Source: Gimesia algae
GTDB lineage: Bacteria > Planctomycetota > Planctomycetia > Planctomycetales > Planctomycetaceae
DNA: 64,000 bases
Assembly (NCBI RefSeq): GCF_007746795.1
Contig: NZ_CP036343.1
Coordinates: forward strand, 3,461,369-3,525,368
Direction of reading: 5' to 3'
This document shows, piece by piece, positions 1-64,000 of this stretch. The position numbers and the translations under genes were made by a program. Each line of letters opens with the position of its first letter. Position 1 is the first letter of the stretch. Under the pieces are notes generated by a model. The model was given only the letters and a program-made list of their open reading frames with translations. It made no database searches and was not told the origin of the DNA.

Positions 1-682
1 TGGTATAGCCGAACTGCTCACAATCTTCCCGGGGAATGTAGATGCGGCCGATCTCGAAATCGCGGGCGACATCCTGCCAGAAATTCGCCAGCTGCAATCC
101 GGTACAAATCGAATCGGACCAGGCAACTGTTTCCTCAGTAACAGTCTGACACAGATGCAGTACCAGCCGCCCCACTGGATTGGCGCTTCTCTGGCAGTAC
201 GAAAGCAGTTCTGCAAAGGTCTGATATTCGCTGATATGCTGATCCTGTTCGAACGCCTGAATCAGGTCATCGAAGGCGGTTTGAGGCAAATCATATTTAA
301 CGATGGTGGGAGTCAGCGCAATAAACACCGGATGCAGACGCGGCATGAACGACGACGGTTCTTCCTCTACAGCGTTCTGAATGTTCTGATAGCAGTCCAC
401 CAGTTGCGACCGCCACCAGGCGAGCAGGCGGAGTGACTGGTCGGCGTCTGCGATTTCATCGCTTAGATCGTCGGCCCAGCGGCAGAAGGCATAGACGTTA
501 TAAAAGTGCTGCCGCAAGTCCCGCGGCAATGCCCAGGAGACAACGGGGAAATTTTCGTAATGTCCCAAGGCGATTTTACGGCAATACGCTTGGGCCTCAG
601 CCAGGGAGACTGGAGCATCCGTTCCCTGAAAACAGGGGGAATCGGGCCCCCAGGCCGCCAATTCATGCTCAAATGCCGTCAT
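1..682 (-). CDS. hpnC: Squalene/phytoene synthase family protein, HpnC-like (3' end outside window)
   Basis: Trans-isoprenyl diphosphate synthase of the hopanoid HpnC type, expected to act on farnesyl diphosphate on the way to squalene. The minus-strand frame is open from an ATG at 682 to the window edge (227 codons), so the C-terminus is missing. The first aspartate-rich motif (ADDLSDE) lies near residue 63, CQRSANPVGRLVL follows near 150, and the second motif (QDVARDFEIGRIYIP) is near 197. These two Asp clusters bind the Mg-diphosphate. CQRSANPVGR favours HpnC over phytoene synthase, but the HpnD/HpnE partners would lie outside the window, so the exact reaction is inferred. A GGGAAG stands upstream of the ATG. 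It is divergent from der. Confidence 0.85.
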   Translation of the reverse strand, partial: MTAFEHELAAWGPDSPCFQGTDAPVSLAEAQAYCRKIALGHYENFPVVSWALPRDLRQHFYNVYAFCRWADDLSDEIADADQSLRLLAWWRSQLVDCYQNIQNAVEEEPSSFMPRLHPVFIALTPTIVKYDLPQTAFDDLIQAFEQDQHISEYQTFAELLSYCQRSANPVGRLVLHLCQTVTEETVAWSDSICTGLQLANFWQDVARDFEIGRIYIPREDCEQFGYT

Positions 683-1003
683 TTAGCCGGAACTTCCCAA
701 ACGCATAGCGCCAGTTGATTAACAATCGTCTCCCAACTGGATAATCTATAAGAAATATGACTCAACCGCTTACTATGCCAGCAGCCGTCACAGGCGGCCT
801 GTCGAGTTCTGTTTCATAACCGCCCGGCATCAGCACGCTCTGAATGCCAGCAGAATATACATACTTCGAATCGGCGGGCGCTCAACAGATTCTGATACCA
901 GCAGACTAAAGGGATACAGGTCCCGCCTCTGGAAATCAAGAGAGCCAACCCAATCCTGTTCGATTCACACTGAAAACGCTTTCCAAAGAAAAACGTAAAG
1001 ACC
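683..1003. other. Divergent intergenic region hpnC/der
   Basis: This 321-base stretch separates the divergent hpnC-like gene and der, so it should carry both promoters. I see no convincing -35/-10 pair, RNA gene or conserved small ORF. The minus-strand ORF overlapping its right part reads antisense into der and looks like a shadow. Confidence 0.5.
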
Positions 1004-2437
1004 ATGGCCATTCCTAAAATTGCTATCGTAGGGCGCCCCAATGTTGGCAAAAGTTCCATTTTCAACTGGCTCGCCGGACACCGGGTGGCGATTGTCGACC
1101 CGACCGCCGGTGTTACTCGCGATCGAGTCACGTACCTGGTCCATGAAAAAGATCGCTATTTTGAACTGGTTGATACCGGCGGAATCGGCATCACCGACAG
1201 CGACGACCTCTCAGAAGACATCGAACGCCAGATCCAGGTCGGCATTGATGAAGCCGACCTGATCCTGTTTGTCGTCGACGGCTCCCTGGGTGTGGCGCAC
1301 CTGGATGAAGAAGTCGCCACGCGATTACGCTTGATTGAGAAACCCAAAATCCTGTGTATCAATAAATGCGATTCCACCAAAACCGATGATGAAGCAGCAC
1401 AGTTCTTTCGCCTGACGAATTCCCCCGTCGTACTGACGAGTGTCAAAGGGAATCGGAACCGAAATGAATTACTTGATGAGATCATGGATCAGCTGCCCCC
1501 GGCAGAAGAGCTGGAAGAATCGGAAGGAGATACGCTGTCGGCGGATCCCGAACTGAAAATTGCGATCGTCGGTCGGCGGAATGTCGGCAAAAGTACCTTC
1601 ATCAATGCGTTGGCTGAGTCGGAGCGGATGATCGTCAGTGAAGTTGCCGGCACAACCCGCGACAGTGTCGACATCCGGTTTGAATTCGACGACAAATCCT
1701 TTCTTGCCATCGATACCCCGGGGGTAAGAAAACGGAAAAGTCTGGCGAACGACATTGAATTTTATGGCTTAACCCGGGCAAAACGCAGCATCCGTCGCGC
1801 CAACGTGGTCCTGATGTTTTTTGATTCGCAGGAGACGGTTTCCAAAGTCGACAAACAGCTGGTCGCCGAGATCGATGAAAATCATAAACCCTGTATCTTC
1901 GTGATCAATAAATGGGATCTGGGCCGCGAAAAGAAAATGACCTCGGAGAAATGGGATGAATATCTGACGTCCCAGTTCCGCACCATGCGGCACGCTCCCG
2001 TGGCGTTTGTCACTGCAAAGGACTCGCGCAACATCAAGCAGGTCATCAACCTGGCACAGACGATTTACAAACAGTCGCGGATTCGTGTCTCGACAGGGCG
2101 ACTGAATAAAATCGTAAGAGCAGCGATCCAGAACAATCAGCCCCCCTACTCCAAAAACCACCGTCCCAAAATTTACTACGCGACGCAGGTGGCCACCGAG
2201 CCGCCGACGATCGTCTTGAAATGTAACGACCAGAAACTGTTTACCGAATCCTGGAAGCGCTACCTGAGCGGCGTACTGCGGGAGGCACTCCCCTTTAAAG
2301 AGATCCCGATTAAAATCTATTACCGTCCGAAAGATGCGAAAGACGAATCGAGCCCGAGCCTGGACATGGTCGAGCAGGATGATTTCGAAGTTTTCAGCCC
2401 GAACGAGCATCGAAATCAAAAAGGGGACAATGTCTAG
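1004..2437 (+). CDS. der: Ribosome-associated GTPase Der (EngA)
   Basis: Essential double-GTPase that acts in maturation of the 50S ribosomal subunit. Two tandem G domains are visible. The first has the P-loop GRPNVGKSS (about residues 10-18), DTGG near 57 and NKCD near 118. The second has GRRNVGKST near 189, DTPGVRKR near 236 and NKWDLG near 300. A C-terminal KH-like domain fills about residues 355-450. The length (477 aa) is close to the family norm, with a slightly long acidic linker (about 165-185) and a charged tail. The gene ends on TAG inside a palindromic CTAG that also supplies the stop codon of the convergent gene, so the two overlap by only 3-4 nt. Confidence 0.97.
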   Translation: MAIPKIAIVGRPNVGKSSIFNWLAGHRVAIVDPTAGVTRDRVTYLVHEKDRYFELVDTGGIGITDSDDLSEDIERQIQVGIDEADLILFVVDGSLGVAHLDEEVATRLRLIEKPKILCINKCDSTKTDDEAAQFFRLTNSPVVLTSVKGNRNRNELLDEIMDQLPPAEELEESEGDTLSADPELKIAIVGRRNVGKSTFINALAESERMIVSEVAGTTRDSVDIRFEFDDKSFLAIDTPGVRKRKSLANDIEFYGLTRAKRSIRRANVVLMFFDSQETVSKVDKQLVAEIDENHKPCIFVINKWDLGREKKMTSEKWDEYLTSQFRTMRHAPVAFVTAKDSRNIKQVINLAQTIYKQSRIRVSTGRLNKIVRAAIQNNQPPYSKNHRPKIYYATQVATEPPTIVLKCNDQKLFTESWKRYLSGVLREALPFKEIPIKIYYRPKDAKDESSPSLDMVEQDDFEVFSPNEHRNQKGDNV

Positions 2438-3336
2438 TCGAATTTCATTGTCCTGATGTGTGCAGCCGCGGCGTCTGCGAGGACGTCGCGGAACATGCGG
2501 TCGGGATTGTCGAAAAAGGCAATGCTGATTCCGCGATCGACCGAGCGCGTGGCCAGCAGGGTCAACATCGGTGTGGGAGGTGCATAACGCTCCATAAAAA
2601 TGAGCCGCATGCCAGGCCCCTCGAGATTCAGCAGACGTTCAAAGTACTGCATCGCCAGGTTGCCATCGCGGGCCAGCACAGCACCTTTCACCGAGACGCG
2701 CAGCTTCTGCCATTCTTCCGGCGTCATTTCCTTTTTCCAGGTCATGACCTGCTCATGCATGGTATCGAGTTGACTCGCCGCGGCTTCGGCAATATTCGCT
2801 TGAATCATCGGCAGCATACGGCGTGTGAAAGCCTGCAGCTCTGCGGTGCTGAACTGTTGCCGTTGAATCACCTTTTCCAGGAACTGCCTGGAATCAGCCA
2901 GCAGCTGTTTCTGCCGTTTGAGGCTGGTCCGTTCCAAACCCATGTGCTCGATCTGTTTCTCGACCCGGTCGATCTGCCCATGATACTCAGCCAGTTGTTG
3001 CAGACGTTGCGTGTCGAGCTTGCCGGCACCGGGTGGGCCGAGCATGAGATAGATCGCGACCGGCATATGCGCAAAGACTTTCACCGTATCGTACCGGGTA
3101 AGAATGATCTCCGTCGTCGTTTCCGAACCATTGCGGACCAGAACGAGTTTTCCATCCTCGAGCAGAATGATCGGCCCGCCAGAGGCGAGATCCAACTTTC
3201 GGGCGGCCGCGTGCGCATTCATGAACTCCCGATTCAGCTTCATCAGCGCCTCGCTCGCTGCTGCATTGATCTCCTCCGAGTAAGCCGCCTGGGGCAAACT
3301 CATCAAGATCAGGCCCGTGAAAATCATTCGTCTCAT
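2434..3336 (-). CDS. Secreted protein of unknown function
   Basis: No family recognised. The 300-residue product begins with a signal peptide (MRRMIFTGLILMSLPQAAYS, cleavage probably after AYS) and is otherwise soluble, so it is probably periplasmic. A helical, charged middle (about residues 120-215) rich in Gln, Glu and Arg looks coiled-coil. Hydrophobic beta-like segments near 55-105 (PIILLEDGKLVLVRNG) and 225-285 flank it. The start is well supported by GGGAGG seven bases upstream of the ATG. It converges on der, sharing the CTAG stop palindrome. Function unknown; it is probably a single-gene unit. Confidence 0.75.
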   Translation of the reverse strand: MRRMIFTGLILMSLPQAAYSEEINAAASEALMKLNREFMNAHAAARKLDLASGGPIILLEDGKLVLVRNGSETTTEIILTRYDTVKVFAHMPVAIYLMLGPPGAGKLDTQRLQQLAEYHGQIDRVEKQIEHMGLERTSLKRQKQLLADSRQFLEKVIQRQQFSTAELQAFTRRMLPMIQANIAEAAASQLDTMHEQVMTWKKEMTPEEWQKLRVSVKGAVLARDGNLAMQYFERLLNLEGPGMRLIFMERYAPPTPMLTLLATRSVDRGISIAFFDNPDRMFRDVLADAAAAHIRTMKFD

Positions 3337-3399
3337 GTTTCTGCCTCCCTGGTATGGAATAAGCTTTTGGATTTATGCACAGTCGGGAATTAAAAGGTG

Positions 3400-4275
3400 T
3401 CACCCTTTGAGCTGATAAAAGGCTTCCGCGTTATCGTGAAACAGCTTTCGCTGGAACGCTTCTCCGCGATCCTGCACAATCCACCGCAGTGCCTGGTACC
3501 AGCTTTCGAAGTCGGCCGTCAGTGTGCAGACGGGCCAGTCGCCGCCGAAGAAGATGCGGTCTTCTCCGAACGTATCCAGGCAGAAGTCGATGTTCTGCTT
3601 GAGGTCTGCAGGCTGCCAGGCTCCCCTGGTGGCGGTCGCGACGATTCCCGAGATCTTGCAGAACACCCGTTCGCATTCAGCCATCCGCCGCATCCCCTGT
3701 TCCCAGTCCGGGCGGTCCTGTTGCTGATCGGGCTGCACGCTCATATTGCCGCAATGATCGATGATGAAACGTGTCTCCGGGCAGGCGTCGACCAGTTCGA
3801 CGGCGTCCTGGATCTCGGCGGGTCGCATGCACAGATCAAAGCTCAAACCCAGGTCTCCCAGCAGGCGGATATTTTCTTTGAACTGCGGCGTGAGACACAT
3901 GCCCGACGGACGGTCGGGATCGTGCAGGATGGTTCTGACTCCTTTCACGAATGGATTGCCGGCAAACTCTTCCAGAAAGTCGGCGAAGCTGCTTTCGCCG
4001 GGACAGCCACCGATGACGGCACCGGACATCGGATTATCGTCTGCTTCACATAATGCCAGCACGTATTGTGCTTCCTGTCGCTGCAGATCCGGATGTACAT
4101 TCACTTCCATGTACACCGATTTTGCGACGGGACAATTGCGGGTTGCCTCAAGATAATCGGCCATACGAAAGCTGTTACGCAGAACGTCCATGCCGGGTAA
4201 AGCGAGCCAGGGGAGCTGGAACCGGTCTAAATCCCAGAGATGCTGATGTGTGTCGATAACGGGGATCGAATCCAT
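3400..4275 (-). CDS. Amidohydrolase family 2 (TIM-barrel metal-dependent hydrolase)
   Basis: Predicted cytoplasmic metal-dependent hydrolase or lactonase of the Amidohydro_2 (PF04909) type, in the branch containing fuconolactonase-like enzymes. Visible metal and catalytic motifs are DTHQHLWD at residues 7-14, FIIDHCGN near 189-196 and the C-terminal FGGDWPVC near 245-252. There is no signal peptide and the length (291 aa) is typical. The sugar-lactone substrate is an inference from the family; nothing nearby fixes it. It lies 63 nt downstream of the start of the secreted-protein gene on the same strand, but in the transcriptional order it is upstream. Confidence 0.85.
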   Translation of the reverse strand: MDSIPVIDTHQHLWDLDRFQLPWLALPGMDVLRNSFRMADYLEATRNCPVAKSVYMEVNVHPDLQRQEAQYVLALCEADDNPMSGAVIGGCPGESSFADFLEEFAGNPFVKGVRTILHDPDRPSGMCLTPQFKENIRLLGDLGLSFDLCMRPAEIQDAVELVDACPETRFIIDHCGNMSVQPDQQQDRPDWEQGMRRMAECERVFCKISGIVATATRGAWQPADLKQNIDFCLDTFGEDRIFFGGDWPVCTLTADFESWYQALRWIVQDRGEAFQRKLFHDNAEAFYQLKG

Positions 4276-4436
4276 GTGAGAAGACTCCAGTGGGAACGGA
4301 AATGGAAGTCCTGTTTTACCCGGATTTTAGACCCATTGCAAATCAGAATTCGCCTCTGTTTACGCTGGTATTGCGCCTGCTAATAGGTTAGAAGTGAGCT
4401 TTAACCAGTCAGAGTTCTCGATAGTTTACCAGTTCG

Positions 4437-6296
4437 ATGCAACCTTCCCCAATTCAACAGAATCCCCGAATCGAGTATGAACGTCGGCTTGAAGACCGGT
4501 CGGGCAAGGTACAGGCATTCGTCAGACAAAGCGATCGCTTTTCCACCTTCAGAGGCCTGGTATTTATTGCTGGTATCGCTGTCCTGCTGGCGGCTACGGT
4601 CTGGGGTGCTCTCAGCCTGAAATGGATTGCCGCCCCGATTCTGGTATTTGTATTGCTGATCATTTTACATGCCCGCTGTATCCGTCGCCTGAAACGGGCA
4701 CGCCAAGCGGAAGCTTATTATCGGACCGCGTTGGATCGCCTGAATCACCAATGGATTGATGTCCGACCTGCGGGGGAAGAATATTACGATCCCCAGCATA
4801 TGTACGCCGGCGACCTGGACTTGCTGGGACGTGGTTCCCTGTTTCAACTGATCTGCTCTGCCCGCACGAAACTGGGTGAAGAGACACTGGCCCGCTGGTT
4901 ACTGACTCCTGCGACGGCTGAAGAAATCAGGGCGCGGCAACAGTCGGTTGAGGAACTGCGAAACGAACTGGATTTTCGCGAAACCCTCGAACTGCTGGAA
5001 GCGGAACAGCACGGCGATATCGAACAGACTCATCTGTCGGACTGGGTCAAACAGCCTCTGATTCAAATTCCCGCCGGCCTGAAATGGGCCTCGATGGTGA
5101 CCGGGGTCTTCGCCGCACTGGCTGTGATCAGTTGGCTACTGTCCTATTCGGGCATTGCTCCGATCTGCATCGCGATCATCATCCAGGTCTGTCTGTTATT
5201 CGGAATTGGCTCACGCATCCGTGAATTGCTGAATCAGACCGATGAAGTCCGCGATGGCCTGTCGGTACTTTCCGATGTGCTCTCATTGATTGAACAGCGT
5301 GAGTTTCAGTCTCCGCATTTAACAACGATTATTACCGCATTACAGACCGATGGCGTTCCTCCATCACGCAGTATTGCCCAACTCAGACGGAACATTCAGG
5401 GACTGAATAACTGTTTTCGTAATCAGTTTTCGGCTCCCATTACGATCTTACTGGGGATTCCGTTCCACTATATGTTTGCCATCGAGCGTTGGCTGCAGCG
5501 GGTAGGACCACACTGTCCCGAATGGCTGGCAGCGGTCGGCGAGTTCGAGGCACTCTGCTCACTGGCCGGTTATGCCTACGAACATCCTGAAGATCCTTTT
5601 CCGGAAATTGTTGATACAACCAGTGGTCCACGACTCGAAGGCGTTGAACTGGGACATCCGCTGATTCCCCTCGACCAGGTGGTCCGCAATGATGTCACGC
5701 TGAATACAGAACACCGCCTGCTGATGATCAGCGGCTCCAATATGTCCGGCAAAAGTACTTTGATGCGGACGGTGGGAACCAATTTCGTCCTCGCGCTGGC
5801 AGGTGCCCCCGTCCGGGCAACACGATTGACGGTGACTCCCATGCAGGCCGGTACCGCCATGCGTGTTCAGGATTCGCTGCAGCAGGGCGCCTCGCTGTTT
5901 TATCAGTCGGTGGCGCGACTTTCGGCGGTCGTGCATCTGGCAGACGCACCGGAGCCGGTCCTGTTTCTGTTGGATGAGATTCTGCAGGGAACCAATTCGC
6001 ATGATCGTCGCATCGGTGCCCAGAGCGTGATTGAAACGTTGATCGAACGGGGTGGCATCGGCATTGTCACCACGCATGATCTGGCGCTCACGGAAATCAC
6101 GGACCAGTTTGGATCACTGGCAAAGAATGTGCATTTTGAAGATCAGCTGATCGATGGGAAAATGACATTTGATTACCGGATGCGTCCCGGGATTGTGGAA
6201 CACAGCAATGCCCTGGAATTGATGAAGATGATGGGCATTGAACTGAAAGCACTGGATACCGAACAAGATCCGGAATCGGCGGATCTGAAACAGTAA
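4437..6296 (+). CDS. Membrane-anchored MutS-like ATPase
   Basis: Protein with a C-terminal MutS domain V ATPase but without the MutS mismatch-recognition and connector domains. Two hydrophobic segments lie near residues 38-77 and another pair near 212-260, so it is predicted to be a membrane protein with the ATPase in the cytoplasm. The ATPase shows Walker A GSNMSGKST (about 432-440), Walker B LFLLDEILQGT (about 505-515) and TTHDLAL (about 545). A Smr nuclease domain as in MutS2 is absent. The family is usually labelled DNA mismatch repair protein MutS in databases, but the membrane anchors make a role in classical mismatch repair doubtful. The role is unknown. Confidence 0.85.
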   Translation: MQPSPIQQNPRIEYERRLEDRSGKVQAFVRQSDRFSTFRGLVFIAGIAVLLAATVWGALSLKWIAAPILVFVLLIILHARCIRRLKRARQAEAYYRTALDRLNHQWIDVRPAGEEYYDPQHMYAGDLDLLGRGSLFQLICSARTKLGEETLARWLLTPATAEEIRARQQSVEELRNELDFRETLELLEAEQHGDIEQTHLSDWVKQPLIQIPAGLKWASMVTGVFAALAVISWLLSYSGIAPICIAIIIQVCLLFGIGSRIRELLNQTDEVRDGLSVLSDVLSLIEQREFQSPHLTTIITALQTDGVPPSRSIAQLRRNIQGLNNCFRNQFSAPITILLGIPFHYMFAIERWLQRVGPHCPEWLAAVGEFEALCSLAGYAYEHPEDPFPEIVDTTSGPRLEGVELGHPLIPLDQVVRNDVTLNTEHRLLMISGSNMSGKSTLMRTVGTNFVLALAGAPVRATRLTVTPMQAGTAMRVQDSLQQGASLFYQSVARLSAVVHLADAPEPVLFLLDEILQGTNSHDRRIGAQSVIETLIERGGIGIVTTHDLALTEITDQFGSLAKNVHFEDQLIDGKMTFDYRMRPGIVEHSNALELMKMMGIELKALDTEQDPESADLKQ

Positions 6297-6306
6297 GCAA
6301 GTTCCC

Positions 6307-7653
6307 TCAGCCGACCAAGTAGAGCGCCACCTGAAAATAAATGATCAGGCCGAGGATATCTACCAGCGCGGTGATGAAAGGATTCGACATCAGTGCGGGG
6401 TCCATTCCAAGTTTGCGGAAGCCCATCGGCAGCATGCCTCCTGCGGAAATCCCCATCAAGACCACCAGGAATACCGCCAGACCGACGACCGATGCCTGTA
6501 TCAACTGCGAAGTGAATGCCCACGAAACCAGGAAACTGATCACCGACAGCATGCTCCCTAACAGCAGACCGAGCTGCAGTTCTTTATGCAGCAGCGCACG
6601 TAATTCTTCGCGCTGAATATTTGATTCCAGGGCCATCGCCCGGATGATCAAGGTAGCGGATTGTGAACCAGCGTTACCGCCGCTGGCCAATATCAAGGGG
6701 ATAAACAGGACCAGCCATTCAAACCTGTCCGATACCCCTTCAAAATGCTCAAGCACTTTCGCCGCCAGAAAGGAGGGCACCAGCAGGAAAATCAGCCAGC
6801 CAACGCGTTTTTGAATGACCGTCTTTAATGGCGTGGAAAGATAGCTGTCTTCCAGTGGCTCCACCGCCGCCAGACGATAGGTGTCTTCCGTCGCCTCTTC
6901 CTGCATAATATCGATGGCATCATCGTGGGTCACAATACCGACCAGCTGATTCTGATGATCCACAACCGGAATGGCGATAAAGTCAAAGCGGGCCATCTGC
7001 TGGGCGACAAACTCCTGATCGTCGTCGACGCGCACCGAAATCACATCGCGATTGGTAATTTCTGAAAGGGGACGCGCCGGGCGGGTGAAGATCAGCTCGC
7101 GCAAAGAGACAATTCCCTGCAGACGACGCCCTTCGTCTACTACGTAGATATAGGAAATAATTTCACTGTCAGGTGCCTGTTGACGCAACCGTTCCAACGC
7201 CTGAGCGACCGTGATATTTTCAGGTAACGACGCGTATTCGGTCGTCATAATTGCGCCGGCACTGTCTTCGGGATACGAAAGCAGTTTACGGATATCGCTG
7301 CGTTCTGCCTGCGCCATCAGGGGCAGCAGTTCTTCCACATGTTCATCATCCATCCGCGAGAGCAGGTCGACACGGTCGTCAGGCGCCATCTCTTCGATCA
7401 GTTTGGAAAGCGGTCCCCGCTCGATCACGCCGACAATTTCGATCTGTTGAGGCAGAGGCAGGAACTGAAAAATCTCGGCCTGTTTCTGGGCCTCGCAACA
7501 GCTGAGGACACGCCAGACCTTCTGGCTCTCGAGTTCCGCCAGGATCTCTGCGGTCACGGCAGGATAGAGCGCGTCACAGAACTCTTTGACACCTGCGATA
7601 TCATTTTCTGCCAGCAGTACCTGAAGCTCAGGTAGCAATAATCGCCCATACAT
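6307..7653 (-). CDS. mgtE: Magnesium transporter MgtE
   Basis: Mg2+-gated Mg2+ channel of the MgtE family. The order is an acidic N domain (about residues 10-125; MAPDDRVDLLSRM is typical), two CBS domains (about 135-255; DVISVRVDDDQEFVAQQ and VGIVTHDDAIDIMQEE) and five C-terminal membrane helices (about 285-448), with SGGNAGSQSATLIIR in the pore region. I chose the ATG at 7653 because GAGG sits eight bases upstream. The longer frame begins at a TTG (7695) with no visible ribosome binding site. Length 448 aa is normal. The 3' end faces the MutS-like gene with 10 nt between, and the rpsI terminator lies just upstream. Confidence 0.95.
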   Translation of the reverse strand: MYGRLLLPELQVLLAENDIAGVKEFCDALYPAVTAEILAELESQKVWRVLSCCEAQKQAEIFQFLPLPQQIEIVGVIERGPLSKLIEEMAPDDRVDLLSRMDDEHVEELLPLMAQAERSDIRKLLSYPEDSAGAIMTTEYASLPENITVAQALERLRQQAPDSEIISYIYVVDEGRRLQGIVSLRELIFTRPARPLSEITNRDVISVRVDDDQEFVAQQMARFDFIAIPVVDHQNQLVGIVTHDDAIDIMQEEATEDTYRLAAVEPLEDSYLSTPLKTVIQKRVGWLIFLLVPSFLAAKVLEHFEGVSDRFEWLVLFIPLILASGGNAGSQSATLIIRAMALESNIQREELRALLHKELQLGLLLGSMLSVISFLVSWAFTSQLIQASVVGLAVFLVVLMGISAGGMLPMGFRKLGMDPALMSNPFITALVDILGLIIYFQVALYLVG

Positions 7654-7768
7654 GCGGAATGCCTCGTTTGCCTGAGATGTTGATCTGTTCAACAAACCGA
7701 ATTCTGGTCATACCAGGCAGTAAGAAGGAGCAGATCCACTCTCCTGCCAATCCCGACCCGCTTCTCTG

Positions 7769-7810
7769 TAAAAAAACACCCTGACCGGAATCAGCGCCAG
7801 CCAGGGTGTT
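7769..7810 (-). terminator. Rho-independent terminator of rplM-rpsI
   Basis: On the minus strand a perfect 9-bp stem (AACACCCTG paired with CAGGGTGTT, arms at 7802-7810 and 7775-7783) is followed directly by a run of seven T (A-tract at 7770-7776 on the plus strand). It sits 57 bases after the rpsI stop, separating the ribosomal operon from mgtE. Confidence 0.9.
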
Positions 7811-7866
7811 GATGATTTTATACAAACAACAGAATCAGGTGTTGTTTGACATTGATCACACGCAGT

Positions 7867-8472
7867 TTATCGTTTTGAGAACTGGAAACTCTTGCGTGCT
7901 TTTTTGAATCCGAATTTCTTGCGTTCTACCATACGACTGTCACGAGTCAGGAAGCGACCGGCACTCAGTGTTTCGTGGAACTGATTATTGTAGGCTTCGA
8001 GAGCACGGGCAATACCGAGCACAATGGCACCGGTCTGACCTGTGGTTCCGCCACCGGTGACTCGCACCCAGACATCGACTTTACCGAAGGTCTCAGTTGC
8101 TTTCAGAGGCGCTTCGACCATCTGACGATCCCGTTCGACACGCAGATAGTCATTCAGAGACTGGCCATTGATGGTCAGACTTCCGGAACCAGCTTTGATG
8201 CGAACCCGTGCGACAGCAGTTTTGCGACGCCCGGTCCCCATAGCCACACCCATTTTATCCAGTTTCCCCCGAATCACAGGCTCTGGTTTGATGACTTCGT
8301 CTTCTTCGGTCTCAGCAGGCACGCCGGAACCCAAAGTCAACTCAGGTACACCGGATGTCGTTGTCATTGAGTCAGCGGTCGCTTCTTCTGAAGTGGCTGT
8401 TTCACCCTCAACTGGCGTCTGCTGTTCCGGTGTTCCGGTTGTTACTTCTTCTTCTGGAGTCTCATTATCCAT
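7867..8472 (-). CDS. rpsI: 30S ribosomal protein S9 with acidic N-terminal extension
   Basis: Small-subunit protein whose C-terminal tail reaches the P-site tRNA. The conserved core starts near residue 75 (GTGRRKTAVARVRIKAGSG) and ends with the diagnostic ARKSFQFSKR tail. The GGGTTGQTGAI motif is also present. The first about 70 residues are an added Thr/Glu/Pro-rich, low-complexity acidic region that bacterial S9 (about 130 aa) normally lacks. The start could be later (MGVAMGTGRR would give a normal-sized protein), but the upstream frame is long, clean and of consistent composition. It is second in the rplM-rpsI operon, 69 nt after rplM. Confidence 0.95.
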   Translation of the reverse strand: MDNETPEEEVTTGTPEQQTPVEGETATSEEATADSMTTTSGVPELTLGSGVPAETEEDEVIKPEPVIRGKLDKMGVAMGTGRRKTAVARVRIKAGSGSLTINGQSLNDYLRVERDRQMVEAPLKATETFGKVDVWVRVTGGGTTGQTGAIVLGIARALEAYNNQFHETLSAGRFLTRDSRMVERKKFGFKKARKSFQFSKR

Positions 8473-8541
8473 GACGGTTAACTACTCTTATCTTATTATT
8501 CTGAAAAGGGATAAATAGAAGTTTGTCTGCTTCTGCTCAGA

Positions 8542-9030
8542 TTAAGGCAGCAGGTGAGCTGGCATATCCTGAGGTTGTTGTGACTGTTGTTCGTGTGTAG
8601 GGCCTGCATAGAGTTTGAGTTTCTTCAACATGTGGCGGCCCAATTTATTTTTGGGAAGCATGCGGCGGACGGCTTCGGAGAGAACATGAGTCGATTGACC
8701 CCGTTCCAGTTTCTTTTCCGCTGTCACTACTTTCAGACCGCTGGGATAACCCGAGTAAGTCGCGTAGCTCTTTTGCAGCATCTTCTGAGAGAAATAGGGG
8801 TGTGAGTCGTGGGCAAGTTCCTTACCGGAAAACTTTACCTTATCACAGTTTACGACAATCACATAATCTCCGGTATCCACATGAGGCGTGTAGGTTGGCT
8901 TGTGCTTGCCCATCAGAACGGTCGCAATTTTTGCGGCCAATCGACCCACGATCTGATTATCTGCATCGACAACGAACCACTCAGGGTTAACAGTCTTAGC
9001 ATTTGCCATATAGGTTTTTGTAGTAGACAC
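8542..9030 (-). CDS. rplM: 50S ribosomal protein L13
   Basis: Early-assembly 23S rRNA-binding protein. The N-terminus STTKTYMANAKTVNPEW, then VGRLAAKIATVLMGKHKP, VVVNCDKV-like IVVNCDKVKFSGKE and AVRRMLPKNKLGRHMLKKLK are all family signatures. The start is GTG at 9030, supported by GAGGA about eight bases upstream and by the usual family N-terminus. An in-frame ATG at 9009 is less likely. The C-terminus carries a short Gln/Pro-rich tail (HEQQSQQPQD) beyond the normal end. It is first in the ribosomal operon, as in most bacteria. Confidence 0.97.
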   Translation of the reverse strand: MSTTKTYMANAKTVNPEWFVVDADNQIVGRLAAKIATVLMGKHKPTYTPHVDTGDYVIVVNCDKVKFSGKELAHDSHPYFSQKMLQKSYATYSGYPSGLKVVTAEKKLERGQSTHVLSEAVRRMLPKNKLGRHMLKKLKLYAGPTHEQQSQQPQDMPAHLLP

Positions 9031-9050
9031 CGGCTATTCCTCAAACGTAA

Positions 9051-9078
9051 ACGATATAATATTCAATACTTATGTCAA
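9051..9078 (-). promoter_or_regulatory. Candidate promoter of rplM-rpsI
   Basis: On the minus strand a perfect -35 hexamer TTGACA (9078-9073) is followed after 16 bases by TATCGT (9056-9051), which matches four of six -10 positions. The AT-rich spacer contains other possible -10 sequences. The predicted start point would leave a very short leader before the GTG at 9030, so the -10 choice is uncertain. Confidence 0.4.
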
Positions 9079-9242
9079 TATGCATTTCAAACATGCATCT
9101 CTGTTCATAGAGGGAATTCCGCCTCACAGTCTGAAAAACGCCGGTAATGGGAGCGCATACTAACCGCAAGGGAGCGGATAACAGTAACCTTTTTGATCTG
9201 CATCTTCAACTTTGGCAGGGCGGAAAATCGGTGCTGGAACAC

Positions 9243-9271
9243 AAAAAAGCAGAGAAAAGTGACTTTTCTGC
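9243..9271 (-). terminator. Hairpin terminator after flgL
   Basis: On the minus strand GCAGAAAAG, a short loop and CTTTTCTCTGC form a stem with a 2-nt bulge, followed by TTTTTTG. It lies about 80 bases after the flgL stop and closes the flagellar operon. The remaining bases of the interval 9079-9352 show no gene that I would support. Confidence 0.75.
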
Positions 9272-9352
9272 AGACTGAGCATCTGCCAGCAGGGTCCCGG
9301 AATCCTCAATGCCCTGCTGACCAGAGCAACGGCCTTCGAAACAGACACTATT

Positions 9353-11614
9353 TTACAGATAGGAGAGTAGTGTCAGTTGCAGGGCTGAAGAAGTCACCTG
9401 CAGATTTGCCTGAAATGCACTCTGCCTCTGCGTGATTTCCACAATGACCTGGGTCAGATCAGTATCAAATTCGTAGGAAATTGCTTCCTGAATTTTCACT
9501 TCCTGATCTTTCAGCCGGTTATTGGATTCTTCCAGGACACTCATGCGACTGCCGATGTCTCCTCGAACCCGGTTCACGCGGGCAATTTCCGTATCCAGTA
9601 AACCGCCAATTCGTCCGATTTCCTGATCATCACCGTTTCTCAACGCATTCTCCAGACGTGAGAGCAGGCTGAGGACACCCGTTGATTCTTTCGGATTCGG
9701 TTCATCTCCCACTAAGCCCACGAGGGGGTCAGAGCCGGACTCAATCCCGTCAATTCCCAGAGAATAGGCAATCTCGTTCGCGGGAATTTCCAGGGGCCCC
9801 GTACCTGAAGCATCGTAGATGGTCAGCCCGTTTCCGGTTGTATTCAGCGTCACCTGCAGTTGAATGGGAACGAAATTTCCCTGGAGCGGCACGCTGTTAT
9901 CTGTTCCCCCCTCTGTGACTGCGAGCCCCAGTGCATCTGAGACGACATTGCTGGCGATACTCAAAGGCCCAGCGCCGGAATTATCTGTAATCTGGAAGGC
10001 ATTGGTATCCGGATCGATGCTCGCCACCAGGTTGCCCGGATCGACGGCATTGATCGAATCGAGCACATCCTGCACGGTCGCATCGCCGGCCAGACTCACA
10101 TTGACCACCGAGCCATCGCGGCGGGTAATATCCAACGTGGTTGCTCCGACGGGAACCCCCTGCCCCAGATTCAGATCTGCCAGCGGGGTCGTTCCATCAA
10201 AGTCTTCAAAATCATTGATCCGATCGATTACGTCCTGGACGGTTTTCGTGCCACTCATGTCCAGATTGATCGTGGTACCGTCGCGGCGGATGATCTGTAA
10301 CTGTTTACCGGAATCCACATCGACGCCCCGCCCGTAATTCAATTCCGAAAGCGGCGTACTGGCAGAGAACGTAGCAATTCCCAGACCGGCGGCATTCGTG
10401 CCACCATTGTTTTCACCGATCGAGAAATCCGCTCCACTGATCCGACTGGAGATCTGCAGCCCGTTTTTGGCATCATTCAAGCCAAGATTGAGATCAGGAT
10501 CGGCAGTTCGTATCAGATTAAAGACATCTTCAATCGTGGTGGCGGTAGAGAGATCAACGGTAAAGGTCTGCCCTCCATTATTAATGACCAGCCCTGTGCC
10601 CGCCGTTGTGCCGATTCCGGTACCCCCATTGAGCGAAGCCACTGTGGTCTGCAGTGTGATACCGGGATCAATGTCTCCCCCGTTCACCTGAGCCACGGCG
10701 GAACTGGCAATTCCCAGATCTGTCGCCAGTGTGGAACCGGTTACATTGGAGACAGCGATAGTACCGGCGGAGGGAGTGAGCCTCAAACCATTTTCACTGG
10801 CAGGGTCGATATCCACAGTCAGAGTGAGCGGCCCACCGGCAAAGGCATTTTCCAGAACCGTTTTCAGATCCTGGATCGTTTCTACACCGGAGAGATTCAC
10901 GGTCTGGGTTTGTGGAGTCCCGTTATCCAGAGTTACCGAGATCGACCCGAGTTTCACGCCACGTCCGCCGTTCAAGTCAGAAACCCGGGTCTGCAGTGCT
11001 AACGCGGGGTTGATGTCGCCCCCAAATTCCGGAGAGCTGGCAGCAAAGGCTGAGATGCCGTCAAAGTTATTGGGAAGCAACGTCTGGGTATTGATGTAAG
11101 ACTGGATCTGGTGATCATCTCCATGGTAGACCACCAGACCGTTTGCGCCTTCTTCAAAAGGAGCGACATTGGTCTGACTTCCGGAAAAAAGATACTGCCC
11201 GCGAAAGGAAGTATTACCGGCGTTGATCACCTGCGTTCGCAGGGAGGCAATCTGATCAGCCAGCGCCACACGTTCGGCGTCGGAAGAAGTCGATCCCACG
11301 CCTGATAGCGAAATGGCTTTCGCAGAATTCAGCGCATCACCGACACTGGTCAACGAATTCTCACTCATCGCCAGCATGCTCAGGCTCGTGTTGATATTGG
11401 ACTGATACTGCTGCTGCCGTTCGAAAGTCGACTGCAGGATAATAGTCCTGAGTGCGGCTCCGGGAGATTCACTGGCCAGTGAAAACTGCTGTCCGGTAGA
11501 GACCTGCTGTTGAAGTTTCGCCAGTTCCAGCGCATTGTCATTCAGGGAGACTTTCAACCGCTCTGACAACATACTTGAAGGCAGGCGACCTGGTAATATG
11601 GGACCAATCGTCAT
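9353..11614 (-). CDS. flgL: Flagellar hook-filament junction protein FlgL, oversized
   Basis: Forms the junction between hook (via FlgK) and filament. The N-terminal coil (residues about 1-150: MLSERLKVSLNDNALELAKLQQQVSTGQ) and the C-terminal coil (about 650-753) resemble flagellin/FlgL. At 753 aa it is more than twice the length of enterobacterial FlgL (about 317). The extra centre holds four related beta-rich units of about 80-110 residues, each opening with LNGGRGV-like text (LNGGRGVKLG, LNGGTGIGTT, LNYGRGVDVD, LNLGQGVPVG) followed by T-IQDL/T-VQDV. These resemble the flagellin hook IN motif (PF07196) and are predicted to be surface-exposed. It is the last gene of the operon, 62 nt after flgK. 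Confidence 0.93.
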   Translation of the reverse strand: MTIGPILPGRLPSSMLSERLKVSLNDNALELAKLQQQVSTGQQFSLASESPGAALRTIILQSTFERQQQYQSNINTSLSMLAMSENSLTSVGDALNSAKAISLSGVGSTSSDAERVALADQIASLRTQVINAGNTSFRGQYLFSGSQTNVAPFEEGANGLVVYHGDDHQIQSYINTQTLLPNNFDGISAFAASSPEFGGDINPALALQTRVSDLNGGRGVKLGSISVTLDNGTPQTQTVNLSGVETIQDLKTVLENAFAGGPLTLTVDIDPASENGLRLTPSAGTIAVSNVTGSTLATDLGIASSAVAQVNGGDIDPGITLQTTVASLNGGTGIGTTAGTGLVINNGGQTFTVDLSTATTIEDVFNLIRTADPDLNLGLNDAKNGLQISSRISGADFSIGENNGGTNAAGLGIATFSASTPLSELNYGRGVDVDSGKQLQIIRRDGTTINLDMSGTKTVQDVIDRINDFEDFDGTTPLADLNLGQGVPVGATTLDITRRDGSVVNVSLAGDATVQDVLDSINAVDPGNLVASIDPDTNAFQITDNSGAGPLSIASNVVSDALGLAVTEGGTDNSVPLQGNFVPIQLQVTLNTTGNGLTIYDASGTGPLEIPANEIAYSLGIDGIESGSDPLVGLVGDEPNPKESTGVLSLLSRLENALRNGDDQEIGRIGGLLDTEIARVNRVRGDIGSRMSVLEESNNRLKDQEVKIQEAISYEFDTDLTQVIVEITQRQSAFQANLQVTSSALQLTLLSYL

Positions 11615-11676
11615 GACACATCACACCGAAAAACAGGAAATAGAAACAGACCAGTTGAGTTCAAGAAATAAGGCCT

Positions 11677-13377
11677 TCAGATGTTAAGTAAAATCGTAAA
11701 TAATTCGTCAATCGTACTGACCAGTCGGGCTGCCGACTGAAATGCTCTCTGGTACGTCAGCACGTTGATGGTTTCTTCATCAATACTCACGCCGGAAAAC
11801 TGCTCCCGCTGATTGAGTAGCGAATCCCGAAACGTCTGGGCCCCTTCTGCGAGTGCTTCTTCTGAGGCGGAAGACTGTGCCAGATTGGCGACGATTTTCT
11901 CGTAATAGTTGTCAATGCTGATGCCTCCCAGTGACTCGACAGGATTTTCAGAGAACGCCGCCAGCAAGATGGCATTGCTGCCATCCGATGGACCTCCCCC
12001 CTGACCGGTCGCTAGAAACTGCTGATTCTGACTGACAACGGAGTTGACGGCTATATCGCTGGAATCACCGCCGGTAAATAAGGTATTGATACCGACTGCG
12101 GCCAGAGCCCCACTGGTATCATTCGAGAATTTGAATTCGTAATCGGAATCGGCGCTGATCGACAGTCGCCCGTCAGTAGAAACACTGGAATTAAGATTAG
12201 CAACGCTATTGATGGAGGAGGACAGGCTGTCGAGAGTCGTATCAGCGCCGATGCCATCCAGGTCCACGTTAATGGTGACGGTATTGGTTACCCCGGTCGA
12301 CTTATTCGTGACTTTCATCTGAAAACTGCCATGATTCGCCTGGAAGGGTAAACCGGAAAGTTCCGAATTCAGCGTTGCCGTTGAATCCAGTGCCCGCGAA
12401 GCAGAAGTCAGCTGTTCGAAGCCCGCAGTTCCCTCACCCGAAGCATGGATCTTGTTGAATTCAAAAATCAGATTCGATGCATACGTATCGAGTTGATCAA
12501 CGAAGCCTCCCAGGATGTCATCGCGTCCTTCAATGATTCCTTTGAGTTCGCCTCCCGTTCGAGAAATATTACTCTGCGTCTGGGTAAGCAGCACTTCGTG
12601 TACAACGACGCCGCGGTCTGTATCTGTATCTAACTGCAGTTTCTGCGAGGTACCCGCCAGAATGAGGTAATCGGAACCGGTAAAGACATCAATGGCACCG
12701 TCCGTGCGTTCGTTATAGCGGATCGGTATCAGTTCCGACAGCCGATTCAATGCTTCATAACGCTGTGTACGCAGTGCCCCGGCATCGCTTTGCAGTAATC
12801 CCGATGCTTCCAGCTTGGATATCTTGGGATTCAGATTGACGATTTTATCAATCAGTTCATTGGCTTCTGTTACCAGATTTTCCACATTCACTGACTGAAC
12901 TTCGCGCAAACCGTTGAGTCTTAGACGGAGCGAACTGATATCGGCAGCAAATTTTTCTGCCTCGTTGATGACGAATTCCCGATCTGGAATGGAATTGGGT
13001 TGATTGACGACATTATTAATGGTTGACAGAAAATCATTCAGCCCCGTAGAGAGATCCCCGCCAGATAATTCCCGCAACTCGTTTTCCAGTTGCTTGAAGA
13101 TCGTATTGCGTTCATCAATGGAAGCAAAGTCGGTATTCGCAGAATGGATTCGCGTCTCGAGGAACAGATCGATCTGCTGCTGGATCCCTGAGATTTCCAC
13201 ACCGGTGCCGGTAATCAGCGCGCCTTGTCGATAGGGGGCTGACGGATTAAGTACCAGTTCTTCACGGATATAACCGGGAGTACCCGCATTGGAAATATTC
13301 TGGCCGGCGACCTGGATCCCGGTCCCGAAAATTTCCAGTGACTGCTTGGCCATTGATAGGGTAGCGTTAAGTCCCAT
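11677..13377 (-). CDS. flgK: Flagellar hook-associated protein 1 FlgK
   Basis: First hook-filament junction protein, secreted through the flagellar type III apparatus without a cleaved signal. The N-terminus (LSMAKQSLEIFGTGIQVAGQNISNAGTPGYIREEL) is the rod/hook family signature. The C-terminus (SGVSIDEETINVLTYQRAFQSAARLVSTIDELFTILL) is the FlgK/FlgG C-terminal motif. The central part (about residues 200-480) is variable. The length of 566 aa is normal for FlgK. It lies between the FlgN-like chaperone gene and flgL, the order expected for the export chaperone and its clients. Confidence 0.95.
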   Translation of the reverse strand: MGLNATLSMAKQSLEIFGTGIQVAGQNISNAGTPGYIREELVLNPSAPYRQGALITGTGVEISGIQQQIDLFLETRIHSANTDFASIDERNTIFKQLENELRELSGGDLSTGLNDFLSTINNVVNQPNSIPDREFVINEAEKFAADISSLRLRLNGLREVQSVNVENLVTEANELIDKIVNLNPKISKLEASGLLQSDAGALRTQRYEALNRLSELIPIRYNERTDGAIDVFTGSDYLILAGTSQKLQLDTDTDRGVVVHEVLLTQTQSNISRTGGELKGIIEGRDDILGGFVDQLDTYASNLIFEFNKIHASGEGTAGFEQLTSASRALDSTATLNSELSGLPFQANHGSFQMKVTNKSTGVTNTVTINVDLDGIGADTTLDSLSSSINSVANLNSSVSTDGRLSISADSDYEFKFSNDTSGALAAVGINTLFTGGDSSDIAVNSVVSQNQQFLATGQGGGPSDGSNAILLAAFSENPVESLGGISIDNYYEKIVANLAQSSASEEALAEGAQTFRDSLLNQREQFSGVSIDEETINVLTYQRAFQSAARLVSTIDELFTILLNI

Positions 13378-13446
13378 GACGGTTTTTCCGTAGTAAATGA
13401 CGTGTTTTCAACACAACAGACGACTCGTATGTCTTACAGTCAAACA

Positions 13447-13968
13447 TTAAGCCGATGCGTCAAAAATCACCCCCCCTGTACTACTTTCATTTTGACCACG
13501 TGAATAGGTAGGTACTTTCTGGCCGGCGTGTGCAATCAGTTCCAGTACCTGTGAGTAATGTTGATAAGAGCGTGTGGACACAATCCACTGGACCCAGGTC
13601 TCATGTCGCAGCTTTTTGGAACGCTGCTGTGCTGCTTCAATTTTCTGAAAGAGAGGCTCCGCTTCAGGAACGTCCAGTTTCAGCAACAGTGCATGCAGTG
13701 AGTCGGCTGGCAGCCCCTGCTGTGCGGCGGCCTGCAGTAACTGCTGTCGTCTGAGCAAAACAAACTGCAGATCACGTGTGAGTTCCGCTTCAACGGCGCC
13801 GCATTCATCAATGAGTTTGACATCGATCTGCCTGAGCGCCTGAGATTTCTTCTGATACAGTTCCAGCAACTGGTTTTGCACCGGTTCCAGATCACGCAGG
13901 ATCCCTGACAACTGGCTGAGTAACTGCCGATGCTGCGTCTGTGCAGACGCACTTTGTGCTTCATGCAT
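13447..13968 (-). CDS. FlgN-like flagellar export chaperone
   Basis: A 173-residue, mostly alpha-helical protein rich in Gln, Leu and Ala. Long amphipathic helices span about residues 8-85 (LLSQLSGILRDLEPVQNQLL) and 90-150. This pattern and the place directly upstream of flgK and flgL, the known FlgN clients, fit the FlgN family (PF05130). The sequence itself is too diverged for certainty by eye. It would act in the cytoplasm, keeping FlgK and FlgL export-competent. The start has GGGGG upstream. The C-terminal tail (from about 150) looks disordered. Confidence 0.65.
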   Translation of the reverse strand: MHEAQSASAQTQHRQLLSQLSGILRDLEPVQNQLLELYQKKSQALRQIDVKLIDECGAVEAELTRDLQFVLLRRQQLLQAAAQQGLPADSLHALLLKLDVPEAEPLFQKIEAAQQRSKKLRHETWVQWIVSTRSYQHYSQVLELIAHAGQKVPTYSRGQNESSTGGVIFDASA

Positions 13969-14106
13969 AGGAGCCCCCTTTCTCCCGTTTTACATAGTCC
14001 GCCCTGTGAGCGGAGAAAATCGCCTATCGTTATAATCGGCATAATCGATCCAGGTCTCGCGTCTGTTTTAACCAGAATCTTTTCTGCCGACTTAACATGA
14101 TGACTT

Positions 14107-14481
14107 TTAAGGCGTTATGCCTGCAGCGGCATCAATCGAATCCAGCGAACTGGCATTCAGCTGTCGTGAAAACGAGGAAAACAGCGCATCAGAGAAGCTG
14201 CCGCCTTCATTTTTCGCCATGTCTGTTGAGATCTGCTGGTCGAGTTGCGACTGAAACATTTCTTCCGCCTGACCACCATGAAAATAGGCGGGCTTGCCTT
14301 GTGCAGACCGCATCGCTTTAAACATCTGCTGGTAAAATGTCCCTGCGACGAACTCCTGGAACTTTTCTTTCAGTTCCGATGCGTCCTGGCCAGGTTGATT
14401 TAATTCCGCAGGAGCGCCGCTCACATTGGAGAGCAGCGAGGTCTGGTTCATCGAAGGTTGAATGGCGGAGAGAGAGGTCAT
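14107..14481 (-). CDS. flgJ: FlgJ-type rod-binding protein, single domain
   Basis: Corresponds to the N-terminal rod-scaffold domain of FlgJ: KEKFQEFVAGTFYQQMFKAMR, then FHGGQAEEMFQSQLDQQISTDMA, the Rod-binding (PF10135) signature. The C-terminal muramidase domain of enterobacterial FlgJ is absent, as in many other phyla, so peptidoglycan opening must be done by another protein. I chose the ATG at 14481 (124 aa), which has AGGGA nine bases upstream. An upstream in-frame TTG at 14526 lacks a clear site. It lies 51 nt after the flgI stop. Confidence 0.85.
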   Translation of the reverse strand: MTSLSAIQPSMNQTSLLSNVSGAPAELNQPGQDASELKEKFQEFVAGTFYQQMFKAMRSAQGKPAYFHGGQAEEMFQSQLDQQISTDMAKNEGGSFSDALFSSFSRQLNASSLDSIDAAAGITP

Positions 14482-14532
14482 CACTGTTAATCCCTGAAAG
14501 TGATTTTGAAATGGAACCGGCGTCAACTTAGA

Positions 14533-15618
14533 TCAATGCTCATCATACTCAGCGTGCAGCTTTCCAGAGCGGTGCAACTCCCGGATGATGCTGATGACAT
14601 CTTCCGTCGGTACACGCAGCTGGTTCAAAGCCTCCACCAGCTGCTGCAGTCGTTGCGTGCTCTGTTGTCCCTGCTCACCCGTGATAGGCACAAAGCCTCC
14701 CGGTAGTCCCCCCTCTGCAGGATTTCCGACACCTACAGTTAAATTCTTATGTGAAATCACCACCGGGCTGATTTCCACTTCGCCCGTGACAACCACCGTT
14801 TGTGATTTTGGATTGACGACCACCCGTGCCTGCTGATGCGGGCGATCAATGCCCACTTCCATCACGGCAGCCACAAATTCGACCGGCGATTCCATATACT
14901 GTTTGGGAATACGGATAAACACCCGGCCGGGTCCCTGTGCAATCGCCAACTGCCGATTGCCGGCTTCGAAACTGAATTCCGAGTTAATCACGCGTGCCAC
15001 TTCACTGGCAGTATGAAAACCAGCATGATGCCGGTCGACCAGCAGTGTAATGGAACGTGTTCGGCGGTCGATGAACGGGAGATCGAAGTCCCGTTCCATG
15101 ACCAGGCCGTTAATAATTTTTCCTGTCGCCTGCGAAAGATCGTCTTCCAGGATAATTCCACCTGAGCAGAGACCGGCGCCGATCCCGTTTCCGATTTCCG
15201 GAGTGGCCACTGGCGCGACGAGCAGGCGTCCGCCTCGCAGACTTTTGGCACCCAGCATGGAACTGACATAGCAATCCAGCTTCTGCCCTTTGCGGATCCC
15301 GCTGGCTGGAATGGTTGCTTCAATCATGACCAGCGCCACATTGTTGGCTGCGGACAGATCTGCCAGATCGACCACCGGGTTATTCAAATGTTTAAGAGCT
15401 GCTGCCAGGCTGCGAATGGTCGGCAGGTTTTTGCCGCCATCACCCGTGCCATCCAGACCGACGACCAGCCCCATGCCCGTCAGTTTGATTTCTTTCATAC
15501 CATATACGCTGCAGATATTTTCCACGCGTGTCCGCGCCTGCAGTTCAGAAACCGAACACGGGAGACAGACGAGGAGTATCATCAGGCTTAAAACAGGTTT
15601 GAACAATCGGGCTGGCAT
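14533..15618 (-). CDS. flgI: Flagellar P-ring protein FlgI
   Basis: Structural subunit of the periplasmic P-ring around the flagellar rod. From the ATG at 15618 the protein has 361 residues, close to the usual 350-370, and begins with a signal peptide (ARLFKPVLSLMILLVCLPCS). The open frame extends to 15696, but that would overlap flgH and put charged residues before the signal. GGGAA precedes the chosen ATG. Conserved segments are GMGLVVGLDGTGDG near residue 50, VVSSMLGAKSLRGGRLL-like CYVSSMLGAKSLRGG near 105, and VVVTGEVEISPVVISHKNL near 275. Located between flgH and flgJ. Confidence 0.95.
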   Translation of the reverse strand: MPARLFKPVLSLMILLVCLPCSVSELQARTRVENICSVYGMKEIKLTGMGLVVGLDGTGDGGKNLPTIRSLAAALKHLNNPVVDLADLSAANNVALVMIEATIPASGIRKGQKLDCYVSSMLGAKSLRGGRLLVAPVATPEIGNGIGAGLCSGGIILEDDLSQATGKIINGLVMERDFDLPFIDRRTRSITLLVDRHHAGFHTASEVARVINSEFSFEAGNRQLAIAQGPGRVFIRIPKQYMESPVEFVAAVMEVGIDRPHQQARVVVNPKSQTVVVTGEVEISPVVISHKNLTVGVGNPAEGGLPGGFVPITGEQGQQSTQRLQQLVEALNQLRVPTEDVISIIRELHRSGKLHAEYDEH

Positions 15619-15656
15619 AGTAATTTCCCGTCGCAGTTCAGCAAATAGAAATGGAA

Positions 15657-16577
15657 TTAAAAAGGAAAGAACCAGTCGTACAACACCACCCCCCATGGTC
15701 GTTTGGTACTCTGATACACTTTACCTCTCTGGTGTTTGACAATATCCAGATTGGCAATATTTTCACTTAACGCCGTGTTATCACGGTTAACATCTTTACT
15801 GCGAATTTCACCCGTCAGGCGATACTCCCAGACATCATGATTCGTGCGGATACTTTTTCGGGCTTCCAGAATCAGGTTTCCATTCGGTCGGATATCTACC
15901 ACGATGGCAGCGATCCGATACTGGATGCCTTCACGGTCCGCTAACTGACCGGTACTCTGCAGACGCCCCTGCAACTGGGTATCAATTTTAGGGCTGTTCA
16001 AAGCCGCCGGTGCCAGATTCCCTGCAGAATCGATCCGCATGAACTCTTTCAGTTCGGCTTTCAGTGTTTCGGTTCGATTCCGGTTAAATCGGGAATCAAC
16101 GGTCACGCTGGACTTTTCATCCACCATAATCGTAATGATGTCATGGACCTTCACCACGATCGGTTCCGGTGCCGGCACATAGATCAGTGAATAATCTCTG
16201 ATCAGTGGTGGCTTGGGAGAATCTGAATAAAGGTCTCCCTGACCAAATGTGTTTGCCAGAGACGATGTCATCTGCAGCGCTTCGGTCTGAAAGCCGAATT
16301 CGTTGATTTGCGCTGACGCCAGACGGGGAACGCGTCGCTCTCTTTTTTCCGCAGGCTCCTGTGCCTGCGTGGTTGTTTCTTCTGCGGAAGTACCCTGGGA
16401 GGATCGTATTGCAGTGCTCGAATTGGCCTGCGCGGTTCCCTGCACTGTGGGTTCCTGCGCCTGCACAACAGACGAACAAAACAATACGATACTTCCCAGG
16501 GAAATCGCCTCCCGTAACACTGCCAGCAGCTTCGTGCGCTGACAGATTCGCTCACTGTTTCGTGTTATTTTTTTCAT
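15657..16577 (-). CDS. flgH: Flagellar L-ring protein FlgH
   Basis: Outer-membrane ring subunit around the flagellar rod. The core from about residue 110 carries DLYSDSPKPPLIRDYSLIY, HDIITIMVDEKSSVTVDSR and the C-terminal LTGEIRSKDVNRDNTALSENIAN, typical of FlgH (PF02107). The first about 105 residues are longer than in proteobacteria: a signal-like segment (AISLGSIVLFCSSVVQA) and a Thr/Gln-rich stretch. A canonical lipobox is not evident, unlike enterobacterial FlgH, so membrane anchoring may differ. Its ATG overlaps the flgA stop (ATGA), indicating translational coupling. Confidence 0.93.
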   Translation of the reverse strand: MKKITRNSERICQRTKLLAVLREAISLGSIVLFCSSVVQAQEPTVQGTAQANSSTAIRSSQGTSAEETTTQAQEPAEKRERRVPRLASAQINEFGFQTEALQMTSSLANTFGQGDLYSDSPKPPLIRDYSLIYVPAPEPIVVKVHDIITIMVDEKSSVTVDSRFNRNRTETLKAELKEFMRIDSAGNLAPAALNSPKIDTQLQGRLQSTGQLADREGIQYRIAAIVVDIRPNGNLILEARKSIRTNHDVWEYRLTGEIRSKDVNRDNTALSENIANLDIVKHQRGKVYQSTKRPWGVVLYDWFFPF

Positions 16578-17728
16578 TTTCGAATTCCCCCTCTTCGAAT
16601 CGCATACCCGCCCGCATTTTGAATGTTCCCGGACGGAACATTGCCGACAGCCGCTTCAGAGGAACCGGAAATAAATTGAATCCCGTTCTGTGGCTGAACT
16701 TCATTCGTCGGTCGGTAATTCACTTCGGCCTGGTTATAGCCGGTCACGGTTGCCATCAGCCGGTCCCGGCCTTCCAGCGCGATCAGCGTGATCGGATCAC
16801 CCATTCCTCCTGTGCCCTGGGCCCGCATTTCACGACGAACTGAAATACCGCCACGTCGGGCATAAACAGTCACAATCGCACCGTCGCGGATCAGAGGCAC
16901 TTCTATTAAATCCTGACTTCGCATCACATGGGACTGATACACGGTCCGCGTCAATTCTCTGCCGATCACCAGGCGGGGATCAGTAATCCCGGTCTGACTT
17001 TTCTCCGGTCGCATCCAGACCAGATCATCAGCGCGAACGACGGTGCCTTTGTTTAATGTGTATTTGGCTGCCAGGATCTCAGGGATCCGTTTGAGTTGGC
17101 AGATAATGCGCATTTCGTGAACCTGACCTTGTGCATCCAGCAGCTTCATACCGACAGCCTGCTCTGTTTCCAGTAGCTGATCCAGTCCGGCAAAGCGAAA
17201 CATGTCTGCACGGTTATCGAGTACCTGCCGCACATTATCGCGTGGCAGACGGACTGTGAGAGAAAACTGTTTCGAGTCAGGGTAACTGCTTCTGATCCAG
17301 TCAGTCATTGCCTGCTGAATTTTCTGTTCTGCCTGTTCCTGATCCTGCTGCGTGGTCACCGCCTGTGGTCGCGCTGATTCCTGCTCTACTTTCTGTGTAC
17401 TGACGCGAACCTGACTGCGGCCCGTCAGTTCCAGTTGGCTTAAATCCACACCCAGCGCCTGTAATCGTCCCCGGATCTGTGAAATGGTAATGACCTGAGT
17501 CCGCCCCTGCGGAGGAGCCGGCTGCAGGACCATGGCCTGCATGCGTGTGACCTGTTCCGGATCGGCATGCAGCACATCGGCGATATCGCCCAGGCGCACG
17601 ACGGACGTATTCACCTCTGCGGTCGCTTTCAGACGCAGAATTTCCGCATGCAGACTATCTGTACTGTAGAGATTACAGCAGACCAGCATTGAGAAACTCA
17701 AGAACGATTTAATCCAGAAACGAAGCAT
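16574..17728 (-). CDS. flgA: Flagellar P-ring assembly chaperone FlgA
   Basis: Periplasmic chaperone for assembly of FlgI. It has an N-terminal signal peptide (WIKSFLSFSMLVCCNLYS), a segment with RLGDIADVLHADPEQV near residue 45, and a C-terminal SAF-type domain (about 215-345: LAAKYTLNKGTVVRADDLVW, GRELTRTVYQSHVMRSQDLIEVPLIRDG in parts). At 384 aa it is considerably longer than E. coli FlgA (219 aa), with extra sequence before the SAF domain and a Gly/Asn-rich tail. Its position between flgG and flgH supports the call. It overlaps flgH by 4 nt. Confidence 0.88.
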   Translation of the reverse strand: MLRFWIKSFLSFSMLVCCNLYSTDSLHAEILRLKATAEVNTSVVRLGDIADVLHADPEQVTRMQAMVLQPAPPQGRTQVITISQIRGRLQALGVDLSQLELTGRSQVRVSTQKVEQESARPQAVTTQQDQEQAEQKIQQAMTDWIRSSYPDSKQFSLTVRLPRDNVRQVLDNRADMFRFAGLDQLLETEQAVGMKLLDAQGQVHEMRIICQLKRIPEILAAKYTLNKGTVVRADDLVWMRPEKSQTGITDPRLVIGRELTRTVYQSHVMRSQDLIEVPLIRDGAIVTVYARRGGISVRREMRAQGTGGMGDPITLIALEGRDRLMATVTGYNQAEVNYRPTNEVQPQNGIQFISGSSEAAVGNVPSGNIQNAGGYAIRRGGIRK

Positions 17729-17773
17729 GTCAGATCGACTTTGTGTAGTAAAACAGGTTATTTCATAGATGAA

Positions 17774-18574
17774 TTAGAAACGACGCAGGTTGGCAACGGT
17801 CTGCAGGGTCTGGTCGGCGGCCTGCACGACCTGGCTGTTGAGTTCAAAGTTACGCTGCGTTTTAATCAGCTCGACCAGTTCCCGAACCGGTTCCACATTG
17901 GACTGTTCCAGAAATCCCTGTCGCAGCTGACCGCGGCCTTCTGTTCCCGGATCACCAAACTGGGAAGGACCGGAACCGGTGGTTTCCAAAAACAGGTTAT
18001 CTCCCTGACGTAGCAGCCCCTGATTATTGATGAAACGGGCGATCTGAAGATTGCCGGCGGTCTGAATCTGGGTCGATCCCTGCTGCTGATAACTGACAAC
18101 GCCATCACCGGAGATGGTAACATTGATCGCATCCTGGGGAATCGAAATCGTCGGCTGGAGCTGGTAACCTTTATCAGCGGATGCCATCACCAGGTTTCCA
18201 TTCGCATTCAATGAGAAGTTACCGGCCCGGGTATAGAGATCCTGGGTCCCATCATTGACGCGGAAAAATCCATCGCCGACGATCGCCAGATCATAAGTTC
18301 CATTGGAAGGTAAAATCGAACCCTGTTCAAAATCACCTTCGGTACTCTGGACCCGGGTACCAATACCAAGGGCAATTCCTGTGGGAGTGATATTTCCCTG
18401 ATTGTCCTGCACGCCAGGCAGCTTGAAATTTTCGTAGAAAATGTCTTCAAAATTGGCCCGGCTCTGCTTGTACGCAGTGGTACTGGAGTTCGCCAGGTTG
18501 TTGGCAATGATATCGAGATTAAAGCTGTTCGCAGCCATTCCCGAAGCGCTGGAATACAGGGCTCTTACTGCCAT
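17774..18574 (-). CDS. flgG: Flagellar distal rod protein FlgG
   Basis: Forms the distal rod of the flagellum. The N-terminus (ALYSSASGMAANSFNLDIIANNLANSSTTAYKQ) and C-terminus (QSNVEPVRELVELIKTQRNFELNSQVVQAADQTLQTVANLRR in parts) are the FlgG signatures. The length of 266 aa is close to the usual 260. It has no cleaved signal peptide, as expected for type III export. It lies 69 nt downstream of the FlgF-like gene and 45 nt upstream of flgA. Confidence 0.96.
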   Translation of the reverse strand: MAVRALYSSASGMAANSFNLDIIANNLANSSTTAYKQSRANFEDIFYENFKLPGVQDNQGNITPTGIALGIGTRVQSTEGDFEQGSILPSNGTYDLAIVGDGFFRVNDGTQDLYTRAGNFSLNANGNLVMASADKGYQLQPTISIPQDAINVTISGDGVVSYQQQGSTQIQTAGNLQIARFINNQGLLRQGDNLFLETTGSGPSQFGDPGTEGRGQLRQGFLEQSNVEPVRELVELIKTQRNFELNSQVVQAADQTLQTVANLRRF

Positions 18575-18643
18575 TGGTAGTCTCCTTACTCCCCTAACCT
18601 GTTTTAAGAATGAAAGCAGGTTACCATCTAAAAAATTGTTTGC

Positions 18644-19417
18644 TTAACGTCGTGGCACACTTTGCAGTAAACGCCCGAGTGATTCATCCTGTAACTTGAT
18701 CATATTAATGTTGGATTCAAACATCCGGGAAGAGGTCACCAGTTCCATCATCTCTTCCACAGAATTAGTGCCGGATGCTTCAATAAAGCCCTGTGCGATA
18801 TTCGCTGGCCCTTCCAGCGGATTCACACGTCCTTCTGTTGTGTACATGCTCTTCCCGATTTTGACGAGCTCATCCAGCGAGCCTGGCATCACCACAGCCA
18901 GCTGGCCCAGTTTCCCCATTGGTTGATCATCCGTATCAAAGGGAGTGACCACACCATCGGGTGTAATGGCCACATGGGTCGCTTCAAGGGGAACTTTGAT
19001 TTCTCTTCCATCAGTTGTCAGGATGGGCATGCCATGATCGGCTGTGACCAGGCGGCGATCTCCATCCAGTGAGAGTGATCCATTGCGCGTCAGAAATGAT
19101 TCCTGTGCGCTGCCAACCTGAAAGAAGCCCTGCCCTTTTAACGCCAGATCGAACTCACTGTCTGTAGTGATGAGCGAACCGGGTTCAAAGTCGGTGGTGA
19201 TGGTTTCCAGAGAAATGCCACCAGAGTGATTTTCCAGATCACCGGGCAATGGATTGAGAGCCCCCTCCTGCTGATCATGGGGGGGATTAATGCGAAAGAT
19301 GGGAACATCACGTTTAAATGATGTTGTGTTCGCATTGGCCATATTGTTCGAAAGCACATCAAGCCGCACCGAATTTGCTTCGGCGCCTTGCGCTGAGAGG
19401 TACATGCCGTAAATCAT
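18644..19417 (-). CDS. flgF: Flagellar proximal rod protein FlgF-like
   Basis: Rod/hook family protein (257 aa) with the N-terminus MIYGMYLSAQGAEANSVRLD followed by VLSNNMANANTTSFKRD, and the C-terminus ASGTNSVEEMMELVTSSRMFE. It is paired with flgG as flgF normally is. The flgF/flgG paralogue distinction rests on gene order and on the more diverged N-terminus. It is the first gene of the nine-gene operon. Confidence 0.85.
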   Translation of the reverse strand: MIYGMYLSAQGAEANSVRLDVLSNNMANANTTSFKRDVPIFRINPPHDQQEGALNPLPGDLENHSGGISLETITTDFEPGSLITTDSEFDLALKGQGFFQVGSAQESFLTRNGSLSLDGDRRLVTADHGMPILTTDGREIKVPLEATHVAITPDGVVTPFDTDDQPMGKLGQLAVVMPGSLDELVKIGKSMYTTEGRVNPLEGPANIAQGFIEASGTNSVEEMMELVTSSRMFESNINMIKLQDESLGRLLQSVPRR

Positions 19418-19815
19418 TGGGATACCTGACTTGAACCCGCTGCTTTTACGGTATTAGAACCATATCACAGCGAGATCAAAGAATTTCGATAGACACTTCC
19501 CCCCGTATATCTATCGGATCCCTACAACAGGCATCTTTAATGTAATCGGAAAATACATTCCATTTTATCCAGCCTTCCAGCAGCCACCAGTGATAGCCTG
19601 CAATGGACCCCGGACGGAAACCGGATCCTGAGACCTGATACAGTCATAAACTCAGCAATAGAATGGTTTTATGTCTGGAATCGATACAGGAAACGTGAAA
19701 CAGAAATAATTTCTGTTTAGTGGTGGGGTAGCAGCATGACCTTACTTCATGTTTTCGACATAGGCGAATGCTAACAGATCAACCTGCCTGACATCTCATT
19801 GACCAGCCTGGTTGT
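19418..19815. other. Intergenic region csrA/flgF
   Basis: 398 bases between the csrA stop and the flgF start, both on the minus strand. It should hold the promoter of the flagellar operon. I found no convincing sigma-28 or sigma-54 promoter, no RNA gene and no credible ORF here. Confidence 0.5.
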
Positions 19816-20016
19816 TTACAGACCACAACCTTGTACGGGAACACATTCGACTTCAAATTGCTGTACCAGCTTTCGAATCTCAGATCGATTCACTGACACA
19901 TCATCAGGTGCCTCAACACCCAGTCGAACTCGGTTCCCCTTAACAGAGAGGACTTTAATGGAGATATTGTCGTTAATAATGATCTCTTCATCCTTGCGTC
20001 TTGTGAGCACTAACAT
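19816..20016 (-). CDS. csrA: Carbon storage regulator CsrA
   Basis: Small homodimeric mRNA-binding regulator. The family pattern is intact: [36 protein letters not shown], and [13 protein letters not shown], with the RNA-contacting LTR at 4-6 and the R44-region VNRSEI conserved. The length of 66 aa is normal, and a strong AAAGGAG precedes the ATG. It lies upstream of the flagellar operon on the same strand, where CsrA often controls flagellin translation together with FliW. No fliW is seen in this window. Confidence 0.96.
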
Positions 20017-20457
20017 CAGTGGACTCCTTTCTTATGGGATACATTCCTTTGATTAATCCAAACAGGCCCTACAAACTCACGATAGCGTCAAGTCACATCC
20101 TTTGTACTTGCATATTATACGTAGCAAACTCGATTCCGGTTTGAAATAAAATCAGAATAATTAAAATTTTTACCATAATCCCTCAAGTTTGCAGTAGCTT
20201 TGCGTAATTCTTCTCAATCAGTGCAATTTCACCATTTTAACTTTATTGTTTCGAGCTGGCAGAATTACACACTTTTGTCGCAAAAAAGTGTGGCACTTTG
20301 CAACAGTGTGGTAAAGTTGATGTAGTGATCTGTCCAGAATGCATTTGTTTTGAGTTTGACGCAATCACGTAAGTCTGGTCGATAAATTAAATGAGTCAAA
20401 GATCCGCCAGGTTCATTTTTCTGGGCGCTCAACAACCAGGAAGGAAGATTGAAAACC
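20017..20457. other. AT-rich divergent region csrA / secreted protein
   Basis: 441 AT-rich bases between divergent genes. A TATAAT hexamer facing csrA lies at 20119-20114 (minus strand) but has no good -35 at 17 bases. A hairpin is present at 20268-20292 and is listed separately. No coding sequence is supported. Confidence 0.5.
20268..20292. other. Hairpin CACACTTTT/AAAAGTGTG
   Basis: A perfect 9-bp inverted repeat (arms 20268-20276 and 20284-20292, 7-nt loop) lies about 165 bases before the secreted-protein gene. It is followed by TGGCACTTTGCA, which looks like sigma-54 elements but with far too short a spacer. It may be an operator or a terminator of something small. Confidence 0.45.
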
Positions 20458-21120
20458 ATGTCTGCCATTCGAAAGCTGTTTCCTGTTGTCACAATTGTGG
20501 CTTGCCTGATTCCCGTGAGCAGAGGAAATGCTCAGGAAGTCAAGGCTCCTGCCGCCGATACCCTACCGGAAATCGTACCTGAGACGGCTGAAAAGAAAAA
20601 AATCCCCCCTCTGGATGAAGTCATGCAGATCATTGAGGAGTATTTTTCTGATCGTAAAGGCTACAAATCGGGAGATATGCTGACTCGCGGTCAGATCAAG
20701 CCACTGTTTCGGCAACTGCAGCAGGCAGGCTGGTCGGTGAAAGCGGAGAAAGACATCCTCAAACGGCTACATGCGGATTCTGATTTTCTGGTCGCTCAAC
20801 TCAGCACCCCCAAAGGGGTCATTTTCATGCGTCGCATTGCCCAGATGCCGGGTGGCTATGATCGCCTCGACCATATCCTGGTCATGCCTTATGGGAAGCG
20901 ACGTATTCGGGAATTCATCAATTCCCCCGGCGGATACACGATGATCGAATATATGACGACTACCAAAGGGGGTAAGAATCTGGGTAAGTACCTGTCCAAA
21001 GCAAAAACGGGCAAGGGATTCAACCAGCCAACTCCCTATATATATACTCAGACTGATTTAACGAATGTTCTCAAACAGGCTTATGAAAAAGAAAACGCGA
21101 AATCAAAGGGAAAGCGTTAG
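20458..21120 (+). CDS. Secreted protein of unknown function
   Basis: No family recognised. The product has a signal peptide (SAIRKLFPVVTIVACLIPVS, cleavage likely after GNA) and a soluble basic body of about 190 residues ending in a Lys-rich tail (KENAKSKGKR). Helical segments such as PPLDEVMQIIEEYFSDRKGY and QIKPLFRQLQQAGWSVKAEK are followed by FMRRIAQMPGGYDRLDHI. I chose the ATG at 20458; AGGAAGGA lies about ten bases upstream and is too near the alternative TTG at 20449. Two copies of the dispersed 92-nt repeat follow directly after its stop. Confidence 0.75.
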   Translation: MSAIRKLFPVVTIVACLIPVSRGNAQEVKAPAADTLPEIVPETAEKKKIPPLDEVMQIIEEYFSDRKGYKSGDMLTRGQIKPLFRQLQQAGWSVKAEKDILKRLHADSDFLVAQLSTPKGVIFMRRIAQMPGGYDRLDHILVMPYGKRRIREFINSPGGYTMIEYMTTTKGGKNLGKYLSKAKTGKGFNQPTPYIYTQTDLTNVLKQAYEKENAKSKGKR

Positions 21121-21139
21121 ATTGAATTCCATTTCAGGG

Positions 21140-21231
21140 CTGTGTCCAGCTTTACTGTAGCGTCTCCAAAGCCATTTGGACCGAGTATCATAGATTGTGA
21201 GACGCTATGCTTAAATGTGATGTGCTCTAGA
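21140..21231 (+). repeat. Dispersed structured repeat, copy 1
   Basis: First of two tandem units (period 92). It begins CTGTGTCCAG, contains TTTACTGTAGCGTCTCC, an inner hairpin TCCAAA-GCCA-TTTGGA and an outer stem TAGCGTCTC/GAGACGCTA, and ends GCTCTAGA. Three further copies are at 21232, 48786 and 60283. It starts 20 bases after the stop of the secreted-protein gene. Confidence 0.9.
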
Positions 21232-21322
21232 CTGTGTCCAGCTTTACTGTAGCGTCTCCAAAGCCATTTGGACCGAGTACCATAGATTGTGAGACGCTAT
21301 GGTTAAATGTGATGCCCTTTAG
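21232..21322 (+). repeat. Dispersed structured repeat, copy 2
   Basis: Direct tandem repeat of copy 1 with about five substitutions in 91 bases, none of them in the stem arms. The same outer stem (TAGCGTCTC/GAGACGCTA) and inner TCCAAA/TTTGGA hairpin are present. It lies in the convergent interval between the secreted-protein and HDOD genes. Confidence 0.9.
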
Positions 21323-21388
21323 TTACTGCAAAACTGAATACAGGTTCCTTTGAAATCGCATTTGATAACAGCCTGTTTCTTTGACAGG

Positions 21389-22252
21389 TCAGCCCTCCAG
21401 ATTCACACCAAAAAATGTGGCGCTCTCGGTTATATCCTGTTTACACGATTCAATCATGTTTTCAATCTGCTCTTCATCCAGGTCGAAGTAAGTCTGCATA
21501 ATCTCTTCTGCTTCCAGATACTCTTCGGAACTGCGATTCCACACAGAACCTGCCAGCAGGCTCCCCGTACGTATCGCCATTCCCAGCGGACAACCATGCT
21601 GTCCGTCCCCATGATGCTGTTCAATCGCGGTCACCATTTCCGGAGGCAGTGCCCAGTGATCCAACAGACGGGCTCCGAGCAGTGCATGATCGAATCCAAA
21701 GTACTGCTGTTCTCCCTTCAGAAGCTGCTCACCATGGGGGTAACTTTCATAGATCAGACTGTATTGCTCACGTTCCACCTGTGAAAACACCAGAATTCCG
21801 ACATCCGCCAGAAGACCCGCGGTGTAAGCTTCATCATTTTTCAGGCACTTATGGTGATTTGCCAGATGGGATGAAATGGAAGCAATCGTCAGGGCTCTCT
21901 GCCAGTAATCGGCAAAAATTCGCCCCTTGCTGCGTTTGGTCAGCGATTCCACCATGGAAAAGCTGATCGTCAGCATGCGAATCGCATCCTTACCCAGATA
22001 GGAGACCGCGTGTCTGATACTGATGATCTGTCGGGAGACGCCGTACTTGGATGAATTCACGACCTGCAGAATTTTCGCTGCCAGCCCGGGATCATGCTCG
22101 ATACATCGAACAATATCATCAATGCGGCTTTCCGGATCTCGGGTCAGTTGCAGAATCTGTTGTGCAACTTTCGGGGCCGAGTGTAAGCGATCTAAACGTT
22201 GAACAAATCGATCTGCCAGATCAATGGGGTCTGCACAATTATCAACTAACAT
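21389..22252 (-). CDS. HDOD domain signalling protein
   Basis: Cytoplasmic protein consisting mainly of an HDOD domain (PF08668), a catalytically degenerate relative of HD phosphohydrolases found in signalling and chemotaxis settings. Conserved segments are LPSAPKVAQQILQL-like LHSAPKVAQQILQLTRDPES near residue 25, DPGLAAKILQVVNSSKYG near 60, ISIRHAVSYLGKDAIRMLTI near 80, and AYTAGLLADVGILVFSQV near 140. I chose the second ATG of the frame (22252), which has AAGG six bases upstream; the first is at 22258. No fused receiver or GGDEF domain is present. The next gene on this strand ends 227 nt upstream. Confidence 0.88.
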   Translation of the reverse strand: MLVDNCADPIDLADRFVQRLDRLHSAPKVAQQILQLTRDPESRIDDIVRCIEHDPGLAAKILQVVNSSKYGVSRQIISIRHAVSYLGKDAIRMLTISFSMVESLTKRSKGRIFADYWQRALTIASISSHLANHHKCLKNDEAYTAGLLADVGILVFSQVEREQYSLIYESYPHGEQLLKGEQQYFGFDHALLGARLLDHWALPPEMVTAIEQHHGDGQHGCPLGMAIRTGSLLAGSVWNRSSEEYLEAEEIMQTYFDLDEEQIENMIESCKQDITESATFFGVNLEG

Positions 22253-22485
22253 GACCATCCTTCTTTTTGTAGTTTACTGCGTTGCCTTTTAGCCCGTTTA
22301 GGGGTTGTCTTCTCCCGAAATCTATCTTTGGAGAACGCAGACACGGTCAATAATTGTGATCCGATAACCAGTTTTCTGATACTTGGAAGCAAGTGTTCCA
22401 GAAATGACGGTCGGGACTGTTGTAGTACCGATTGACCCTCGATTCTGAGAACAGATTTCCCTCCTCAGAATATGACTGCCTGACC

Positions 22486-23367
22486 TTACGCCAACAGTTT
22501 GAGTCCTGATTCCTGGATTTCATAGGGAACCAGTGATTCATCGACGGCACTGCCACGATGTTTGGCAACATGCAGTGCCCGGCTCATCCGGTTTCCTTCC
22601 TTGATTTTACCCATCAGAATGATGGTATTCGCATTGGAAAGGACATCCCCGCTCTCGATTGGACGTTGTATGAGATCATCCAGCATCACTTCATGCGTCG
22701 TCAGCAGCAGCAGACATCCGATCTGCTGAAAATCATAACGATGCTGTTCTACCTCGGCCTGATGACTGCGGAACTGTGCCCGGAACAGATCACGGGCGAC
22801 CCAGTCATATTCTTTACGGAGGATCTGGTGGTAGACGTATTCAAACGCATGAAACTGGAACGAATCACTGGGGCGGTCCGTCGGTTCGATACCATCGATC
22901 ACCGTCCGTCGGACGCCATGCACGAAGTTGGAATAAAAAAAGGCAATCGCGGCGTCCAGTTTCTTGACGAATTCCAGTTTCCACTCTTTCCATTCATCCA
23001 GTTCCATATCACGGCGCGTCACCCGACGACCACTCTGGCGAAACAGATGCTGGTAGTCGGTTCGCGTCTCAGCATCCCAGATCCGGTCCAGGTCAAAAGG
23101 CGCATCAACCAGTTGTTCACGCAGCTTCCATTGGAAAAGTCGCTCGGCGTAATCACTGTGACTTTGGGAATCTCCGCGGGTGGCCATATCAAACAGCACC
23201 CCGGTCTGCCCTTCCTGCTGCAAGCCAGCCTCTGCGAACTGCAGACCAAGCTGTGTTTTGCCGATCCCGGTTGCGCCCAGCACCACGGTCAGTTTGCCTG
23301 GCAGCAACCCGCCCGAGAGCAGTTCGTCGAGTTCAGGAATTCCCGTTTTTTGTCGCAAGTCAGCCAT
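22486..23367 (-). CDS. KaiC/RAD55-like RecA-fold ATPase, single domain
   Basis: Predicted cytoplasmic ATPase of the KaiC/RAD55 group. The N-terminus [20 protein letters not shown] followed by [20 protein letters not shown] is the family hallmark, with Walker [10 protein letters not shown] at about residues 31-39. A hydrophobic [13 protein letters not shown] segment near 220 corresponds to Walker B/sensor. It has one RecA domain (293 aa), not the two of cyanobacterial KaiC, and no KaiA/KaiB is nearby. An inserted charged helical region (about 100-170) follows. The role is unknown; single-domain relatives are regulators in archaea and bacteria. It lies 78 nt downstream of the PLP-enzyme gene. 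Confidence 0.8.
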
Positions 23368-23445
23368 GATGAATCTTCGTTTCGCGGAAAGAACCTCCGC
23401 GCCTTTGTGCTTTTCGGTTAGCGCCAGCCGCTGAGTTGACCAGGA

Positions 23446-24561
23446 TCAGACGGTAATATAGCGGTCACGGGCAGCCACATTCCAGTGGTCAACCACTTTT
23501 CCGACACTGACGACCGTCACTGATTTATGCAGAGCTGACGTCGGGCAGACGTGCCGGGGAATCGCCAGTAGTTCATCACCGGGCTGAAATTCGGCAGCCC
23601 GTTCACTGATGACGACCAGATGTTCTTCATTCTGCAGTACCGGTTTCGCATCGGGTAGATCGGGGAACCGGCAGCGATTTTCCATCGCAGGGTCAGAAGC
23701 AATGGCTTTATAACCCAGATCAAAGGTAATGCGTTCCGGACCGGGGCGGCTGATGACACGCGTTAACACCATCGCTGCCGGAGTAAAATTCAGGTCGGGA
23801 AACATTTCCCCATACCCGACATCATGCAGCACACAGGTTCCCGGGCAGACTTCGATATCCGGATCGTCAATGCTGGCAAAGATGGGGAACGAACCGGTCG
23901 CACCTGCCACAATCCGCGGGACCGGGAGTCCTTCGGTGACCAGTTGATCCCGCAGACGACTTACGTTGTTCCAGACTTCTTTAACCGCGATTTCCCGTTC
24001 ATGAAAATCAACCTGATGATTCTGCCCATCATAGGCGTGCAGACCCGCCGCGATTAAACCGGGCGTATTCGCGATCATCTGGTACAGTTCGACTGCATTC
24101 TCCCCAGGTGCAATACCGGTTCGATTCTGGCCGGTATTCAGATCGAGCAGGACTTCGATTTCGAGTCCTGCGGCGGACATCGCTTCGCCCAGTAAGTCAA
24201 CCGGGGCGGGATGATCGGCGGTCACCTGCAGCGACACATCGGGCCAGCGTTTACGAAACTCCACCGCGCGGGCGATGTTGGGGCCGACCAGGTTATAAGC
24301 CAGACAGATATCTTTGACACCCGTATCTGCCAGCATTTCGGCTTCCGCAAATGTCGCCGCCTTATGCTTCAGGATTCCCAGTGAAAGTTCCAGTTGGATG
24401 ATCTCACGCATCTTATGAGTTTTACAATGCGGGCGCAGTCGGGAAGGATCTCCGACCAGCTCAATCATTTTTCGTAAGTTGTCCTCAAGCAGATCCTTGA
24501 AGATAATCATTCCCGGTGAAATGATCTGACTTGTATCGTCTATCTGATAGCATGCATCCAT
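23446..24561 (-). CDS. D-threonine aldolase / D-serine dehydratase-like PLP enzyme
   Basis: Fold-type III PLP enzyme (alanine racemase N-terminal domain plus D-ser_dehydrat C-terminal domain, DSD1 family). The PLP lysine is in LRPHCKTHKMREI near residue 47. AYNLVGPN near 90, GLHAYDGQNH near 165 and the C-terminal metal-site motif with H and C (AIPRHVCPTSALHK, about 340-353) are seen. Such enzymes cleave or dehydrate D-3-hydroxy amino acids. The substrate is not set by sequence. It lies 27 nt downstream of an amidohydrolase and after a symporter, suggesting uptake and breakdown of a small organic compound. Confidence 0.85.
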   Translation of the reverse strand: MDACYQIDDTSQIISPGMIIFKDLLEDNLRKMIELVGDPSRLRPHCKTHKMREIIQLELSLGILKHKAATFAEAEMLADTGVKDICLAYNLVGPNIARAVEFRKRWPDVSLQVTADHPAPVDLLGEAMSAAGLEIEVLLDLNTGQNRTGIAPGENAVELYQMIANTPGLIAAGLHAYDGQNHQVDFHEREIAVKEVWNNVSRLRDQLVTEGLPVPRIVAGATGSFPIFASIDDPDIEVCPGTCVLHDVGYGEMFPDLNFTPAAMVLTRVISRPGPERITFDLGYKAIASDPAMENRCRFPDLPDAKPVLQNEEHLVVISERAAEFQPGDELLAIPRHVCPTSALHKSVTVVSVGKVVDHWNVAARDRYITV

Positions 24562-24588
24562 GAGCAGACCTGATCGCAGTTTGAAATT

Positions 24589-25428
24589 TTAAATACCCTG
24601 AAAAAAGACCTTTTCCGCCGTCTTTTCCAGAATCCATTCTTTGTCCATCGCAGACAGAAAGGGCAGACCATTCTTGACTAAACCAATGGATGCCTGATAC
24701 GAATGATCGCCTTGCACCTGGTAAGGACAGTCGGTGGCCCACATCAGACGATTCGCTCCAAAGGCCTGATACACTTTCTGGATCAGTGGCAGCAGATCGT
24801 GGTAAGGCATCTTTTTTTTGCCCAGTGCATAGAAGGCGGAGACTTTGACATACACGTTGGGATGCTTGGCCATCTTGCAGAGCATGTCAACTTCTTTCGG
24901 ATCGATTTCCCCGGAAACACCAATGCGGGCCAGGTGGTCAATAACGACCGTCGTATCGCGATGTTTCTGGCACATCTTATCCAAGGCAGGCAGGCCGACG
25001 GCATCCATCAGGCAGCACATGGCCATGCCTTCTTTGGCGCCGGTCTTCCACATCTCTTCCATGCATTCCCCGTCCAGCCATTCATCGACTTTTTTCGACA
25101 GAGGACGAATGCGAAAGCCCCGCACGCCTTTCTTTTTCAGAGCCAGCATTTCAGGAGTCGGGTTCTTTCCGTTCTGATCGATCACCGCGACACCTGAAAA
25201 CATACCCGGATATTTCGCCATGCTGTCCAGCATATAGCTGTTGTCAAAGCCATAAAAGGACATCTGAATCAGCACCACCCGATTCACGCCGACCGGCATC
25301 ATTTGTGCCTGCAGTTCTTCAGCCGTAAAGCTGGGCGGTACCATATCAGAAACCTGATACCCCGGTGCCAGGGGATATTTTTTGACATCCGGAGTCCAGA
25401 CATGCGAGTGTGCGTCGATATATTCCAT
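24589..25428 (-). CDS. Amidohydrolase family 2 protein
   Basis: Predicted metal-dependent hydrolase (Amidohydro_2, PF04909), 279 aa, cytoplasmic. It shows YIDAHSHVWTPD at residues 3-14, VVIDHLARIG near 150-159 and MWATDCPYQ near 235, giving the His/Asp metal ligands. It is only distantly similar to the amidohydrolase gene at 3400-4275. It stands 46 nt downstream of the symporter gene in a minus-strand operon with the PLP enzyme. The reaction could be hydrolysis or decarboxylation of the imported compound; this is inference. Confidence 0.85.
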   Translation of the reverse strand: MEYIDAHSHVWTPDVKKYPLAPGYQVSDMVPPSFTAEELQAQMMPVGVNRVVLIQMSFYGFDNSYMLDSMAKYPGMFSGVAVIDQNGKNPTPEMLALKKKGVRGFRIRPLSKKVDEWLDGECMEEMWKTGAKEGMAMCCLMDAVGLPALDKMCQKHRDTTVVIDHLARIGVSGEIDPKEVDMLCKMAKHPNVYVKVSAFYALGKKKMPYHDLLPLIQKVYQAFGANRLMWATDCPYQVQGDHSYQASIGLVKNGLPFLSAMDKEWILEKTAEKVFFQGI

Positions 25429-25474
25429 TGCATAAGCCTCTGATAGAAAAGGTTAGCGGGAAAAACAGCCAGAA

Positions 25475-27466
25475 TCAGGAATCGGCCTTATTGATGTAAA
25501 AGAATTTGTGCACGAGTTCTTCCGGTGGGGGTGCCGTCATTTTTGTAACAATAAATCCGGAGACAAACGAGACAAACAAGCCGATAATGATCGGATCAAA
25601 ATCGAATAACTGGTAAGGCTTGAAAAAGCTGCCATTCACAAAATAGCCGGTGATATACATCGCCAGATGCACGGAAAAGCCACCGAGCATGGCCCCCATG
25701 GCGCCGGCCGCATTGACGCGTCGCCAGTACAGACCATAGACAATCGTCGCCAGAAAACTGGCAGCCAGACCACTGCCGACATACACGATAATATCCTGCA
25801 GGAACTGGGGAGGATTGATGGCGACCACCATCGCAGCGGTACCGACAACAAAGGTCGCCAGGTAACTTAACATCTTGATGGTTTTCTCACTGGCTTCGGG
25901 ATTGATATTCCGCTGATACACGTCACGCACCCAGGCCGAAGAAATCAGCAGCAGGAAGCTGTCGACGGTCGACATCACCGCGGCAAAAGGAGCCGCCACC
26001 AGCAGACCTGCCAGCCAGCCCATGCCGATATGTTCGGTCAGATAAACGGCCATGGCCGGCATGATCCGGTCAGAATCACCTTCCATCCCCGGCAGCAATA
26101 CGCGGGCACAGCAGAAGATCACGACCAAAGGGAAATAGATCAAAGTGTAATAAATGGCCACCGTACAGATAGAACGCTGCAGGGTTTTTGTATCGCGAAA
26201 CGCCATCAGACGTACCATATTGGCCGGCTGACCGGTCCCGGAAATCGCCCACATGAAGAAGAACGAAATCGCCAGGCTCAAGGGGAGGAATCCACTGTCG
26301 CTGCCGGGACTGGGTCCGGGGCCGACCACATAGGTGCCCTGCTGGCTGCCTTCTTCTCCGTACGCATACGATTTGAGATCGATATTGGAAACACTGACGC
26401 CATCGAGAAATTTTTCACTCTCTCGGCGGCCTAAGATTCGCTCGATATCATCCAGTGTGGTCAACTGCAGCACTTTGACTTCATTGACGGTAGTCTCCCC
26501 CTTGACTATTTCGTTCTCCACAGTGACACGGAATAACAAAGGCGTTTTATTATCGTCGATCGGGGTATCGGTAATCCAGGTTCCCGCTTCAATCCGCATC
26601 GTTTCCGGCGCGGGTTCTGCGAGCGTTAATGTAATCCCCCCCTTGTCCGGATCCGAGATCCGGGGCGGCGTCATTTTTGCCATCAGTTTCGTGGTATTTT
26701 CCAGCCCCCCCGCCTGTGAGATGGCTAAAGGCAGCATGATGATCACACCAATGACCATCACAATGCCCTGCATCACATCGGTCCAGACAACCGCATGAAA
26801 ACCGCCGTAGGTAGTATAGAGAATGACGGCAACACCAAAGACCAGCAGACACAGCAGGTATTCTGGGCTTTCCGATTCTGAAATATAGGGGATACCGGCG
26901 ACTGCCTGGGACAGTCCGGCTGCAGTACTTTCAAAGATCGTAACGCCATCCAATAGTGTTTGCAGGATCAGGCTGCCCGCTTTGAACTGGGCCACCAGGT
27001 TAAATGACATGAAAAACACGATCAGTGAGACCGCCATCAGACCTAATATCGGGCTGTGAAAGCGGTCGCGAACCACATCGGGAACCGTGATCGAGCCGGA
27101 GCGGCGTGCCACCTGGTTCAGACGTTTTCCAATCAGGCCCATCGTACAGATGGGAACCACCATGTAGCTGCCGATCCAGAGTGCCAGAATCCAGCCATGC
27201 GAATAAATCTTGGAAGGAAAACCGGTAAAACTGCCGCCGGAACTACTGGTCGCGGCAAACGTCAACGCAAACGCCCAGACCCCCAGACCACGACTTCCCA
27301 GAAAGTATTCACTGAGAAAGCTTTTGCTTTTGAGCAGTCGATTGGACAACGCGGCAATGACGAAAACCGCTGCCGTGTAGATTAAAAAGGAGACGAGTGC
27401 CGCATTCGTGCTGGACTCGGCAAACAATGTCGGCAGACTCAGATTTGTTGTTGATAGAAAGTTCAA
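25475..27466 (-). CDS. Sodium:solute symporter family transporter with extra soluble insert
   Basis: SSS family (PF00474) secondary transporter in the cytoplasmic membrane. About 13 hydrophobic helices are visible. Family segments are SEYFLGSRGLGVWAFALTFA near residue 52, TYGGFHAVVWTDVMQGIVMV near 217, and AISGTGQPANMVRLMAF near 400. Between helices near residues 250 and 385 there is a hydrophilic insert of about 130 residues (starts PPRISDPDKGG, ends GPSPGSDSG) not present in compact members such as PanF. The start is TTG overlapping the previous stop (TTGA) with GGGGGG upstream, so the two genes are probably translationally coupled. Substrate unknown. Confidence 0.9.
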   Translation of the reverse strand: MNFLSTTNLSLPTLFAESSTNAALVSFLIYTAAVFVIAALSNRLLKSKSFLSEYFLGSRGLGVWAFALTFAATSSSGGSFTGFPSKIYSHGWILALWIGSYMVVPICTMGLIGKRLNQVARRSGSITVPDVVRDRFHSPILGLMAVSLIVFFMSFNLVAQFKAGSLILQTLLDGVTIFESTAAGLSQAVAGIPYISESESPEYLLCLLVFGVAVILYTTYGGFHAVVWTDVMQGIVMVIGVIIMLPLAISQAGGLENTTKLMAKMTPPRISDPDKGGITLTLAEPAPETMRIEAGTWITDTPIDDNKTPLLFRVTVENEIVKGETTVNEVKVLQLTTLDDIERILGRRESEKFLDGVSVSNIDLKSYAYGEEGSQQGTYVVGPGPSPGSDSGFLPLSLAISFFFMWAISGTGQPANMVRLMAFRDTKTLQRSICTVAIYYTLIYFPLVVIFCCARVLLPGMEGDSDRIMPAMAVYLTEHIGMGWLAGLLVAAPFAAVMSTVDSFLLLISSAWVRDVYQRNINPEASEKTIKMLSYLATFVVGTAAMVVAINPPQFLQDIIVYVGSGLAASFLATIVYGLYWRRVNAAGAMGAMLGGFSVHLAMYITGYFVNGSFFKPYQLFDFDPIIIGLFVSFVSGFIVTKMTAPPPEELVHKFFYINKADS

Positions 27467-27840
27467 GACTCATTCCCCCCGGCAGTTGCTTCATCTTCTG
27501 CTGCATGCATCTCTGCAATTTCTTCTGCGAGATCTTCACCTTCGTGAGCTACTCCGAGGTCGTCTTCTTTCATATAAAACAGGCAGAACCAGACAGTAAA
27601 CAGGTCGGCAACTACCCAGGGGAAAGCAATCCCCCAGAAAACCCAGCTGGGAATACCCATGGTCGTTTCAATATTTTCCGGATCAAGACCCGATTGAAAC
27701 CCGTTGAGGTAACAGTACGGGACCGACCACAATAATGCGACCACCCATAATCCCAGAATAATCCAGGCTTCACGTTTTGAGTTTAAAAAGACAGGGTCAA
27801 TCTGCATTGACTCTGTGTCGTTCGATGGTGCGGTACTCAT
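27463..27840 (-). CDS. Small two-helix membrane protein partner of the symporter
   Basis: 125-residue protein with two predicted membrane helices (about residues 25-45, IILGLWVVALLWSVPYCYL; about 65-90, VFWGIAFPWVVADLFTVWF) and an acidic C-terminal tail. Such small proteins (DUF997/YhdT type) commonly precede sodium:solute symporter genes, and the membership here is inferred from size, topology and position. It overlaps the symporter by 4 nt and is first in the operon. It may stabilise or regulate the transporter. Confidence 0.7.
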   Translation of the reverse strand: MSTAPSNDTESMQIDPVFLNSKREAWIILGLWVVALLWSVPYCYLNGFQSGLDPENIETTMGIPSWVFWGIAFPWVVADLFTVWFCLFYMKEDDLGVAHEGEDLAEEIAEMHAAEDEATAGGNES

Positions 27841-28085
27841 TGCACGGCCCTCACTTCTAAACGAATATCTCTATGTTGAGCGTTAAGCGACCGATTGTAC
27901 TCTCGATCCTGACGAGACACAAAGGACCTCTACCCGATTGCACAAATTTTATCAGAACTGAATTCACCGTGACACAAACGTGAACAGGCTGTTATACTGT
28001 CCCATAGATAAAACCTGTCAGTTTTACCTGTAAAACCAGCGGCGTTTTTCGTGCAAATCAAAATTTTCTCCGGGAGTAAGTCGAT

Positions 28086-29060
28086 ATGAATCTGCGTCCG
28101 TTATTTCCAGTTAGCGTCTGTACCTTGTTACTGATCTGCTGCACGGGCTGCAGTTCTGCTGATGCTCCTCAGGAACCGGTCGAACAGGTCACGGTCGACC
28201 TCGGCGGTGATGGCGTCGATCTGGGAGACGGGGAACCTCTGGAAATGGAAGACAGCTCGGCTGCTCAAACCGGTACAAAGAAAAAGCCGGCGCGTCGCTT
28301 CGAACCGATTACGCTGGGAAGTCGTTCGTCAACCGCAGGATCAAAATCAGAAGTCCCGGATGAACAGACGTTTGATAATGTTCTGGAAGCCTTGAAGCCA
28401 CTGCAGATCATGCTCGGTGACTGGGGCGGGATCACATTCAAAAAAACCGATGGTTTCAGTTCGGTGGAAACACTGGACTGGGTCTGGGATCTGCAGACCA
28501 ATCCGCTACAACCCGCTCTTGTCATGCAGGCAGACAAAAGCCGCTACTATGAAAATGCCCGCTTAACTTACCTGACAGACAAACAGAAGTATCAATTGAC
28601 GATCACCAACAAAGACGGAGACCGGCGGATTTACGAAGGCGACTTCTCGGTCCCTGTTACCAAAGTGGAGGGGGATGCCGATCCCAATATTCTGCAGACC
28701 ACTTACAAACTCAGCCTGTCTCTCGTCGACCCGCCGAACGAACGAAAGCATGCCCAGATCACCTTGAATCAGCAGAACAACGATCGCTACCTGTTTGAAA
28801 TCTACGATCTCCGCGGCGACAGTGTTGCCCGCGTCGATACGATCACCACAAGACGCAAGGGAACTTCGTTCGCGAAAAGCGATTCCGATTACGGTGACAA
28901 AACCTGCGTGATATCAGGCGGCCTGGGAACGTCACAGGTGAATTACCAGGGGAAATCGTTCTGGGTCTGCTGCAGTGGATGTCGCAAGGCCTTTGACGCC
29001 GACCCGGAAAAATGGATCGCCAAACACAAAGCCAATAAGAAAAAAGCGATGAACCAGTAG
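28086..29060 (+). CDS. Lipoprotein with C-terminal YHS-like domain
   Basis: Predicted lipoprotein: the signal peptide ends LLLICCTGCSS, with the lipobox Cys near residue 22. The middle (about 90-255) has a repeated beta pattern (YRLTITNKDGDRRIYEG-type) with no recognised family. The C-terminus (about 275-315) reads YQGKSFWVCCSGCRKAFDAD followed by PEKW, matching YHS/TRASH-type metal-binding domains in which Cys pairs bind a metal ion. GGGAG precedes the ATG. It is divergent from the symporter operon and stands alone. A role in metal or redox handling at the cell envelope is inference. Confidence 0.75.
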   Translation: MNLRPLFPVSVCTLLLICCTGCSSADAPQEPVEQVTVDLGGDGVDLGDGEPLEMEDSSAAQTGTKKKPARRFEPITLGSRSSTAGSKSEVPDEQTFDNVLEALKPLQIMLGDWGGITFKKTDGFSSVETLDWVWDLQTNPLQPALVMQADKSRYYENARLTYLTDKQKYQLTITNKDGDRRIYEGDFSVPVTKVEGDADPNILQTTYKLSLSLVDPPNERKHAQITLNQQNNDRYLFEIYDLRGDSVARVDTITTRRKGTSFAKSDSDYGDKTCVISGGLGTSQVNYQGKSFWVCCSGCRKAFDADPEKWIAKHKANKKKAMNQ

Positions 29061-29074
29061 TCGCGAACAACGCA

Positions 29075-29335
29075 TCAGTCTGCTTTCCAGCGAAGCGTGA
29101 GTTCCTCCCAGCCAGGCACACTGCTCTCAGGATACTCCTGCAGAAAAGGCACACGTTCCACGACCTGTGTGAATAACGTCGCGATCGCCTCTCCCATTTC
29201 CCATAAGGCGTGCCTGAAATTGGCCTGCTCCGCAAGTGCCTGCATGTCGGAATAGGAAAGTCCTCCCGTCAGACGGCTGAGCTCTGCATCACATTCCCAC
29301 TGCGCCCCCTGCTGTTTGAGTGCATAAAGCTTCAT
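29075..29335 (-). CDS. Small protein of unknown function
   Basis: An 86-residue frame from the ATG at 29335 (KLYALKQQGAQWECDAELSR at the start), acidic, apparently helical and without signal or membrane segment. The open frame reaches 29485, but the added N-terminus looks non-coding. No family recognised and no strong ribosome binding site seen. It is convergent with the YHS lipoprotein, 14 nt apart. Moderately likely to be real. Confidence 0.45.
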   Translation of the reverse strand: MKLYALKQQGAQWECDAELSRLTGGLSYSDMQALAEQANFRHALWEMGEAIATLFTQVVERVPFLQEYPESSVPGWEELTLRWKAD

Positions 29336-29719
29336 CAGTCGCGGAAACGGATTTGATGGAAGCCTCAACGGAAAATCTACGCAAAGATCAGAAGACGTTG
29401 ACAGATCGACAGCGAACCGTTGAGAACGATGAAGGTTCCGCAAACGGTATATGAAGATTTCATATAGATCATAACAACGTATCATCAGAGCATTTATTTT
29501 TATTCTGGCCGAACTAGAGTCCGGTAACGTTCATTTTCTGCAGGACGTCCAGCCAGAATCTCGCCTCCGGATCCCTGTCCTTTTTTCCCTGCTGATCGAA
29601 ATCAGAATTATTTCAAATTAGCCTGAGAATTTTCTCAGCCCTGCAGGGAAACATCATGTAGACCCAACGGTCCGCAGACACGTTTTCTGGACCCGAATTA
29701 TTTCACCACAAAGCCTCCC
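29336..29719. other. Intergenic region upstream of ECF sigma gene
   Basis: 384 bases between divergent units. It contains the possible N-terminal extension of the small minus-strand gene and the promoter region of the sigma factor gene. I see no clear promoter boxes or RNA gene. Confidence 0.4.
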
Positions 29720-30328
29720 ATGGATCGTTCTGACATATTTACGACACCGAATCGAAGCACATTCGATTCGAAACCAGAAAGAGATGCGGACGCCGCACCG
29801 CTTCAGAAGACTGCGCAGGACGAACAGTTCATGCGGCTCTACGCCAACTCGTATTCCCGCATTTTCCGCTTTATTCTCACTTTGATTCCCTGCCGTAACG
29901 ATGCGGACGAAGTCATGCAGGAGACCAGTCTGGTCCTGTGGCGGAAGTTTGATGAATATCAGTCGGAAGGAAATTTCACCCGCTGGGCCTGTGGCATTGC
30001 CCGGCTTGAAGTACTGCGACTGATGGAACGTAAAAAGCGATTCGCTGCCCTGTTTGATGAACAGCTTCTCAATCAAATCGCATCCACCCGCGCCCGCTGT
30101 GAAGAACTGCTCGAAATCAGAAGAGATTTTCTCGCGATATGCAAACGTCAGTTGCCGGAAAAAGATCTGTACCTGTTGCAGTTGATCTACGAATCGGAAC
30201 ATGGCGCCAAAACCGCATCCAGTATCATGGATCAGCCTTTGAGCACGATCTATCGACACCTGGATCGCATCCGCAATACGCTGTTTCATTGCATTGAGCG
30301 AAAAATGAACGCGGAGGATACAGAATGA
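29720..30328 (+). CDS. ECF RNA polymerase sigma factor (planctomycete type)
   Basis: Sigma-70 family extracytoplasmic-function factor, 202 aa. Region 2 is RLYANSYSRIFRFILTLIPC, then NDADEVMQETSLVLWRKFDEY and FTRWACGIARLEVLRLMER (about residues 40-110). Region 4 is LLQLIYESEHGAKTASSIMD followed by QPLSTIYRHLDRIRNTLFHC (about 150-195). It resembles the Rhodopirellula/Verrucomicrobium ECF subfamily (TIGR02989). Its stop overlaps the FecR-like gene start (ATGA), so the two are translationally coupled, the common layout of a sigma factor with its membrane regulator. Confidence 0.92.
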   Translation: MDRSDIFTTPNRSTFDSKPERDADAAPLQKTAQDEQFMRLYANSYSRIFRFILTLIPCRNDADEVMQETSLVLWRKFDEYQSEGNFTRWACGIARLEVLRLMERKKRFAALFDEQLLNQIASTRARCEELLEIRRDFLAICKRQLPEKDLYLLQLIYESEHGAKTASSIMDQPLSTIYRHLDRIRNTLFHCIERKMNAEDTE

Positions 30329-31740
30329 GATCACTCCAGCGTAAACAGCGGGCCCTCATCAAACTGATTTACGAAGTACAGAACGAAACGGCCAGCAGCA
30401 ATCAATTAAAAGAACTTTCCGAACGACTGCGCGGCGATGTAGAAGCACAGAAACTGTATGTCTATCTGATGGACATGCACGCCGAACTGATTCTCGAAGA
30501 AGAGTTTCTCGCCCCGGAACAATGGGACCTGTTTTCACAACAGACAGAACAGCAACGTACTGTCAGAAAACTGCCTCGCGCGCGAAAACCACTCTCACAT
30601 TACCTGCTGCTGACGATCTGTTATTTACTCCCCTTCACGGTCCTGGCTTACTTCACCTGGTATGCCGTCCAGCCCGTACCCCACACGCAGGTCGCTGTGC
30701 TTGGAGAAATGGACCACGCCATGATCACGGGTGATGCCGAACCGCTGTTGGCACAGGCCCCACTGTTCACCGGCCATACCTATCAGCTGCAACAGGGCAT
30801 CGCCAGGCTGCTGATGAATTCCGGCGTCGAAATCGTCCTCGAAAGTCCGGCGGCGTTTGAACTGCTCCACCAGAACAGCATTCGACTCTACTCAGGAGCC
30901 CTGGCTGCAGAGGTCAATTCTGAAGCCGTCGGCTTCGTGGTGGAAACTCCATCCCAGCGTGTAGTAGACCTGGGAACCCGCTTCGGCGTGCACGTGGAAC
31001 AGGATGGCTCTTCAGAAACGCATGTGTTTCAGGGAAAAGTGGTCTGCGCTGAAAAACAGAATCAACAGACAAAAGGGAACACCCACTTTCTGACAGCCGG
31101 ACAGGCAATTCAACTGAAAGGGGATGGCAGTCCGGCTGTCACGCTCCGGACCGACGAAAGCCGATTCTCACGTGCACTCCGATTTCAGGCACAGATTGAA
31201 ACCCTCGAAGGCGCGATCCAATACCGACAGGAAATGCCTGCCCGACTGGGAGCCGGTGATTGCTGCAGCAGTGAGCACCTCGCTCTGTTCCAGGAGCAAA
31301 AAAACCTGATCCTGCAAGAGGATGTTACCGTCTGGAAGATCCCTGTAGCAGAGGAAGCTGCAACTCAGTTGGAACAGAGACAGACCATCCCCAAAGGCAC
31401 GAAAGTCAACGTCTTTCTCCTGCATCTGGACGGACCACACAAAGATGCAGCAGGCAAAGATCATCCCAGAGTAGCCGTAAATGGCACGATCCACTTCCGA
31501 AACCCGGTTCTGGGGGGATTCAAAATCGATCCGGATTTATATGCCACCGACCAGAGTTTCGGTCGAACTGATATTGAATACGACAACCAGGAATTCGGTC
31601 GCAGTGGACGCGGCATTGATCGTAGTGACAAAACCGAACTCTCCCCTTCCGGAAAACAATTGCGCGTGGCCTGGAGCCAGCGTGGCGGAGGAGGAATTGG
31701 ACGAGACCAGATTCGCATTCTGGTCGCCACGGAAGACTGA
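30325..31740 (+). CDS. FecR-domain membrane protein, probable anti-sigma regulator
   Basis: 471 aa. A cytoplasmic N-terminal part (about 1-90) is followed by one membrane helix (about 92-115, LLLTICYLLPFTVLAYFTWY) and an outside part with a FecR domain (about 140-275; VETPSQRVVDLGTRFGVHVE and THVFQGKVV are typical). The C-terminal 190 residues (DVTVWKIPVAEEAATQLEQR onward) form a further domain that I do not recognise by name; it reads like a secreted beta domain. The coupling to the ECF gene supports a role in restraining or relaying a signal to the sigma factor. The signal is unknown. Confidence 0.85.
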   Translation: MRSLQRKQRALIKLIYEVQNETASSNQLKELSERLRGDVEAQKLYVYLMDMHAELILEEEFLAPEQWDLFSQQTEQQRTVRKLPRARKPLSHYLLLTICYLLPFTVLAYFTWYAVQPVPHTQVAVLGEMDHAMITGDAEPLLAQAPLFTGHTYQLQQGIARLLMNSGVEIVLESPAAFELLHQNSIRLYSGALAAEVNSEAVGFVVETPSQRVVDLGTRFGVHVEQDGSSETHVFQGKVVCAEKQNQQTKGNTHFLTAGQAIQLKGDGSPAVTLRTDESRFSRALRFQAQIETLEGAIQYRQEMPARLGAGDCCSSEHLALFQEQKNLILQEDVTVWKIPVAEEAATQLEQRQTIPKGTKVNVFLLHLDGPHKDAAGKDHPRVAVNGTIHFRNPVLGGFKIDPDLYATDQSFGRTDIEYDNQEFGRSGRGIDRSDKTELSPSGKQLRVAWSQRGGGGIGRDQIRILVATED

Positions 31741-31832
31741 AGACAGCCCCTTTTAAATTTCAACTGAAAATGTTCCGGGTCCTGTAACCGGAAAAACGAC
31801 AAACCCTGTTTTTATCCCAAGTGAGATGAAAG

Positions 31833-32711
31833 ATGAAACTCCACTCCCGTAATCGATCAAACCGCGGTTTCACGCTGATTGAATTACTCGTTGTAATCGC
31901 CATCATTGCCATTCTGATTGCACTGCTCCTGCCCGCTGTCCAGCAGGCACGCGAAGCGGCCCGCCGCTCAGAATGCAAAAACAATCTGAAACAGATGGGC
32001 CTGGCCATCCACAATTACCATGACACCTACCGCATTCTGCCCCCCGGCTTTAACGTGGACCTGGTCGTCGCGAACACCTCAACCGGAAACGGCGGGCTCG
32101 GCTGGAGCGGTTCGATTCTGCCCGGACTCGATCAGGCCAACCTGTATAATACAATCGATTTCAATGCAGACTGGGGCACCGGTGCAAATGAAGACGCCTG
32201 TGCGACGTATCTCAGCGCCTATCGCTGCCCTTCTGACACGACCGTCAGTCATCGTAATCATGACGGCATCGATGCCCGCGTCCCCACATCTTATCTCGCC
32301 TGTTTCTCAGGAACCCGCGGTTCAGACAGTGAAGCCAATGTGACCGACGCAGACGGCATCTTCTTCCTGAACAGTTCCATCCGTATGCGTGACCTCACCG
32401 ATGGCTCGTCCAACACGATTGGTGTTGGTGAATGTGTGAATGACTTTGATGCATTTAAAGATCATTTCTACATCGGTTCGACTTCTATCGGCGGCTGGGA
32501 TGGTGCCCCCCGTGAGTATTCCGAATATCTGGCCAGCACCGATGTCCCCATGAATACGACCAACGAAGTCGCATTCGGCAGCATGCACGTCGGCGGCGCC
32601 CAGTTTCTGATGATGGATGGTTCCGTCCGCTTCCTCAGTGAAAACATGAGTCGTACGATTTATTCGTACCTCGGCAGTCGCGCGGACGGCGAAGTCATCG
32701 GCGATTTCTAA
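31833..32711 (+). CDS. DUF1559 prepilin-like secreted protein
   Basis: Type II-secretion pseudopilin-like protein, a family expanded in planctomycetes. It has the prepilin peptidase site and helix [18 protein letters not shown] (about residues 10-27), then [20 protein letters not shown], and DUF1559 (PF07596) through the rest, with YRCPSD near 130 and the C-terminal [20 protein letters not shown] (near 250). The 292-residue length is typical. It may be exported by a type II secretion/type IV pilus-like system. It follows the ECF/FecR pair and may be one of its targets, but this is inference. Confidence 0.95.
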
Positions 32712-32813
32712 ACGTTTCAATGAATCATACTCCCGAGTTCACTGCAGGAAGGCTGGTGACAGTCGTCCTGCATATGACTCTTACTCCCGAAACCCAAAAG
32801 GCAAATTACGACA

Positions 32814-33194
32814 ATGAACGCGTCAACGTTAATTAACCGAGGGAATACAAACAAATTTCAATCTGGTCTGGCATCACTGCTTTGCCTGGTATTGATATCG
32901 CAGATGAGCAGCGGCTGTTCCTCTTCGCAGGATCTGGCAGCCAGTCAACCCGCCGCGCAGGTGGAACAGGCGGTCGCGCAGCTCAACGAAAGCGGTGCGG
33001 AAATCGTACTCGATGAAGCCGGTGAAGTCGTCGCCGTCAAGTTGCCACAGAAAACCAGCCCCGAGGTCATTGCCACTCTGGCCAGTTTAAGTAAACTCAA
33101 ACGCGTGGATGCATCCGAAACCGATCTGCAGCAGACAGCTTTCGCGAACTTGAAGTCTGCGAACCCGAATGTCAAAATTGAGTTTCCCTTATAA
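32814..33194 (+). CDS. Small lipoprotein of unknown function
   Basis: 126 aa. The signal peptide SGLASLLCLVLISQMSSGC ends at a lipobox-like SSGC with Cys near residue 35. The short mature part contains IVLDEAGEVVAVKLPQKTSP and ATLASLSKLKRVDASETDLQ, which resembles one or two leucine-rich-repeat-like strands. The start ATG has no strong ribosome binding site but the frame is well formed. It lies 102 nt after the DUF1559 gene in the same direction, as is common for small lipoproteins next to DUF1559 genes in planctomycetes. Confidence 0.75.
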   Translation: MNASTLINRGNTNKFQSGLASLLCLVLISQMSSGCSSSQDLAASQPAAQVEQAVAQLNESGAEIVLDEAGEVVAVKLPQKTSPEVIATLASLSKLKRVDASETDLQQTAFANLKSANPNVKIEFPL

Positions 33195-33268
33195 GCCTGA
33201 CTGTTTCCCTCTACCCGACTCAGTGATAATATCGAACACACAGCGCTTTGCGTAGAAATGAACGCCCC

Positions 33269-34315
33269 ATGAAACTTGCCTTCATCCTGAACACCATGCT
33301 TATGACTGCCGCTTCAGTACTCCCCCTGTCTGCTGAGGAACTGCCTCCCGCTGAAGAGGGAACCTTCAGCATCGCCGTTATTCCTGATACGCAACATTAC
33401 AAAGGCCAGGGAACCAGTCGTAAATCACAGGCCGATGATCCCACATCAAATCCGGTCTTCACAGCGATCACCGACTGCATCATCGACGAACTGGATCGGC
33501 AGAAAATTGTCTTCGTCAGCCATGTGGGTGACATTGTCGATATTAATAACGACGAACAATGGAAGGTCGCACAACAATGCATGGATAAGCTGCATGGCAA
33601 AGTTCCCTATGGAATCAGCGTCGGCAATCATGATATGGTGGGCAAGTCTGGTAACTCTTCCCTGTTCCAGAAGTATTTTCCCAAATCCCGGTTCACGGAA
33701 TTCGACTGGTATGGGGGCTGTTTTGAACCGACCAGTGGAAAACCGGAAGTCTCAGGCAACAATGCCAACAGCTTTCAACTCTTCTCCACAGCCGGCATGG
33801 ATTTCATTATTGTGCATCTGGAATGTAATGCCCCGGACAATGTTTTAGCCTGGGCCGATCAGGTTCTGGAACAGCATGCGAACCGCAGAGCCATTATCAC
33901 GACACACATGGATCTCGGACCTCTGGAACACCCCAAAGCGCCACGCGATTATTTCGATGCCCCCAAAGGCCGCATGGTCTGGAAAAAATGCCATGGCACA
34001 AATGGCAATACTTCGCAGCAGATGTGGGATAAATGTTTCAGCCAGCACAAAAACCTGTTCCTGATCTGCTGTGGCGACCAGAGCCGCACACAGGCATTGC
34101 ACCAGACGGTCAAAGGGGAACACGGCAATACCGTACACGAGCTGCTGTCAGATTACGGCGCAGAAGGCTTCCGCCTGATGCGGTTTATCCCGGCTCAAAA
34201 CAAGATTGAAGTTCGGACCTGGAATCCGGTGAAGAAACAGCTGTGTGAAAAAACGAAAATCGTCCCCGCACGCGACCAGCATCAGTTCACGCTGGATTAC
34301 CAGATGACGAAATAA
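33269..34315 (+). CDS. Secreted calcineurin-like metallophosphoesterase
   Basis: 348-residue predicted periplasmic phosphoesterase (Metallophos, PF00149). It has a signal peptide (KLAFILNTMLMTAASVLPLS) and metal-binding motifs VIPDTQHYKGQ near residue 34, SHVGDIVDIN near 85, SVGNHDMVG near 117 and ITTHMDLGPLEHP near 207, giving the expected D, GD, GNHD and H ligands. I chose the ATG at 33269, since the longer frame starts at a TTG at 33248 before a normal signal peptide. It could be a phosphodiesterase or a nucleotidase; the substrate is not clear. Confidence 0.88.
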   Translation: MKLAFILNTMLMTAASVLPLSAEELPPAEEGTFSIAVIPDTQHYKGQGTSRKSQADDPTSNPVFTAITDCIIDELDRQKIVFVSHVGDIVDINNDEQWKVAQQCMDKLHGKVPYGISVGNHDMVGKSGNSSLFQKYFPKSRFTEFDWYGGCFEPTSGKPEVSGNNANSFQLFSTAGMDFIIVHLECNAPDNVLAWADQVLEQHANRRAIITTHMDLGPLEHPKAPRDYFDAPKGRMVWKKCHGTNGNTSQQMWDKCFSQHKNLFLICCGDQSRTQALHQTVKGEHGNTVHELLSDYGAEGFRLMRFIPAQNKIEVRTWNPVKKQLCEKTKIVPARDQHQFTLDYQMTK

Positions 34316-34753
34316 GTCAGTGGCATCCGTGCCGGTCTCTCATTTCTCTTTCACAGGTAGAGGAATGATCAGGCCGGCAAAGCGGGTCGCCGTACTGCGG
34401 TGATTCGGCAGATGATATTGAATGCACGGGGAAGCCCGGCAGATTGGACCCGCGTGCCGAGATACGCCTTTTTCGATCTGCTTCTGGTCCGTTTTACCCC
34501 GCGAAAACGCCTCTGCAGCCAGCTTTTCAGATTCCGCTTCTGGCGCGTGATCGGTAGCAGGCACTTCCGCATTGACGGCGATCCTGTGGAATCATTCGCG
34601 ACGGAACCCCTCTACTGGATTGAATATGAGATCAGAGTTCCTGTTTCTCCAAAATTCAGATCTCAGCATTCTGTCGTAGAATCTGCTACCCAAATGCTCA
34701 GCATATGTATATAATTAAGAACATTTCTCAACGAGTTCTCACTACAGGGTGTT
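34316..34753. other. Intergenic region before the FHA kinase
   Basis: 438 bases. Open frames exist on both strands (34400-34714 plus; 34340-34564 minus, the latter rich in charged residues), but neither has a ribosome binding site or family resemblance I can support. It presumably holds the kinase promoter. Confidence 0.4.
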
Positions 34754-36457
34754 ATGCCTAAGCCGCCAGATATAGAGACGTTCCTCAATCTTTTACGGGA
34801 GAGCCACCTGCTCTCAGCGGAAGAGGTCCGTACGGTCATTGAGCGGCACGAACTGGAAAATGTGGCTTCACCCAAAGAGGCAGCCCAGCGACTGGTGACT
34901 GCGAAAATTTTGACCCGCTATCAGGGCGAGCGTCTGCTGTCAGGCCGTACACGCGGATACTTTATTGACCGCTATAAGATCCTCGAAGTGCTGGGATTTG
35001 GCGGCATGGGCAGTCTGTATCTGGCAGAGGACAGGGAAACCCAGGATCCGGTTGCCTTGAAAGTACTCAACGAAAAATGCCGCAATGATGCCGGGATGAT
35101 GACGCGTCTGAAACTGGAAGCCACTGCCGGTGCTCGACTGCAGCATCCGCATGTCGTGCGTACACTCAGTTATGAAGAAGCGGGCGCCGTCTGTTACATC
35201 GCAATGGAATTTATTAAAGGAATCAGCCTGCTCGAACTGGTCCTGCTCAAACAGAAATCTCTGCCCACTCCCCAGGTCTGTGATGTCATCACTCAGGCTG
35301 CCCAGGGACTGGCAGTCGCCCATCAGGCGGGAATCATCCACCGCGATCTCAAGCCGGAAAACCTGATTATTAATTCAGAGGGTTATGTCAAAGTACTCGA
35401 CTTCGGTCTGGCGCTGCTCAAGGATCATCCCGAAGCGGAGTTTTCGCTGGCAATGATCTTTGGTCATGGTTGCGTGGGAACACCGGAATATATTGCCCCG
35501 GAACAAACAAAGGACGGTCAGACTGCCGATGCTCGCACCGATGTCTACAGCCTGGGTTGTACGATGTATTTTCTGCTGACCGGCAAACTCCCCTTCCCCA
35601 CCGGGACCGCGGCTCAGAAAATCCAGGCCCACCGCGAACAGACGCCGAAATCGATCGCGGAAATTGCGCCCAAAATCCCTGCGGAAGTGGTCGCGATTGT
35701 GGAAAAGATGATGGCCAAGCAGCCCGATGATCGCTTTCAGTCGATGAAAGAGGTCTCCGCCGCGCTGCAACCTTATGCGAAACGCACCCCGATCGAATTT
35801 CGCTTCAATAAAATTGTCTCACAACGCGTGGAGCAGGCGAAAGCCCGTAGCGCCATCGCCCAGTCCAGCATTGTCAAACCGCAACTTTCCTCCCGGATCG
35901 CCACTGCCAGCCATGTCGCAGAAATGGCAAAGAAAAAGTCAGACGGCATCGAACGACTGACACGCGGCGAATCAGACATTTCCAAGAGCGGTATTCTGCG
36001 GCATTCTGTCCCGACGGAGTCTACAGACGCGATGGCAGAGAAAGCCAGCAGCGCCATGACCGGCGTCCTGCAGCCCATCGATCTGATTGACCTGGATAAC
36101 AAGCAGCGGTTTCCCATCACAAAAGAACGGGTTGTACTGGGGCGTAACGCCGGCTGTGATATTAAACTGGACCGACCGGGCATCTCGGGAGAACACTGCG
36201 CCTTTCATTATGAAAATACCGGCTGGATCGTCACGGATCTCAAAAGCAAAAACGGCACCGAAGTCGAAGGCAAACGCGTTCAGGAACAGATCCTCTTCCC
36301 TGGCAACACGCTCTCCCTGGCAGCGACTTACCACTTTCGCGTCGCATCCCCCAATCAATACGTCAGGAAAAACAACAGCAAACCGATGCTCATAGCCGCC
36401 TCTGTCCTGGCAGGTATCTGCCTGATCACCGGCATCGGTTACTGGCTGCTGTCGTAG
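34754..36457 (+). CDS. Serine/threonine protein kinase with FHA domain and C-terminal membrane anchor
   Basis: Hanks-type protein kinase of 567 aa. After a helical N-terminal part (about 1-70), the kinase domain (about 75-345) has the glycine loop LGFGGMGSLYLAE, the lysine in VALKVL, HRDLKPENLII, DFGLA and GTPEYIAPEQ, so it should be active. A FHA domain follows (about 455-530; LGRNAGCDIKLDRPGISGEH and DLKSKNGTEVEG), which binds phosphothreonine. One hydrophobic helix (about 543-565) near the end could anchor it. The kinase-FHA fusion suggests self- or partner-phosphopeptide binding. The N-terminal segment resembles planctomycete kinase leaders. Confidence 0.93.
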   Translation: MPKPPDIETFLNLLRESHLLSAEEVRTVIERHELENVASPKEAAQRLVTAKILTRYQGERLLSGRTRGYFIDRYKILEVLGFGGMGSLYLAEDRETQDPVALKVLNEKCRNDAGMMTRLKLEATAGARLQHPHVVRTLSYEEAGAVCYIAMEFIKGISLLELVLLKQKSLPTPQVCDVITQAAQGLAVAHQAGIIHRDLKPENLIINSEGYVKVLDFGLALLKDHPEAEFSLAMIFGHGCVGTPEYIAPEQTKDGQTADARTDVYSLGCTMYFLLTGKLPFPTGTAAQKIQAHREQTPKSIAEIAPKIPAEVVAIVEKMMAKQPDDRFQSMKEVSAALQPYAKRTPIEFRFNKIVSQRVEQAKARSAIAQSSIVKPQLSSRIATASHVAEMAKKKSDGIERLTRGESDISKSGILRHSVPTESTDAMAEKASSAMTGVLQPIDLIDLDNKQRFPITKERVVLGRNAGCDIKLDRPGISGEHCAFHYENTGWIVTDLKSKNGTEVEGKRVQEQILFPGNTLSLAATYHFRVASPNQYVRKNNSKPMLIAASVLAGICLITGIGYWLLS

Positions 36458-36475
36458 TGCAGCTTTGTTTCGATT

Positions 36476-37135
36476 TCATCGAGTGATATCCCAGAGTGAT
36501 ACGAAGACGATGTTCTTCTTCGTATTAATGGCAAACAGCTTTCCCTCTGCGTCTAACGTTCCAAGCTTTACAACAGACATCATGTGAGGGCTCTGTAGTT
36601 CCGCCATATTATTATGGTCGCGATGATAGGGGTAATCAGAGTTTGAAGCTTTCTTATCCAGTCGCAATAAATTATTTGATTCCGCCGACTCAATTAGTTT
36701 TTTCTTTTCGACAGGCAATACAGCCACCGGAAATTCGGGATTGACCCAGCAAGCTCTCGAAAAATTATTGAAATCGTATTCAATCTCATCAGCAACCGGC
36801 CCGGCAGCCCACTCTGCTTTATTCCACTGCGGTGGAGCACTCTTCCAGGGTGGATCGCTTGTTAACCATTTTTGTACTGTTTCCGGGTCTGTCTGAAAGA
36901 TAAGATGATACGCGCCGCCTCCCCGAAAACTGCCGGGATCACGAGTCTCACCGACCGAAATCACTGTTGCCCCTTCAGGCCACGCCAGACCTGTGTATTC
37001 TGCGAAATCTTGTTTGACATTCTTGAGTGATCTTTGACTGGGGGAATCCATCAGACAGAAGAGGATGATCAAACAGAGCAGAATGAAGAACACACCTGCT
37101 AAAGAGCGAACCCACTTGCGGCTTGATCTCTGCAT
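36476..37135 (-). CDS. Membrane-anchored protein of unknown function
   Basis: 219 aa. One hydrophobic N-terminal segment (about residues 12-30, LAGVFFILLCLIILFCLMDS) anchors a soluble part that is probably outside. The remaining sequence (VGETRDPGSFRGGGAYHLIF near 65, and a C-terminal FAINTKKNIVFVSLWDITR) matches no family I can name. It is convergent with the kinase gene. Typical of small planctomycete envelope proteins, with no further functional clue. Confidence 0.65.
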   Translation of the reverse strand: MQRSSRKWVRSLAGVFFILLCLIILFCLMDSPSQRSLKNVKQDFAEYTGLAWPEGATVISVGETRDPGSFRGGGAYHLIFQTDPETVQKWLTSDPPWKSAPPQWNKAEWAAGPVADEIEYDFNNFSRACWVNPEFPVAVLPVEKKKLIESAESNNLLRLDKKASNSDYPYHRDHNNMAELQSPHMMSVVKLGTLDAEGKLFAINTKKNIVFVSLWDITR

Positions 37136-37159
37136 TCGTCTACCTCATGTTGATCTTAT

Positions 37160-38017
37160 TTATTTCTGATCGCGTTTTTCCAGCGTGCCTTCAATATGCT
37201 TCGCGACCTGTTTTCCCAGCATGTTGTAGCCTTTGCTGTTGAAATGCACGTCTTTGGGATTTTGTGTCTCTGACAGATGCGGCAGGATGAAGGCATACAG
37301 GTCGTCGATTTCCACGCCGTTAGCTTGCATCACCTTCGCAGCAATCGCGTTCTTCTCTTCCAGTTTCGTTTTCATTTCCGGTCCCTCTTTCCAGTCAGCA
37401 GGGATCGGCGTGCTGCTGGCCCAGACGACGGTCGCGCCGGTCTTCTTGAGACGTTTCACAATCTCGTCCAGTCGCTGTTCATAGTCGGCGGCTGGTGTGC
37501 GGCGGTCGTGAATCCCGAAGTTGAAGTGAATCACATCCCAGTTACCATCCCCCAGCCAGACATCCAGCTTTTTCAATCCCGTAGCCGTGGGACCGCAGTT
37601 GGCCGGCGCCCGATGCACGTTGGCCTTGCCTTTCAATGCTTTGCGGGCCGCCTGCGTGTAACCCCGTGAGACCGAATCACCAATCAACAGCACGCGCGGC
37701 AGGTTCGGATCGTCGGCCACATAATCCCAGGCAGTGACGACGCCTTGCACTTTCTGTTTTTTATAGATGGGGAGATAGAAGCCACCCAGGTTTTCTTCCA
37801 GGACGGTTTCCCACGCCTGCTGCTCGGGGGAAAGTGTTGTTTTCCAGTCTGCGAACTTTTTATTGATGACCGCTGCCTGCTCGGCTTTCTTCGCAGCCGC
37901 TTCTGCAGCGTTCGTCGGCTCGGTTTTCTTGTCATTCGCAGTCAGAGGGGCTACGATGAAAACTGTCATCAGACAGACGAAAAAACAGCAGCGTGTGCAA
38001 AGAACGGGTCGGCGCAT
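37160..38017 (-). CDS. Secreted SGNH/GDSL-type hydrolase
   Basis: 285-residue predicted secreted esterase or lipase of the SGNH superfamily. It has a signal peptide (RRPVLCTRCCFFVCLMTVFI), block I with the catalytic Ser (RVLLIGDSVSRGYT), the Gly-region IAP/ANCGPT, block III HFNFGIHDRR and block V with D and H (DVHFNSKGYNMLG). The chosen ATG at 38017 has GGGAAA nine bases upstream. An upstream frame to 38098 lacks this. The substrate could be an acetylated polysaccharide, as for many planctomycete members; this is inference. It is divergent from the HpcH/HpaI aldolase gene. Confidence 0.88.
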   Translation of the reverse strand: MRRPVLCTRCCFFVCLMTVFIVAPLTANDKKTEPTNAAEAAAKKAEQAAVINKKFADWKTTLSPEQQAWETVLEENLGGFYLPIYKKQKVQGVVTAWDYVADDPNLPRVLLIGDSVSRGYTQAARKALKGKANVHRAPANCGPTATGLKKLDVWLGDGNWDVIHFNFGIHDRRTPAADYEQRLDEIVKRLKKTGATVVWASSTPIPADWKEGPEMKTKLEEKNAIAAKVMQANGVEIDDLYAFILPHLSETQNPKDVHFNSKGYNMLGKQVAKHIEGTLEKRDQK

Positions 38018-38176
38018 TTGTGGTTTCCCGGAATCTGGTATGATTTTCTGGTAAGAACGTTCAGAATTCAGGATACCGCAGGCCCCTACCGGACACAATC
38101 GCAGGCCACAGATTCTTTGCCCATGACAACTCCAGACGTAAATCTCAACGACAGATAACAGATAAAGGACACAGCC

Positions 38177-38977
38177 GTGCCAGACAATTTACCAGACAAT
38201 TTACCAGACAATTTACCAGACAATTTACCAGACAATTTTCGCTCGCAACTCCAACAAGGTAAATTGCTGATCTCCCCGTTAGTCAGCCTCTCCAACCCGG
38301 AGGTCGCCGAGATCTTCTCCGAAGTGGGATACGACTGGCTGTTCCTTGATGCGGAACACAGCACTTTATCCACAGCAGATCTGCAGGCAATTATCGGTCG
38401 CGTCGGCAATCGGCTGCCCAGCCTGGTGAGACTGCAGGCCCCTGAAGAGGTCTCGGTCAAGAAAGCCCTCGACATCGGCGCCGCCGGAATTATCGCGCCG
38501 CAGGTCAATTCAGCGGAACAGGCCGCGAACATCGTTTCCTGGTCCCGTTATTCTCCCGAGGGAACCCGCGGCGTTGGTCTGGGCCGCGCCCACGGATACG
38601 GTTTTGCGTTCGACGATTACCTGTCAAAAGCGAATGAAGAGACCACAGTCGTCGTTCAGGCTGAGCACATTGACGCGGTCAACGCGATAGAAGACATCGC
38701 CCAGGTCCCCGGCGTCGATGCCGTTTTGATCGGCCCGTATGATCTCTCTGCCAGCCTGAAACGCATCGGCGAAATTGATCACCCCGAAGTCACCGGCGCG
38801 ATAGACCACGTCACCGAAGTCTGCCAGAAAAACAACATCCCGCTCGGCATTTTCGGCGTGACCGTCGACGCGGTCAAACCCTACATCGAAAAAGGCTTCA
38901 CCCTGATCACCGTCGGCGTCGATACCGTGATGCTGGGTCACGCCGCCCGCAAAATGCTGGGACAGGTGCGAGGATGA
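38177..38977 (+). CDS. HpcH/HpaI aldolase family protein with repeat-encoded N-terminus
   Basis: Class II pyruvate-dependent aldolase (PF03328), 266 aa, for 2-keto-3-deoxy acid cleavage. The barrel begins near residue 25 (LLISPLVSLSNPEVAEIFSE), with DWLFLDAEHS near 55, LVRLQAP near 92, VVQAEHIDAVNAIEDIA near 160 and VLIGPYDLSASL near 185; the catalytic Arg and metal-binding Glu and Asp are in these. The N-terminus is unusual: it starts at a GTG preceded by AAAGGA and then reads PDNL four times and PDNF once, from a five-unit 12-bp repeat. The tail is otherwise like that of the family. Substrate not defined. Confidence 0.88.
   Translation: MPDNLPDNLPDNLPDNLPDNFRSQLQQGKLLISPLVSLSNPEVAEIFSEVGYDWLFLDAEHSTLSTADLQAIIGRVGNRLPSLVRLQAPEEVSVKKALDIGAAGIIAPQVNSAEQAANIVSWSRYSPEGTRGVGLGRAHGYGFAFDDYLSKANEETTVVVQAEHIDAVNAIEDIAQVPGVDAVLIGPYDLSASLKRIGEIDHPEVTGAIDHVTEVCQKNNIPLGIFGVTVDAVKPYIEKGFTLITVGVDTVMLGHAARKMLGQVRG
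38180..38239 (+). repeat. 12-bp tandem repeat, five units, inside the aldolase gene
   Basis: Five perfect or near-perfect copies of CCAGACAATTTA directly follow the GTG start codon; only the last unit ends in T rather than A. Each unit encodes PDNL (last one PDNF). As the unit is a multiple of three, copy-number changes would keep the frame and alter only the N-terminal length. Confidence 0.95.
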
Positions 38978-39105
38978 TATTGCGTATTCTAAATGATCTT
39001 CAGAACTGGCTCAGACCACTCTCAAAATGTGCAGATTTACACTTTTGTTGTTAAATATTCTTGCCTCTCTCAAGTTCAGACGTAACAATTCAAATGGAGG
39101 TAAAG

Positions 39106-39315
39106 ATGAAACTGACCCAAGCACAATCAGAAGCCGTTTCCCGCGGTGAAAAAGTTTCCATCAAAATCGGCGAACTGGACTGCATCCTGATCCGAGAAGA
39201 TCTATTCGAGAAGCATCAGGAGATCCGCGACACTGAGGAAAGCTATTCAGCGGTAATTGAAGCCCTTGATGACGAAAACCCTGATCAGTATCTAGAATAT
39301 CTCAATGAGAAGTAA
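39106..39315 (+). CDS. Probable MazE-type antitoxin of a MazEF-like pair
   Basis: 70-residue protein (acidic C-terminus, DEENPDQYLEYLNEK-type ending) encoded directly before, and overlapping by 11 nt, a MazF-like gene. It is rich in Glu and Asp and contains KLTQAQSEAVSRGEKVSIKI. The overlap and gene order are typical of antitoxin first, toxin second. GGAGG precedes the ATG at 39106; the frame extends upstream to a TTG at 39061 without such a signal. The antitoxin family is not clear from sequence alone; the call rests on context. Confidence 0.7.
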   Translation: MKLTQAQSEAVSRGEKVSIKIGELDCILIREDLFEKHQEIRDTEESYSAVIEALDDENPDQYLEYLNEK

Positions 39316-39646
39316 TCTGGTCATAGTCGATTTTCGCTCTACAATTCCTTCTGCAGGTGTTCGACCTGCGCTTGTTGTCCAAAACAACCGAGACAATACT
39401 CGTATGTCAAATACGATTGTGGTGCAGGTCACGACAACCATTCGCCGTAGTATAGAAAACACTCAACTTCTGATCGACCAGCAGCATCCCGACTGGAAAC
39501 AATCGGGACTCCGCCGCCCCTCAGTGATCAACTGCTCCAACATTTATACAATTCGTCAACAGCATATCGCTAAAGTAATTGGATCTCTTTCCGCTACGAC
39601 TATGGAGCAGATCAATCATTGTCTGAGAACAGCTTTAGAATTGTGA
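39305..39646 (+). CDS. mazF: MazF/PemK-family toxin (endoribonuclease)
   Basis: 113 aa, predicted mRNA interferase of the PemK/MazF fold. The segment VDFRSTIPSAGVRPALVVQN near residue 8, NTRMSNTIVVQVTTTIRR near 30-48, RPSVINCSNIYTI near 70 and HIAKVIGSLSATTMEQINHC near 87 match the family pattern, including the GxRPALVV loop and the SVINC(S/T)N motif around the active site. It overlaps its antitoxin gene by 11 nt, suggesting translational coupling and shared autoregulation. No stop or frame defect is seen. Confidence 0.85.
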   Translation: MRSNLVIVDFRSTIPSAGVRPALVVQNNRDNTRMSNTIVVQVTTTIRRSIENTQLLIDQQHPDWKQSGLRRPSVINCSNIYTIRQQHIAKVIGSLSATTMEQINHCLRTALEL

Positions 39647-39673
39647 TCACTCTTAATAATCTTCTTTCTCATC

Positions 39674-39733
39674 ATTCACACGCGGTTCCAGAAACCGCAG
39701 TTGATGGGAATGCCTTGAGGAAATCGCCTTTCA
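39674..39733 (-). pseudogene. Decayed fragment of a DUF1569 gene
   Basis: This 60-base stretch is strongly similar to two separate parts of the DUF1569 gene at 44757-45227 read on the same strand. One part matches the end of that gene (about 44770-44797, including CGGTTTCTGGAACCG on the minus strand), the other matches about 44970-44998 (AAAGGCGAT and GGCATTCC). The two parts are fused at a shared TGGG, with about 170 bases missing between them and a one-base deletion. It is thus a remnant of a deleted paralogue, not a gene. Confidence 0.75.
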
Positions 39734-41533
39734 CCACTTAAACATCTCCGCCCCGCCAATGCGAACATGGCTGGCATTCACCTGATACGCGACGTTGGCA
39801 GAGATATGACTATCGAACAGGTCGACGCGTTCCAACTGGGAAAAACGATTGAGCATTAAGAGATCGTCATCCTTTGAAACTGAGCTCAACCCCGTTATAC
39901 GGAACTCTTTCAGTTGAGGGGACTGCTTCGAGATATAATCCAGACAGTCCGCATCCAGATCACAGAATTCAAACGTGATCTGCCTTAAGGACCGGGGAAG
40001 AAATTGTACGGGGATACGCGACTTATCACGCAGAAATTGAAAATCGCTCAGCTCAAGTTTCTGCAGTTGAGACAATGGAGGCACGGTTAAAATTTTCCAG
40101 GGATCAACCGGATGTTGCTCTGCATATAAACTGGCTCTGAGTGACAGGCTGAGCAGTTCAGGTGGAAGCAATTGATTGAGCATCTCCGGTGCCGGTCCGG
40201 GGTAAGTCAGCAGGGAAAGATGTTGTAATTGCGAATTGGCTTTGAGGCGAGGTAACGGCCCTTTTGTTTGCTTCAGATTGGCGCGGTTCATTGACAGTGA
40301 TCGCAACTTAGGGAGAGCCGCCAGGCTTAGCATAGTACCGCAATCAATAGTACCAGGCAGACGATTCACCAACGTTAACTCAGACATGGTTTTCAACTGG
40401 CCCAGCTGCTGCACTTCCGGCACTCCTACTTGCTGAACTGAGTCACCTATCGCGCAGTAAAAACGTTCCAGATAACGGTCTGAGTTCATGCTCCCCAGGG
40501 TAACGCGCAGATCACAGTTTAGATTCGCAAACATTTTCAGTTCGGGCAGGGTAACCATTTCCAGATCAATCTGTTTCAGTTTTGAGTCCACAGGGGGTAA
40601 CCGCTGAGAGATCCTCAGATCCTCGTTTGAGCAACCCAGCACCACCACTTTTTCGAGCGAAGGATGCTGCAGCAGCGCTGCGAACGAAGATGTTTCCAAC
40701 TGACATTCCCGGATCGTGATCTGTTTGAGTCGAGGCAGATGCAGCAAGCCCGCTGGATCGAACTGCACATTACACAGTGACAATTCCTGCAGCTGGTTAA
40801 GTCCGTTGAGTCGGGAAAAGTCAATCCGGGCCGGTTCGACACGAGACTGACCGGGGAACGTGATCAATGTCGGACCGAAAAAAGTGAACGATTCCAGATT
40901 GACCTGACGATTGATTTCTTTCAGGTCGTCTACACTGAGCGGGCGACTGTCCCGCGTTAACTGCAAACGCAAGTGCTTCAGTTGCAGTCCGTCCAGTACG
41001 GGGAACAGCCGCGATTGCAGATTCACTGCCACATCCAGCTGCAGAATGGGGCTGACCGGTGTCACGGGAAGAGAATTGCCGCCCTCAGTCATCTGCAGGA
41101 TTTCTACCGTCAGTTTTTTTAAGCGAGGCAAAGTCAGGAGCCGCTGATATTCAGCGAATGTAACTGTGTCCTTCTCCGCATCAGACTGCGGTTCAAGACG
41201 GATGCAGAGTTCATTCAGTTTTGGGAGATGGTCTGAAATCGCTTTCGCCCCCAAAACATGGTAGGCTTGCGTCGTCAGCCGCAGGTATTTTAGATCCGGG
41301 AGTGTCAGCAGTTTTTCCGAAACGGTTTCCTCCTTGATTCTCGCCAGATTGACGCCAATCACCCGACCATCACGCAATTCAAAACCGCTGTTGATGATAC
41401 TCCCTGTGTCTGACAGGCACCAGTTCATCTCGACCGGTGCCGGTCTCTGCTCGGAGCAGTTTGTGCTGAGTAACAGCAGGCACACCAGTATGATTAAGTT
41501 GTATCCGAAGCGTGGTCGTCGCATCTGCATCAT
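39731..41533 (-). CDS. Leucine-rich-repeat lipoprotein
   Basis: 600 aa. The N-terminal signal (LIILVCLLLLSTNCSEQ) has a lipobox-like STNC, so it is a probable lipoprotein. The mature part is made of irregular leucine-rich repeats: LPDLKYLRLTTQAYHVL, LNQLQELSLCNVQFDPAGLL, LPRLKQITIRECQLETSSFA, LPKLRSLSMNRANLKQTKG and others, each about 23-26 residues, extending through most of the length. LRR proteins of this type are common in planctomycetes and probably mediate protein-protein contact at the envelope. The partner is unknown. It lies after the DUF1569 remnant and before the broken WD40-like gene. Confidence 0.75.
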   Translation of the reverse strand: MMQMRRPRFGYNLIILVCLLLLSTNCSEQRPAPVEMNWCLSDTGSIINSGFELRDGRVIGVNLARIKEETVSEKLLTLPDLKYLRLTTQAYHVLGAKAISDHLPKLNELCIRLEPQSDAEKDTVTFAEYQRLLTLPRLKKLTVEILQMTEGGNSLPVTPVSPILQLDVAVNLQSRLFPVLDGLQLKHLRLQLTRDSRPLSVDDLKEINRQVNLESFTFFGPTLITFPGQSRVEPARIDFSRLNGLNQLQELSLCNVQFDPAGLLHLPRLKQITIRECQLETSSFAALLQHPSLEKVVVLGCSNEDLRISQRLPPVDSKLKQIDLEMVTLPELKMFANLNCDLRVTLGSMNSDRYLERFYCAIGDSVQQVGVPEVQQLGQLKTMSELTLVNRLPGTIDCGTMLSLAALPKLRSLSMNRANLKQTKGPLPRLKANSQLQHLSLLTYPGPAPEMLNQLLPPELLSLSLRASLYAEQHPVDPWKILTVPPLSQLQKLELSDFQFLRDKSRIPVQFLPRSLRQITFEFCDLDADCLDYISKQSPQLKEFRITGLSSVSKDDDLLMLNRFSQLERVDLFDSHISANVAYQVNASHVRIGGAEMFKW

Positions 41534-42543
41534 AACAGGACTTTCTGTTACTCAGATCATCTGAAGCGTTGCTATCTCTCATGCAAAGATTCTGGATTCT
41601 GTTTCACTTGGGAAATGAAAAGAGCATTCATTCCTCACTATTACAGTTTACACGATCGACTTAATCGATTTCACCCAGAAAATTATTCTTTGCCTCCTGA
41701 CTCCAGGATTAGGAGGTACTGCGTGTAAGATGAGACCATGCGATCGTCTTGAGAAATAGAACAATCGTTCTTGACTGTGTAGATTTTACTGTTTCAGAAA
41801 AGGATCTTTCAGTAGAGCCTATTCTTCCATATGGAAAATATGCACCGCCCCGTCTTCTCCTCCGCCGACTGCAAGTTGTTTTCCATCTGCTGACCAGTCA
41901 AAAGTTTGCACCGCACTCAATTTGAAATCCCGCTTTTTATTTAAATCAATCAAGTAGAAGGAGTTCTCACAACCTGCAATGAAAGCGCAGAGTGGTTGTC
42001 TGCCTGGTGCAAAATGTATATCTCGAGGTGTTTCTTCATATTTAAGGTTAATTACTCGAACGGTTTGCATATTTTTGCGATTCCAGATTTGGATTATCCC
42101 ACTCAGAGAACCAGCAGCAATATAGGAACCATCTGGAGAAATACAAACCGTATTCAGCTGACTGAAAATATTGGAAATGCGCTGGTCTTCAAAATTAATT
42201 TTCGTAATGGGAAGTGTTTTGATTTTTTCCAATGGGTCAAGTTGGAAGACATCAACGACTCCCGAGATGCTGTTCTTTACTTCGCCAGACTCATCATATT
42301 TAAATTCTCCCGAAACACCGCTAACCACTGCGTACTTTTGATCCGCAGATAGATCCAGTATCCCACGATAAATGATAGTGATATTATCGTAGAGCTCCTG
42401 TCTCTTTTTACTCGTATTTCTAAGAACTTGTGTTTTCTGAGAACCCAGATTCATATCCCCTTTAAATAATGTGGCATCCAAGTCAGTCAACAGAAATTGC
42501 CCATTTTGATAATATTCAACACACATGATGTATCTGGGAGCAT

Positions 42544-42547
42544 CTAG
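42544..42547. other. Target site duplication CTAG (left)
   Basis: CTAG flanks the left end of the IS element; the same four bases are at 44038-44041 on the right. It fits the YTAR-type target of IS701-family elements. Confidence 0.85.
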
Positions 42548-44037
42548 TACTACAGCGCCTGAACGATTGATCTTTTACGCTAAAGTAATTTTGGAGTATA
42601 ACATCAATCGTTTGACCGGTTTTTCTGTAGCTGGGAGGTTCAAGGATGGACGTGAAAGCGATTGAGTCGCTGATGCCGGAGCTGGAATCTTTTGTGAGCC
42701 GCTACCTGTCTCACTTTGGACGGGTGCAGAATCATGCGCATGCGATGACGATCTTGCAGGGACTGCTCGCTGGCGGTGACCGGCGAAACGTGGAGAACAT
42801 GGCTGAAACAATCGAAGGCGGGGTAGTACGCACATTGCAGAAATTCATTGCCCAGGCCATCTGGTCCGATCAGGATGTGCTTGCAGAACTTCGGCAACAT
42901 GTCTGCGAAGCCCTGGGAGAAGACGACGGTCTACTGATCGTTGATGAGACTGGTTTCCCCAAGAAGGGCAAACAGTCCGTGGGGGTAGCCCGGCAATATT
43001 CGGGAACGCTCGGTCGCGTCGACAATTGCCAGGTGGGCGTCTTTGTGAGTTATTGCAGTTCGCAAGGCGAAACGTTGATCGATCGTCGGCTGTTTCTTCC
43101 TGAACAATGGATAATAGATGAGCAGCGTCTCGCGCAGGCCGGTGTTCCCTCCAGCGTCATTTTTCGCAGCAAGCCGGAATTGGCCAGCGAAATGATCCAG
43201 CAGGCAATTATTGAGGGCGTCCCGTTTCAATGGGTCTGTGGCGACAGTATTTACGGCACCAGCCCGGTATTTGTGCAAACCGTTCGGGAGTTGGGAAAGT
43301 GGTATGTCGTGGAGACATCGTGCGATGCCAGGGTGTGGACCACCAAACCGAAGTTGCGGCCCGTCGGCCAGATAACGCCCCGGGGGGGCCGTCCCACAAA
43401 GAACGCCAAGCCCCTGAAGAAACCCCGGCGCGTCGATGAAGTGGTGGCGAACCTTCCTGCGTCTGCCTGGAAACGGATGAGTGTTGCGGAAGGAAGTCAG
43501 GGACCACGCCTCTACGAATATGCAGAAATCACAGTCTGGTTTTCCGAACAGTCGCGTCCGACTGATCGGCGGGAACGGCTGCTTGTTCGCCGTTCTGTGG
43601 GACAAGATTCGGAATTGAAATATCAACGCTCTAATGCACCCGCTGAGATTCCCCTGAAGAAGTTAGCAGAAGTCGGTGGCAGCCGCTGGTGCATTGAAAA
43701 GAACTTTCAGAGTGGTAAAGGCGAATGTGGGCTGGATGAATACGAAACGCGCGGCTGGATCGGTTGGCACCATCACACCTGCCTGTCTATGCTGGCGTTA
43801 CTGTTTTTAACTTTGCAGAAACAGCGGCTGGGAAAAAAAACATCCGGGCCTGACTGTTCCGGAAGTCCGCAACATTCTCAGGCATCTGCTATATACAAGA
43901 GACTGGACCCCGGCAGTACTCGTCGAATGGAGTCAATGGCGAATCGCCCGCAACCAGATCGCAAAACACTGCCACGAACAAAGAAGAAAAAAAGAACTAC
44001 GAAGACGCACTAGAAAACGTAAACAGGCGCTGTAGTA
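42548..44037 (+). mobile_element. IS701-family insertion sequence, 1490 bp
   Basis: The element is bounded by perfect 14-bp inverted repeats, TACTACAGCGCCTG at the left (42548-42561) and its complement at the right (44024-44037), with CTAG duplicated on both sides. It encodes one transposase on the plus strand. The clean ends, exact duplication and rebuildable host gene point to a recent insertion. Confidence 0.92.
42646..44013 (+). CDS. IS701-type transposase, frameshifted C-terminus
   Basis: DDE-type transposase. The first catalytic Asp is in LLIVDETGFPKKGKQSVGVA near residue 100, PFQWVCGDSIYGTS near 190 carries the second, and the third, Glu, is probably in WCIEKNFQSGKGECGLDEYE near 350. 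This frame runs 455 codons, but after a run of eight A (about 43833-43840) it changes to an unlikely, Ser/Pro/Arg-rich sequence. In the +1 frame the expected tail is found: GLTVPEVRNILRHLLYTRDW onward to RRRTRKRKQAL and a stop at 44033-44035, inside the right inverted repeat. Either the copy is mutated by one added A, or expression uses slippage at the A-run. A GGGAGG precedes the ATG. Confidence 0.85.
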   Translation: MDVKAIESLMPELESFVSRYLSHFGRVQNHAHAMTILQGLLAGGDRRNVENMAETIEGGVVRTLQKFIAQAIWSDQDVLAELRQHVCEALGEDDGLLIVDETGFPKKGKQSVGVARQYSGTLGRVDNCQVGVFVSYCSSQGETLIDRRLFLPEQWIIDEQRLAQAGVPSSVIFRSKPELASEMIQQAIIEGVPFQWVCGDSIYGTSPVFVQTVRELGKWYVVETSCDARVWTTKPKLRPVGQITPRGGRPTKNAKPLKKPRRVDEVVANLPASAWKRMSVAEGSQGPRLYEYAEITVWFSEQSRPTDRRERLLVRRSVGQDSELKYQRSNAPAEIPLKKLAEVGGSRWCIEKNFQSGKGECGLDEYETRGWIGWHHHTCLSMLALLFLTLQKQRLGKKTSGPDCSGSPQHSQASAIYKRLDPGSTRRMESMANRPQPDRKTLPRTKKKKRTTKTH

Positions 44038-44041
44038 CTAG
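44038..44041. other. Target site duplication CTAG (right)
   Basis: Right-hand copy of the CTAG duplication; the WD40-like gene continues to the right of it. Confidence 0.85.
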
Positions 44042-44756
44042 TGATAATACTTTTTCTGTCTCAATATTGATTTCTTCTAAATACGAGGGAACTGAACCTG
44101 ACGCCTGCACTTCATCGGTAACATCGATCAGCGGAGATTGTACACGCAGGAGAGACATGCCATCTGGAGAGAGCCTCAGATCTTGAGTTGAACGGTAACG
44201 ATAGGGAATCGTTCCCTGTAACCCTTTCGATTTTGAAAAGATTGTGGTCTGTTTCATTGAGCGCGGATCTATCACAAACGCACCAACTTTATGAGACCAG
44301 ATGAGTAACTTCGTTCCATCGGCGTCCCATTCCAGACTAGGCAGATCCCCCATTCCATCTGAAAACTGGACTTTTCCAATCAGTTTTTTCTGGTCTATCT
44401 GCCAGATTGCCAGTAATCCTTCACTGTCGACAGCTGCCAGTTGGTTGCCGGATTTTGAAAAGCAGAGAGCAACAACGTCGTTCAATCCCCCGTGCAAGAG
44501 AGTCTGCGGGGCTAACTCCTGTGAGGTCTGGCCGTAACTGACATGAATCAAGTTACATAGGAAACTGCCCATCAATACACAAACAGCTACGGGCAGCGAA
44601 GAAGAACAGCGATCCATGCCTAAAGCCTTTCCGGGCTTCTGAGTTCATACTTCAAAAGCATAATTTCGAGTCACTATTTCTGCCTTCAGGCGTATTAGTG
44701 CTCAGAGCACCTACACTTTGTAGCGCAGACCAGCGAATCTGTCAAGAACCTTTTGA

Positions 44757-45227
44757 TTAAGAGACTTCGACACACGGTTCCAGAAACCGCAGGTGATGGG
44801 CGGCGTGGGTGGTATAAACCTTTTCCAGGGTTTCGGGATCGAGGCGGCCGAAACCGGGATGCGGGGCGTAAGGTCCCGGATGGGCTTTATAGCGGGTCAC
44901 GCTCGCTGCGAAATTTGCTGCTTCTTTCGCGTCATCCAGATCACCGGACGGGACAAAGATCGGAGACGTGGGAATGCCTTGCGGGGAATCGCCTTTCAGC
45001 AGACGGGGTAATAGAATGCGTCGCATCAGCGGTCGCAGCGGTGCAAACAGGGAGAGCCAGAGCGGATAGCCGTCGACACCCGGATCCTGCACCAGGGTCA
45101 AGTGCCGACAGACCTGTGCCAGACTCCACTTGCCCCGCTGCGTGTAACCGGTCTGCAACAGTGACTGCACTTCTGCTACCGCGTCTTCCAAGTGGTGAAA
45201 CTGCAACTCCCGCAGGTCGTTGATCAT
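44757..45227 (-). CDS. DUF1569 (DinB-like) domain protein
   Basis: 156 aa, cytoplasmic. The pattern GKWSLAQVCRHLTLVQD near residue 32, PTSPIFVPSGDLDDAKEA near 87, and the C-terminal THAAHHLRFLEP fits the DUF1569 family (PF07606), which is related to DinB four-helix proteins with His metal ligands. The biochemical role is unknown. It lies just upstream, in its own orientation, of the disrupted WD40-like gene. A decayed remnant of a second DUF1569 copy is at 39674-39733 on the same strand. Confidence 0.85.
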   Translation of the reverse strand: MINDLRELQFHHLEDAVAEVQSLLQTGYTQRGKWSLAQVCRHLTLVQDPGVDGYPLWLSLFAPLRPLMRRILLPRLLKGDSPQGIPTSPIFVPSGDLDDAKEAANFAASVTRYKAHPGPYAPHPGFGRLDPETLEKVYTTHAAHHLRFLEPCVEVS

Positions 45228-45390
45228 CTGAGTTCTCTCTGGTCTTTTCGCGAAGTGTTCAATATAAAATCAGGTTGGCGACACACATTCCTGGCTACGC
45301 TCCGGTTGTGAGTTGTAGTATACTTTTTCGAGCAGTGAGCACAGGCGCCACTGCTTTACATTTTTATTTTTAACCACGAAAAACGTAAAA

Positions 45391-45421
45391 ACACGCGAAC
45401 ATTCGCGCTTCGAAAGCGTGT
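45391..45421 (+). other. Leader hairpin upstream of GNAT gene
   Basis: ACACGC (45391-45396) can pair with GCGTGT (45416-45421), and inside it CGCGAA (45394-45399) can pair with TTCGCG (45402-45407). The two stems share bases and are thus alternative. It lies 32 bases before the ATG of the acetyltransferase gene; a role in translation is possible but unproven. Confidence 0.35.
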
Positions 45422-45453
45422 GCTCTTATCCTTTTCCCTGGATTTTGAAAACC

Positions 45454-45963
45454 ATGTTTACCACTCGTGATGCCACCTTAGACGATCTGCCTGCCATCGT
45501 GGATATCTATAATCAGTCGATCCCGGCTGGTACCGCGACAGCGGACACAAAACCGATTACGGTCGAGAGTCGGCTGCCGTGGTTTGCGCAGTTCTCACCA
45601 GAGAAGCGGCCGATCTGGGTCGCGGAAGATGAGGCGCGCCAGATCGTGGGCTGCATCTATGTGACTTCGTTTTATGCCGGTCGGCCCGCGTATGACAAGA
45701 CCGCAGAAGTGAGTCTGTATCTGTCGAATTCCCATCAAAAGCAGGGACTGGGAACGTTTCTGCTGCAGAAGATGATAGATGCCTGCCCGGCGCTCGGAAT
45801 CACCACTCTGGTGGGCATGCACTTTGATCACAACGAAGGGACGCGGCATCTGAATGAAAAGTTCGGATTTGAAGTCTGCGGGCATCTGCCGGAAATCGCC
45901 GAGGTGCAGGGACAGAAACGGGGGCTGCTGATTTCCCTGCTGCGGATCCCGTCAGCGGAGTGA
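45454..45963 (+). CDS. GNAT-family N-acetyltransferase (phosphinothricin acetyltransferase-like)
   Basis: 169 aa from the ATG at 45454 (a GTG at 45418 is in frame but falls in an unlikely leader). It has the GNAT core: TRDATLDDLPAIVDIYNQSI at the N-terminus, VGCIYVTSF near 63, VSLYLSNSHQKQGLGTFLLQ near 85 with the acetyl-CoA-binding QKQGLG, and GMHFDHNEGTRHLNEKFGFE near 125. This pattern is close to the phosphinothricin/methionine-sulfone acetyltransferase branch. It acylates an amine with acetyl-CoA; the substrate is not certain. It is a single gene, divergent from the DUF1569 gene. Confidence 0.88.
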   Translation: MFTTRDATLDDLPAIVDIYNQSIPAGTATADTKPITVESRLPWFAQFSPEKRPIWVAEDEARQIVGCIYVTSFYAGRPAYDKTAEVSLYLSNSHQKQGLGTFLLQKMIDACPALGITTLVGMHFDHNEGTRHLNEKFGFEVCGHLPEIAEVQGQKRGLLISLLRIPSAE

Positions 45964-46430
45964 TGTTGCTGCGGAATGTTCATCTCGGGGTCGTCCAAGG
46001 ATTTCTGATAAAATACCGACCGGGAGACTGTCGTCCTTCGAAGTCGGAGGGCGCCAGGCGCTGATGAACTGGTATGAAACGAAACATCATCAGTGGTGGT
46101 CTCCGCTGATTCAACCCCATTATCGTATCATTCAGACACACCAGACTGATTAGAGTGAGATAGTGCATGACTGAATGATTAAACTGATTTTAAGTGCGTG
46201 AAAGCGTGGCATCGGTGCCTGATCGGGTAGCGAACATGAGTGTATGCCATGAACTACTTTTAGCAATAATGGCCTGAAACAGGGAGGTTTTAAGGTGATC
46301 ATATTCACAGAACTGATGCGTGGTTACTATCGTAATTCGGTGTCACGCGCGCGACGCATAACCATGGAGTTTCGTCAACGGCGCGTGTGGGTCAAGTCGA
46401 ATCTGATCGCTGAACATCAGGCAGCAGTGC
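45964..46430. other. Convergent intergenic region GNAT/CHAD
   Basis: 467 bases between two convergent genes. The only item I can support is the small putative frame from 46295 listed separately. No terminator with a T-run was evident. Confidence 0.4.
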
Positions 46431-46474
46431 TCAGCCCACGCGATCCGCTTTCCAGAGCTTCCAATAACGTTTGA
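46295..46474 (+). CDS. Small basic protein of 59 residues, putative
   Basis: A frame starting with GTG at 46295, seven bases after a strong AGGGAGG, encodes a basic peptide (RGYYRNSVSRARRITMEFRQ near residue 9) ending at TGA 46472-46474. It overlaps the 3' end of the convergent CHAD gene by 44 bases. No family recognised. The strong ribosome binding site is the only positive sign; it could be non-coding. Confidence 0.35.
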   Translation: MIIFTELMRGYYRNSVSRARRITMEFRQRRVWVKSNLIAEHQAAVLSPRDPLSRASNNV

Positions 46475-47342
46475 TGCGGTGGGCAAACGCTTTGGGTTTT
46501 TCCGCGAAGATGCGATCGGCCAGTTTGAGTCCGGCTGTCTGCAGGTCGTGTCGCTGCTGGCGAATGAGCGTCAATAACTGTTCGACATCAGCAGCGAGGC
46601 CAAAGGTCTCAGGTTCTCCGGTGATGACCTGCGTCATGACCGCGAGATCATGATCGTCACCCAGGTAGTCGTTGAGTTCATCGAGCTCCGCCTGGCGTGC
46701 CGAGAGAATCGTCGGCCAGACCTCGTTGAGCAGGCGAATATGATACAGATGATATTTGCTGCGTTTGCGGCATTCATGAAAGAGGTCATCGCTCGGACTC
46801 TGATGCAGTTGTGCCAGAGCGTCTGTGCCGCGCTGGTAGTTTTGTTTCAGACCCGCTTTGAGCACTTTGGTAGAGGCGCCTTTGATCTTCCAGTTTTCCA
46901 CCAGTTGTTTTGACTGCTGCAGTTCAGCGGAAAGCTGTTCCAGTTCCTGATCAAGGTCGACCCATTCATCGACGACTTTCTGTTTACGCGTCTGTAACCG
47001 GTTCTCGAATTCTGCAAACAACGCGGAATAAGCGGGGTCAGGAAATCGCAGTTGCAGAGACTGCAGTGATTCCAGTAAGGATTCTGCATCGCGAATCCGA
47101 GAGAGTCGGCGGCCGGCATCGCGGTACCAGACATTGATGGCGGAGTACTCATCACCCAGGCCGCTGCGGACCAGGCGAACCAGGCCGCGCAACTTCTTAA
47201 AGCGTTTGCGGACTTCATGGATCGCATAATGGCGGTTCTGCTCCGGATCCTGCAGAATCTGAATCGCCTGACTCAGCTGTTCGTCGGCAATCCGACGGAC
47301 GCCTGACGCCAGCGATTCCTGTTGTTTGAACTGATAACCCAT
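46431..47342 (-). CDS. CHAD domain protein
   Basis: 303 aa, composed of one CHAD domain (PF05235), an all-helical fold with conserved His, known to bind inorganic polyphosphate. Visible marks are HYAIHEVRKRFKKLRGLVRL (about residues 37-56), SINVWYRDAGRRLSRIRDAE-like AINVWYRDAGRRLSRIRDAE near 68, FHECRKRSKYHLYHIRLL near 188, and LNDYLGDDHDLAVM near 225. It has no CYTH domain, unlike many CHAD proteins. It is probably attached to polyphosphate granules in the cytoplasm; this is inferred from the family. It appears monocistronic. Confidence 0.88.
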   Translation of the reverse strand: MGYQFKQQESLASGVRRIADEQLSQAIQILQDPEQNRHYAIHEVRKRFKKLRGLVRLVRSGLGDEYSAINVWYRDAGRRLSRIRDAESLLESLQSLQLRFPDPAYSALFAEFENRLQTRKQKVVDEWVDLDQELEQLSAELQQSKQLVENWKIKGASTKVLKAGLKQNYQRGTDALAQLHQSPSDDLFHECRKRSKYHLYHIRLLNEVWPTILSARQAELDELNDYLGDDHDLAVMTQVITGEPETFGLAADVEQLLTLIRQQRHDLQTAGLKLADRIFAEKPKAFAHRIKRYWKLWKADRVG

Positions 47343-47486
47343 CTCTTAAATCCATATCTGAAGGAATCAGGAAGACCTGAAGTCATCTGTGTTGTTGTGG
47401 GTCGTCTCTGTTTGAAAACGCGAGCTAATGATGCTTAATCTATCATAATCGGTCAAAGAATTTAACCGGTGTGGCCCGTCAAGATG

Positions 47487-48734
47487 TCACTCTGAAAAAT
47501 CCGATTCGATGGCTGACTTCTGCGGGGCAGATTCAATCCAGTGCATCACGAAGACGATCAGGATGCCGGAAACAGTAAACCCGCTGATCACAGGAATGAC
47601 GGTGCCGTTATAACTCAGGCCAATCAGAATGCCACAGGGAACCGAAATCAGCGTGGAGAGGGCTCCCATGACGGCCGCTCCCACACCGGCGATATGCCCC
47701 AGCGGTTCCATCGCCATCGCGTTCAGATTTCCATACATGATACCGAAACAGAAGAGGATCGCCATCAGATAGGCCATCAAAGTCCACAGCGGAGGCAGAC
47801 CACCGACGGAGAGTACATACAGAAAAAACAGCAGGGAAAGAACGGTGGAAATCCGCTTCGACCAGCGGGACAGAGCCTGCATACCGAACCGCATCACCAG
47901 TCTGCCATTCGCAAAGGAAGCACCGCCGATACAGAGCGCCAGGATGGCAAAGTAAAGCGGAAACAGCGTTCCCAGCTCATACTGTTTCTGAAAGATCTGC
48001 TGCGCCGAACTTAAGTAACCCAGAAACGCGCTGGAGATCAGTCCGAGTGAAATCGTATAGCCTATGGAAACCCGATGCGAACAGACTTCCTGAATCGCAT
48101 TTTTGATTCGAGACAGCGAAAAGGGAATCCGGCGTTCCAGCGGCAGGGTTTCCGGCAGCCTGGCAGCCAGCCAGACCAGAGTAAAGATCCCACAGGCAAT
48201 CAGCGCCGCAAAGATGGCCCGCCAGTGCGCGACCACGAGAATTCCCTGCCCCAGCGTCGGGGCGATCGCGGGGACGAAAATAAATATCGTCATCACAAAC
48301 GACATCACGCGTGCCATTTCCGGGCCTTCGTACTGGTCGCGGACGATGGCCACAATTATACAACGGGGTGCAGACAGACCGAGACCCTGGAGAAAGCGAC
48401 CGGCCAGCATGACTTTCAAATCGGTGGAAAACAGGGAAAGCAGTCCCCCCGCCAGGAACAGAGCAAACCCGAGATACAGGGATGGTTTTCGACCGGTGGT
48501 ATCAGAGAGAGGGCCGTAGATCCCCTGCCCGAAGGCGAGTCCCAGAAACAGGAATGAAACGATTAACTGGCTGTCGTTGGCCTGTGAGGCACCCAGTTCC
48601 TTACCGATCTCCGTTAATGCCGGCAGCATGGCATCAATCGAAAGCGCCACCAACGACTGCATCAATGCCATCATGGCGACAAATTCGCGAAAACCAATCG
48701 CCGCGGGTTTCTGTTTAAGTTCGGGAGTCAGCAA
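47487..48734 (-). CDS. MFS multidrug transporter, Bcr/CflA-type
   Basis: 415 aa with about 12 membrane helices. The segment FGQGIYGPLSDTTGRKPSLY (near residue 72) and FLQGLGLSAPRCIIVAIVRD (near 117) match Bcr/CflA drug exporters (TIGR00710), which are proton-driven. The start is TTG at 48734 because no ATG lies between it and the first helix. A copy of the dispersed structured repeat is about 50 bases upstream of that start. The substrate is unknown. Confidence 0.88.
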   Translation of the reverse strand: MLTPELKQKPAAIGFREFVAMMALMQSLVALSIDAMLPALTEIGKELGASQANDSQLIVSFLFLGLAFGQGIYGPLSDTTGRKPSLYLGFALFLAGGLLSLFSTDLKVMLAGRFLQGLGLSAPRCIIVAIVRDQYEGPEMARVMSFVMTIFIFVPAIAPTLGQGILVVAHWRAIFAALIACGIFTLVWLAARLPETLPLERRIPFSLSRIKNAIQEVCSHRVSIGYTISLGLISSAFLGYLSSAQQIFQKQYELGTLFPLYFAILALCIGGASFANGRLVMRFGMQALSRWSKRISTVLSLLFFLYVLSVGGLPPLWTLMAYLMAILFCFGIMYGNLNAMAMEPLGHIAGVGAAVMGALSTLISVPCGILIGLSYNGTVIPVISGFTVSGILIVFVMHWIESAPQKSAIESDFSE

Positions 48735-48785
48735 TGTTCGAAAACAATCTCAACAGTAGTGACGATAGAGTCGGGAGCAACCAGA

Positions 48786-48876
48786 CTGTGTCCAGTTTTA
48801 CTGTAGCGTCTCCAGAGGTATTTGGATTGAGTCTATTTGTACGAGAGACGCTCTGCTCAAATGTGATGCGTTCCAG
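48786..48876 (+). repeat. Dispersed structured repeat, copy 3
   Basis: 91 bases starting CTGTGTCCAGTTTTACTGTA and ending GCGTTCCAG. The outer stem GCGTCTC/GAGACGC is kept. The inner stem reads TCCAGA/TTTGGA, so the G replaces A but still pairs with T as a G-U wobble. The loop differs. It lies between the MFS gene start (minus) and the small plus-strand gene. Confidence 0.88.
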
Positions 48877-49020
48877 AAGAATCATAGCGTGTCCCCCGCC
48901 TCGCGGAAACCGCTGCCCCGTTCAGTACTAAAAATGTTCCTCTTGCCGAATTGGAGGGGAAGATTTATCTTTCACTTTCCAAGACCTGTTTTTTCAACCA
49001 TTAAGATAACGAGAAGTATT

Positions 49021-49290
49021 ATGGATAGTGCAGAAGGTTGGCGTTCGATTCTGGAAAACTGGCCGGCTGCGATTCCCAAAAAGGGGATCGTCGTCACCAC
49101 CTACCAGGAATCGATTCCATTTCAGAATTTCCTGCTCTCAAGTTCGGTCGTGATGTTCGAACGGGACAAACCCGACTCTCTGGGAGCGCGAAAAGTGATG
49201 CTTTCCTACAGCGCAATCTGTGCCATCAAGCTGACCGATCCGGTAGAACTGGCCCGTTACCAGGTAATGGGCTTTCAGCCGTCAACGTAG
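49021..49290 (+). CDS. Small conserved-looking protein of unknown function
   Basis: 89 aa from the ATG at 49021 (DSAEGWRSILENWPAAIPKK at the N-terminus). The sequence alternates short beta-like strands (GIVVTTYQESIPFQNFLLSS, SVVMFERDKPDSLGARKVML), giving a compact fold with no signal or membrane segment. No family recognised. The longer frame from 48889 overlaps the end of the structured repeat region and is less likely. The codon pattern looks coding. Confidence 0.6.
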   Translation: MDSAEGWRSILENWPAAIPKKGIVVTTYQESIPFQNFLLSSSVVMFERDKPDSLGARKVMLSYSAICAIKLTDPVELARYQVMGFQPST

Positions 49291-49416
49291 TGTCTTATCA
49301 GACTGGGTATGAAACGCTTCCTGCAATGGTCCGCACGCTCGTTGGCGTGCTCGTCTGGCGTTGATCACCTGCCAATACAGGCGATGCGACCGTTGGCAGA
49401 CTGCGTTCCTGACTGA

Positions 49417-50316
49417 TCAGGTCACTGACATCCAGCGTGAAAGCAGGATCGTGGGCAGCAGGAGCGCCGCTGTCAGGATGGCGTATTGCGGGTTTGCCGT
49501 CCAGACGAAAACCATGATGGCGTTCAGCATCACATAGGACATAAGCATGGTTTTGACGGCGACCTGGACGTTCTGCGGTACAGGATTAAGGATCGCCTGC
49601 ACGAGGCGGCGATTGATCGTCAGCGCGACAACTCCTAATGCTGCCAGAACCATCGACAGATTAGTTTCCCGAGGCCAGGGATAAGTGGCCAGCATCCAGG
49701 CGAGTGCCCCCAGTCCGGAATTGATGACCAGCAGACCGCCGACCAGCTGGCCGCGATTGCTGTTCTTTGCTTCCATGCGGGCAAACCAGGTCAGCCCGAC
49801 AATGAACAGCCCGAGTGCAGCAGCGATACGCAGTTGTGGTTTGACCCAGAGATTAATTTCCCGGGAAACAGCACTGGCACCCAGCATGACATTCAGGAAA
49901 CGACAGATGCCCATCATCAGGGGTGCAAGAAACGTTTTTTTTAACAGCATGTCGTAACTGAGAATGGCGACCACCAGCAGACTGGCGACGATCAGACTCT
50001 GTGTGCCAACGGTCTGGGCGGCGCCCACACCGGCGAGTATCAACAGGCCGCCGAGTGTTGCTGCTTTCTGAGTCGAGATGCGCCCGGAGGGAATGGGTCG
50101 CGAAGGTCGTTCTTCTGCATCCACTTTGCGGTCGAAGACATCGTTGAACACCATTCCCGAAAGATACAAACTGGCCGAAGCGACCAGCAGTAACGCAAAC
50201 GAGACGGGGGGCGAAAACGAGCCATGTGTCAGTAAAAAGCCGAGAATGATATCCGACAGCGCTGTAAATACAGCGGGTAGACGCATCAACTGAAAGTAAG
50301 CAAGCAGAGTTTTCAT
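49417..50316 (-). CDS. UbiA-family prenyltransferase
   Basis: 299-residue membrane enzyme (PF01040) with about nine helices. The first Asp-rich motif is VFNDVFDRKVDAEERPSRPI near residue 68, the second is in the LSYDMLLKKTFLAPLMMG region near 130. These bind the Mg-prenyl diphosphate. From the ATG at 50316 the gene begins 5 bases after the stop of the myo-inositol-phosphate synthase gene, so they are co-transcribed and probably coupled. It could add a prenyl group to an aromatic or to an inositol-related acceptor; which one is not shown by sequence. Confidence 0.88.
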   Translation of the reverse strand: MKTLLAYFQLMRLPAVFTALSDIILGFLLTHGSFSPPVSFALLLVASASLYLSGMVFNDVFDRKVDAEERPSRPIPSGRISTQKAATLGGLLILAGVGAAQTVGTQSLIVASLLVVAILSYDMLLKKTFLAPLMMGICRFLNVMLGASAVSREINLWVKPQLRIAAALGLFIVGLTWFARMEAKNSNRGQLVGGLLVINSGLGALAWMLATYPWPRETNLSMVLAALGVVALTINRRLVQAILNPVPQNVQVAVKTMLMSYVMLNAIMVFVWTANPQYAILTAALLLPTILLSRWMSVT

Positions 50317-50321
50317 ACGAC

Positions 50322-51539
50322 CTACGATTCTTCCGAAACCGTGTCGGCCCATTGTTCCAGTTGTTGATACTGGCGTTCAAATTCGGGTGTGGTTGCCTGC
50401 ATCGGGCTTTTGTAAAACGAGCTCAAATGGGTCATGATGCCAGACTTGTTTCCGCGACGCCATTCGCGTTCGGTAAAGCGGACCATGTCGAGCATCAAAG
50501 GGGCCGCCAGGATGGAGTCGGTTCCCTGCCAGGTAAACTGCAGAGCCATTTTGGTATCGAGGAAGCCTTTGAAATGGATGTGGTCCCAGGCGGTTTTCCA
50601 GTCGCCCATAGATTCAATGTATTCGATCGAAACCAGAGTCTGTGGCTTGTAGCCCAGAATTTCGGTCAGCAGGTGATCTTTGGAGACAACTTTGTTGGAT
50701 TTGTTGACCGGATCATCCAGCACTTTTCCGTCCAGGTTCCCGAAGATGTTATGTCCGACCCAACTCATGACATTCAGATTGCGATGTGCGAACATGGGAG
50801 CGAGCACACTTTTCATCAGAGTCTCACCCGTTTTGCCGTCGCGACCTGCATGCAGAACCTGTTTTTCTTCCGCCAGTTCAATCAGCGCCGGCAGATCGGT
50901 GCCTGCGGAAGGGGTGAAGTTCAGATGCGAACAGCCGGCGTTCATGGCGGCAATTGCATACAGGGTGCTGGCGGGAACCGGCGACGTTACCGCAGAGGCA
51001 AGCGACTCTTTCAGTTCCGCGAGACTCAGTGATTTGGCAGATTCTTCGACGGGAGGTTCGGTGGAAGCCAGATTGACCACGACGACGTGCGCCAGATCAT
51101 GCTGTTTCTGGAACTCACTGATGTCGTTGGTTAGTCGCGTCAGTGTTTCCTGCAGAGATTCGGTATCGAATTTTCTGACAGCATCCCCGGCCAGTGAGCG
51201 AATCGTATCACCGACATGAATCAAGGTACCTGGCTTGACGTTTTGATCGTACGCTTTGAGGTCTTCTTCAACAGCCTGTAACAGCGCCGGGTGGAAGACA
51301 CCGGAATTTTCACTGAAATACCGGGCGGCTTCTACAAATGAGGTATCGCGTATTTCGTGTCCACCAACGACAAACTGGTCCCAGTTTTTGAGATTCAGTT
51401 TTTCGAAATAGGGATTCTCTGAAACAAGACCACTGGTCCCTGTGAGTCCCTGTTTGAGTGCTGATAATCCGACTGCGGCGGTCGTCGCGACTCCGCCCCA
51501 TGCGCCGATGATCCAAATCCCGATACGTTGTTGCGTCAT
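50322..51539 (-). CDS. Myo-inositol-1-phosphate synthase (inositol-3-phosphate synthase)
   Basis: 405 aa, NAD-dependent isomerase of glucose-6-phosphate to inositol-phosphate (PF07994/PF01658). The NAD-binding loop IGIWIIGAWGGVATTAAVGL is at the N-terminus. VNLASTEPP near 160, LNFTPSAGTDLPAL near 210, GRDGKTGETLMKSVLAPMFA near 235, and SWVGHNIFGNLDG near 262 are family signatures. I used the ATG at 51539; the frame extends to a TTG at 51572. The UbiA gene follows 5 nt after. The pair suggests a pathway to an inositol-containing or prenylated compound, an inference. Confidence 0.9.
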   Translation of the reverse strand: MTQQRIGIWIIGAWGGVATTAAVGLSALKQGLTGTSGLVSENPYFEKLNLKNWDQFVVGGHEIRDTSFVEAARYFSENSGVFHPALLQAVEEDLKAYDQNVKPGTLIHVGDTIRSLAGDAVRKFDTESLQETLTRLTNDISEFQKQHDLAHVVVVNLASTEPPVEESAKSLSLAELKESLASAVTSPVPASTLYAIAAMNAGCSHLNFTPSAGTDLPALIELAEEKQVLHAGRDGKTGETLMKSVLAPMFAHRNLNVMSWVGHNIFGNLDGKVLDDPVNKSNKVVSKDHLLTEILGYKPQTLVSIEYIESMGDWKTAWDHIHFKGFLDTKMALQFTWQGTDSILAAPLMLDMVRFTEREWRRGNKSGIMTHLSSFYKSPMQATTPEFERQYQQLEQWADTVSEES

Positions 51540-51815
51540 GATGTTGCCTGAAACTGATATTTCTGAATTCAATTGAAACGGGTGATTTTCGAAGGTGGGA
51601 GCAGACAGATCGCAGTCTGCCTGATTGTCGTTGCACAGACTCCCCCTGCTGCATTCTGTTGAGTTATCTTTCCGGGACCAGTATTCAGGAATAATGGCCG
51701 GTCATGGACTATATTAAAATATGTTAATAATTATAGGTCTCTTGTGGCTGTTCACAATCAAAGAAATGGAGATTGCGGAGAAGAATTTCTGTCTCTCTGT
51801 GATAAAGTCATCGAA

Positions 51816-53663
51816 TTAAGTGTCAGCGAGGGTCTGGTCGATCCATGCCATCAACGCATCTTTAAAGTCTTCAATTGTCGAGAAGGCTGCGTGTTTGGTC
51901 TGATCCAGCAGGCCGGGATCTGTGACTTCTGCCTGCGCGAAGTAATAAAATTTAATTTTAGGCTCGGTACCTGAAGGCCGTACACCCAGTTGGACCGTCA
52001 GCGGCGATCCCTCGGCTCTGGCTTCCAACATCAGAACATTTCCCTTTGGTTTCGAAAAGGTCTCGGTCACCGTATTTTCGGGTAATGACCGGATTTCCAG
52101 ATCCTGATAGTCTCTGACTAATGTAAAGTTGAGATTTCCCATTTTTGCAGGAGGTGTACTGCGAAAGGCCTTCATCAACTGTTTGATCTGTTCGTTACCC
52201 GATGACCCTTTGCAGGTTTTGGAGACCTGACCTTCCAGATGAAACCCGTGATCAAGGTAGAGATCGTCCAGGCGATCCAGCAGTGTTTTGCCTTCTGCCT
52301 TGAGTTCGGCAGCAAGTTCACAGGCCCAGAGGGCGGCAATCGCCGCATCTTTGTCGCGACAGTATTCACCTGCCAGATAGCCCAGTGACTCTTCCGTTCC
52401 GAACACAAATTTGTCGGGTCCTTCTGCGTCCATGGTCTCTGCGATGTACTTGAATCCGACCAGCAGGTTATTGATAATCCGCACATTGGCTTTGCGGGCG
52501 ATGGCGGCGATCAAGGGAGTGGTCACGATCGTCTCGACCACGAAGTGCTCCGGGGAGAGCGTTCCGGCTGCCTGACGTTTGCGGAGCACATAATCGGCGA
52601 GTAAGGCCCCGACCTGGTTTCCCGTCAGATGAATAAATTCACCGGCAGGGTTTTTAACACAGACCCCCATGCGATCGGCATCGGGATCACTGGCAAGAAT
52701 GATTTCGCCGCCGGTCTGTTTCGCCTGTTCAATCGCCGGTTGATAGACTTCCGTCCGTTCGGGGTTCGGGAGTTGGTCGGGAACATTCGGAAAATTTCCG
52801 TCCTGTGCACACTGTGGTTCGTACTTCTGAATTCCTGCAAATCCCGCCTGCTGCAGTACCTGATACACGGACGCTTCTCCCACTCCATGCAGGGGTGTGA
52901 AATATCCAGTGATGTCACGATTACCAGAATGGCTATGGCTCACGACCGAACTGCGATATTTGCTGGCGACGTCTTCATCAATAAACTGAATCAGGCCTTG
53001 CTCGACCGCCTGGTCAAAATCGAGCAGCGGGATCTCGGCAGCCTGATAGACTTCATCAATAATCCCCTGATCGTGAGGAGGCAGGACCTGTCCTCCGGTA
53101 GACCAGTAGGCTTTGAAACCATTATCGGAAGGGGGGTTGTGTGAAGCGGTAATCATTGCACCGACGTCACAACCACACTCGCGGACCGCGAAGGAAAGTT
53201 CGGGGGTGGAGCGGGAGGTTTTGAAGAAATAGACGGTCAGGCCGTGCCCTGCCAGTACACTGGCTGCGATGCGGGCAAAATGGGAGGAGTTGATTCGCGA
53301 GTCATGCGCAATCGCCGCTTTCCCGGTTTCTTGACCCGAAAACGTTTTGCTGTAGGCAGCCAGTCCGTGCGCTGATTCTGCAATCGTGCGCTCGTTGATG
53401 GTGGCGGAGCCGAGTTCGCTCATCAATCCGCGTCGACCGCCGGTTCCGAAAGGAATGACTTCCCAGAAACAGGTATCGAGCTGCTGAAAGTCTTTGTCCT
53501 CGATCAGTTTCAGCAGAGCAGGCTGGTAAGGAGCATACTGTGGTTCCGTCACCCAGCGCTTCAGATTTTCGAGGGCAGATTCGGAGAGTTTTTTCTCGGC
53601 GACGGCAGTACGCGCGAGTTCCATTGCCTGCGAGGAATCAATAGAGGGAGAAGGCTGATTCAT
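51816..53663 (-). CDS. Phosphoglucomutase/phosphopentomutase-type phosphohexomutase
   Basis: 615 aa from the ATG at 53663, the normal size for bacterial alpha-phosphoglucomutases of the PgcA group. Conserved loops: catalytic AMITASHNPPSDNGFKAYWS near 215 with the phosphorylated Ser, metal loop ILASDPDADRMGV near 325, sugar loop FGTEESLGYLAGEYCRDKDA near 425, and phosphate loop GVRPSGTEPKIKFYYFA near 575. It interconverts glucose-1- and -6-phosphate in the cytoplasm, and could feed the neighbouring inositol-phosphate synthase. The frame is open a further 150 codons upstream, but that part is Trp/Arg-rich, unlike a real protein. Confidence 0.93.
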   Translation of the reverse strand: MNQPSPSIDSSQAMELARTAVAEKKLSESALENLKRWVTEPQYAPYQPALLKLIEDKDFQQLDTCFWEVIPFGTGGRRGLMSELGSATINERTIAESAHGLAAYSKTFSGQETGKAAIAHDSRINSSHFARIAASVLAGHGLTVYFFKTSRSTPELSFAVRECGCDVGAMITASHNPPSDNGFKAYWSTGGQVLPPHDQGIIDEVYQAAEIPLLDFDQAVEQGLIQFIDEDVASKYRSSVVSHSHSGNRDITGYFTPLHGVGEASVYQVLQQAGFAGIQKYEPQCAQDGNFPNVPDQLPNPERTEVYQPAIEQAKQTGGEIILASDPDADRMGVCVKNPAGEFIHLTGNQVGALLADYVLRKRQAAGTLSPEHFVVETIVTTPLIAAIARKANVRIINNLLVGFKYIAETMDAEGPDKFVFGTEESLGYLAGEYCRDKDAAIAALWACELAAELKAEGKTLLDRLDDLYLDHGFHLEGQVSKTCKGSSGNEQIKQLMKAFRSTPPAKMGNLNFTLVRDYQDLEIRSLPENTVTETFSKPKGNVLMLEARAEGSPLTVQLGVRPSGTEPKIKFYYFAQAEVTDPGLLDQTKHAAFSTIEDFKDALMAWIDQTLADT

Positions 53664-54300
53664 CCTGTGACTTTTTCCGTATTCGAGAGCGCGGGTTCTT
53701 GATTCGTGATTGTAACAAACGCGGGTTTGAGTTCCATTTCTGAATAACTCTTTTCCCGGAAGGATTATCTGCTGGAATGTCCGTTTCTGGTAAACAGGTC
53801 TGACCTTGAACCAGACTGGGGCGATACGGGTTTTCTCTCCCCAGACAGAATTGAGCCAGAGTGAACTGAAAATATCGCACTTTCCAGACATGCTTCTAGA
53901 TTGTAGAGTGAAAAACCCTGTGAGCCAACCCTCACGCGAAATCCGGTTCCAGGAGTGCCTGAATCCGCTGAAAAGTCTGATTACAACGAATGTATCAGCT
54001 GACGGATTCAACCCGTACAGGCGAACGCACTGAATCTTTGCCCAGAAAGACAATTTCCATCCGTTAAGACTTTGCCAGTTTTTGGTTTCCCACCGATCAA
54101 GTCCTTGATTCCCCATCCTAACAGTGGCAGAATAGGTGAATTAAAACGGTATAACACAATTCAGGTTATACCAATCTTGATTTCAGAGTCACGAGAACAG
54201 AGGAGGGAATTCTCCCATTTGGTTTCTTGATTCTCTCGATTCCGCTCTAATGTCCTGATCCATGATGAACCTGCATGAATAACGAAATTAAGGTAGTACT
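53664..54300. other. Divergent regulatory region pgm / Hsp70
   Basis: 637 bases between divergent genes. It contains the palindrome listed separately and, presumably, both promoters. The minus-strand frame that reads upstream of the phosphoglucomutase, and a plus-strand frame at 53806-54033, are not supported as coding. Confidence 0.5.
54148..54172. promoter_or_regulatory. Palindrome GGTATAAC-N9-GTTATACC upstream of the Hsp70 gene
   Basis: A perfect 8-bp inverted repeat with a 9-bp spacer (arms at 54148-54155 and 54165-54172), about 130 bases before the ATG of the Hsp70 gene. This arm-spacer-arm form is that of the CIRCE operator bound by HrcA (TTAGCACTC-N9-GAGTGCTAA), but the sequence differs. 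It is probably an operator for an unknown regulator, and AT-rich enough to overlap a promoter. Confidence 0.6.
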
Positions 54301-55884
54301 ATGAAGTTTGTTGAAGGTCATACTGTTGGCGTTGACTTGGGAACCACCTATTCAGCAATTGCACAGCTTGACAGTGAAGGTCAGCCCATATCCCTGAAAA
54401 ACACGGATGGTCGTTCGATTACTCCGTCGGTTGTTCTGCTGGGTGAAGAGGGGCGCGTTGTCGTCGGGCCCTCTTTCGAAAGAACGGCCATTGAAGAAGA
54501 TCCTTCTCACATCATTGAAGCGGTCAAACGCCATATGGGAGATGACAACTTTTACGTTGTCTATCAGGAAAAGAAACTGACCGCAGAATTCCTGTCTGCC
54601 TTGATTCTGAAAAAGATGAAGCAGGATGCAGAAAAGGAAATCGGTCCAATCGCCAACGCCGTGATCACGGTTCCCTATTACTTCAACGATGTGCGTCGTA
54701 AAGCCACTCAGGATGCCGGCCGAATCGCTGGTTTGAATGTCATCGATATTATCAACGAACCAACCGCGGCTACGCTGGCTTATGCCTGGAAACGGGATGA
54801 GCTGGGGAACCCCGATGCCATGCCCGATGGCGAGCGTACAATTCTGGTGTACGACCTGGGTGGTGGTACCTTCGACGTCACCATTGTGCGTTATTCTCCC
54901 ACACAATTCCGCGTGCTCGCCACTGACGGGGATGTGATGCTGGGGGGACTCGACTGGAGCCAGCGTATCGTGGATCATGTCGCAGAGCAGTTCATGAAGA
55001 AATTCGGCAGTGATCCCCGTCAGGATCCCGTCACACTGCGAACCTGTGTGCAGGAGTGTGAAGACGCGAAACGAGAATTAAGCCAGAAAGCACAAACTCC
55101 CGTTTCCATTTACCACAAAGGCAACACATTGACGGTTGCTTTGACGCGTGGCGATTTCGAACGCATGACCGCGGACCTCTTGCAGCGGACACGTGACACA
55201 ACCGAATTGGTCATGCAGCAGGCGGGTGTGGAAAAAGGTCAGCTGGACGATGTGGTTCTGGTCGGTGGTTCGACGTTGATGCCTGTGGTCGAAGAAATGC
55301 TGAAAAATGTCTGTGGACGCGAACCATCGCGAACCATGAACCCCGAAGAAGCAGTGGCCCAGGGAGCCGCGATCCATGCCGCCATTCTGGAAGCGCGGGC
55401 AACTGGCGGCGAAAGCCGTATGGCACAGGCGGTGATCAAACGATTGCGGAGCGTCAGTACTGCTGATGTGAACTCCCACTCGCTGGGCGTCAAAATTACA
55501 GACCCCAACGATCGCAGCCGCAAAATCAATCATATTATGATTAAACGTAATACAGAGATTCCCGCGAGCGTCAGTCAGAAGTTTGTCACCACCTCTGATA
55601 ACCAGCAGCGGATTCACGTCATCATTCTGGAAGGAGAGGCCAGTGATCCTGATGCCTGTTCTACGATCGGTGACTTCCGTATTCTGAATTTGCCATCCAA
55701 TCTTCCCAAAGGCTCTCCTGTCGAAGTCACTTACCGTTATGATGCCAACGGTCGAATTCATGCTTCGGCACGAGAACTGACAGGTAATAACGAATCGGCC
55801 ACCGAGATTGTCCGTGACTCTGGTCTGGACATTGCGGGAGTGGATCGCTTTGAAATGCTGGCGAAAGACTACCTGGTTGAGTAA
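54301..55884 (+). CDS. Hsp70 (DnaK-like) chaperone without the helical lid
   Basis: 527 aa. The ATPase domain (about 1-385) is complete: GVDLGTTYSAIAQLDSEG near 10, ITVPYYFNDVRRKATQDAGR near 122, NEPTAATLAYAW near 155, VYDLGGGTFDVTIVR near 185, and LVGGSTLMPVVEEML near 320. The beta-sandwich substrate domain follows (about 392-505; DVNSHSLGVKI, NTEIPASVSQKFVTT). The usual C-terminal helical lid of about 110 residues and the EEVD-like tail are missing; the protein ends at MLAKDYLVE. It could still bind peptide, with weaker hold. The next gene, 129 nt on, encodes a J-like protein, the likely partner. Confidence 0.93.
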   Translation: MKFVEGHTVGVDLGTTYSAIAQLDSEGQPISLKNTDGRSITPSVVLLGEEGRVVVGPSFERTAIEEDPSHIIEAVKRHMGDDNFYVVYQEKKLTAEFLSALILKKMKQDAEKEIGPIANAVITVPYYFNDVRRKATQDAGRIAGLNVIDIINEPTAATLAYAWKRDELGNPDAMPDGERTILVYDLGGGTFDVTIVRYSPTQFRVLATDGDVMLGGLDWSQRIVDHVAEQFMKKFGSDPRQDPVTLRTCVQECEDAKRELSQKAQTPVSIYHKGNTLTVALTRGDFERMTADLLQRTRDTTELVMQQAGVEKGQLDDVVLVGGSTLMPVVEEMLKNVCGREPSRTMNPEEAVAQGAAIHAAILEARATGGESRMAQAVIKRLRSVSTADVNSHSLGVKITDPNDRSRKINHIMIKRNTEIPASVSQKFVTTSDNQQRIHVIILEGEASDPDACSTIGDFRILNLPSNLPKGSPVEVTYRYDANGRIHASARELTGNNESATEIVRDSGLDIAGVDRFEMLAKDYLVE

Positions 55885-55898
55885 TGTTTCAATGCCCG

Positions 55899-55925
55899 GC
55901 AGGGAAACGGTTCCTGTTTCCCTGC
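55899..55925 (+). other. Hairpin between Hsp70 and J-like genes
   Basis: GCAGGGAAAC (55899-55908) pairs perfectly with GTTTCCCTGC (55916-55925) over 10 bp, with a 7-base loop. There is no T-run after it, so it is not a classic terminator. It could be an RNA processing, stability or Rho-associated site that sets a difference between the two genes. Confidence 0.6.
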
Positions 55926-56012
55926 TGTGGATGATTTGAATCGCGTCAACGACCGTGTCATACTGAAACTGTTTCACTTCGAATTTGATCTAAGAGCAAG
56001 GAGTCCTCTGAG

Positions 56013-57059
56013 GTGGCAATAGACGTCTATAAGGATTGGCTGGGTATACCGGAAGGAGAGCGACCTCCACATCATTATGACTTACTGCGATTAGTCAAAT
56101 TTGAGGATGATGAAGAAAAAATCAGGGCGCACTATAAAAAGCTGAATGCCCATGTGCGCAAGTATGCCTCAGGCAAATACTCTAATGAATCCCAGGAACT
56201 GTTGAATGAGCTGGCCAAAGCCATGCTCTGCCTGACCGACCCCGAGCGAAAACACGAATATGATGAAAGCCTGGGCCGTGAATTCGGTGAAGATGAAGAT
56301 ACCGGACCCAAATCCGTTGAACAGATCCTGGTGGAACAGGGGCATATCGATAAAGCCCAGGCAGCGGAGCTGAAGGAATTTGCGGAAAAACGGGGACTGA
56401 CCACCAGGGATGCCGCCGTCCAGATGCGGTTTGTCGACGCTGAGACGGCGACTCAGGCCATGGCCCGCTCAAAGGGAATGCCTTATATCGATCTCGAAGA
56501 AACAATTCCGGATAACAGTATTCTCCTGCAGCTTCCAGAACAGATGGCCAAGCGAAATACCATTCTCCCCCTTTTCATCGACGATGATATGCTGCTTGTC
56601 GCGTGTGCAGACCAGCCAACCCATGAACTGGAAGATGACCTGCGGATGCGATATCAGGTTCCTTCCCGCTGGGTCCTGGCCATGCCCCGCTCCATTAATA
56701 CCGGAATCGTAAAATACTATGCGGCTGCTGAGGAGCAGGACGACGAAGAGCCAGCCGCAGAAGAAGCTGCCACGGACTCCAGGTCCAAAAAAGCAGCCAA
56801 ACCAGCCAAGCCAGTAAAAAAGGTAGAAAAAAAGAAACCGCAGCGGGGTGGGAACCAGCTGACTGCTGAAGAATTGAAAGAGAAAAAAATGCTGGCCTTC
56901 ATCGTTTGCGGCTGGACTTTCTGCGGGGCGATCCTGATCGATCAGTTCCTCCTCAAGAATTATGTGTTCCCCCAGACCTGGCCGTGGCATTTCATGCTGA
57001 CGACACTTGTGACACCGTTAATTGCGATCTACCTGATGACCGGGATGTGGAAGAAGTAG
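56013..57059 (+). CDS. Membrane protein with degenerate J domain and GspE/MshE N-terminal-like domain
   Basis: 348 aa from a GTG start. The N-terminus (about 1-90) resembles a J domain: PPHHYDLLRLVKFEDDEEKI, RAHYKKLNAHVRKYASGKYS, and LTDPERKHEYDESLG. The HPD tripeptide is absent (HVRK at that place), so stimulation of the Hsp70 ATPase is doubtful. Residues about 100-240 (VEQILVEQGHIDKAQAAELK, ...PYIDLEETIPDNSILLQLPE) resemble the N-terminal domain of type II/IV secretion ATPases, here without the ATPase. A Lys/Ala/Pro-rich linker and two helices (about 295-345) follow. The Hsp70 gene is directly before it. Confidence 0.75.
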   Translation: MAIDVYKDWLGIPEGERPPHHYDLLRLVKFEDDEEKIRAHYKKLNAHVRKYASGKYSNESQELLNELAKAMLCLTDPERKHEYDESLGREFGEDEDTGPKSVEQILVEQGHIDKAQAAELKEFAEKRGLTTRDAAVQMRFVDAETATQAMARSKGMPYIDLEETIPDNSILLQLPEQMAKRNTILPLFIDDDMLLVACADQPTHELEDDLRMRYQVPSRWVLAMPRSINTGIVKYYAAAEEQDDEEPAAEEAATDSRSKKAAKPAKPVKKVEKKKPQRGGNQLTAEELKEKKMLAFIVCGWTFCGAILIDQFLLKNYVFPQTWPWHFMLTTLVTPLIAIYLMTGMWKK

Positions 57060-57108
57060 ATTCCCCCGGCGGCAACCAACCTGCCGACAGTCTTCATTCA
57101 GGCCGGTT

Positions 57109-58410
57109 TTATTCTGCTTCCGGTGTCTCATCGACGGGCGTTTTTTCCCGAAGCTCGGCGATCAGATGCCCGAGCTTGCGGACTTCGATTACTTCAAGTT
57201 CAAAACCCAGCCAGTCACAGATCTCGCCGACTTCCGGGATATGTTCCAGTTTTTCGTGGAACATCCCTGCCACAGTCAAAAGTCCATCATCGGCGATTTC
57301 ATAATCCTGCTGCAACTTACGACACAGATACCGCAGCGTCGTAATCCCCTCGACATGATACACGCCCGGGGCCACTTCGCGTACCGGTTCCCTGCGGAGA
57401 ATTCGCTTGGCCCGGCTGGGTTCAGGAGAGAGTAGCGTATCAATGATATCGTCGTGAGAAACGATACCGATGGTTTCGCCGTATTCATCTACAACAGAGG
57501 CAAAGTAGCAGTCTTCTGCCTGAAAGCGAGAGTACACGTCCGACAGGTTCGCACACCAGGGTACATGAATCACACGCTTCGATTTCTGATTCAGCATTTT
57601 TTCTGAAAACGACGAGAGTTCCGTGAGCGAGATAATGCGCTCGATCTCATCGGATTCGGTATCCCGCTTTCTTAAAATGATGTAATCCGTGTTGGGAGTA
57701 ATTTTTGTAAGGTCTTCCAGTTGCACGGGCATGTTGAACGTGAGATAAGTTCCGCGGGGACGCATCGCTTCTTCGACCAGCATCTCCGACAGATCCAGAA
57801 TATTATGCAGGATCTGTCGTTCATGGCGGATGACTTCTTCACTGGAGCCTGAAGCATCAACGGCGCGTTCCAGGTCTTCGGAATGCAGGTAGGATTCTTT
57901 CTGGATGTGTGGCCAGAAGGTGCGTCGCATCAGGCGGCTGATATTCTGCAGTAACGGGATCACGGGATCCAGCAGCCGGACAGAAGCAGCCAGAGGCCAG
58001 CTGACCAGGATTGCAATTTTTTTGCGAAACACAATCGAGAGGCTCTTAGGCAGCACTTCGCCAAACAGAATAATCGCCAGCAGACTGCCTACGGTGAAAA
58101 TCCCGGCTGCTGCTGTCATCCCCTGATCGGCCAGTCGCCTGGCAATCACTCCGGCGACGGCAAAATAACTCAGGTTGATCAGCAGGTTCCAGAACAGGAC
58201 TGCTGTCAGCAGACGGTCGGCATCCGCGGCTAAAGCAGCCACGATCTGCTCACTGGGTTTGCCTTTACTGAACTGTCTCAGTTCGCTCCGCGACAGATAA
58301 AAAATCGCAGTCTCACTGCCTGAAAAGAACCCGGAAGCAAAAATCAAAGCGAGTAACGCCAGTGATCCTGGAAACCAAATTGCGACGGTATCTATTAATG
58401 CGATCATCAT
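57109..58410 (-). CDS. CorC/HlyC-type CNNM membrane protein with CBS domains
   Basis: 433 aa. N-terminal CNNM (DUF21) domain with four helices (about 10-140; ASGFFSGSETAIFYLSRSEL near 25 is the hallmark). Two CBS repeats are at about 215-335 (LVEEAMRPRGTYLTFNMPVQ near 212, VDEYGETIGIVSHDDIIDTL near 315), then a CorC_HlyC transporter-associated domain at about 350-430 (ITTLRYLCRKLQQDYEIADD). These proteins are linked to Mg/Co efflux or sodium-coupled Mg transport; the old hemolysin name is misleading. The gene is 18 nt downstream of the ABC-2 permease gene. Confidence 0.9.
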   Translation of the reverse strand: MMIALIDTVAIWFPGSLALLALIFASGFFSGSETAIFYLSRSELRQFSKGKPSEQIVAALAADADRLLTAVLFWNLLINLSYFAVAGVIARRLADQGMTAAAGIFTVGSLLAIILFGEVLPKSLSIVFRKKIAILVSWPLAASVRLLDPVIPLLQNISRLMRRTFWPHIQKESYLHSEDLERAVDASGSSEEVIRHERQILHNILDLSEMLVEEAMRPRGTYLTFNMPVQLEDLTKITPNTDYIILRKRDTESDEIERIISLTELSSFSEKMLNQKSKRVIHVPWCANLSDVYSRFQAEDCYFASVVDEYGETIGIVSHDDIIDTLLSPEPSRAKRILRREPVREVAPGVYHVEGITTLRYLCRKLQQDYEIADDGLLTVAGMFHEKLEHIPEVGEICDWLGFELEVIEVRKLGHLIAELREKTPVDETPEAE

Positions 58411-58428
58411 GAATCAGGAACAGCCACT

Positions 58429-60171
58429 CTACCCTTTATCATAAGTGGTTTTTCCCAAGGCAACATCAAATTCAGATACTGCCGGAATATACATGGAAAG
58501 AACGGGAAGCCCATAGGCAAACAGAATGGTAACGAGAACTCCCAGGGTTCCCCCCAGCAGAAACGAAGTAATGGCATAAAACGTCAAAAACGGAAGCATC
58601 CAGGCTGAGATAGCCAGTGCCCGCGACGGATTTCGGTGTGTGAGCGCTGAATGCAGGGCCGCGCTGCCCACGATAATAAAAACCAGGAAGCTCTGGAGCT
58701 GCAGGGCAAATGAAGAGCGGGCCTGTACAAGTAGAATCATGAAAACACCAATCCCGACGAACAGGAAGAACATGGTCCCCAGGCTGGCACCAATGGCGGA
58801 ACGGCTGTTGTCATACGTGAGTCCCATATGCAGACCCAGCACGATGGAAAAGATCATCAAGGCCAGAAAGCCGATCAGGGCACACAGAAAACCTTCCGTT
58901 GAAAATGCTCCCTGGCTGACCAGGTAGAACAAAACCAGAACGGGAATCAGGATCAACTCTTTACTGTTATAGAAGATCCCCCCCAGTTTTCCCAGTACAA
59001 ATTCTTTGGCAGTGATATCTGTTACCAGCAACAGTTCAAGTGTTTTACTGTCTTTTTCGGTCGTGAGAGAGGTCACAGCCTGCGTATTGGCCAGCACCAG
59101 ACTCAACCAGGCGATCCCGGCGAACGCCAGTCCCTGTGGTGGAATCACTCCCAGGTACAAAACGCCTTGCGCGACGGCTTCTGAACTCACCGCCGACCAG
59201 AGCGTAAAACCAGCCAGCAGAAAATACGCCAGCTTGATCACGAACACTTTTCGCCCGTATGCCTTAGTCATAATCTCGCGCCAGATCACAGGGTTTGACC
59301 AGATCACACGAGATTTTTCTTTAACAATCACCGTCTCATTTTCGGTTTTGGCGGTGGATTGATAAACCGAACGGGAAGGGTTCCAGACTCGCAGCCTGAG
59401 CACGGTAAATGCTTTCAAAGCGATTCCCAATACAAACAGACTGATCAGGGAAGGCCAGGCACTGACGGTAATCGGATCCAGCCCCGTATGTAAAGTTAGC
59501 GGGTTGAGAATTTCATATAGTGATCGAAACGGGTTCAGGCCGGCAATCCAGGGACGCAGGCTGGAACCAGCGGGCATCAGATTCACAATGAGTTCCACCA
59601 CGCCCAGAAAGACAACCATTCCCAGCACACTGATCGCCAGCGTCTGAAATGTTTTCTCCCTCCAGAAAGCCACTAAAGCGGCCCAACTGCCCGTTGCGAA
59701 AACCGTAATCAGACATAACAGTTCCATCCAGAAAATCTGTGAGAGTTCGATGCCCCCCAACAGACGCAGAAATACACAGACCGGAATCGATGATGCCAGC
59801 AAGACATAGACGATTAACAGGCTGGACTGGGTTTTCCCACTGACCAGTTCACGGTCTTTCAGCTCGGTCATCAACAGCAGAATCAACGTCCCACGGTCTT
59901 TTTCCTGTGCAATACTGCTGGCAGAAAACAGGAGTGTGAAAAACAGAACCAGCAATAACTGCAGAAAAGCGATCATCTGAAAGATCAGATTTCCCAGCCG
60001 GGCAAATTCACCGATCGTCGTTGACTGGATCTGTTGTGTGCCCAGGATCGTCTGTCCGGCAGTGAAGATCAGAATGAAGACCGCGGCTACATAACCCGAA
60101 CGAATCAGGTAATGGTTCAGCTGACGGGGAGAAGTCAACGCTTCCCGAATAAAAATAGGATTGTTAAACAA
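58429..60171 (-). CDS. ABC-2-type transporter permease
   Basis: 580 aa with about 12 hydrophobic helices. Each half carries the ABC-2 signature of a charged stretch such as SIAQEKDRGTLILLLMTELK (about 88) and TSLTTEKDSKTLELLLVTDI (about 375), where EKD+GT-E-LL marks the family. So the protein looks like a duplicated or fused permease pair. It probably moves a polymer, lipid or drug with a separate ATPase, which is not in the window; the start is TTG at 60171. It lies before the CorC/HlyC gene in the same unit. Confidence 0.85.
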   Translation of the reverse strand: MFNNPIFIREALTSPRQLNHYLIRSGYVAAVFILIFTAGQTILGTQQIQSTTIGEFARLGNLIFQMIAFLQLLLVLFFTLLFSASSIAQEKDRGTLILLLMTELKDRELVSGKTQSSLLIVYVLLASSIPVCVFLRLLGGIELSQIFWMELLCLITVFATGSWAALVAFWREKTFQTLAISVLGMVVFLGVVELIVNLMPAGSSLRPWIAGLNPFRSLYEILNPLTLHTGLDPITVSAWPSLISLFVLGIALKAFTVLRLRVWNPSRSVYQSTAKTENETVIVKEKSRVIWSNPVIWREIMTKAYGRKVFVIKLAYFLLAGFTLWSAVSSEAVAQGVLYLGVIPPQGLAFAGIAWLSLVLANTQAVTSLTTEKDSKTLELLLVTDITAKEFVLGKLGGIFYNSKELILIPVLVLFYLVSQGAFSTEGFLCALIGFLALMIFSIVLGLHMGLTYDNSRSAIGASLGTMFFLFVGIGVFMILLVQARSSFALQLQSFLVFIIVGSAALHSALTHRNPSRALAISAWMLPFLTFYAITSFLLGGTLGVLVTILFAYGLPVLSMYIPAVSEFDVALGKTTYDKG

Positions 60172-60282
60172 TGCTCTCTGGCCTCTTTATCCGACAGGTG
60201 ACAGCAGTCAATCAGAGACACCCCTCTCCTCACGACCGATACGTGCACCCTGATAATCTGTTGCTTTCACTATAATATTAGA

Positions 60283-60372
60283 CTGTGCCCGTTTTACTGT
60301 AGCGTCTCCCGGGGCATTAGGACCGAGTATATCAGATCCCGTGACGCCATGGTTAATTGTCATACGCTCTAA
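60283..60372 (+). repeat. Dispersed structured repeat, copy 4 (most diverged)
   Basis: 90 bases from CTGTGCCCGTTTTACTGTA to CTCTAA, about 75 percent like the others. The outer stem is kept as GCGTC/GACGC with one mismatch; the inner stem is weakened (TCCCGG/TTAGGA). It lies between the ABC permease start and the polyprenyl synthase end, and its last bases include the stop codon (60369-60371) of that synthase. Confidence 0.8.
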
Positions 60373-61361
60373 ATCGTTCTCTGAATAGCAAATTCTGTCA
60401 GCTCCTCCAGTATCAGTCGAGCCGGAGAAGCGGGACAGTTCTGGAGCGAGTCTCGGGCCTGTTTCGCAAACTCCCGGGCCCGGTTACCGGCGTAATCAAT
60501 CGCATCACTGTTTTTGATATACTGTGCAAGTCGCTGTTTGGTGTTCGGATCTGGTTGAGACAGAATTTCCTGAATCGCAGCGCCATCTTCCGGGCTGCAT
60601 TGATCCAGCAGTCGAATCAGAGGCAATGTCAGTTTTTCTTTTTGCAGATCTGACCCCAGTGATTTTCCCATCTGCTCTTCATCGCCCAGCAGGTCCAGCA
60701 GATCGTCTGTAATCTGAAATGCGACCCCGAGTGCACGACCATATTCATCCATGGCCTCGACGACGCTCTCATCCGCACTGGCATACAAGGCTCCCAACTG
60801 GGTGCTGATGGCGCACAGCTCAGCCGTTTTTCCATTAATGATCTGCAGATATTGTTCTTCAGATAGTTCGTGATTTCCCCGTTCGTAAATCTGAGCCAGT
60901 TCGCCTTCACAGACCAGGTTCGTCGCGCGACCAATCAGTCGACAGGCACGGGCATCACCAAGGCTGGCTGTCAGATGAAACGCATGTGTGAACAGGAAGT
61001 CGCCTACCAGCACACTGGTCTCATTATTCCAGCGGGAGTTGACCGTCGCGACATGGCGGCGGATGAGGGCATCATCCAGCACGTCATCATGCACGAGCGT
61101 CGCCAGATGGATCATTTCCACGACGGACGCCAATACATAGTGGCTTTCGTTTATTCCCCCGGATGCTGCTGCGGACAGCAGTAACAGAATCGGACGCAGT
61201 CGTTTGCCTTGAAACCGGGTAATATGCTGCAGAACATCATGCACATAAGGATGCTTCGAGCTGACTTCGCTCAAGAAGACTCGTTCTGCCTGTTCCAGCT
61301 CACCGCCAATTAACTCTTCGACACGTGCCAACAGGTCATGTGTCGTAAGATGGTCCCCCAT
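60369..61361 (-). CDS. Long-chain trans-polyprenyl diphosphate synthase
   Basis: 330 aa, class I trans-prenyltransferase that extends allylic diphosphates (octaprenyl or similar, for quinone side chains). First Asp-rich motif LVHDDVLDDALIRR near 93-106 and second ITDDLLDLLGDEEQMG near 220 are intact. FQGKRLRPILLLLSA near 50 is typical. The small residues before the first motif (LATL) fit a long product. Its stop lies in copy 4 of the dispersed repeat. It could supply the prenyl diphosphate used by the UbiA-type enzyme about 10 kb away; that is inference. Confidence 0.92.
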   Translation of the reverse strand: MGDHLTTHDLLARVEELIGGELEQAERVFLSEVSSKHPYVHDVLQHITRFQGKRLRPILLLLSAAASGGINESHYVLASVVEMIHLATLVHDDVLDDALIRRHVATVNSRWNNETSVLVGDFLFTHAFHLTASLGDARACRLIGRATNLVCEGELAQIYERGNHELSEEQYLQIINGKTAELCAISTQLGALYASADESVVEAMDEYGRALGVAFQITDDLLDLLGDEEQMGKSLGSDLQKEKLTLPLIRLLDQCSPEDGAAIQEILSQPDPNTKQRLAQYIKNSDAIDYAGNRAREFAKQARDSLQNCPASPARLILEELTEFAIQRTI

Positions 61362-61619
61362 TACAGCCTCACCACAATATCGAATCGTTTATCCAGTTTT
61401 CGTCTGGCGGTCGGTTATTCCACAGATACAGAACATATGTGACCCAGAACCCAGCTCACTATTCGCAGCCATTGTAAGCATTCTATCTGCAGATAGGAAT
61501 GCAAACAGGGGCCGGTGTTGGATTTCGGGGGTTGAAATCAGAGTTTCCCGTCTGCTGGGTAAGATTATCCGGTTCGCCTGCTGGAAATATTGCGAAACTC
61601 TCAGAAAGGACGGGGAGAA

Positions 61620-62099
61620 TCAATAAGTCTCCCTGATAAAATGACCGCTCTTTCCACCTGATTTTTCCACGAGCCGGGTCGGGCCGAGAGTCATACCACG
61701 ATCAGCGGCTTTGCACATATCATAAATCGTGAGGGCGGCGATACTGACGGCTGTCAGTGCTTCCATTTCCACCCCGGTTTTGCCGTCCACTTTCACCGTC
61801 CCCAGAATGCGAATTAACGTCTCATTCGGGACTTCAAAATCCAGGCGGACACTGGTAATACTCAACGGATGGCAGAGCGGGATCAGGTCGGCTGTTTTTT
61901 TCGTCGCCATAATGCCTGCGATCCGGGCGATTTCCAGGACGTCACCTTTGGAAATCTGGCGATCCAGAATCAGTTTTTGTGTGTGAGGCAGCATGCTCAC
62001 GAAGGATTCGGCGACGGCGATGCGCGCGGTCACCGCTTTGTCCCCCACGTCAACCATGCGGCTGGCGCCTTCTTCATCAAAATGGGTCAAATCAGACAT
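61620..62099 (-). CDS. moaC: Molybdenum cofactor biosynthesis protein MoaC
   Basis: 159 aa. Converts the GTP-derived 3',8-cyclo product of MoaA into cyclic pyranopterin monophosphate. [20 protein letters not shown] at the start, [18 protein letters not shown] near 65, and [20 protein letters not shown] near 113 followed by MCKA are diagnostic. I used the ATG at 62099, which has GAGAGG six bases upstream, rather than the longer frame to 62153. It follows smc by 57 nt on the same strand. No moaA is in the window. Confidence 0.95.
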
Positions 62100-62156
62100 T
62101 GGAACCTCTCTGGAATCCTGGCAAACAGCGGATCCGGGCAGACAAATCCGCAACGA

Positions 62157-64000
62157 TCAGGCAGCCTCGGAGGCATCATCGGCAGTCGCAGACTGTTTGA
62201 AGTTCCCGTCTTCACTGATGTCATCAAAGCGGACAGACATCCGTTTGGAGACCCCTGACTGTTCCATTGTAACGCCATACAAGACATTGCCAACAGTCAT
62301 CGATCGTTTATTATGTGTGATCATAATGAACTGGGTCGTGTCTTTGAAATCGTCAATCAGGCCGGCATAGCGTTCTACGTTGGCTTCATCCAAAGCCGCA
62401 TCCACTTCGTCCAGAATACAGAATGGACTGGGACGGCTGCGAAAAATGGACATCAGCAACGCGACGGCAGTTAATGTTTTTTCTCCACCACTTAATAAGG
62501 TCAGACCGCGGAGTTCTTTTCCGGGAGGCCGGGCGACGATTTCGATACCACATTCCAGCACATCATCCGGGTCTTCCAGAATGATGTCCGCTTCACCTCC
62601 GCCAAACAGCTTGCGGAAGATTTCCTGAAAATGTCCTCGAATGACTTCAAATGTATCATGAAACAGGCGGCGGCTCTCCACATTAATTCGGCGGATGATT
62701 TCTTCCAGTGATGACTTGGCTTCATTCAAATCATCCAACTGCGATTTCATATACTCGAAGCGGCATTCCAGTTCATCCAGATCGTTCAGACTGTCTGAGT
62801 TAATACTGCCCATCATCTTGATCTTCCGCCTCAAGCGATTGACCTGTGCTTCAATCTCCGGACGAATTTCCAGATACAATTCGACATTAAAGCCAGGTTC
62901 GGCCGACGCCCCCTCAGTTTCGACCAGTTCGATTTCCACGAATTCCGGCGCGTCCTCACTTTCGGAACCGACTTCAACCTGGTCAGGTGAGTCTGCCAGC
63001 TCAGTATCCTGCTCAGTTTCTTCTGCAGTAGCCGCCTCTTCTTCCTCGTATTGTGCCTGCTCTTCCAGATGCTGTTTGAGAACAGATTCCCCTGAAGAAA
63101 CGATTTCCTCCAGCGTAAGCTGGTATTCCTCTTCGATCCTTTCCGCCAGAGTACTGATCTGGTGATCGATATCGCGGGTTTTGAATTCTACTTCGTGTTT
63201 TTGTTCGCTTAATTCGCGACGTTCTTTGCGTAGTGCCGCCTCTTCGGAGCTGAACTGCTTCTTGAGCTGTCGCTTCTGATCACGGGTGGCTGTCAGACTG
63301 GAGGTGGATGCGAGCAGGGTCTCCTGAATTAAATATTGTTCATCCAGCACCGCGCGCGTATTGAGGATATGCAGTTTAATCTGCGAATTTTTTTCCAGCG
63401 ACAGTTCATAACGACGATTGGATTCTTCCTGCTGCTGCTGACGCTGTTCAAAATCCTGCTTAAGCCGGTCGCAACGCTGATTCAGTCCCGCCAGGCGTTC
63501 TTCGTGCGTCGCCAGTTCCAGCTTGCGGGCATTCTGCTGCTCCTTCAGTTCCTGGACTTGACACTGCTGATTCAACAGGACTGACTCGTCCTCTTGAATC
63601 AGTGTATTCAATGACTGCAGTCTCGCTTCTGTTTCCTGCTTTTCTGTTAAAACAGTTTCCATTTCAGTCTGCAGCTTTTGAGATTGACGCTCCAGATCAA
63701 GCAGATCGTTTTTGATAGTCGTCCATTCTTCATCCCACTGCTCCCGCTTCTGCTCGGCGGCAACCTTCGCTGCTTTTTCGATGGAAAGCGCCTCGGAAGC
63801 CTCCTGCATCTGACTTTGACAGGCAATCCGTTCTTCGTCTACGGTGGACAGCAGCGCATCCAGTCTTTCCAGAGCGGTTTCGTTATCGCTCAAGGTCCGG
63901 TCGATACGAATCAGATCATTTTTGAGTTTTCGCAATTCGCTGCGACGGGTGAAGATGGCAGATTCACCGCCGATGGCACCCACAAAGATCGACTGATTTT
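62157..64000 (-). CDS. smc: Chromosome segregation protein SMC (C-terminal part; N-terminus outside window)
   Basis: The frame is open to the right edge, so the first half of the protein lies beyond 64000. The visible 614 residues begin after the hinge ([20 protein letters not shown]), run through a long coiled coil of Glu/Gln/Arg/Leu, an acidic insert (about 63050-62920; [20 protein letters not shown]) and end with the ATPase C-lobe: [20 protein letters not shown] (signature) and [18 protein letters not shown] (Walker B). SMC compacts and segregates chromosomes as a dimer with ScpA and ScpB. The acidic insert in the coil is unusual in length. It is upstream of moaC. Confidence 0.95.

Follow-up and report, generated by a model that had tools for sequence, protein, structure and literature searches.

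What is the short repeat that occurs four times in a 64,000-nucleotide stretch of the Gimesia algae genome, hereafter the window? A sequence-only reading had described it as a structured element of about 91 nt and offered three identities, namely a structured RNA, a MITE-like element or a REP-like family. We are highly confident that the repeat is an IS630/Tc1-mariner-type MITE whose ends mimic those of an IS630-family IS of the same genus.

The four copies lie where that reading placed them, at 21140-21230, 21232-21322, 48786-48876 and 60282-60372 (repeat family D1 in the window), and the two members of the tandem pair indeed differ at about five of 91 sites. Identity to the first copy is 95%, 79% and 70% for the other three. 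The blocks said to be shared, CTGTGTCC, TTTACTGTAGCGTCTCC and AATGTGATG, are present, with copy 4 diverging. The full element is a little longer than first described, since it begins with (Y)TAGA and finishes with CTCTAG in a model of 95 positions (Table 1). The right-hand TAG of copy 1 (21228-21230) doubles as the left TAG of copy 2, and the CTAG at 21227-21230 is both the right end of one copy and a C-TA-G site adjoining the next. The right end of copy 4 overlaps the 3' end of a minus-strand frame at 60369-61361.

Table 1. Positions of the repeat copies, here named as copies of the probable MITE, and of their parts within the window.
Feature	Position	Strand	Remark
MITE copy 1, first of tandem pair	21136..21230	+	left end decayed (CAGGG)
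MITE copy 2, second of tandem pair	21228..21322	+	95-position model match
MITE copy 2 inverted ends	left ~21228-21255, right ~21295-21322	+	
CTAG junction within tandem pair	21227..21230	+	read from sequence, tandem spacing
MITE copy 3	48782..48876	+	CA at either flank (C-CA...CA-G)
MITE copy 4	60279..60372	+	95-position model match

The repeat is far beyond chance. With the tandem pair as query, 41 matches were obtained in the organism's own genome, the best other place having an E-value of 4e-64. Model R1 was used solely for copy finding; its RNAalifold structure differs from the hairpin of the inverted ends. About 488 kb of targeted sequence contained 168 matches; after removal of two weak ones lying antisense to a stronger match, the family stands at 166 distinct places on both strands, and is thus not confined to the window. 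Beyond the targeted sequence of this genome there are 21 further left-end matches, and all four that were read are copies. The common plus orientation noted earlier holds for the four copies of the window but not as a general rule (74 copies on the plus and 92 on the minus strand in the sampled genome), and is chance. The expected spread to other Gimesia was borne out: the repeat was found in all 17 Gimesia genomes searched and in none of 23 from other genera, at 1 to at least 105 copies per Gimesia genome. A plasmid search with the repeat gave no match. The idea of a functional founder copy was rejected: the genomes with a single copy (G001, G005, G009 and G013) do not have it at one conserved place, and only G005 and G009 have a site in common.

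The distribution is intergenic. The 166 places make up 159 units; 158 copies could be placed in gene context, while 8 lay too near a segment edge. According to a home-made, approximate gene caller (77% coding), a single one of the 158 placed copies is located within a gene; overlaps with a 3' gene end number 27, and those with a 5' end 2. Copies between tandem genes are on the same strand as the genes in 43 cases and on the opposite strand in 46, and a strand preference relative to genes is therefore absent.

The element is about 90 bp long and set between YTA and TAG; its inverted ends are imperfect and span about 28 bp. Because of the inverted ends it forms a hairpin, and the consensus arms can pair over most of the element. 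Among 153 near-full matches, on which all terminus counts rest and of which 133 went into the divergence estimates, TA is found at both ends in 103; for the left and right ends taken singly, the counts are 125 and 122. These 103 copies have C or T before the left TA in 95 cases and G after the right TA in 92. For non-tandem copies, T-TA-G outnumbers C-TA-A by 40 to 3 (n=100).

Orthologous empty sites carry one TA and show single insertions. A pair comparison retained 28 of 97 candidate pairs after tandem self-matches and poorly bounded pairs had been removed; some loci recur among the 28, each time against a different genome, and a few pairs are unclean. In one example a copy of the own genome (L219) faces an empty site in SAT87/G012 (L201, CATTAGTAAAA), with flanks 94 and 96% identical. 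The site of window copy 3 is empty in the relatives G006 and G012. That of copy 4 is empty (ATATTAGATCG) in six genomes, to which the pair comparison adds G009 and G011; orthologous copies in G006, G008 and G012 identify copy 4 as an old insertion. No empty site was seen among the pairs listed for the G014 and G016 regions.

Only a few sites are informative about the target duplication, as almost every target is TA. At L256 either end reads CA, where the empty G008 site reads CAG, and L295 has CTAG at the left and CTAA at the right, where the empty G008 site reads TTAA, although this junction is less cleanly bounded. Both loci, together with copy 3, favour a TA duplication, whereas L177 (left CA, right TA, empty site TAG) does not match one. 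The flanking duplication is most likely TA alone. A three-base TAG duplication is compatible with most sites, but L295 fits the two-base TA better. An IS5-type four-base YTAR duplication was rejected on account of the base preceding TA, which at the left is C or T and at the right mostly C; an integron attC site (judged by eye) was rejected too, the empty sites putting the insertion at YTAG.

Which transposase could have moved such an element? Two IS copies, L445 in G001 and L442 in G016, are 1,027 bp long and sit in C-TA...TA-G, like the MITE sites. The right end of the MITE matches both ends of these IS, at 26 of 28 positions for L445 and 25 of 28 for L442; beyond the CTAG itself, 22 and 21 of 24 bases agree, respectively, a level reached in none of 20,000 shuffles. 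For the left end of the MITE the likeness to the IS ends is only moderate, with 17-20 of 28 positions overall (18/28 and 17/28 against the right ends of L445 and L442, shuffle P 0.00045 and 0.001), and the MITE is therefore more than an internally deleted form of the IS copies seen. The transposase belongs to the IS630 family: the frames of L445 and L442 match HTH_Tnp_IS630, HTH_23 and DDE_3 (E 4.8e-33). The NCBIfam model for IS630 family transposases is reached by the second frame alone, with 142.5 bits at a cut-off of 100. The full-length IS was found in G001, which has one MITE, and in G016, which has 22, while a search of the own genome returned no more than one weak match and a remnant of 57 residues that contains a stop. 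The number of intact IS does not track the number of MITEs. Among 11 other IS630-type (DDE_3) loci fetched from G000, G012 and G014, only L405 and L407 share the end of the MITE.

Short, dispersed in many copies, bounded by inverted ends, flanked by orthologous empty sites and sharing an end with an IS630 element, the repeat is what the MITE-like option of the sequence-only reading had anticipated. The MITE was probably moved by the IS630-type transposase of the IS in sister species, acting in trans. A transposase made elsewhere would bind the inverted ends of the MITE, cut it out and insert it at TA, preferably within YTAG, probably duplicating the TA as a rule. ISY100, a member of the IS630 family, inserts at TA and duplicates it according to PMC2170065, and a preference of IS630 for the TA in CTAG is the title of a work cited there. 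Since a copy ends in CTAG, a preferred target, new copies could land at the ends of old ones and head-to-tail arrays with a 92-bp period would arise; insertion into the CTAG at a copy's end best explains the tandem copies. The stem-loop would then come from the inverted ends and not from selection for an RNA. More tentatively, the unequal ends may themselves matter: a right end that keeps the IS630 sequence, opposite a diverged left end, could account for the strong orientation of insertion at non-palindromic targets (T-TA-G far above C-TA-A), and by regenerating CTAG the element could build its own landing sites, grow tandem arrays and attract other TA-targeting MITEs.

A different, unsampled IS630 subfamily that shares the MITE's own left end could also have moved it, and both the moderate left-end identity and the failure of the IS found to track MITE copy number speak for such a source. 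We consider this unlikely in view of how closely the right end matches the known IS. Searching G000 and G008 for the left-end pattern gave 118 places (100 of them listed) and 45 places, respectively; the 30 loci read of the 145 listed were all MITE copies, one of them truncated, and none was an autonomous element with that end. Mobility of a REP/REPIN-like element as single-stranded DNA by a Y1 transposase (RAYT/IS200-IS605), with insertion 3' of YTAG and no target duplication, would fit the hairpin, the oriented YTAG target and the right end, which is mostly CTAG; Y1 transposases are also present in 14 of the 17 Gimesia genomes. Y1 (PF01797) genes do not, however, track the repeat, contrary to the REP-like suggestion: Y1 matches are lacking in G004 despite its 51 copies, whereas the four single-copy genomes do have them. 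Of the 53 matches, 30 Y1 loci were fetched and none had a full copy; L166 has a truncated 5' fragment, and the other 29 lack any recognisable copy. The GTAG/CGTC end tag is likewise absent, the ends being YTAGA...TCTAG with GTAG and CGTC only inside the stem. Right ends of CA or TAA where the empty orthologue has CA or TAA (L256 and L295) point to a duplication, and the right end matches that of an IS630 element at 26 of 28 positions. Y1/RAYT mobilisation was rejected, and we give it very little credence.

Could the repeat instead be a structured RNA (a cis-regulatory element, terminator or sRNA) that is under selection and has spread by duplication? A near-consensus copy (L018) folds on the plus strand into a full-length hairpin of -34.2 kcal/mol with a z-score of -4.3, against -1.5 for the minus strand, and several positions at which the consensus arms differ form G-U pairs on the plus strand. 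Of the window copies, only one of four folds clearly better than its shuffles (z -0.32, -3.70, -0.40 and +0.55). Covariation was assessed on 264 distinct copies out of 346 matches, after dropping duplicates and rows with more than six gaps and with no antisense duplicates, and it is absent. Over 27 stem pairs, 92.0% of cells are paired, compared to a shuffle mean of 91.8% and a maximum of 92.05%; double changes number 17, compared to a mean of 11.6 and a maximum of 20. One-sided transitions that keep plus-strand pairing (157) are about as frequent as those that keep only minus-strand pairing (161). The genus-wide alignment thus holds no paired substitutions beyond those of shuffles, and with this the earlier claim of a structured RNA falls. 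Rfam gave no match at the gathering score in the window. Together with the lack of strand preference relative to tandem genes, the range from 1 to over 100 copies within one genus and the independent insertions at new sites, the outcome of the covariation and strand tests led us to reject this explanation, which we regard as highly improbable.

The MITE has counterparts in other bacteria. Correia/NEMIS elements of Neisseria, which are treated as MITEs, are likewise short and dispersed and have their inverted ends at TA; the likeness drawn here to the Gimesia MITE is one of description. The closest known system is pneumococcal RUP/IS630-Spn1. According to PMC3049150, RUP (Repeat Unit of Pneumococcus) is about 107 bp long, has 110 copies in one genome and a predicted transcript structure, and its inverted ends resemble those of IS630-Spn1, for which transposition of RUP in trans was hypothesised, as we propose for Gimesia. 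RUP belongs to another phylum and is likewise compared by description. Unlike RUP, the Gimesia MITE has unequal ends and is found in 92-bp tandem arrays as well; sister genomes carry an intact partner IS, of which only a remnant was found in the own genome. REP/REPIN elements and TIR repeats with RAYT/TIRYT are short, palindromic and dispersed like the Gimesia MITE, and REPs are reported in Planctomycetes too; according to PMC3733652, GTAG repeats flank a Y1 transposase, which is not so at the 30 Gimesia Y1 loci. The IS630 family (IS630, ISY100, ISAzs37) has the partner's transposase family, TA insertion and CTAG preference in common with our system, but the Gimesia repeat is itself non-coding and not an IS.

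The literature searched, with most subscription journals outside its scope, held no description of this repeat. It is a novel example of a well-known type of element, not a new structured RNA, and a false lead in that direction is removed. The MITE explains a repeat with no fewer than 166 locations, almost all of them intergenic, in a large planctomycete genome. With copy numbers of 1, about 20, about 50 and more than 100, and with the partner IS intact in some species and only remnants of it in others, the Gimesia series is useful for studying the start and end of a MITE burst in bacteria.

The four copies named in the sequence-only reading were recovered by repeat search and alignment as one family, the tandem pair differing at about five of 91 sites. 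Used as a query, the pair gave at least 41 matches in the Gimesia algae genome (G000), with 40 of 288 candidates scored. That reading had proposed a covariance model from the four copies; one built from 27 copies found at least 150 matches, all with E-values of 1.4e-19 or better. The 488 kb sampled around the matches (134 segments, overlapping pieces without conflicts) held 168 matches, 153 near full length; after removal of two weak ones lying opposite a stronger match, 166 distinct places remained, 74 on the plus and 92 on the minus strand. A left-end pattern search added 21 places beyond the sample, and the four that were read were all element copies, one truncated. Therefore, the genome carries the element at no fewer than 166 places, perhaps 190 or more.

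Coordinates of the element copies and associated features
Feature	Record	Position	Strand
Element copies 1 and 2 (tandem pair)	window	21136-21230, 21228-21322	+
Element copy 3	window	48782-48876	+
Element copy 4	window	60279-60372	+
Stop codon at the edge of copy 4	window	60369-60371	-
Frame ending at that stop	window	60369-61361	-
Third dispersed repeat	window	49288-49385	
Repeat B, examples	G000	3267820, 1281471, 388325, 4245600	
Internally deleted partner IS, 519 bp	L439 (G008)	1419-1937	
Element 20-mer, viral collection	L213 (IMGVR_UViG_3300017708_003205)	9558-9577	

The consensus measures 95 nt with the flanking TAs counted (TA-GACTGTGTCC...GCGCTC-TA-G) and its ends, each about 28 bp long, form imperfect inverted repeats around a 39-nt centre. 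Across 133 own-genome copies the change rate is 4.4% and 6.5% in the ends and 8.6% in the centre; ends somewhat more conserved than the centre fit an element that needs end recognition to move. Orthologous empty sites in related genomes identify the element as the gain. The site of window copy 4 is filled in G000, G006, G008 and G012, empty (ATATTAGATCG) in G001, G007, G010, G013, G014 and G016, and also empty in G009 and G011. That of copy 3 is empty in G006 and G012, and the own-genome copy at locus L219 faces an empty site in G012 (L201, CATTAGTAAAA) with flanks 94 and 96% identical. At the site of the tandem pair, a recognisable element is absent in G008 and a very degenerate one is present in G012. 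The intergenic stretch holding copy 3 (L097 in G008) was hit separately in G000 and in G008, at points some 20 bp from each other.

TA is present at both ends in 103 of the 153 near-full copies; it is preceded on the left by T or C in 95 of these and followed on the right by G in 92. Two loci help to decide whether insertion duplicates a TA-type target or leaves a fixed right end. At L256, CA stands at either end and the empty G008 orthologue reads CAG, and L295 has CTAA at its right end, with TTAA in the empty G008 orthologue and a less cleanly bounded junction. As to the flanking duplication raised by the sequence-only reading, both point to the TA type, but L177 (left CA, right TA, empty site TAG) does not fit and counts against it. 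Window copy 3 has CA on both sides, with CAG nearby in the empty site of G012 but not in that of G006. Duplication of TA at insertion is the best reading, although direct evidence is thin.

Of 11 IS630-type (DDE_3) loci inspected in four genomes, two, both in G012 (L405, L407), have an 18-base stretch of the MITE right end, with 17 bases identical, immediately upstream of their transposase gene. At both loci the partner insertion sequence (IS) is cut short and followed by sequence with a small frame that by eye looks IS3-like. Full-length copies at L445 (G001) and L442 (G016) span 1,027 bp (C-TA-G...C-TA-G) and have two overlapping frames of 111 and 213 amino acids, with an A-run within the overlap, matching HTH_Tnp_IS630 and DDE_3. 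The second frame reaches the NCBI IS630 transposase model; its plasmid relatives are at best about 60% identical, several being annotated as IS630 family transposase and one as ISAzs37. At its right end the MITE agrees with both ends of the IS at 26 (L445) and 25 (L442) of 28 positions, a level reached by none of 20,000 shuffles; the MITE left end matches at 17-20 of 28. A partner IS in G008, internally deleted with both ends kept, lies between the full IS and the MITE in length and shows that short IS derivatives arise in Gimesia. An IS630-associated transposon reportedly prefers the TA of 5'-CTAG-3', going by the title of a 1991 report by Tenzen and Ohtsubo. ISY100, of the IS630 family, inserts at TA and duplicates it (PMC2170065).

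A structured RNA, also proposed earlier, would agree with the consensus fold, a single long stem-loop of -34.2 kcal/mol, and with a near-consensus copy whose folding departs from shuffles by z -4.3 on the consensus strand (-1.5 on the opposite one); among the window copies, only one in four has a fold clearly more stable than its shuffles. Among 264 distinct near-full copies (of 346 matches), paired substitutions beyond chance were not found. Across 27 stem pairs, 92.0% of cells remain paired, against 91.8% in column shuffles (maximum of 300: 92.05%), double changes number 17 (shuffle mean 11.6, maximum 20), and one-sided transitions at Watson-Crick pairs preserve plus-strand pairing in 157 cases and minus-strand pairing only in 161. 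The stem therefore decays without clear regard to pairing, and because neither strand is favoured either, we reject this reading. Copies between tandem genes lie on the gene strand in 43 cases and opposite in 46. The suggestion of a REP-like family fared no better. Fourteen of the 17 Gimesia genomes have Y1 transposase genes, but these do not track element copy number, and an element fragment accompanies one of 30 fetched Y1 loci (of 53 matches), so REP/RAYT is rejected as well; facts on REP, TIR repeats and RAYT/TIRYT follow PMC3733652.

Gene context came from a home-made gene caller. Of the 158 placed copies, one lies inside a gene. Gene ends are overlapped 27 times at the 3' and twice at the 5' end, an excess that fits a target holding a stop codon, TAG on one strand and either TAA or TAG on its complement. 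Read by eye, the stop of the frame that window copy 4 overlaps is TAG at the element edge and TAA in the empty relatives.

Among 159 units there are five tandem pairs and one triplet. Well-preserved arrays have a spacing of 92. A copy ends in CTAG, and a second copy inserting there would give exactly that period. A repeat of about 110 bp, "B" (CTAGTGGAGTGTC...GACAAAGCACTAG; L016, L017, L027 and other own-genome loci), found in both orientations, adjoins the CTAG end in 11 of 12 inspected copies; element ends thus also attract a second, apparently TA-targeting, element. B looks like another IS630-type MITE, and no partner for it was found among the DDE_3 loci inspected. A third dispersed repeat (about 95-110 bp, TAGTGTCTTATCAGAC...) begins in the window at the stop codon TAG of a frame ending at 49290 and recurs at L304, L334, L177, L313 and L239 and in other Gimesia genomes.

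Of 40 genomes searched, the element is in all 17 of Gimesia, the own genome and 16 others, and absent from all 23 of other genera. There is one copy in G001, G005, G009 and G013, 18-24 in G002, G003, G010, G015 and G016, 42-72 in G004, G006, G007, G011 and G014, and at least 105 in G000, G008 and G012, G006 and G015 being incomplete genomes (76% and 74%). An exact 20-mer marked 46 stretches in genome contigs: 34 in Gimesia records, 11 in one Planctomycetaceae bacterium record and one in a Planctomycetota bacterium record. A plasmid search gave zero matches. One stretch was found in a viral contig collection; a Gimesia prophage or a host contig filed there by mistake may explain it. For Gimesia or Planctomyces maris, we found no paper describing an element of this kind in a search that left out most subscription journals, and a term search of the main text of a 2024 review of prokaryotic MITEs returned neither Planctomyc nor Gimesia.

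What drove the burst? Relatives of the first transposase frame, 90-100% identical, occur in five of 17 genomes (G001, G008, G012, G013, G016), and decayed pieces were also found, the own-genome one being 68% identical over 57 residues with one stop. Intact IS were seen in genomes with a low or moderate MITE count, whereas MITE-rich genomes yielded only pieces or shortened copies; the MITE left end differs from known IS ends. Judged from sequence, the candidate mobiliser of the MITE burst would be either an IS that has disappeared since then or a different IS630 subfamily.
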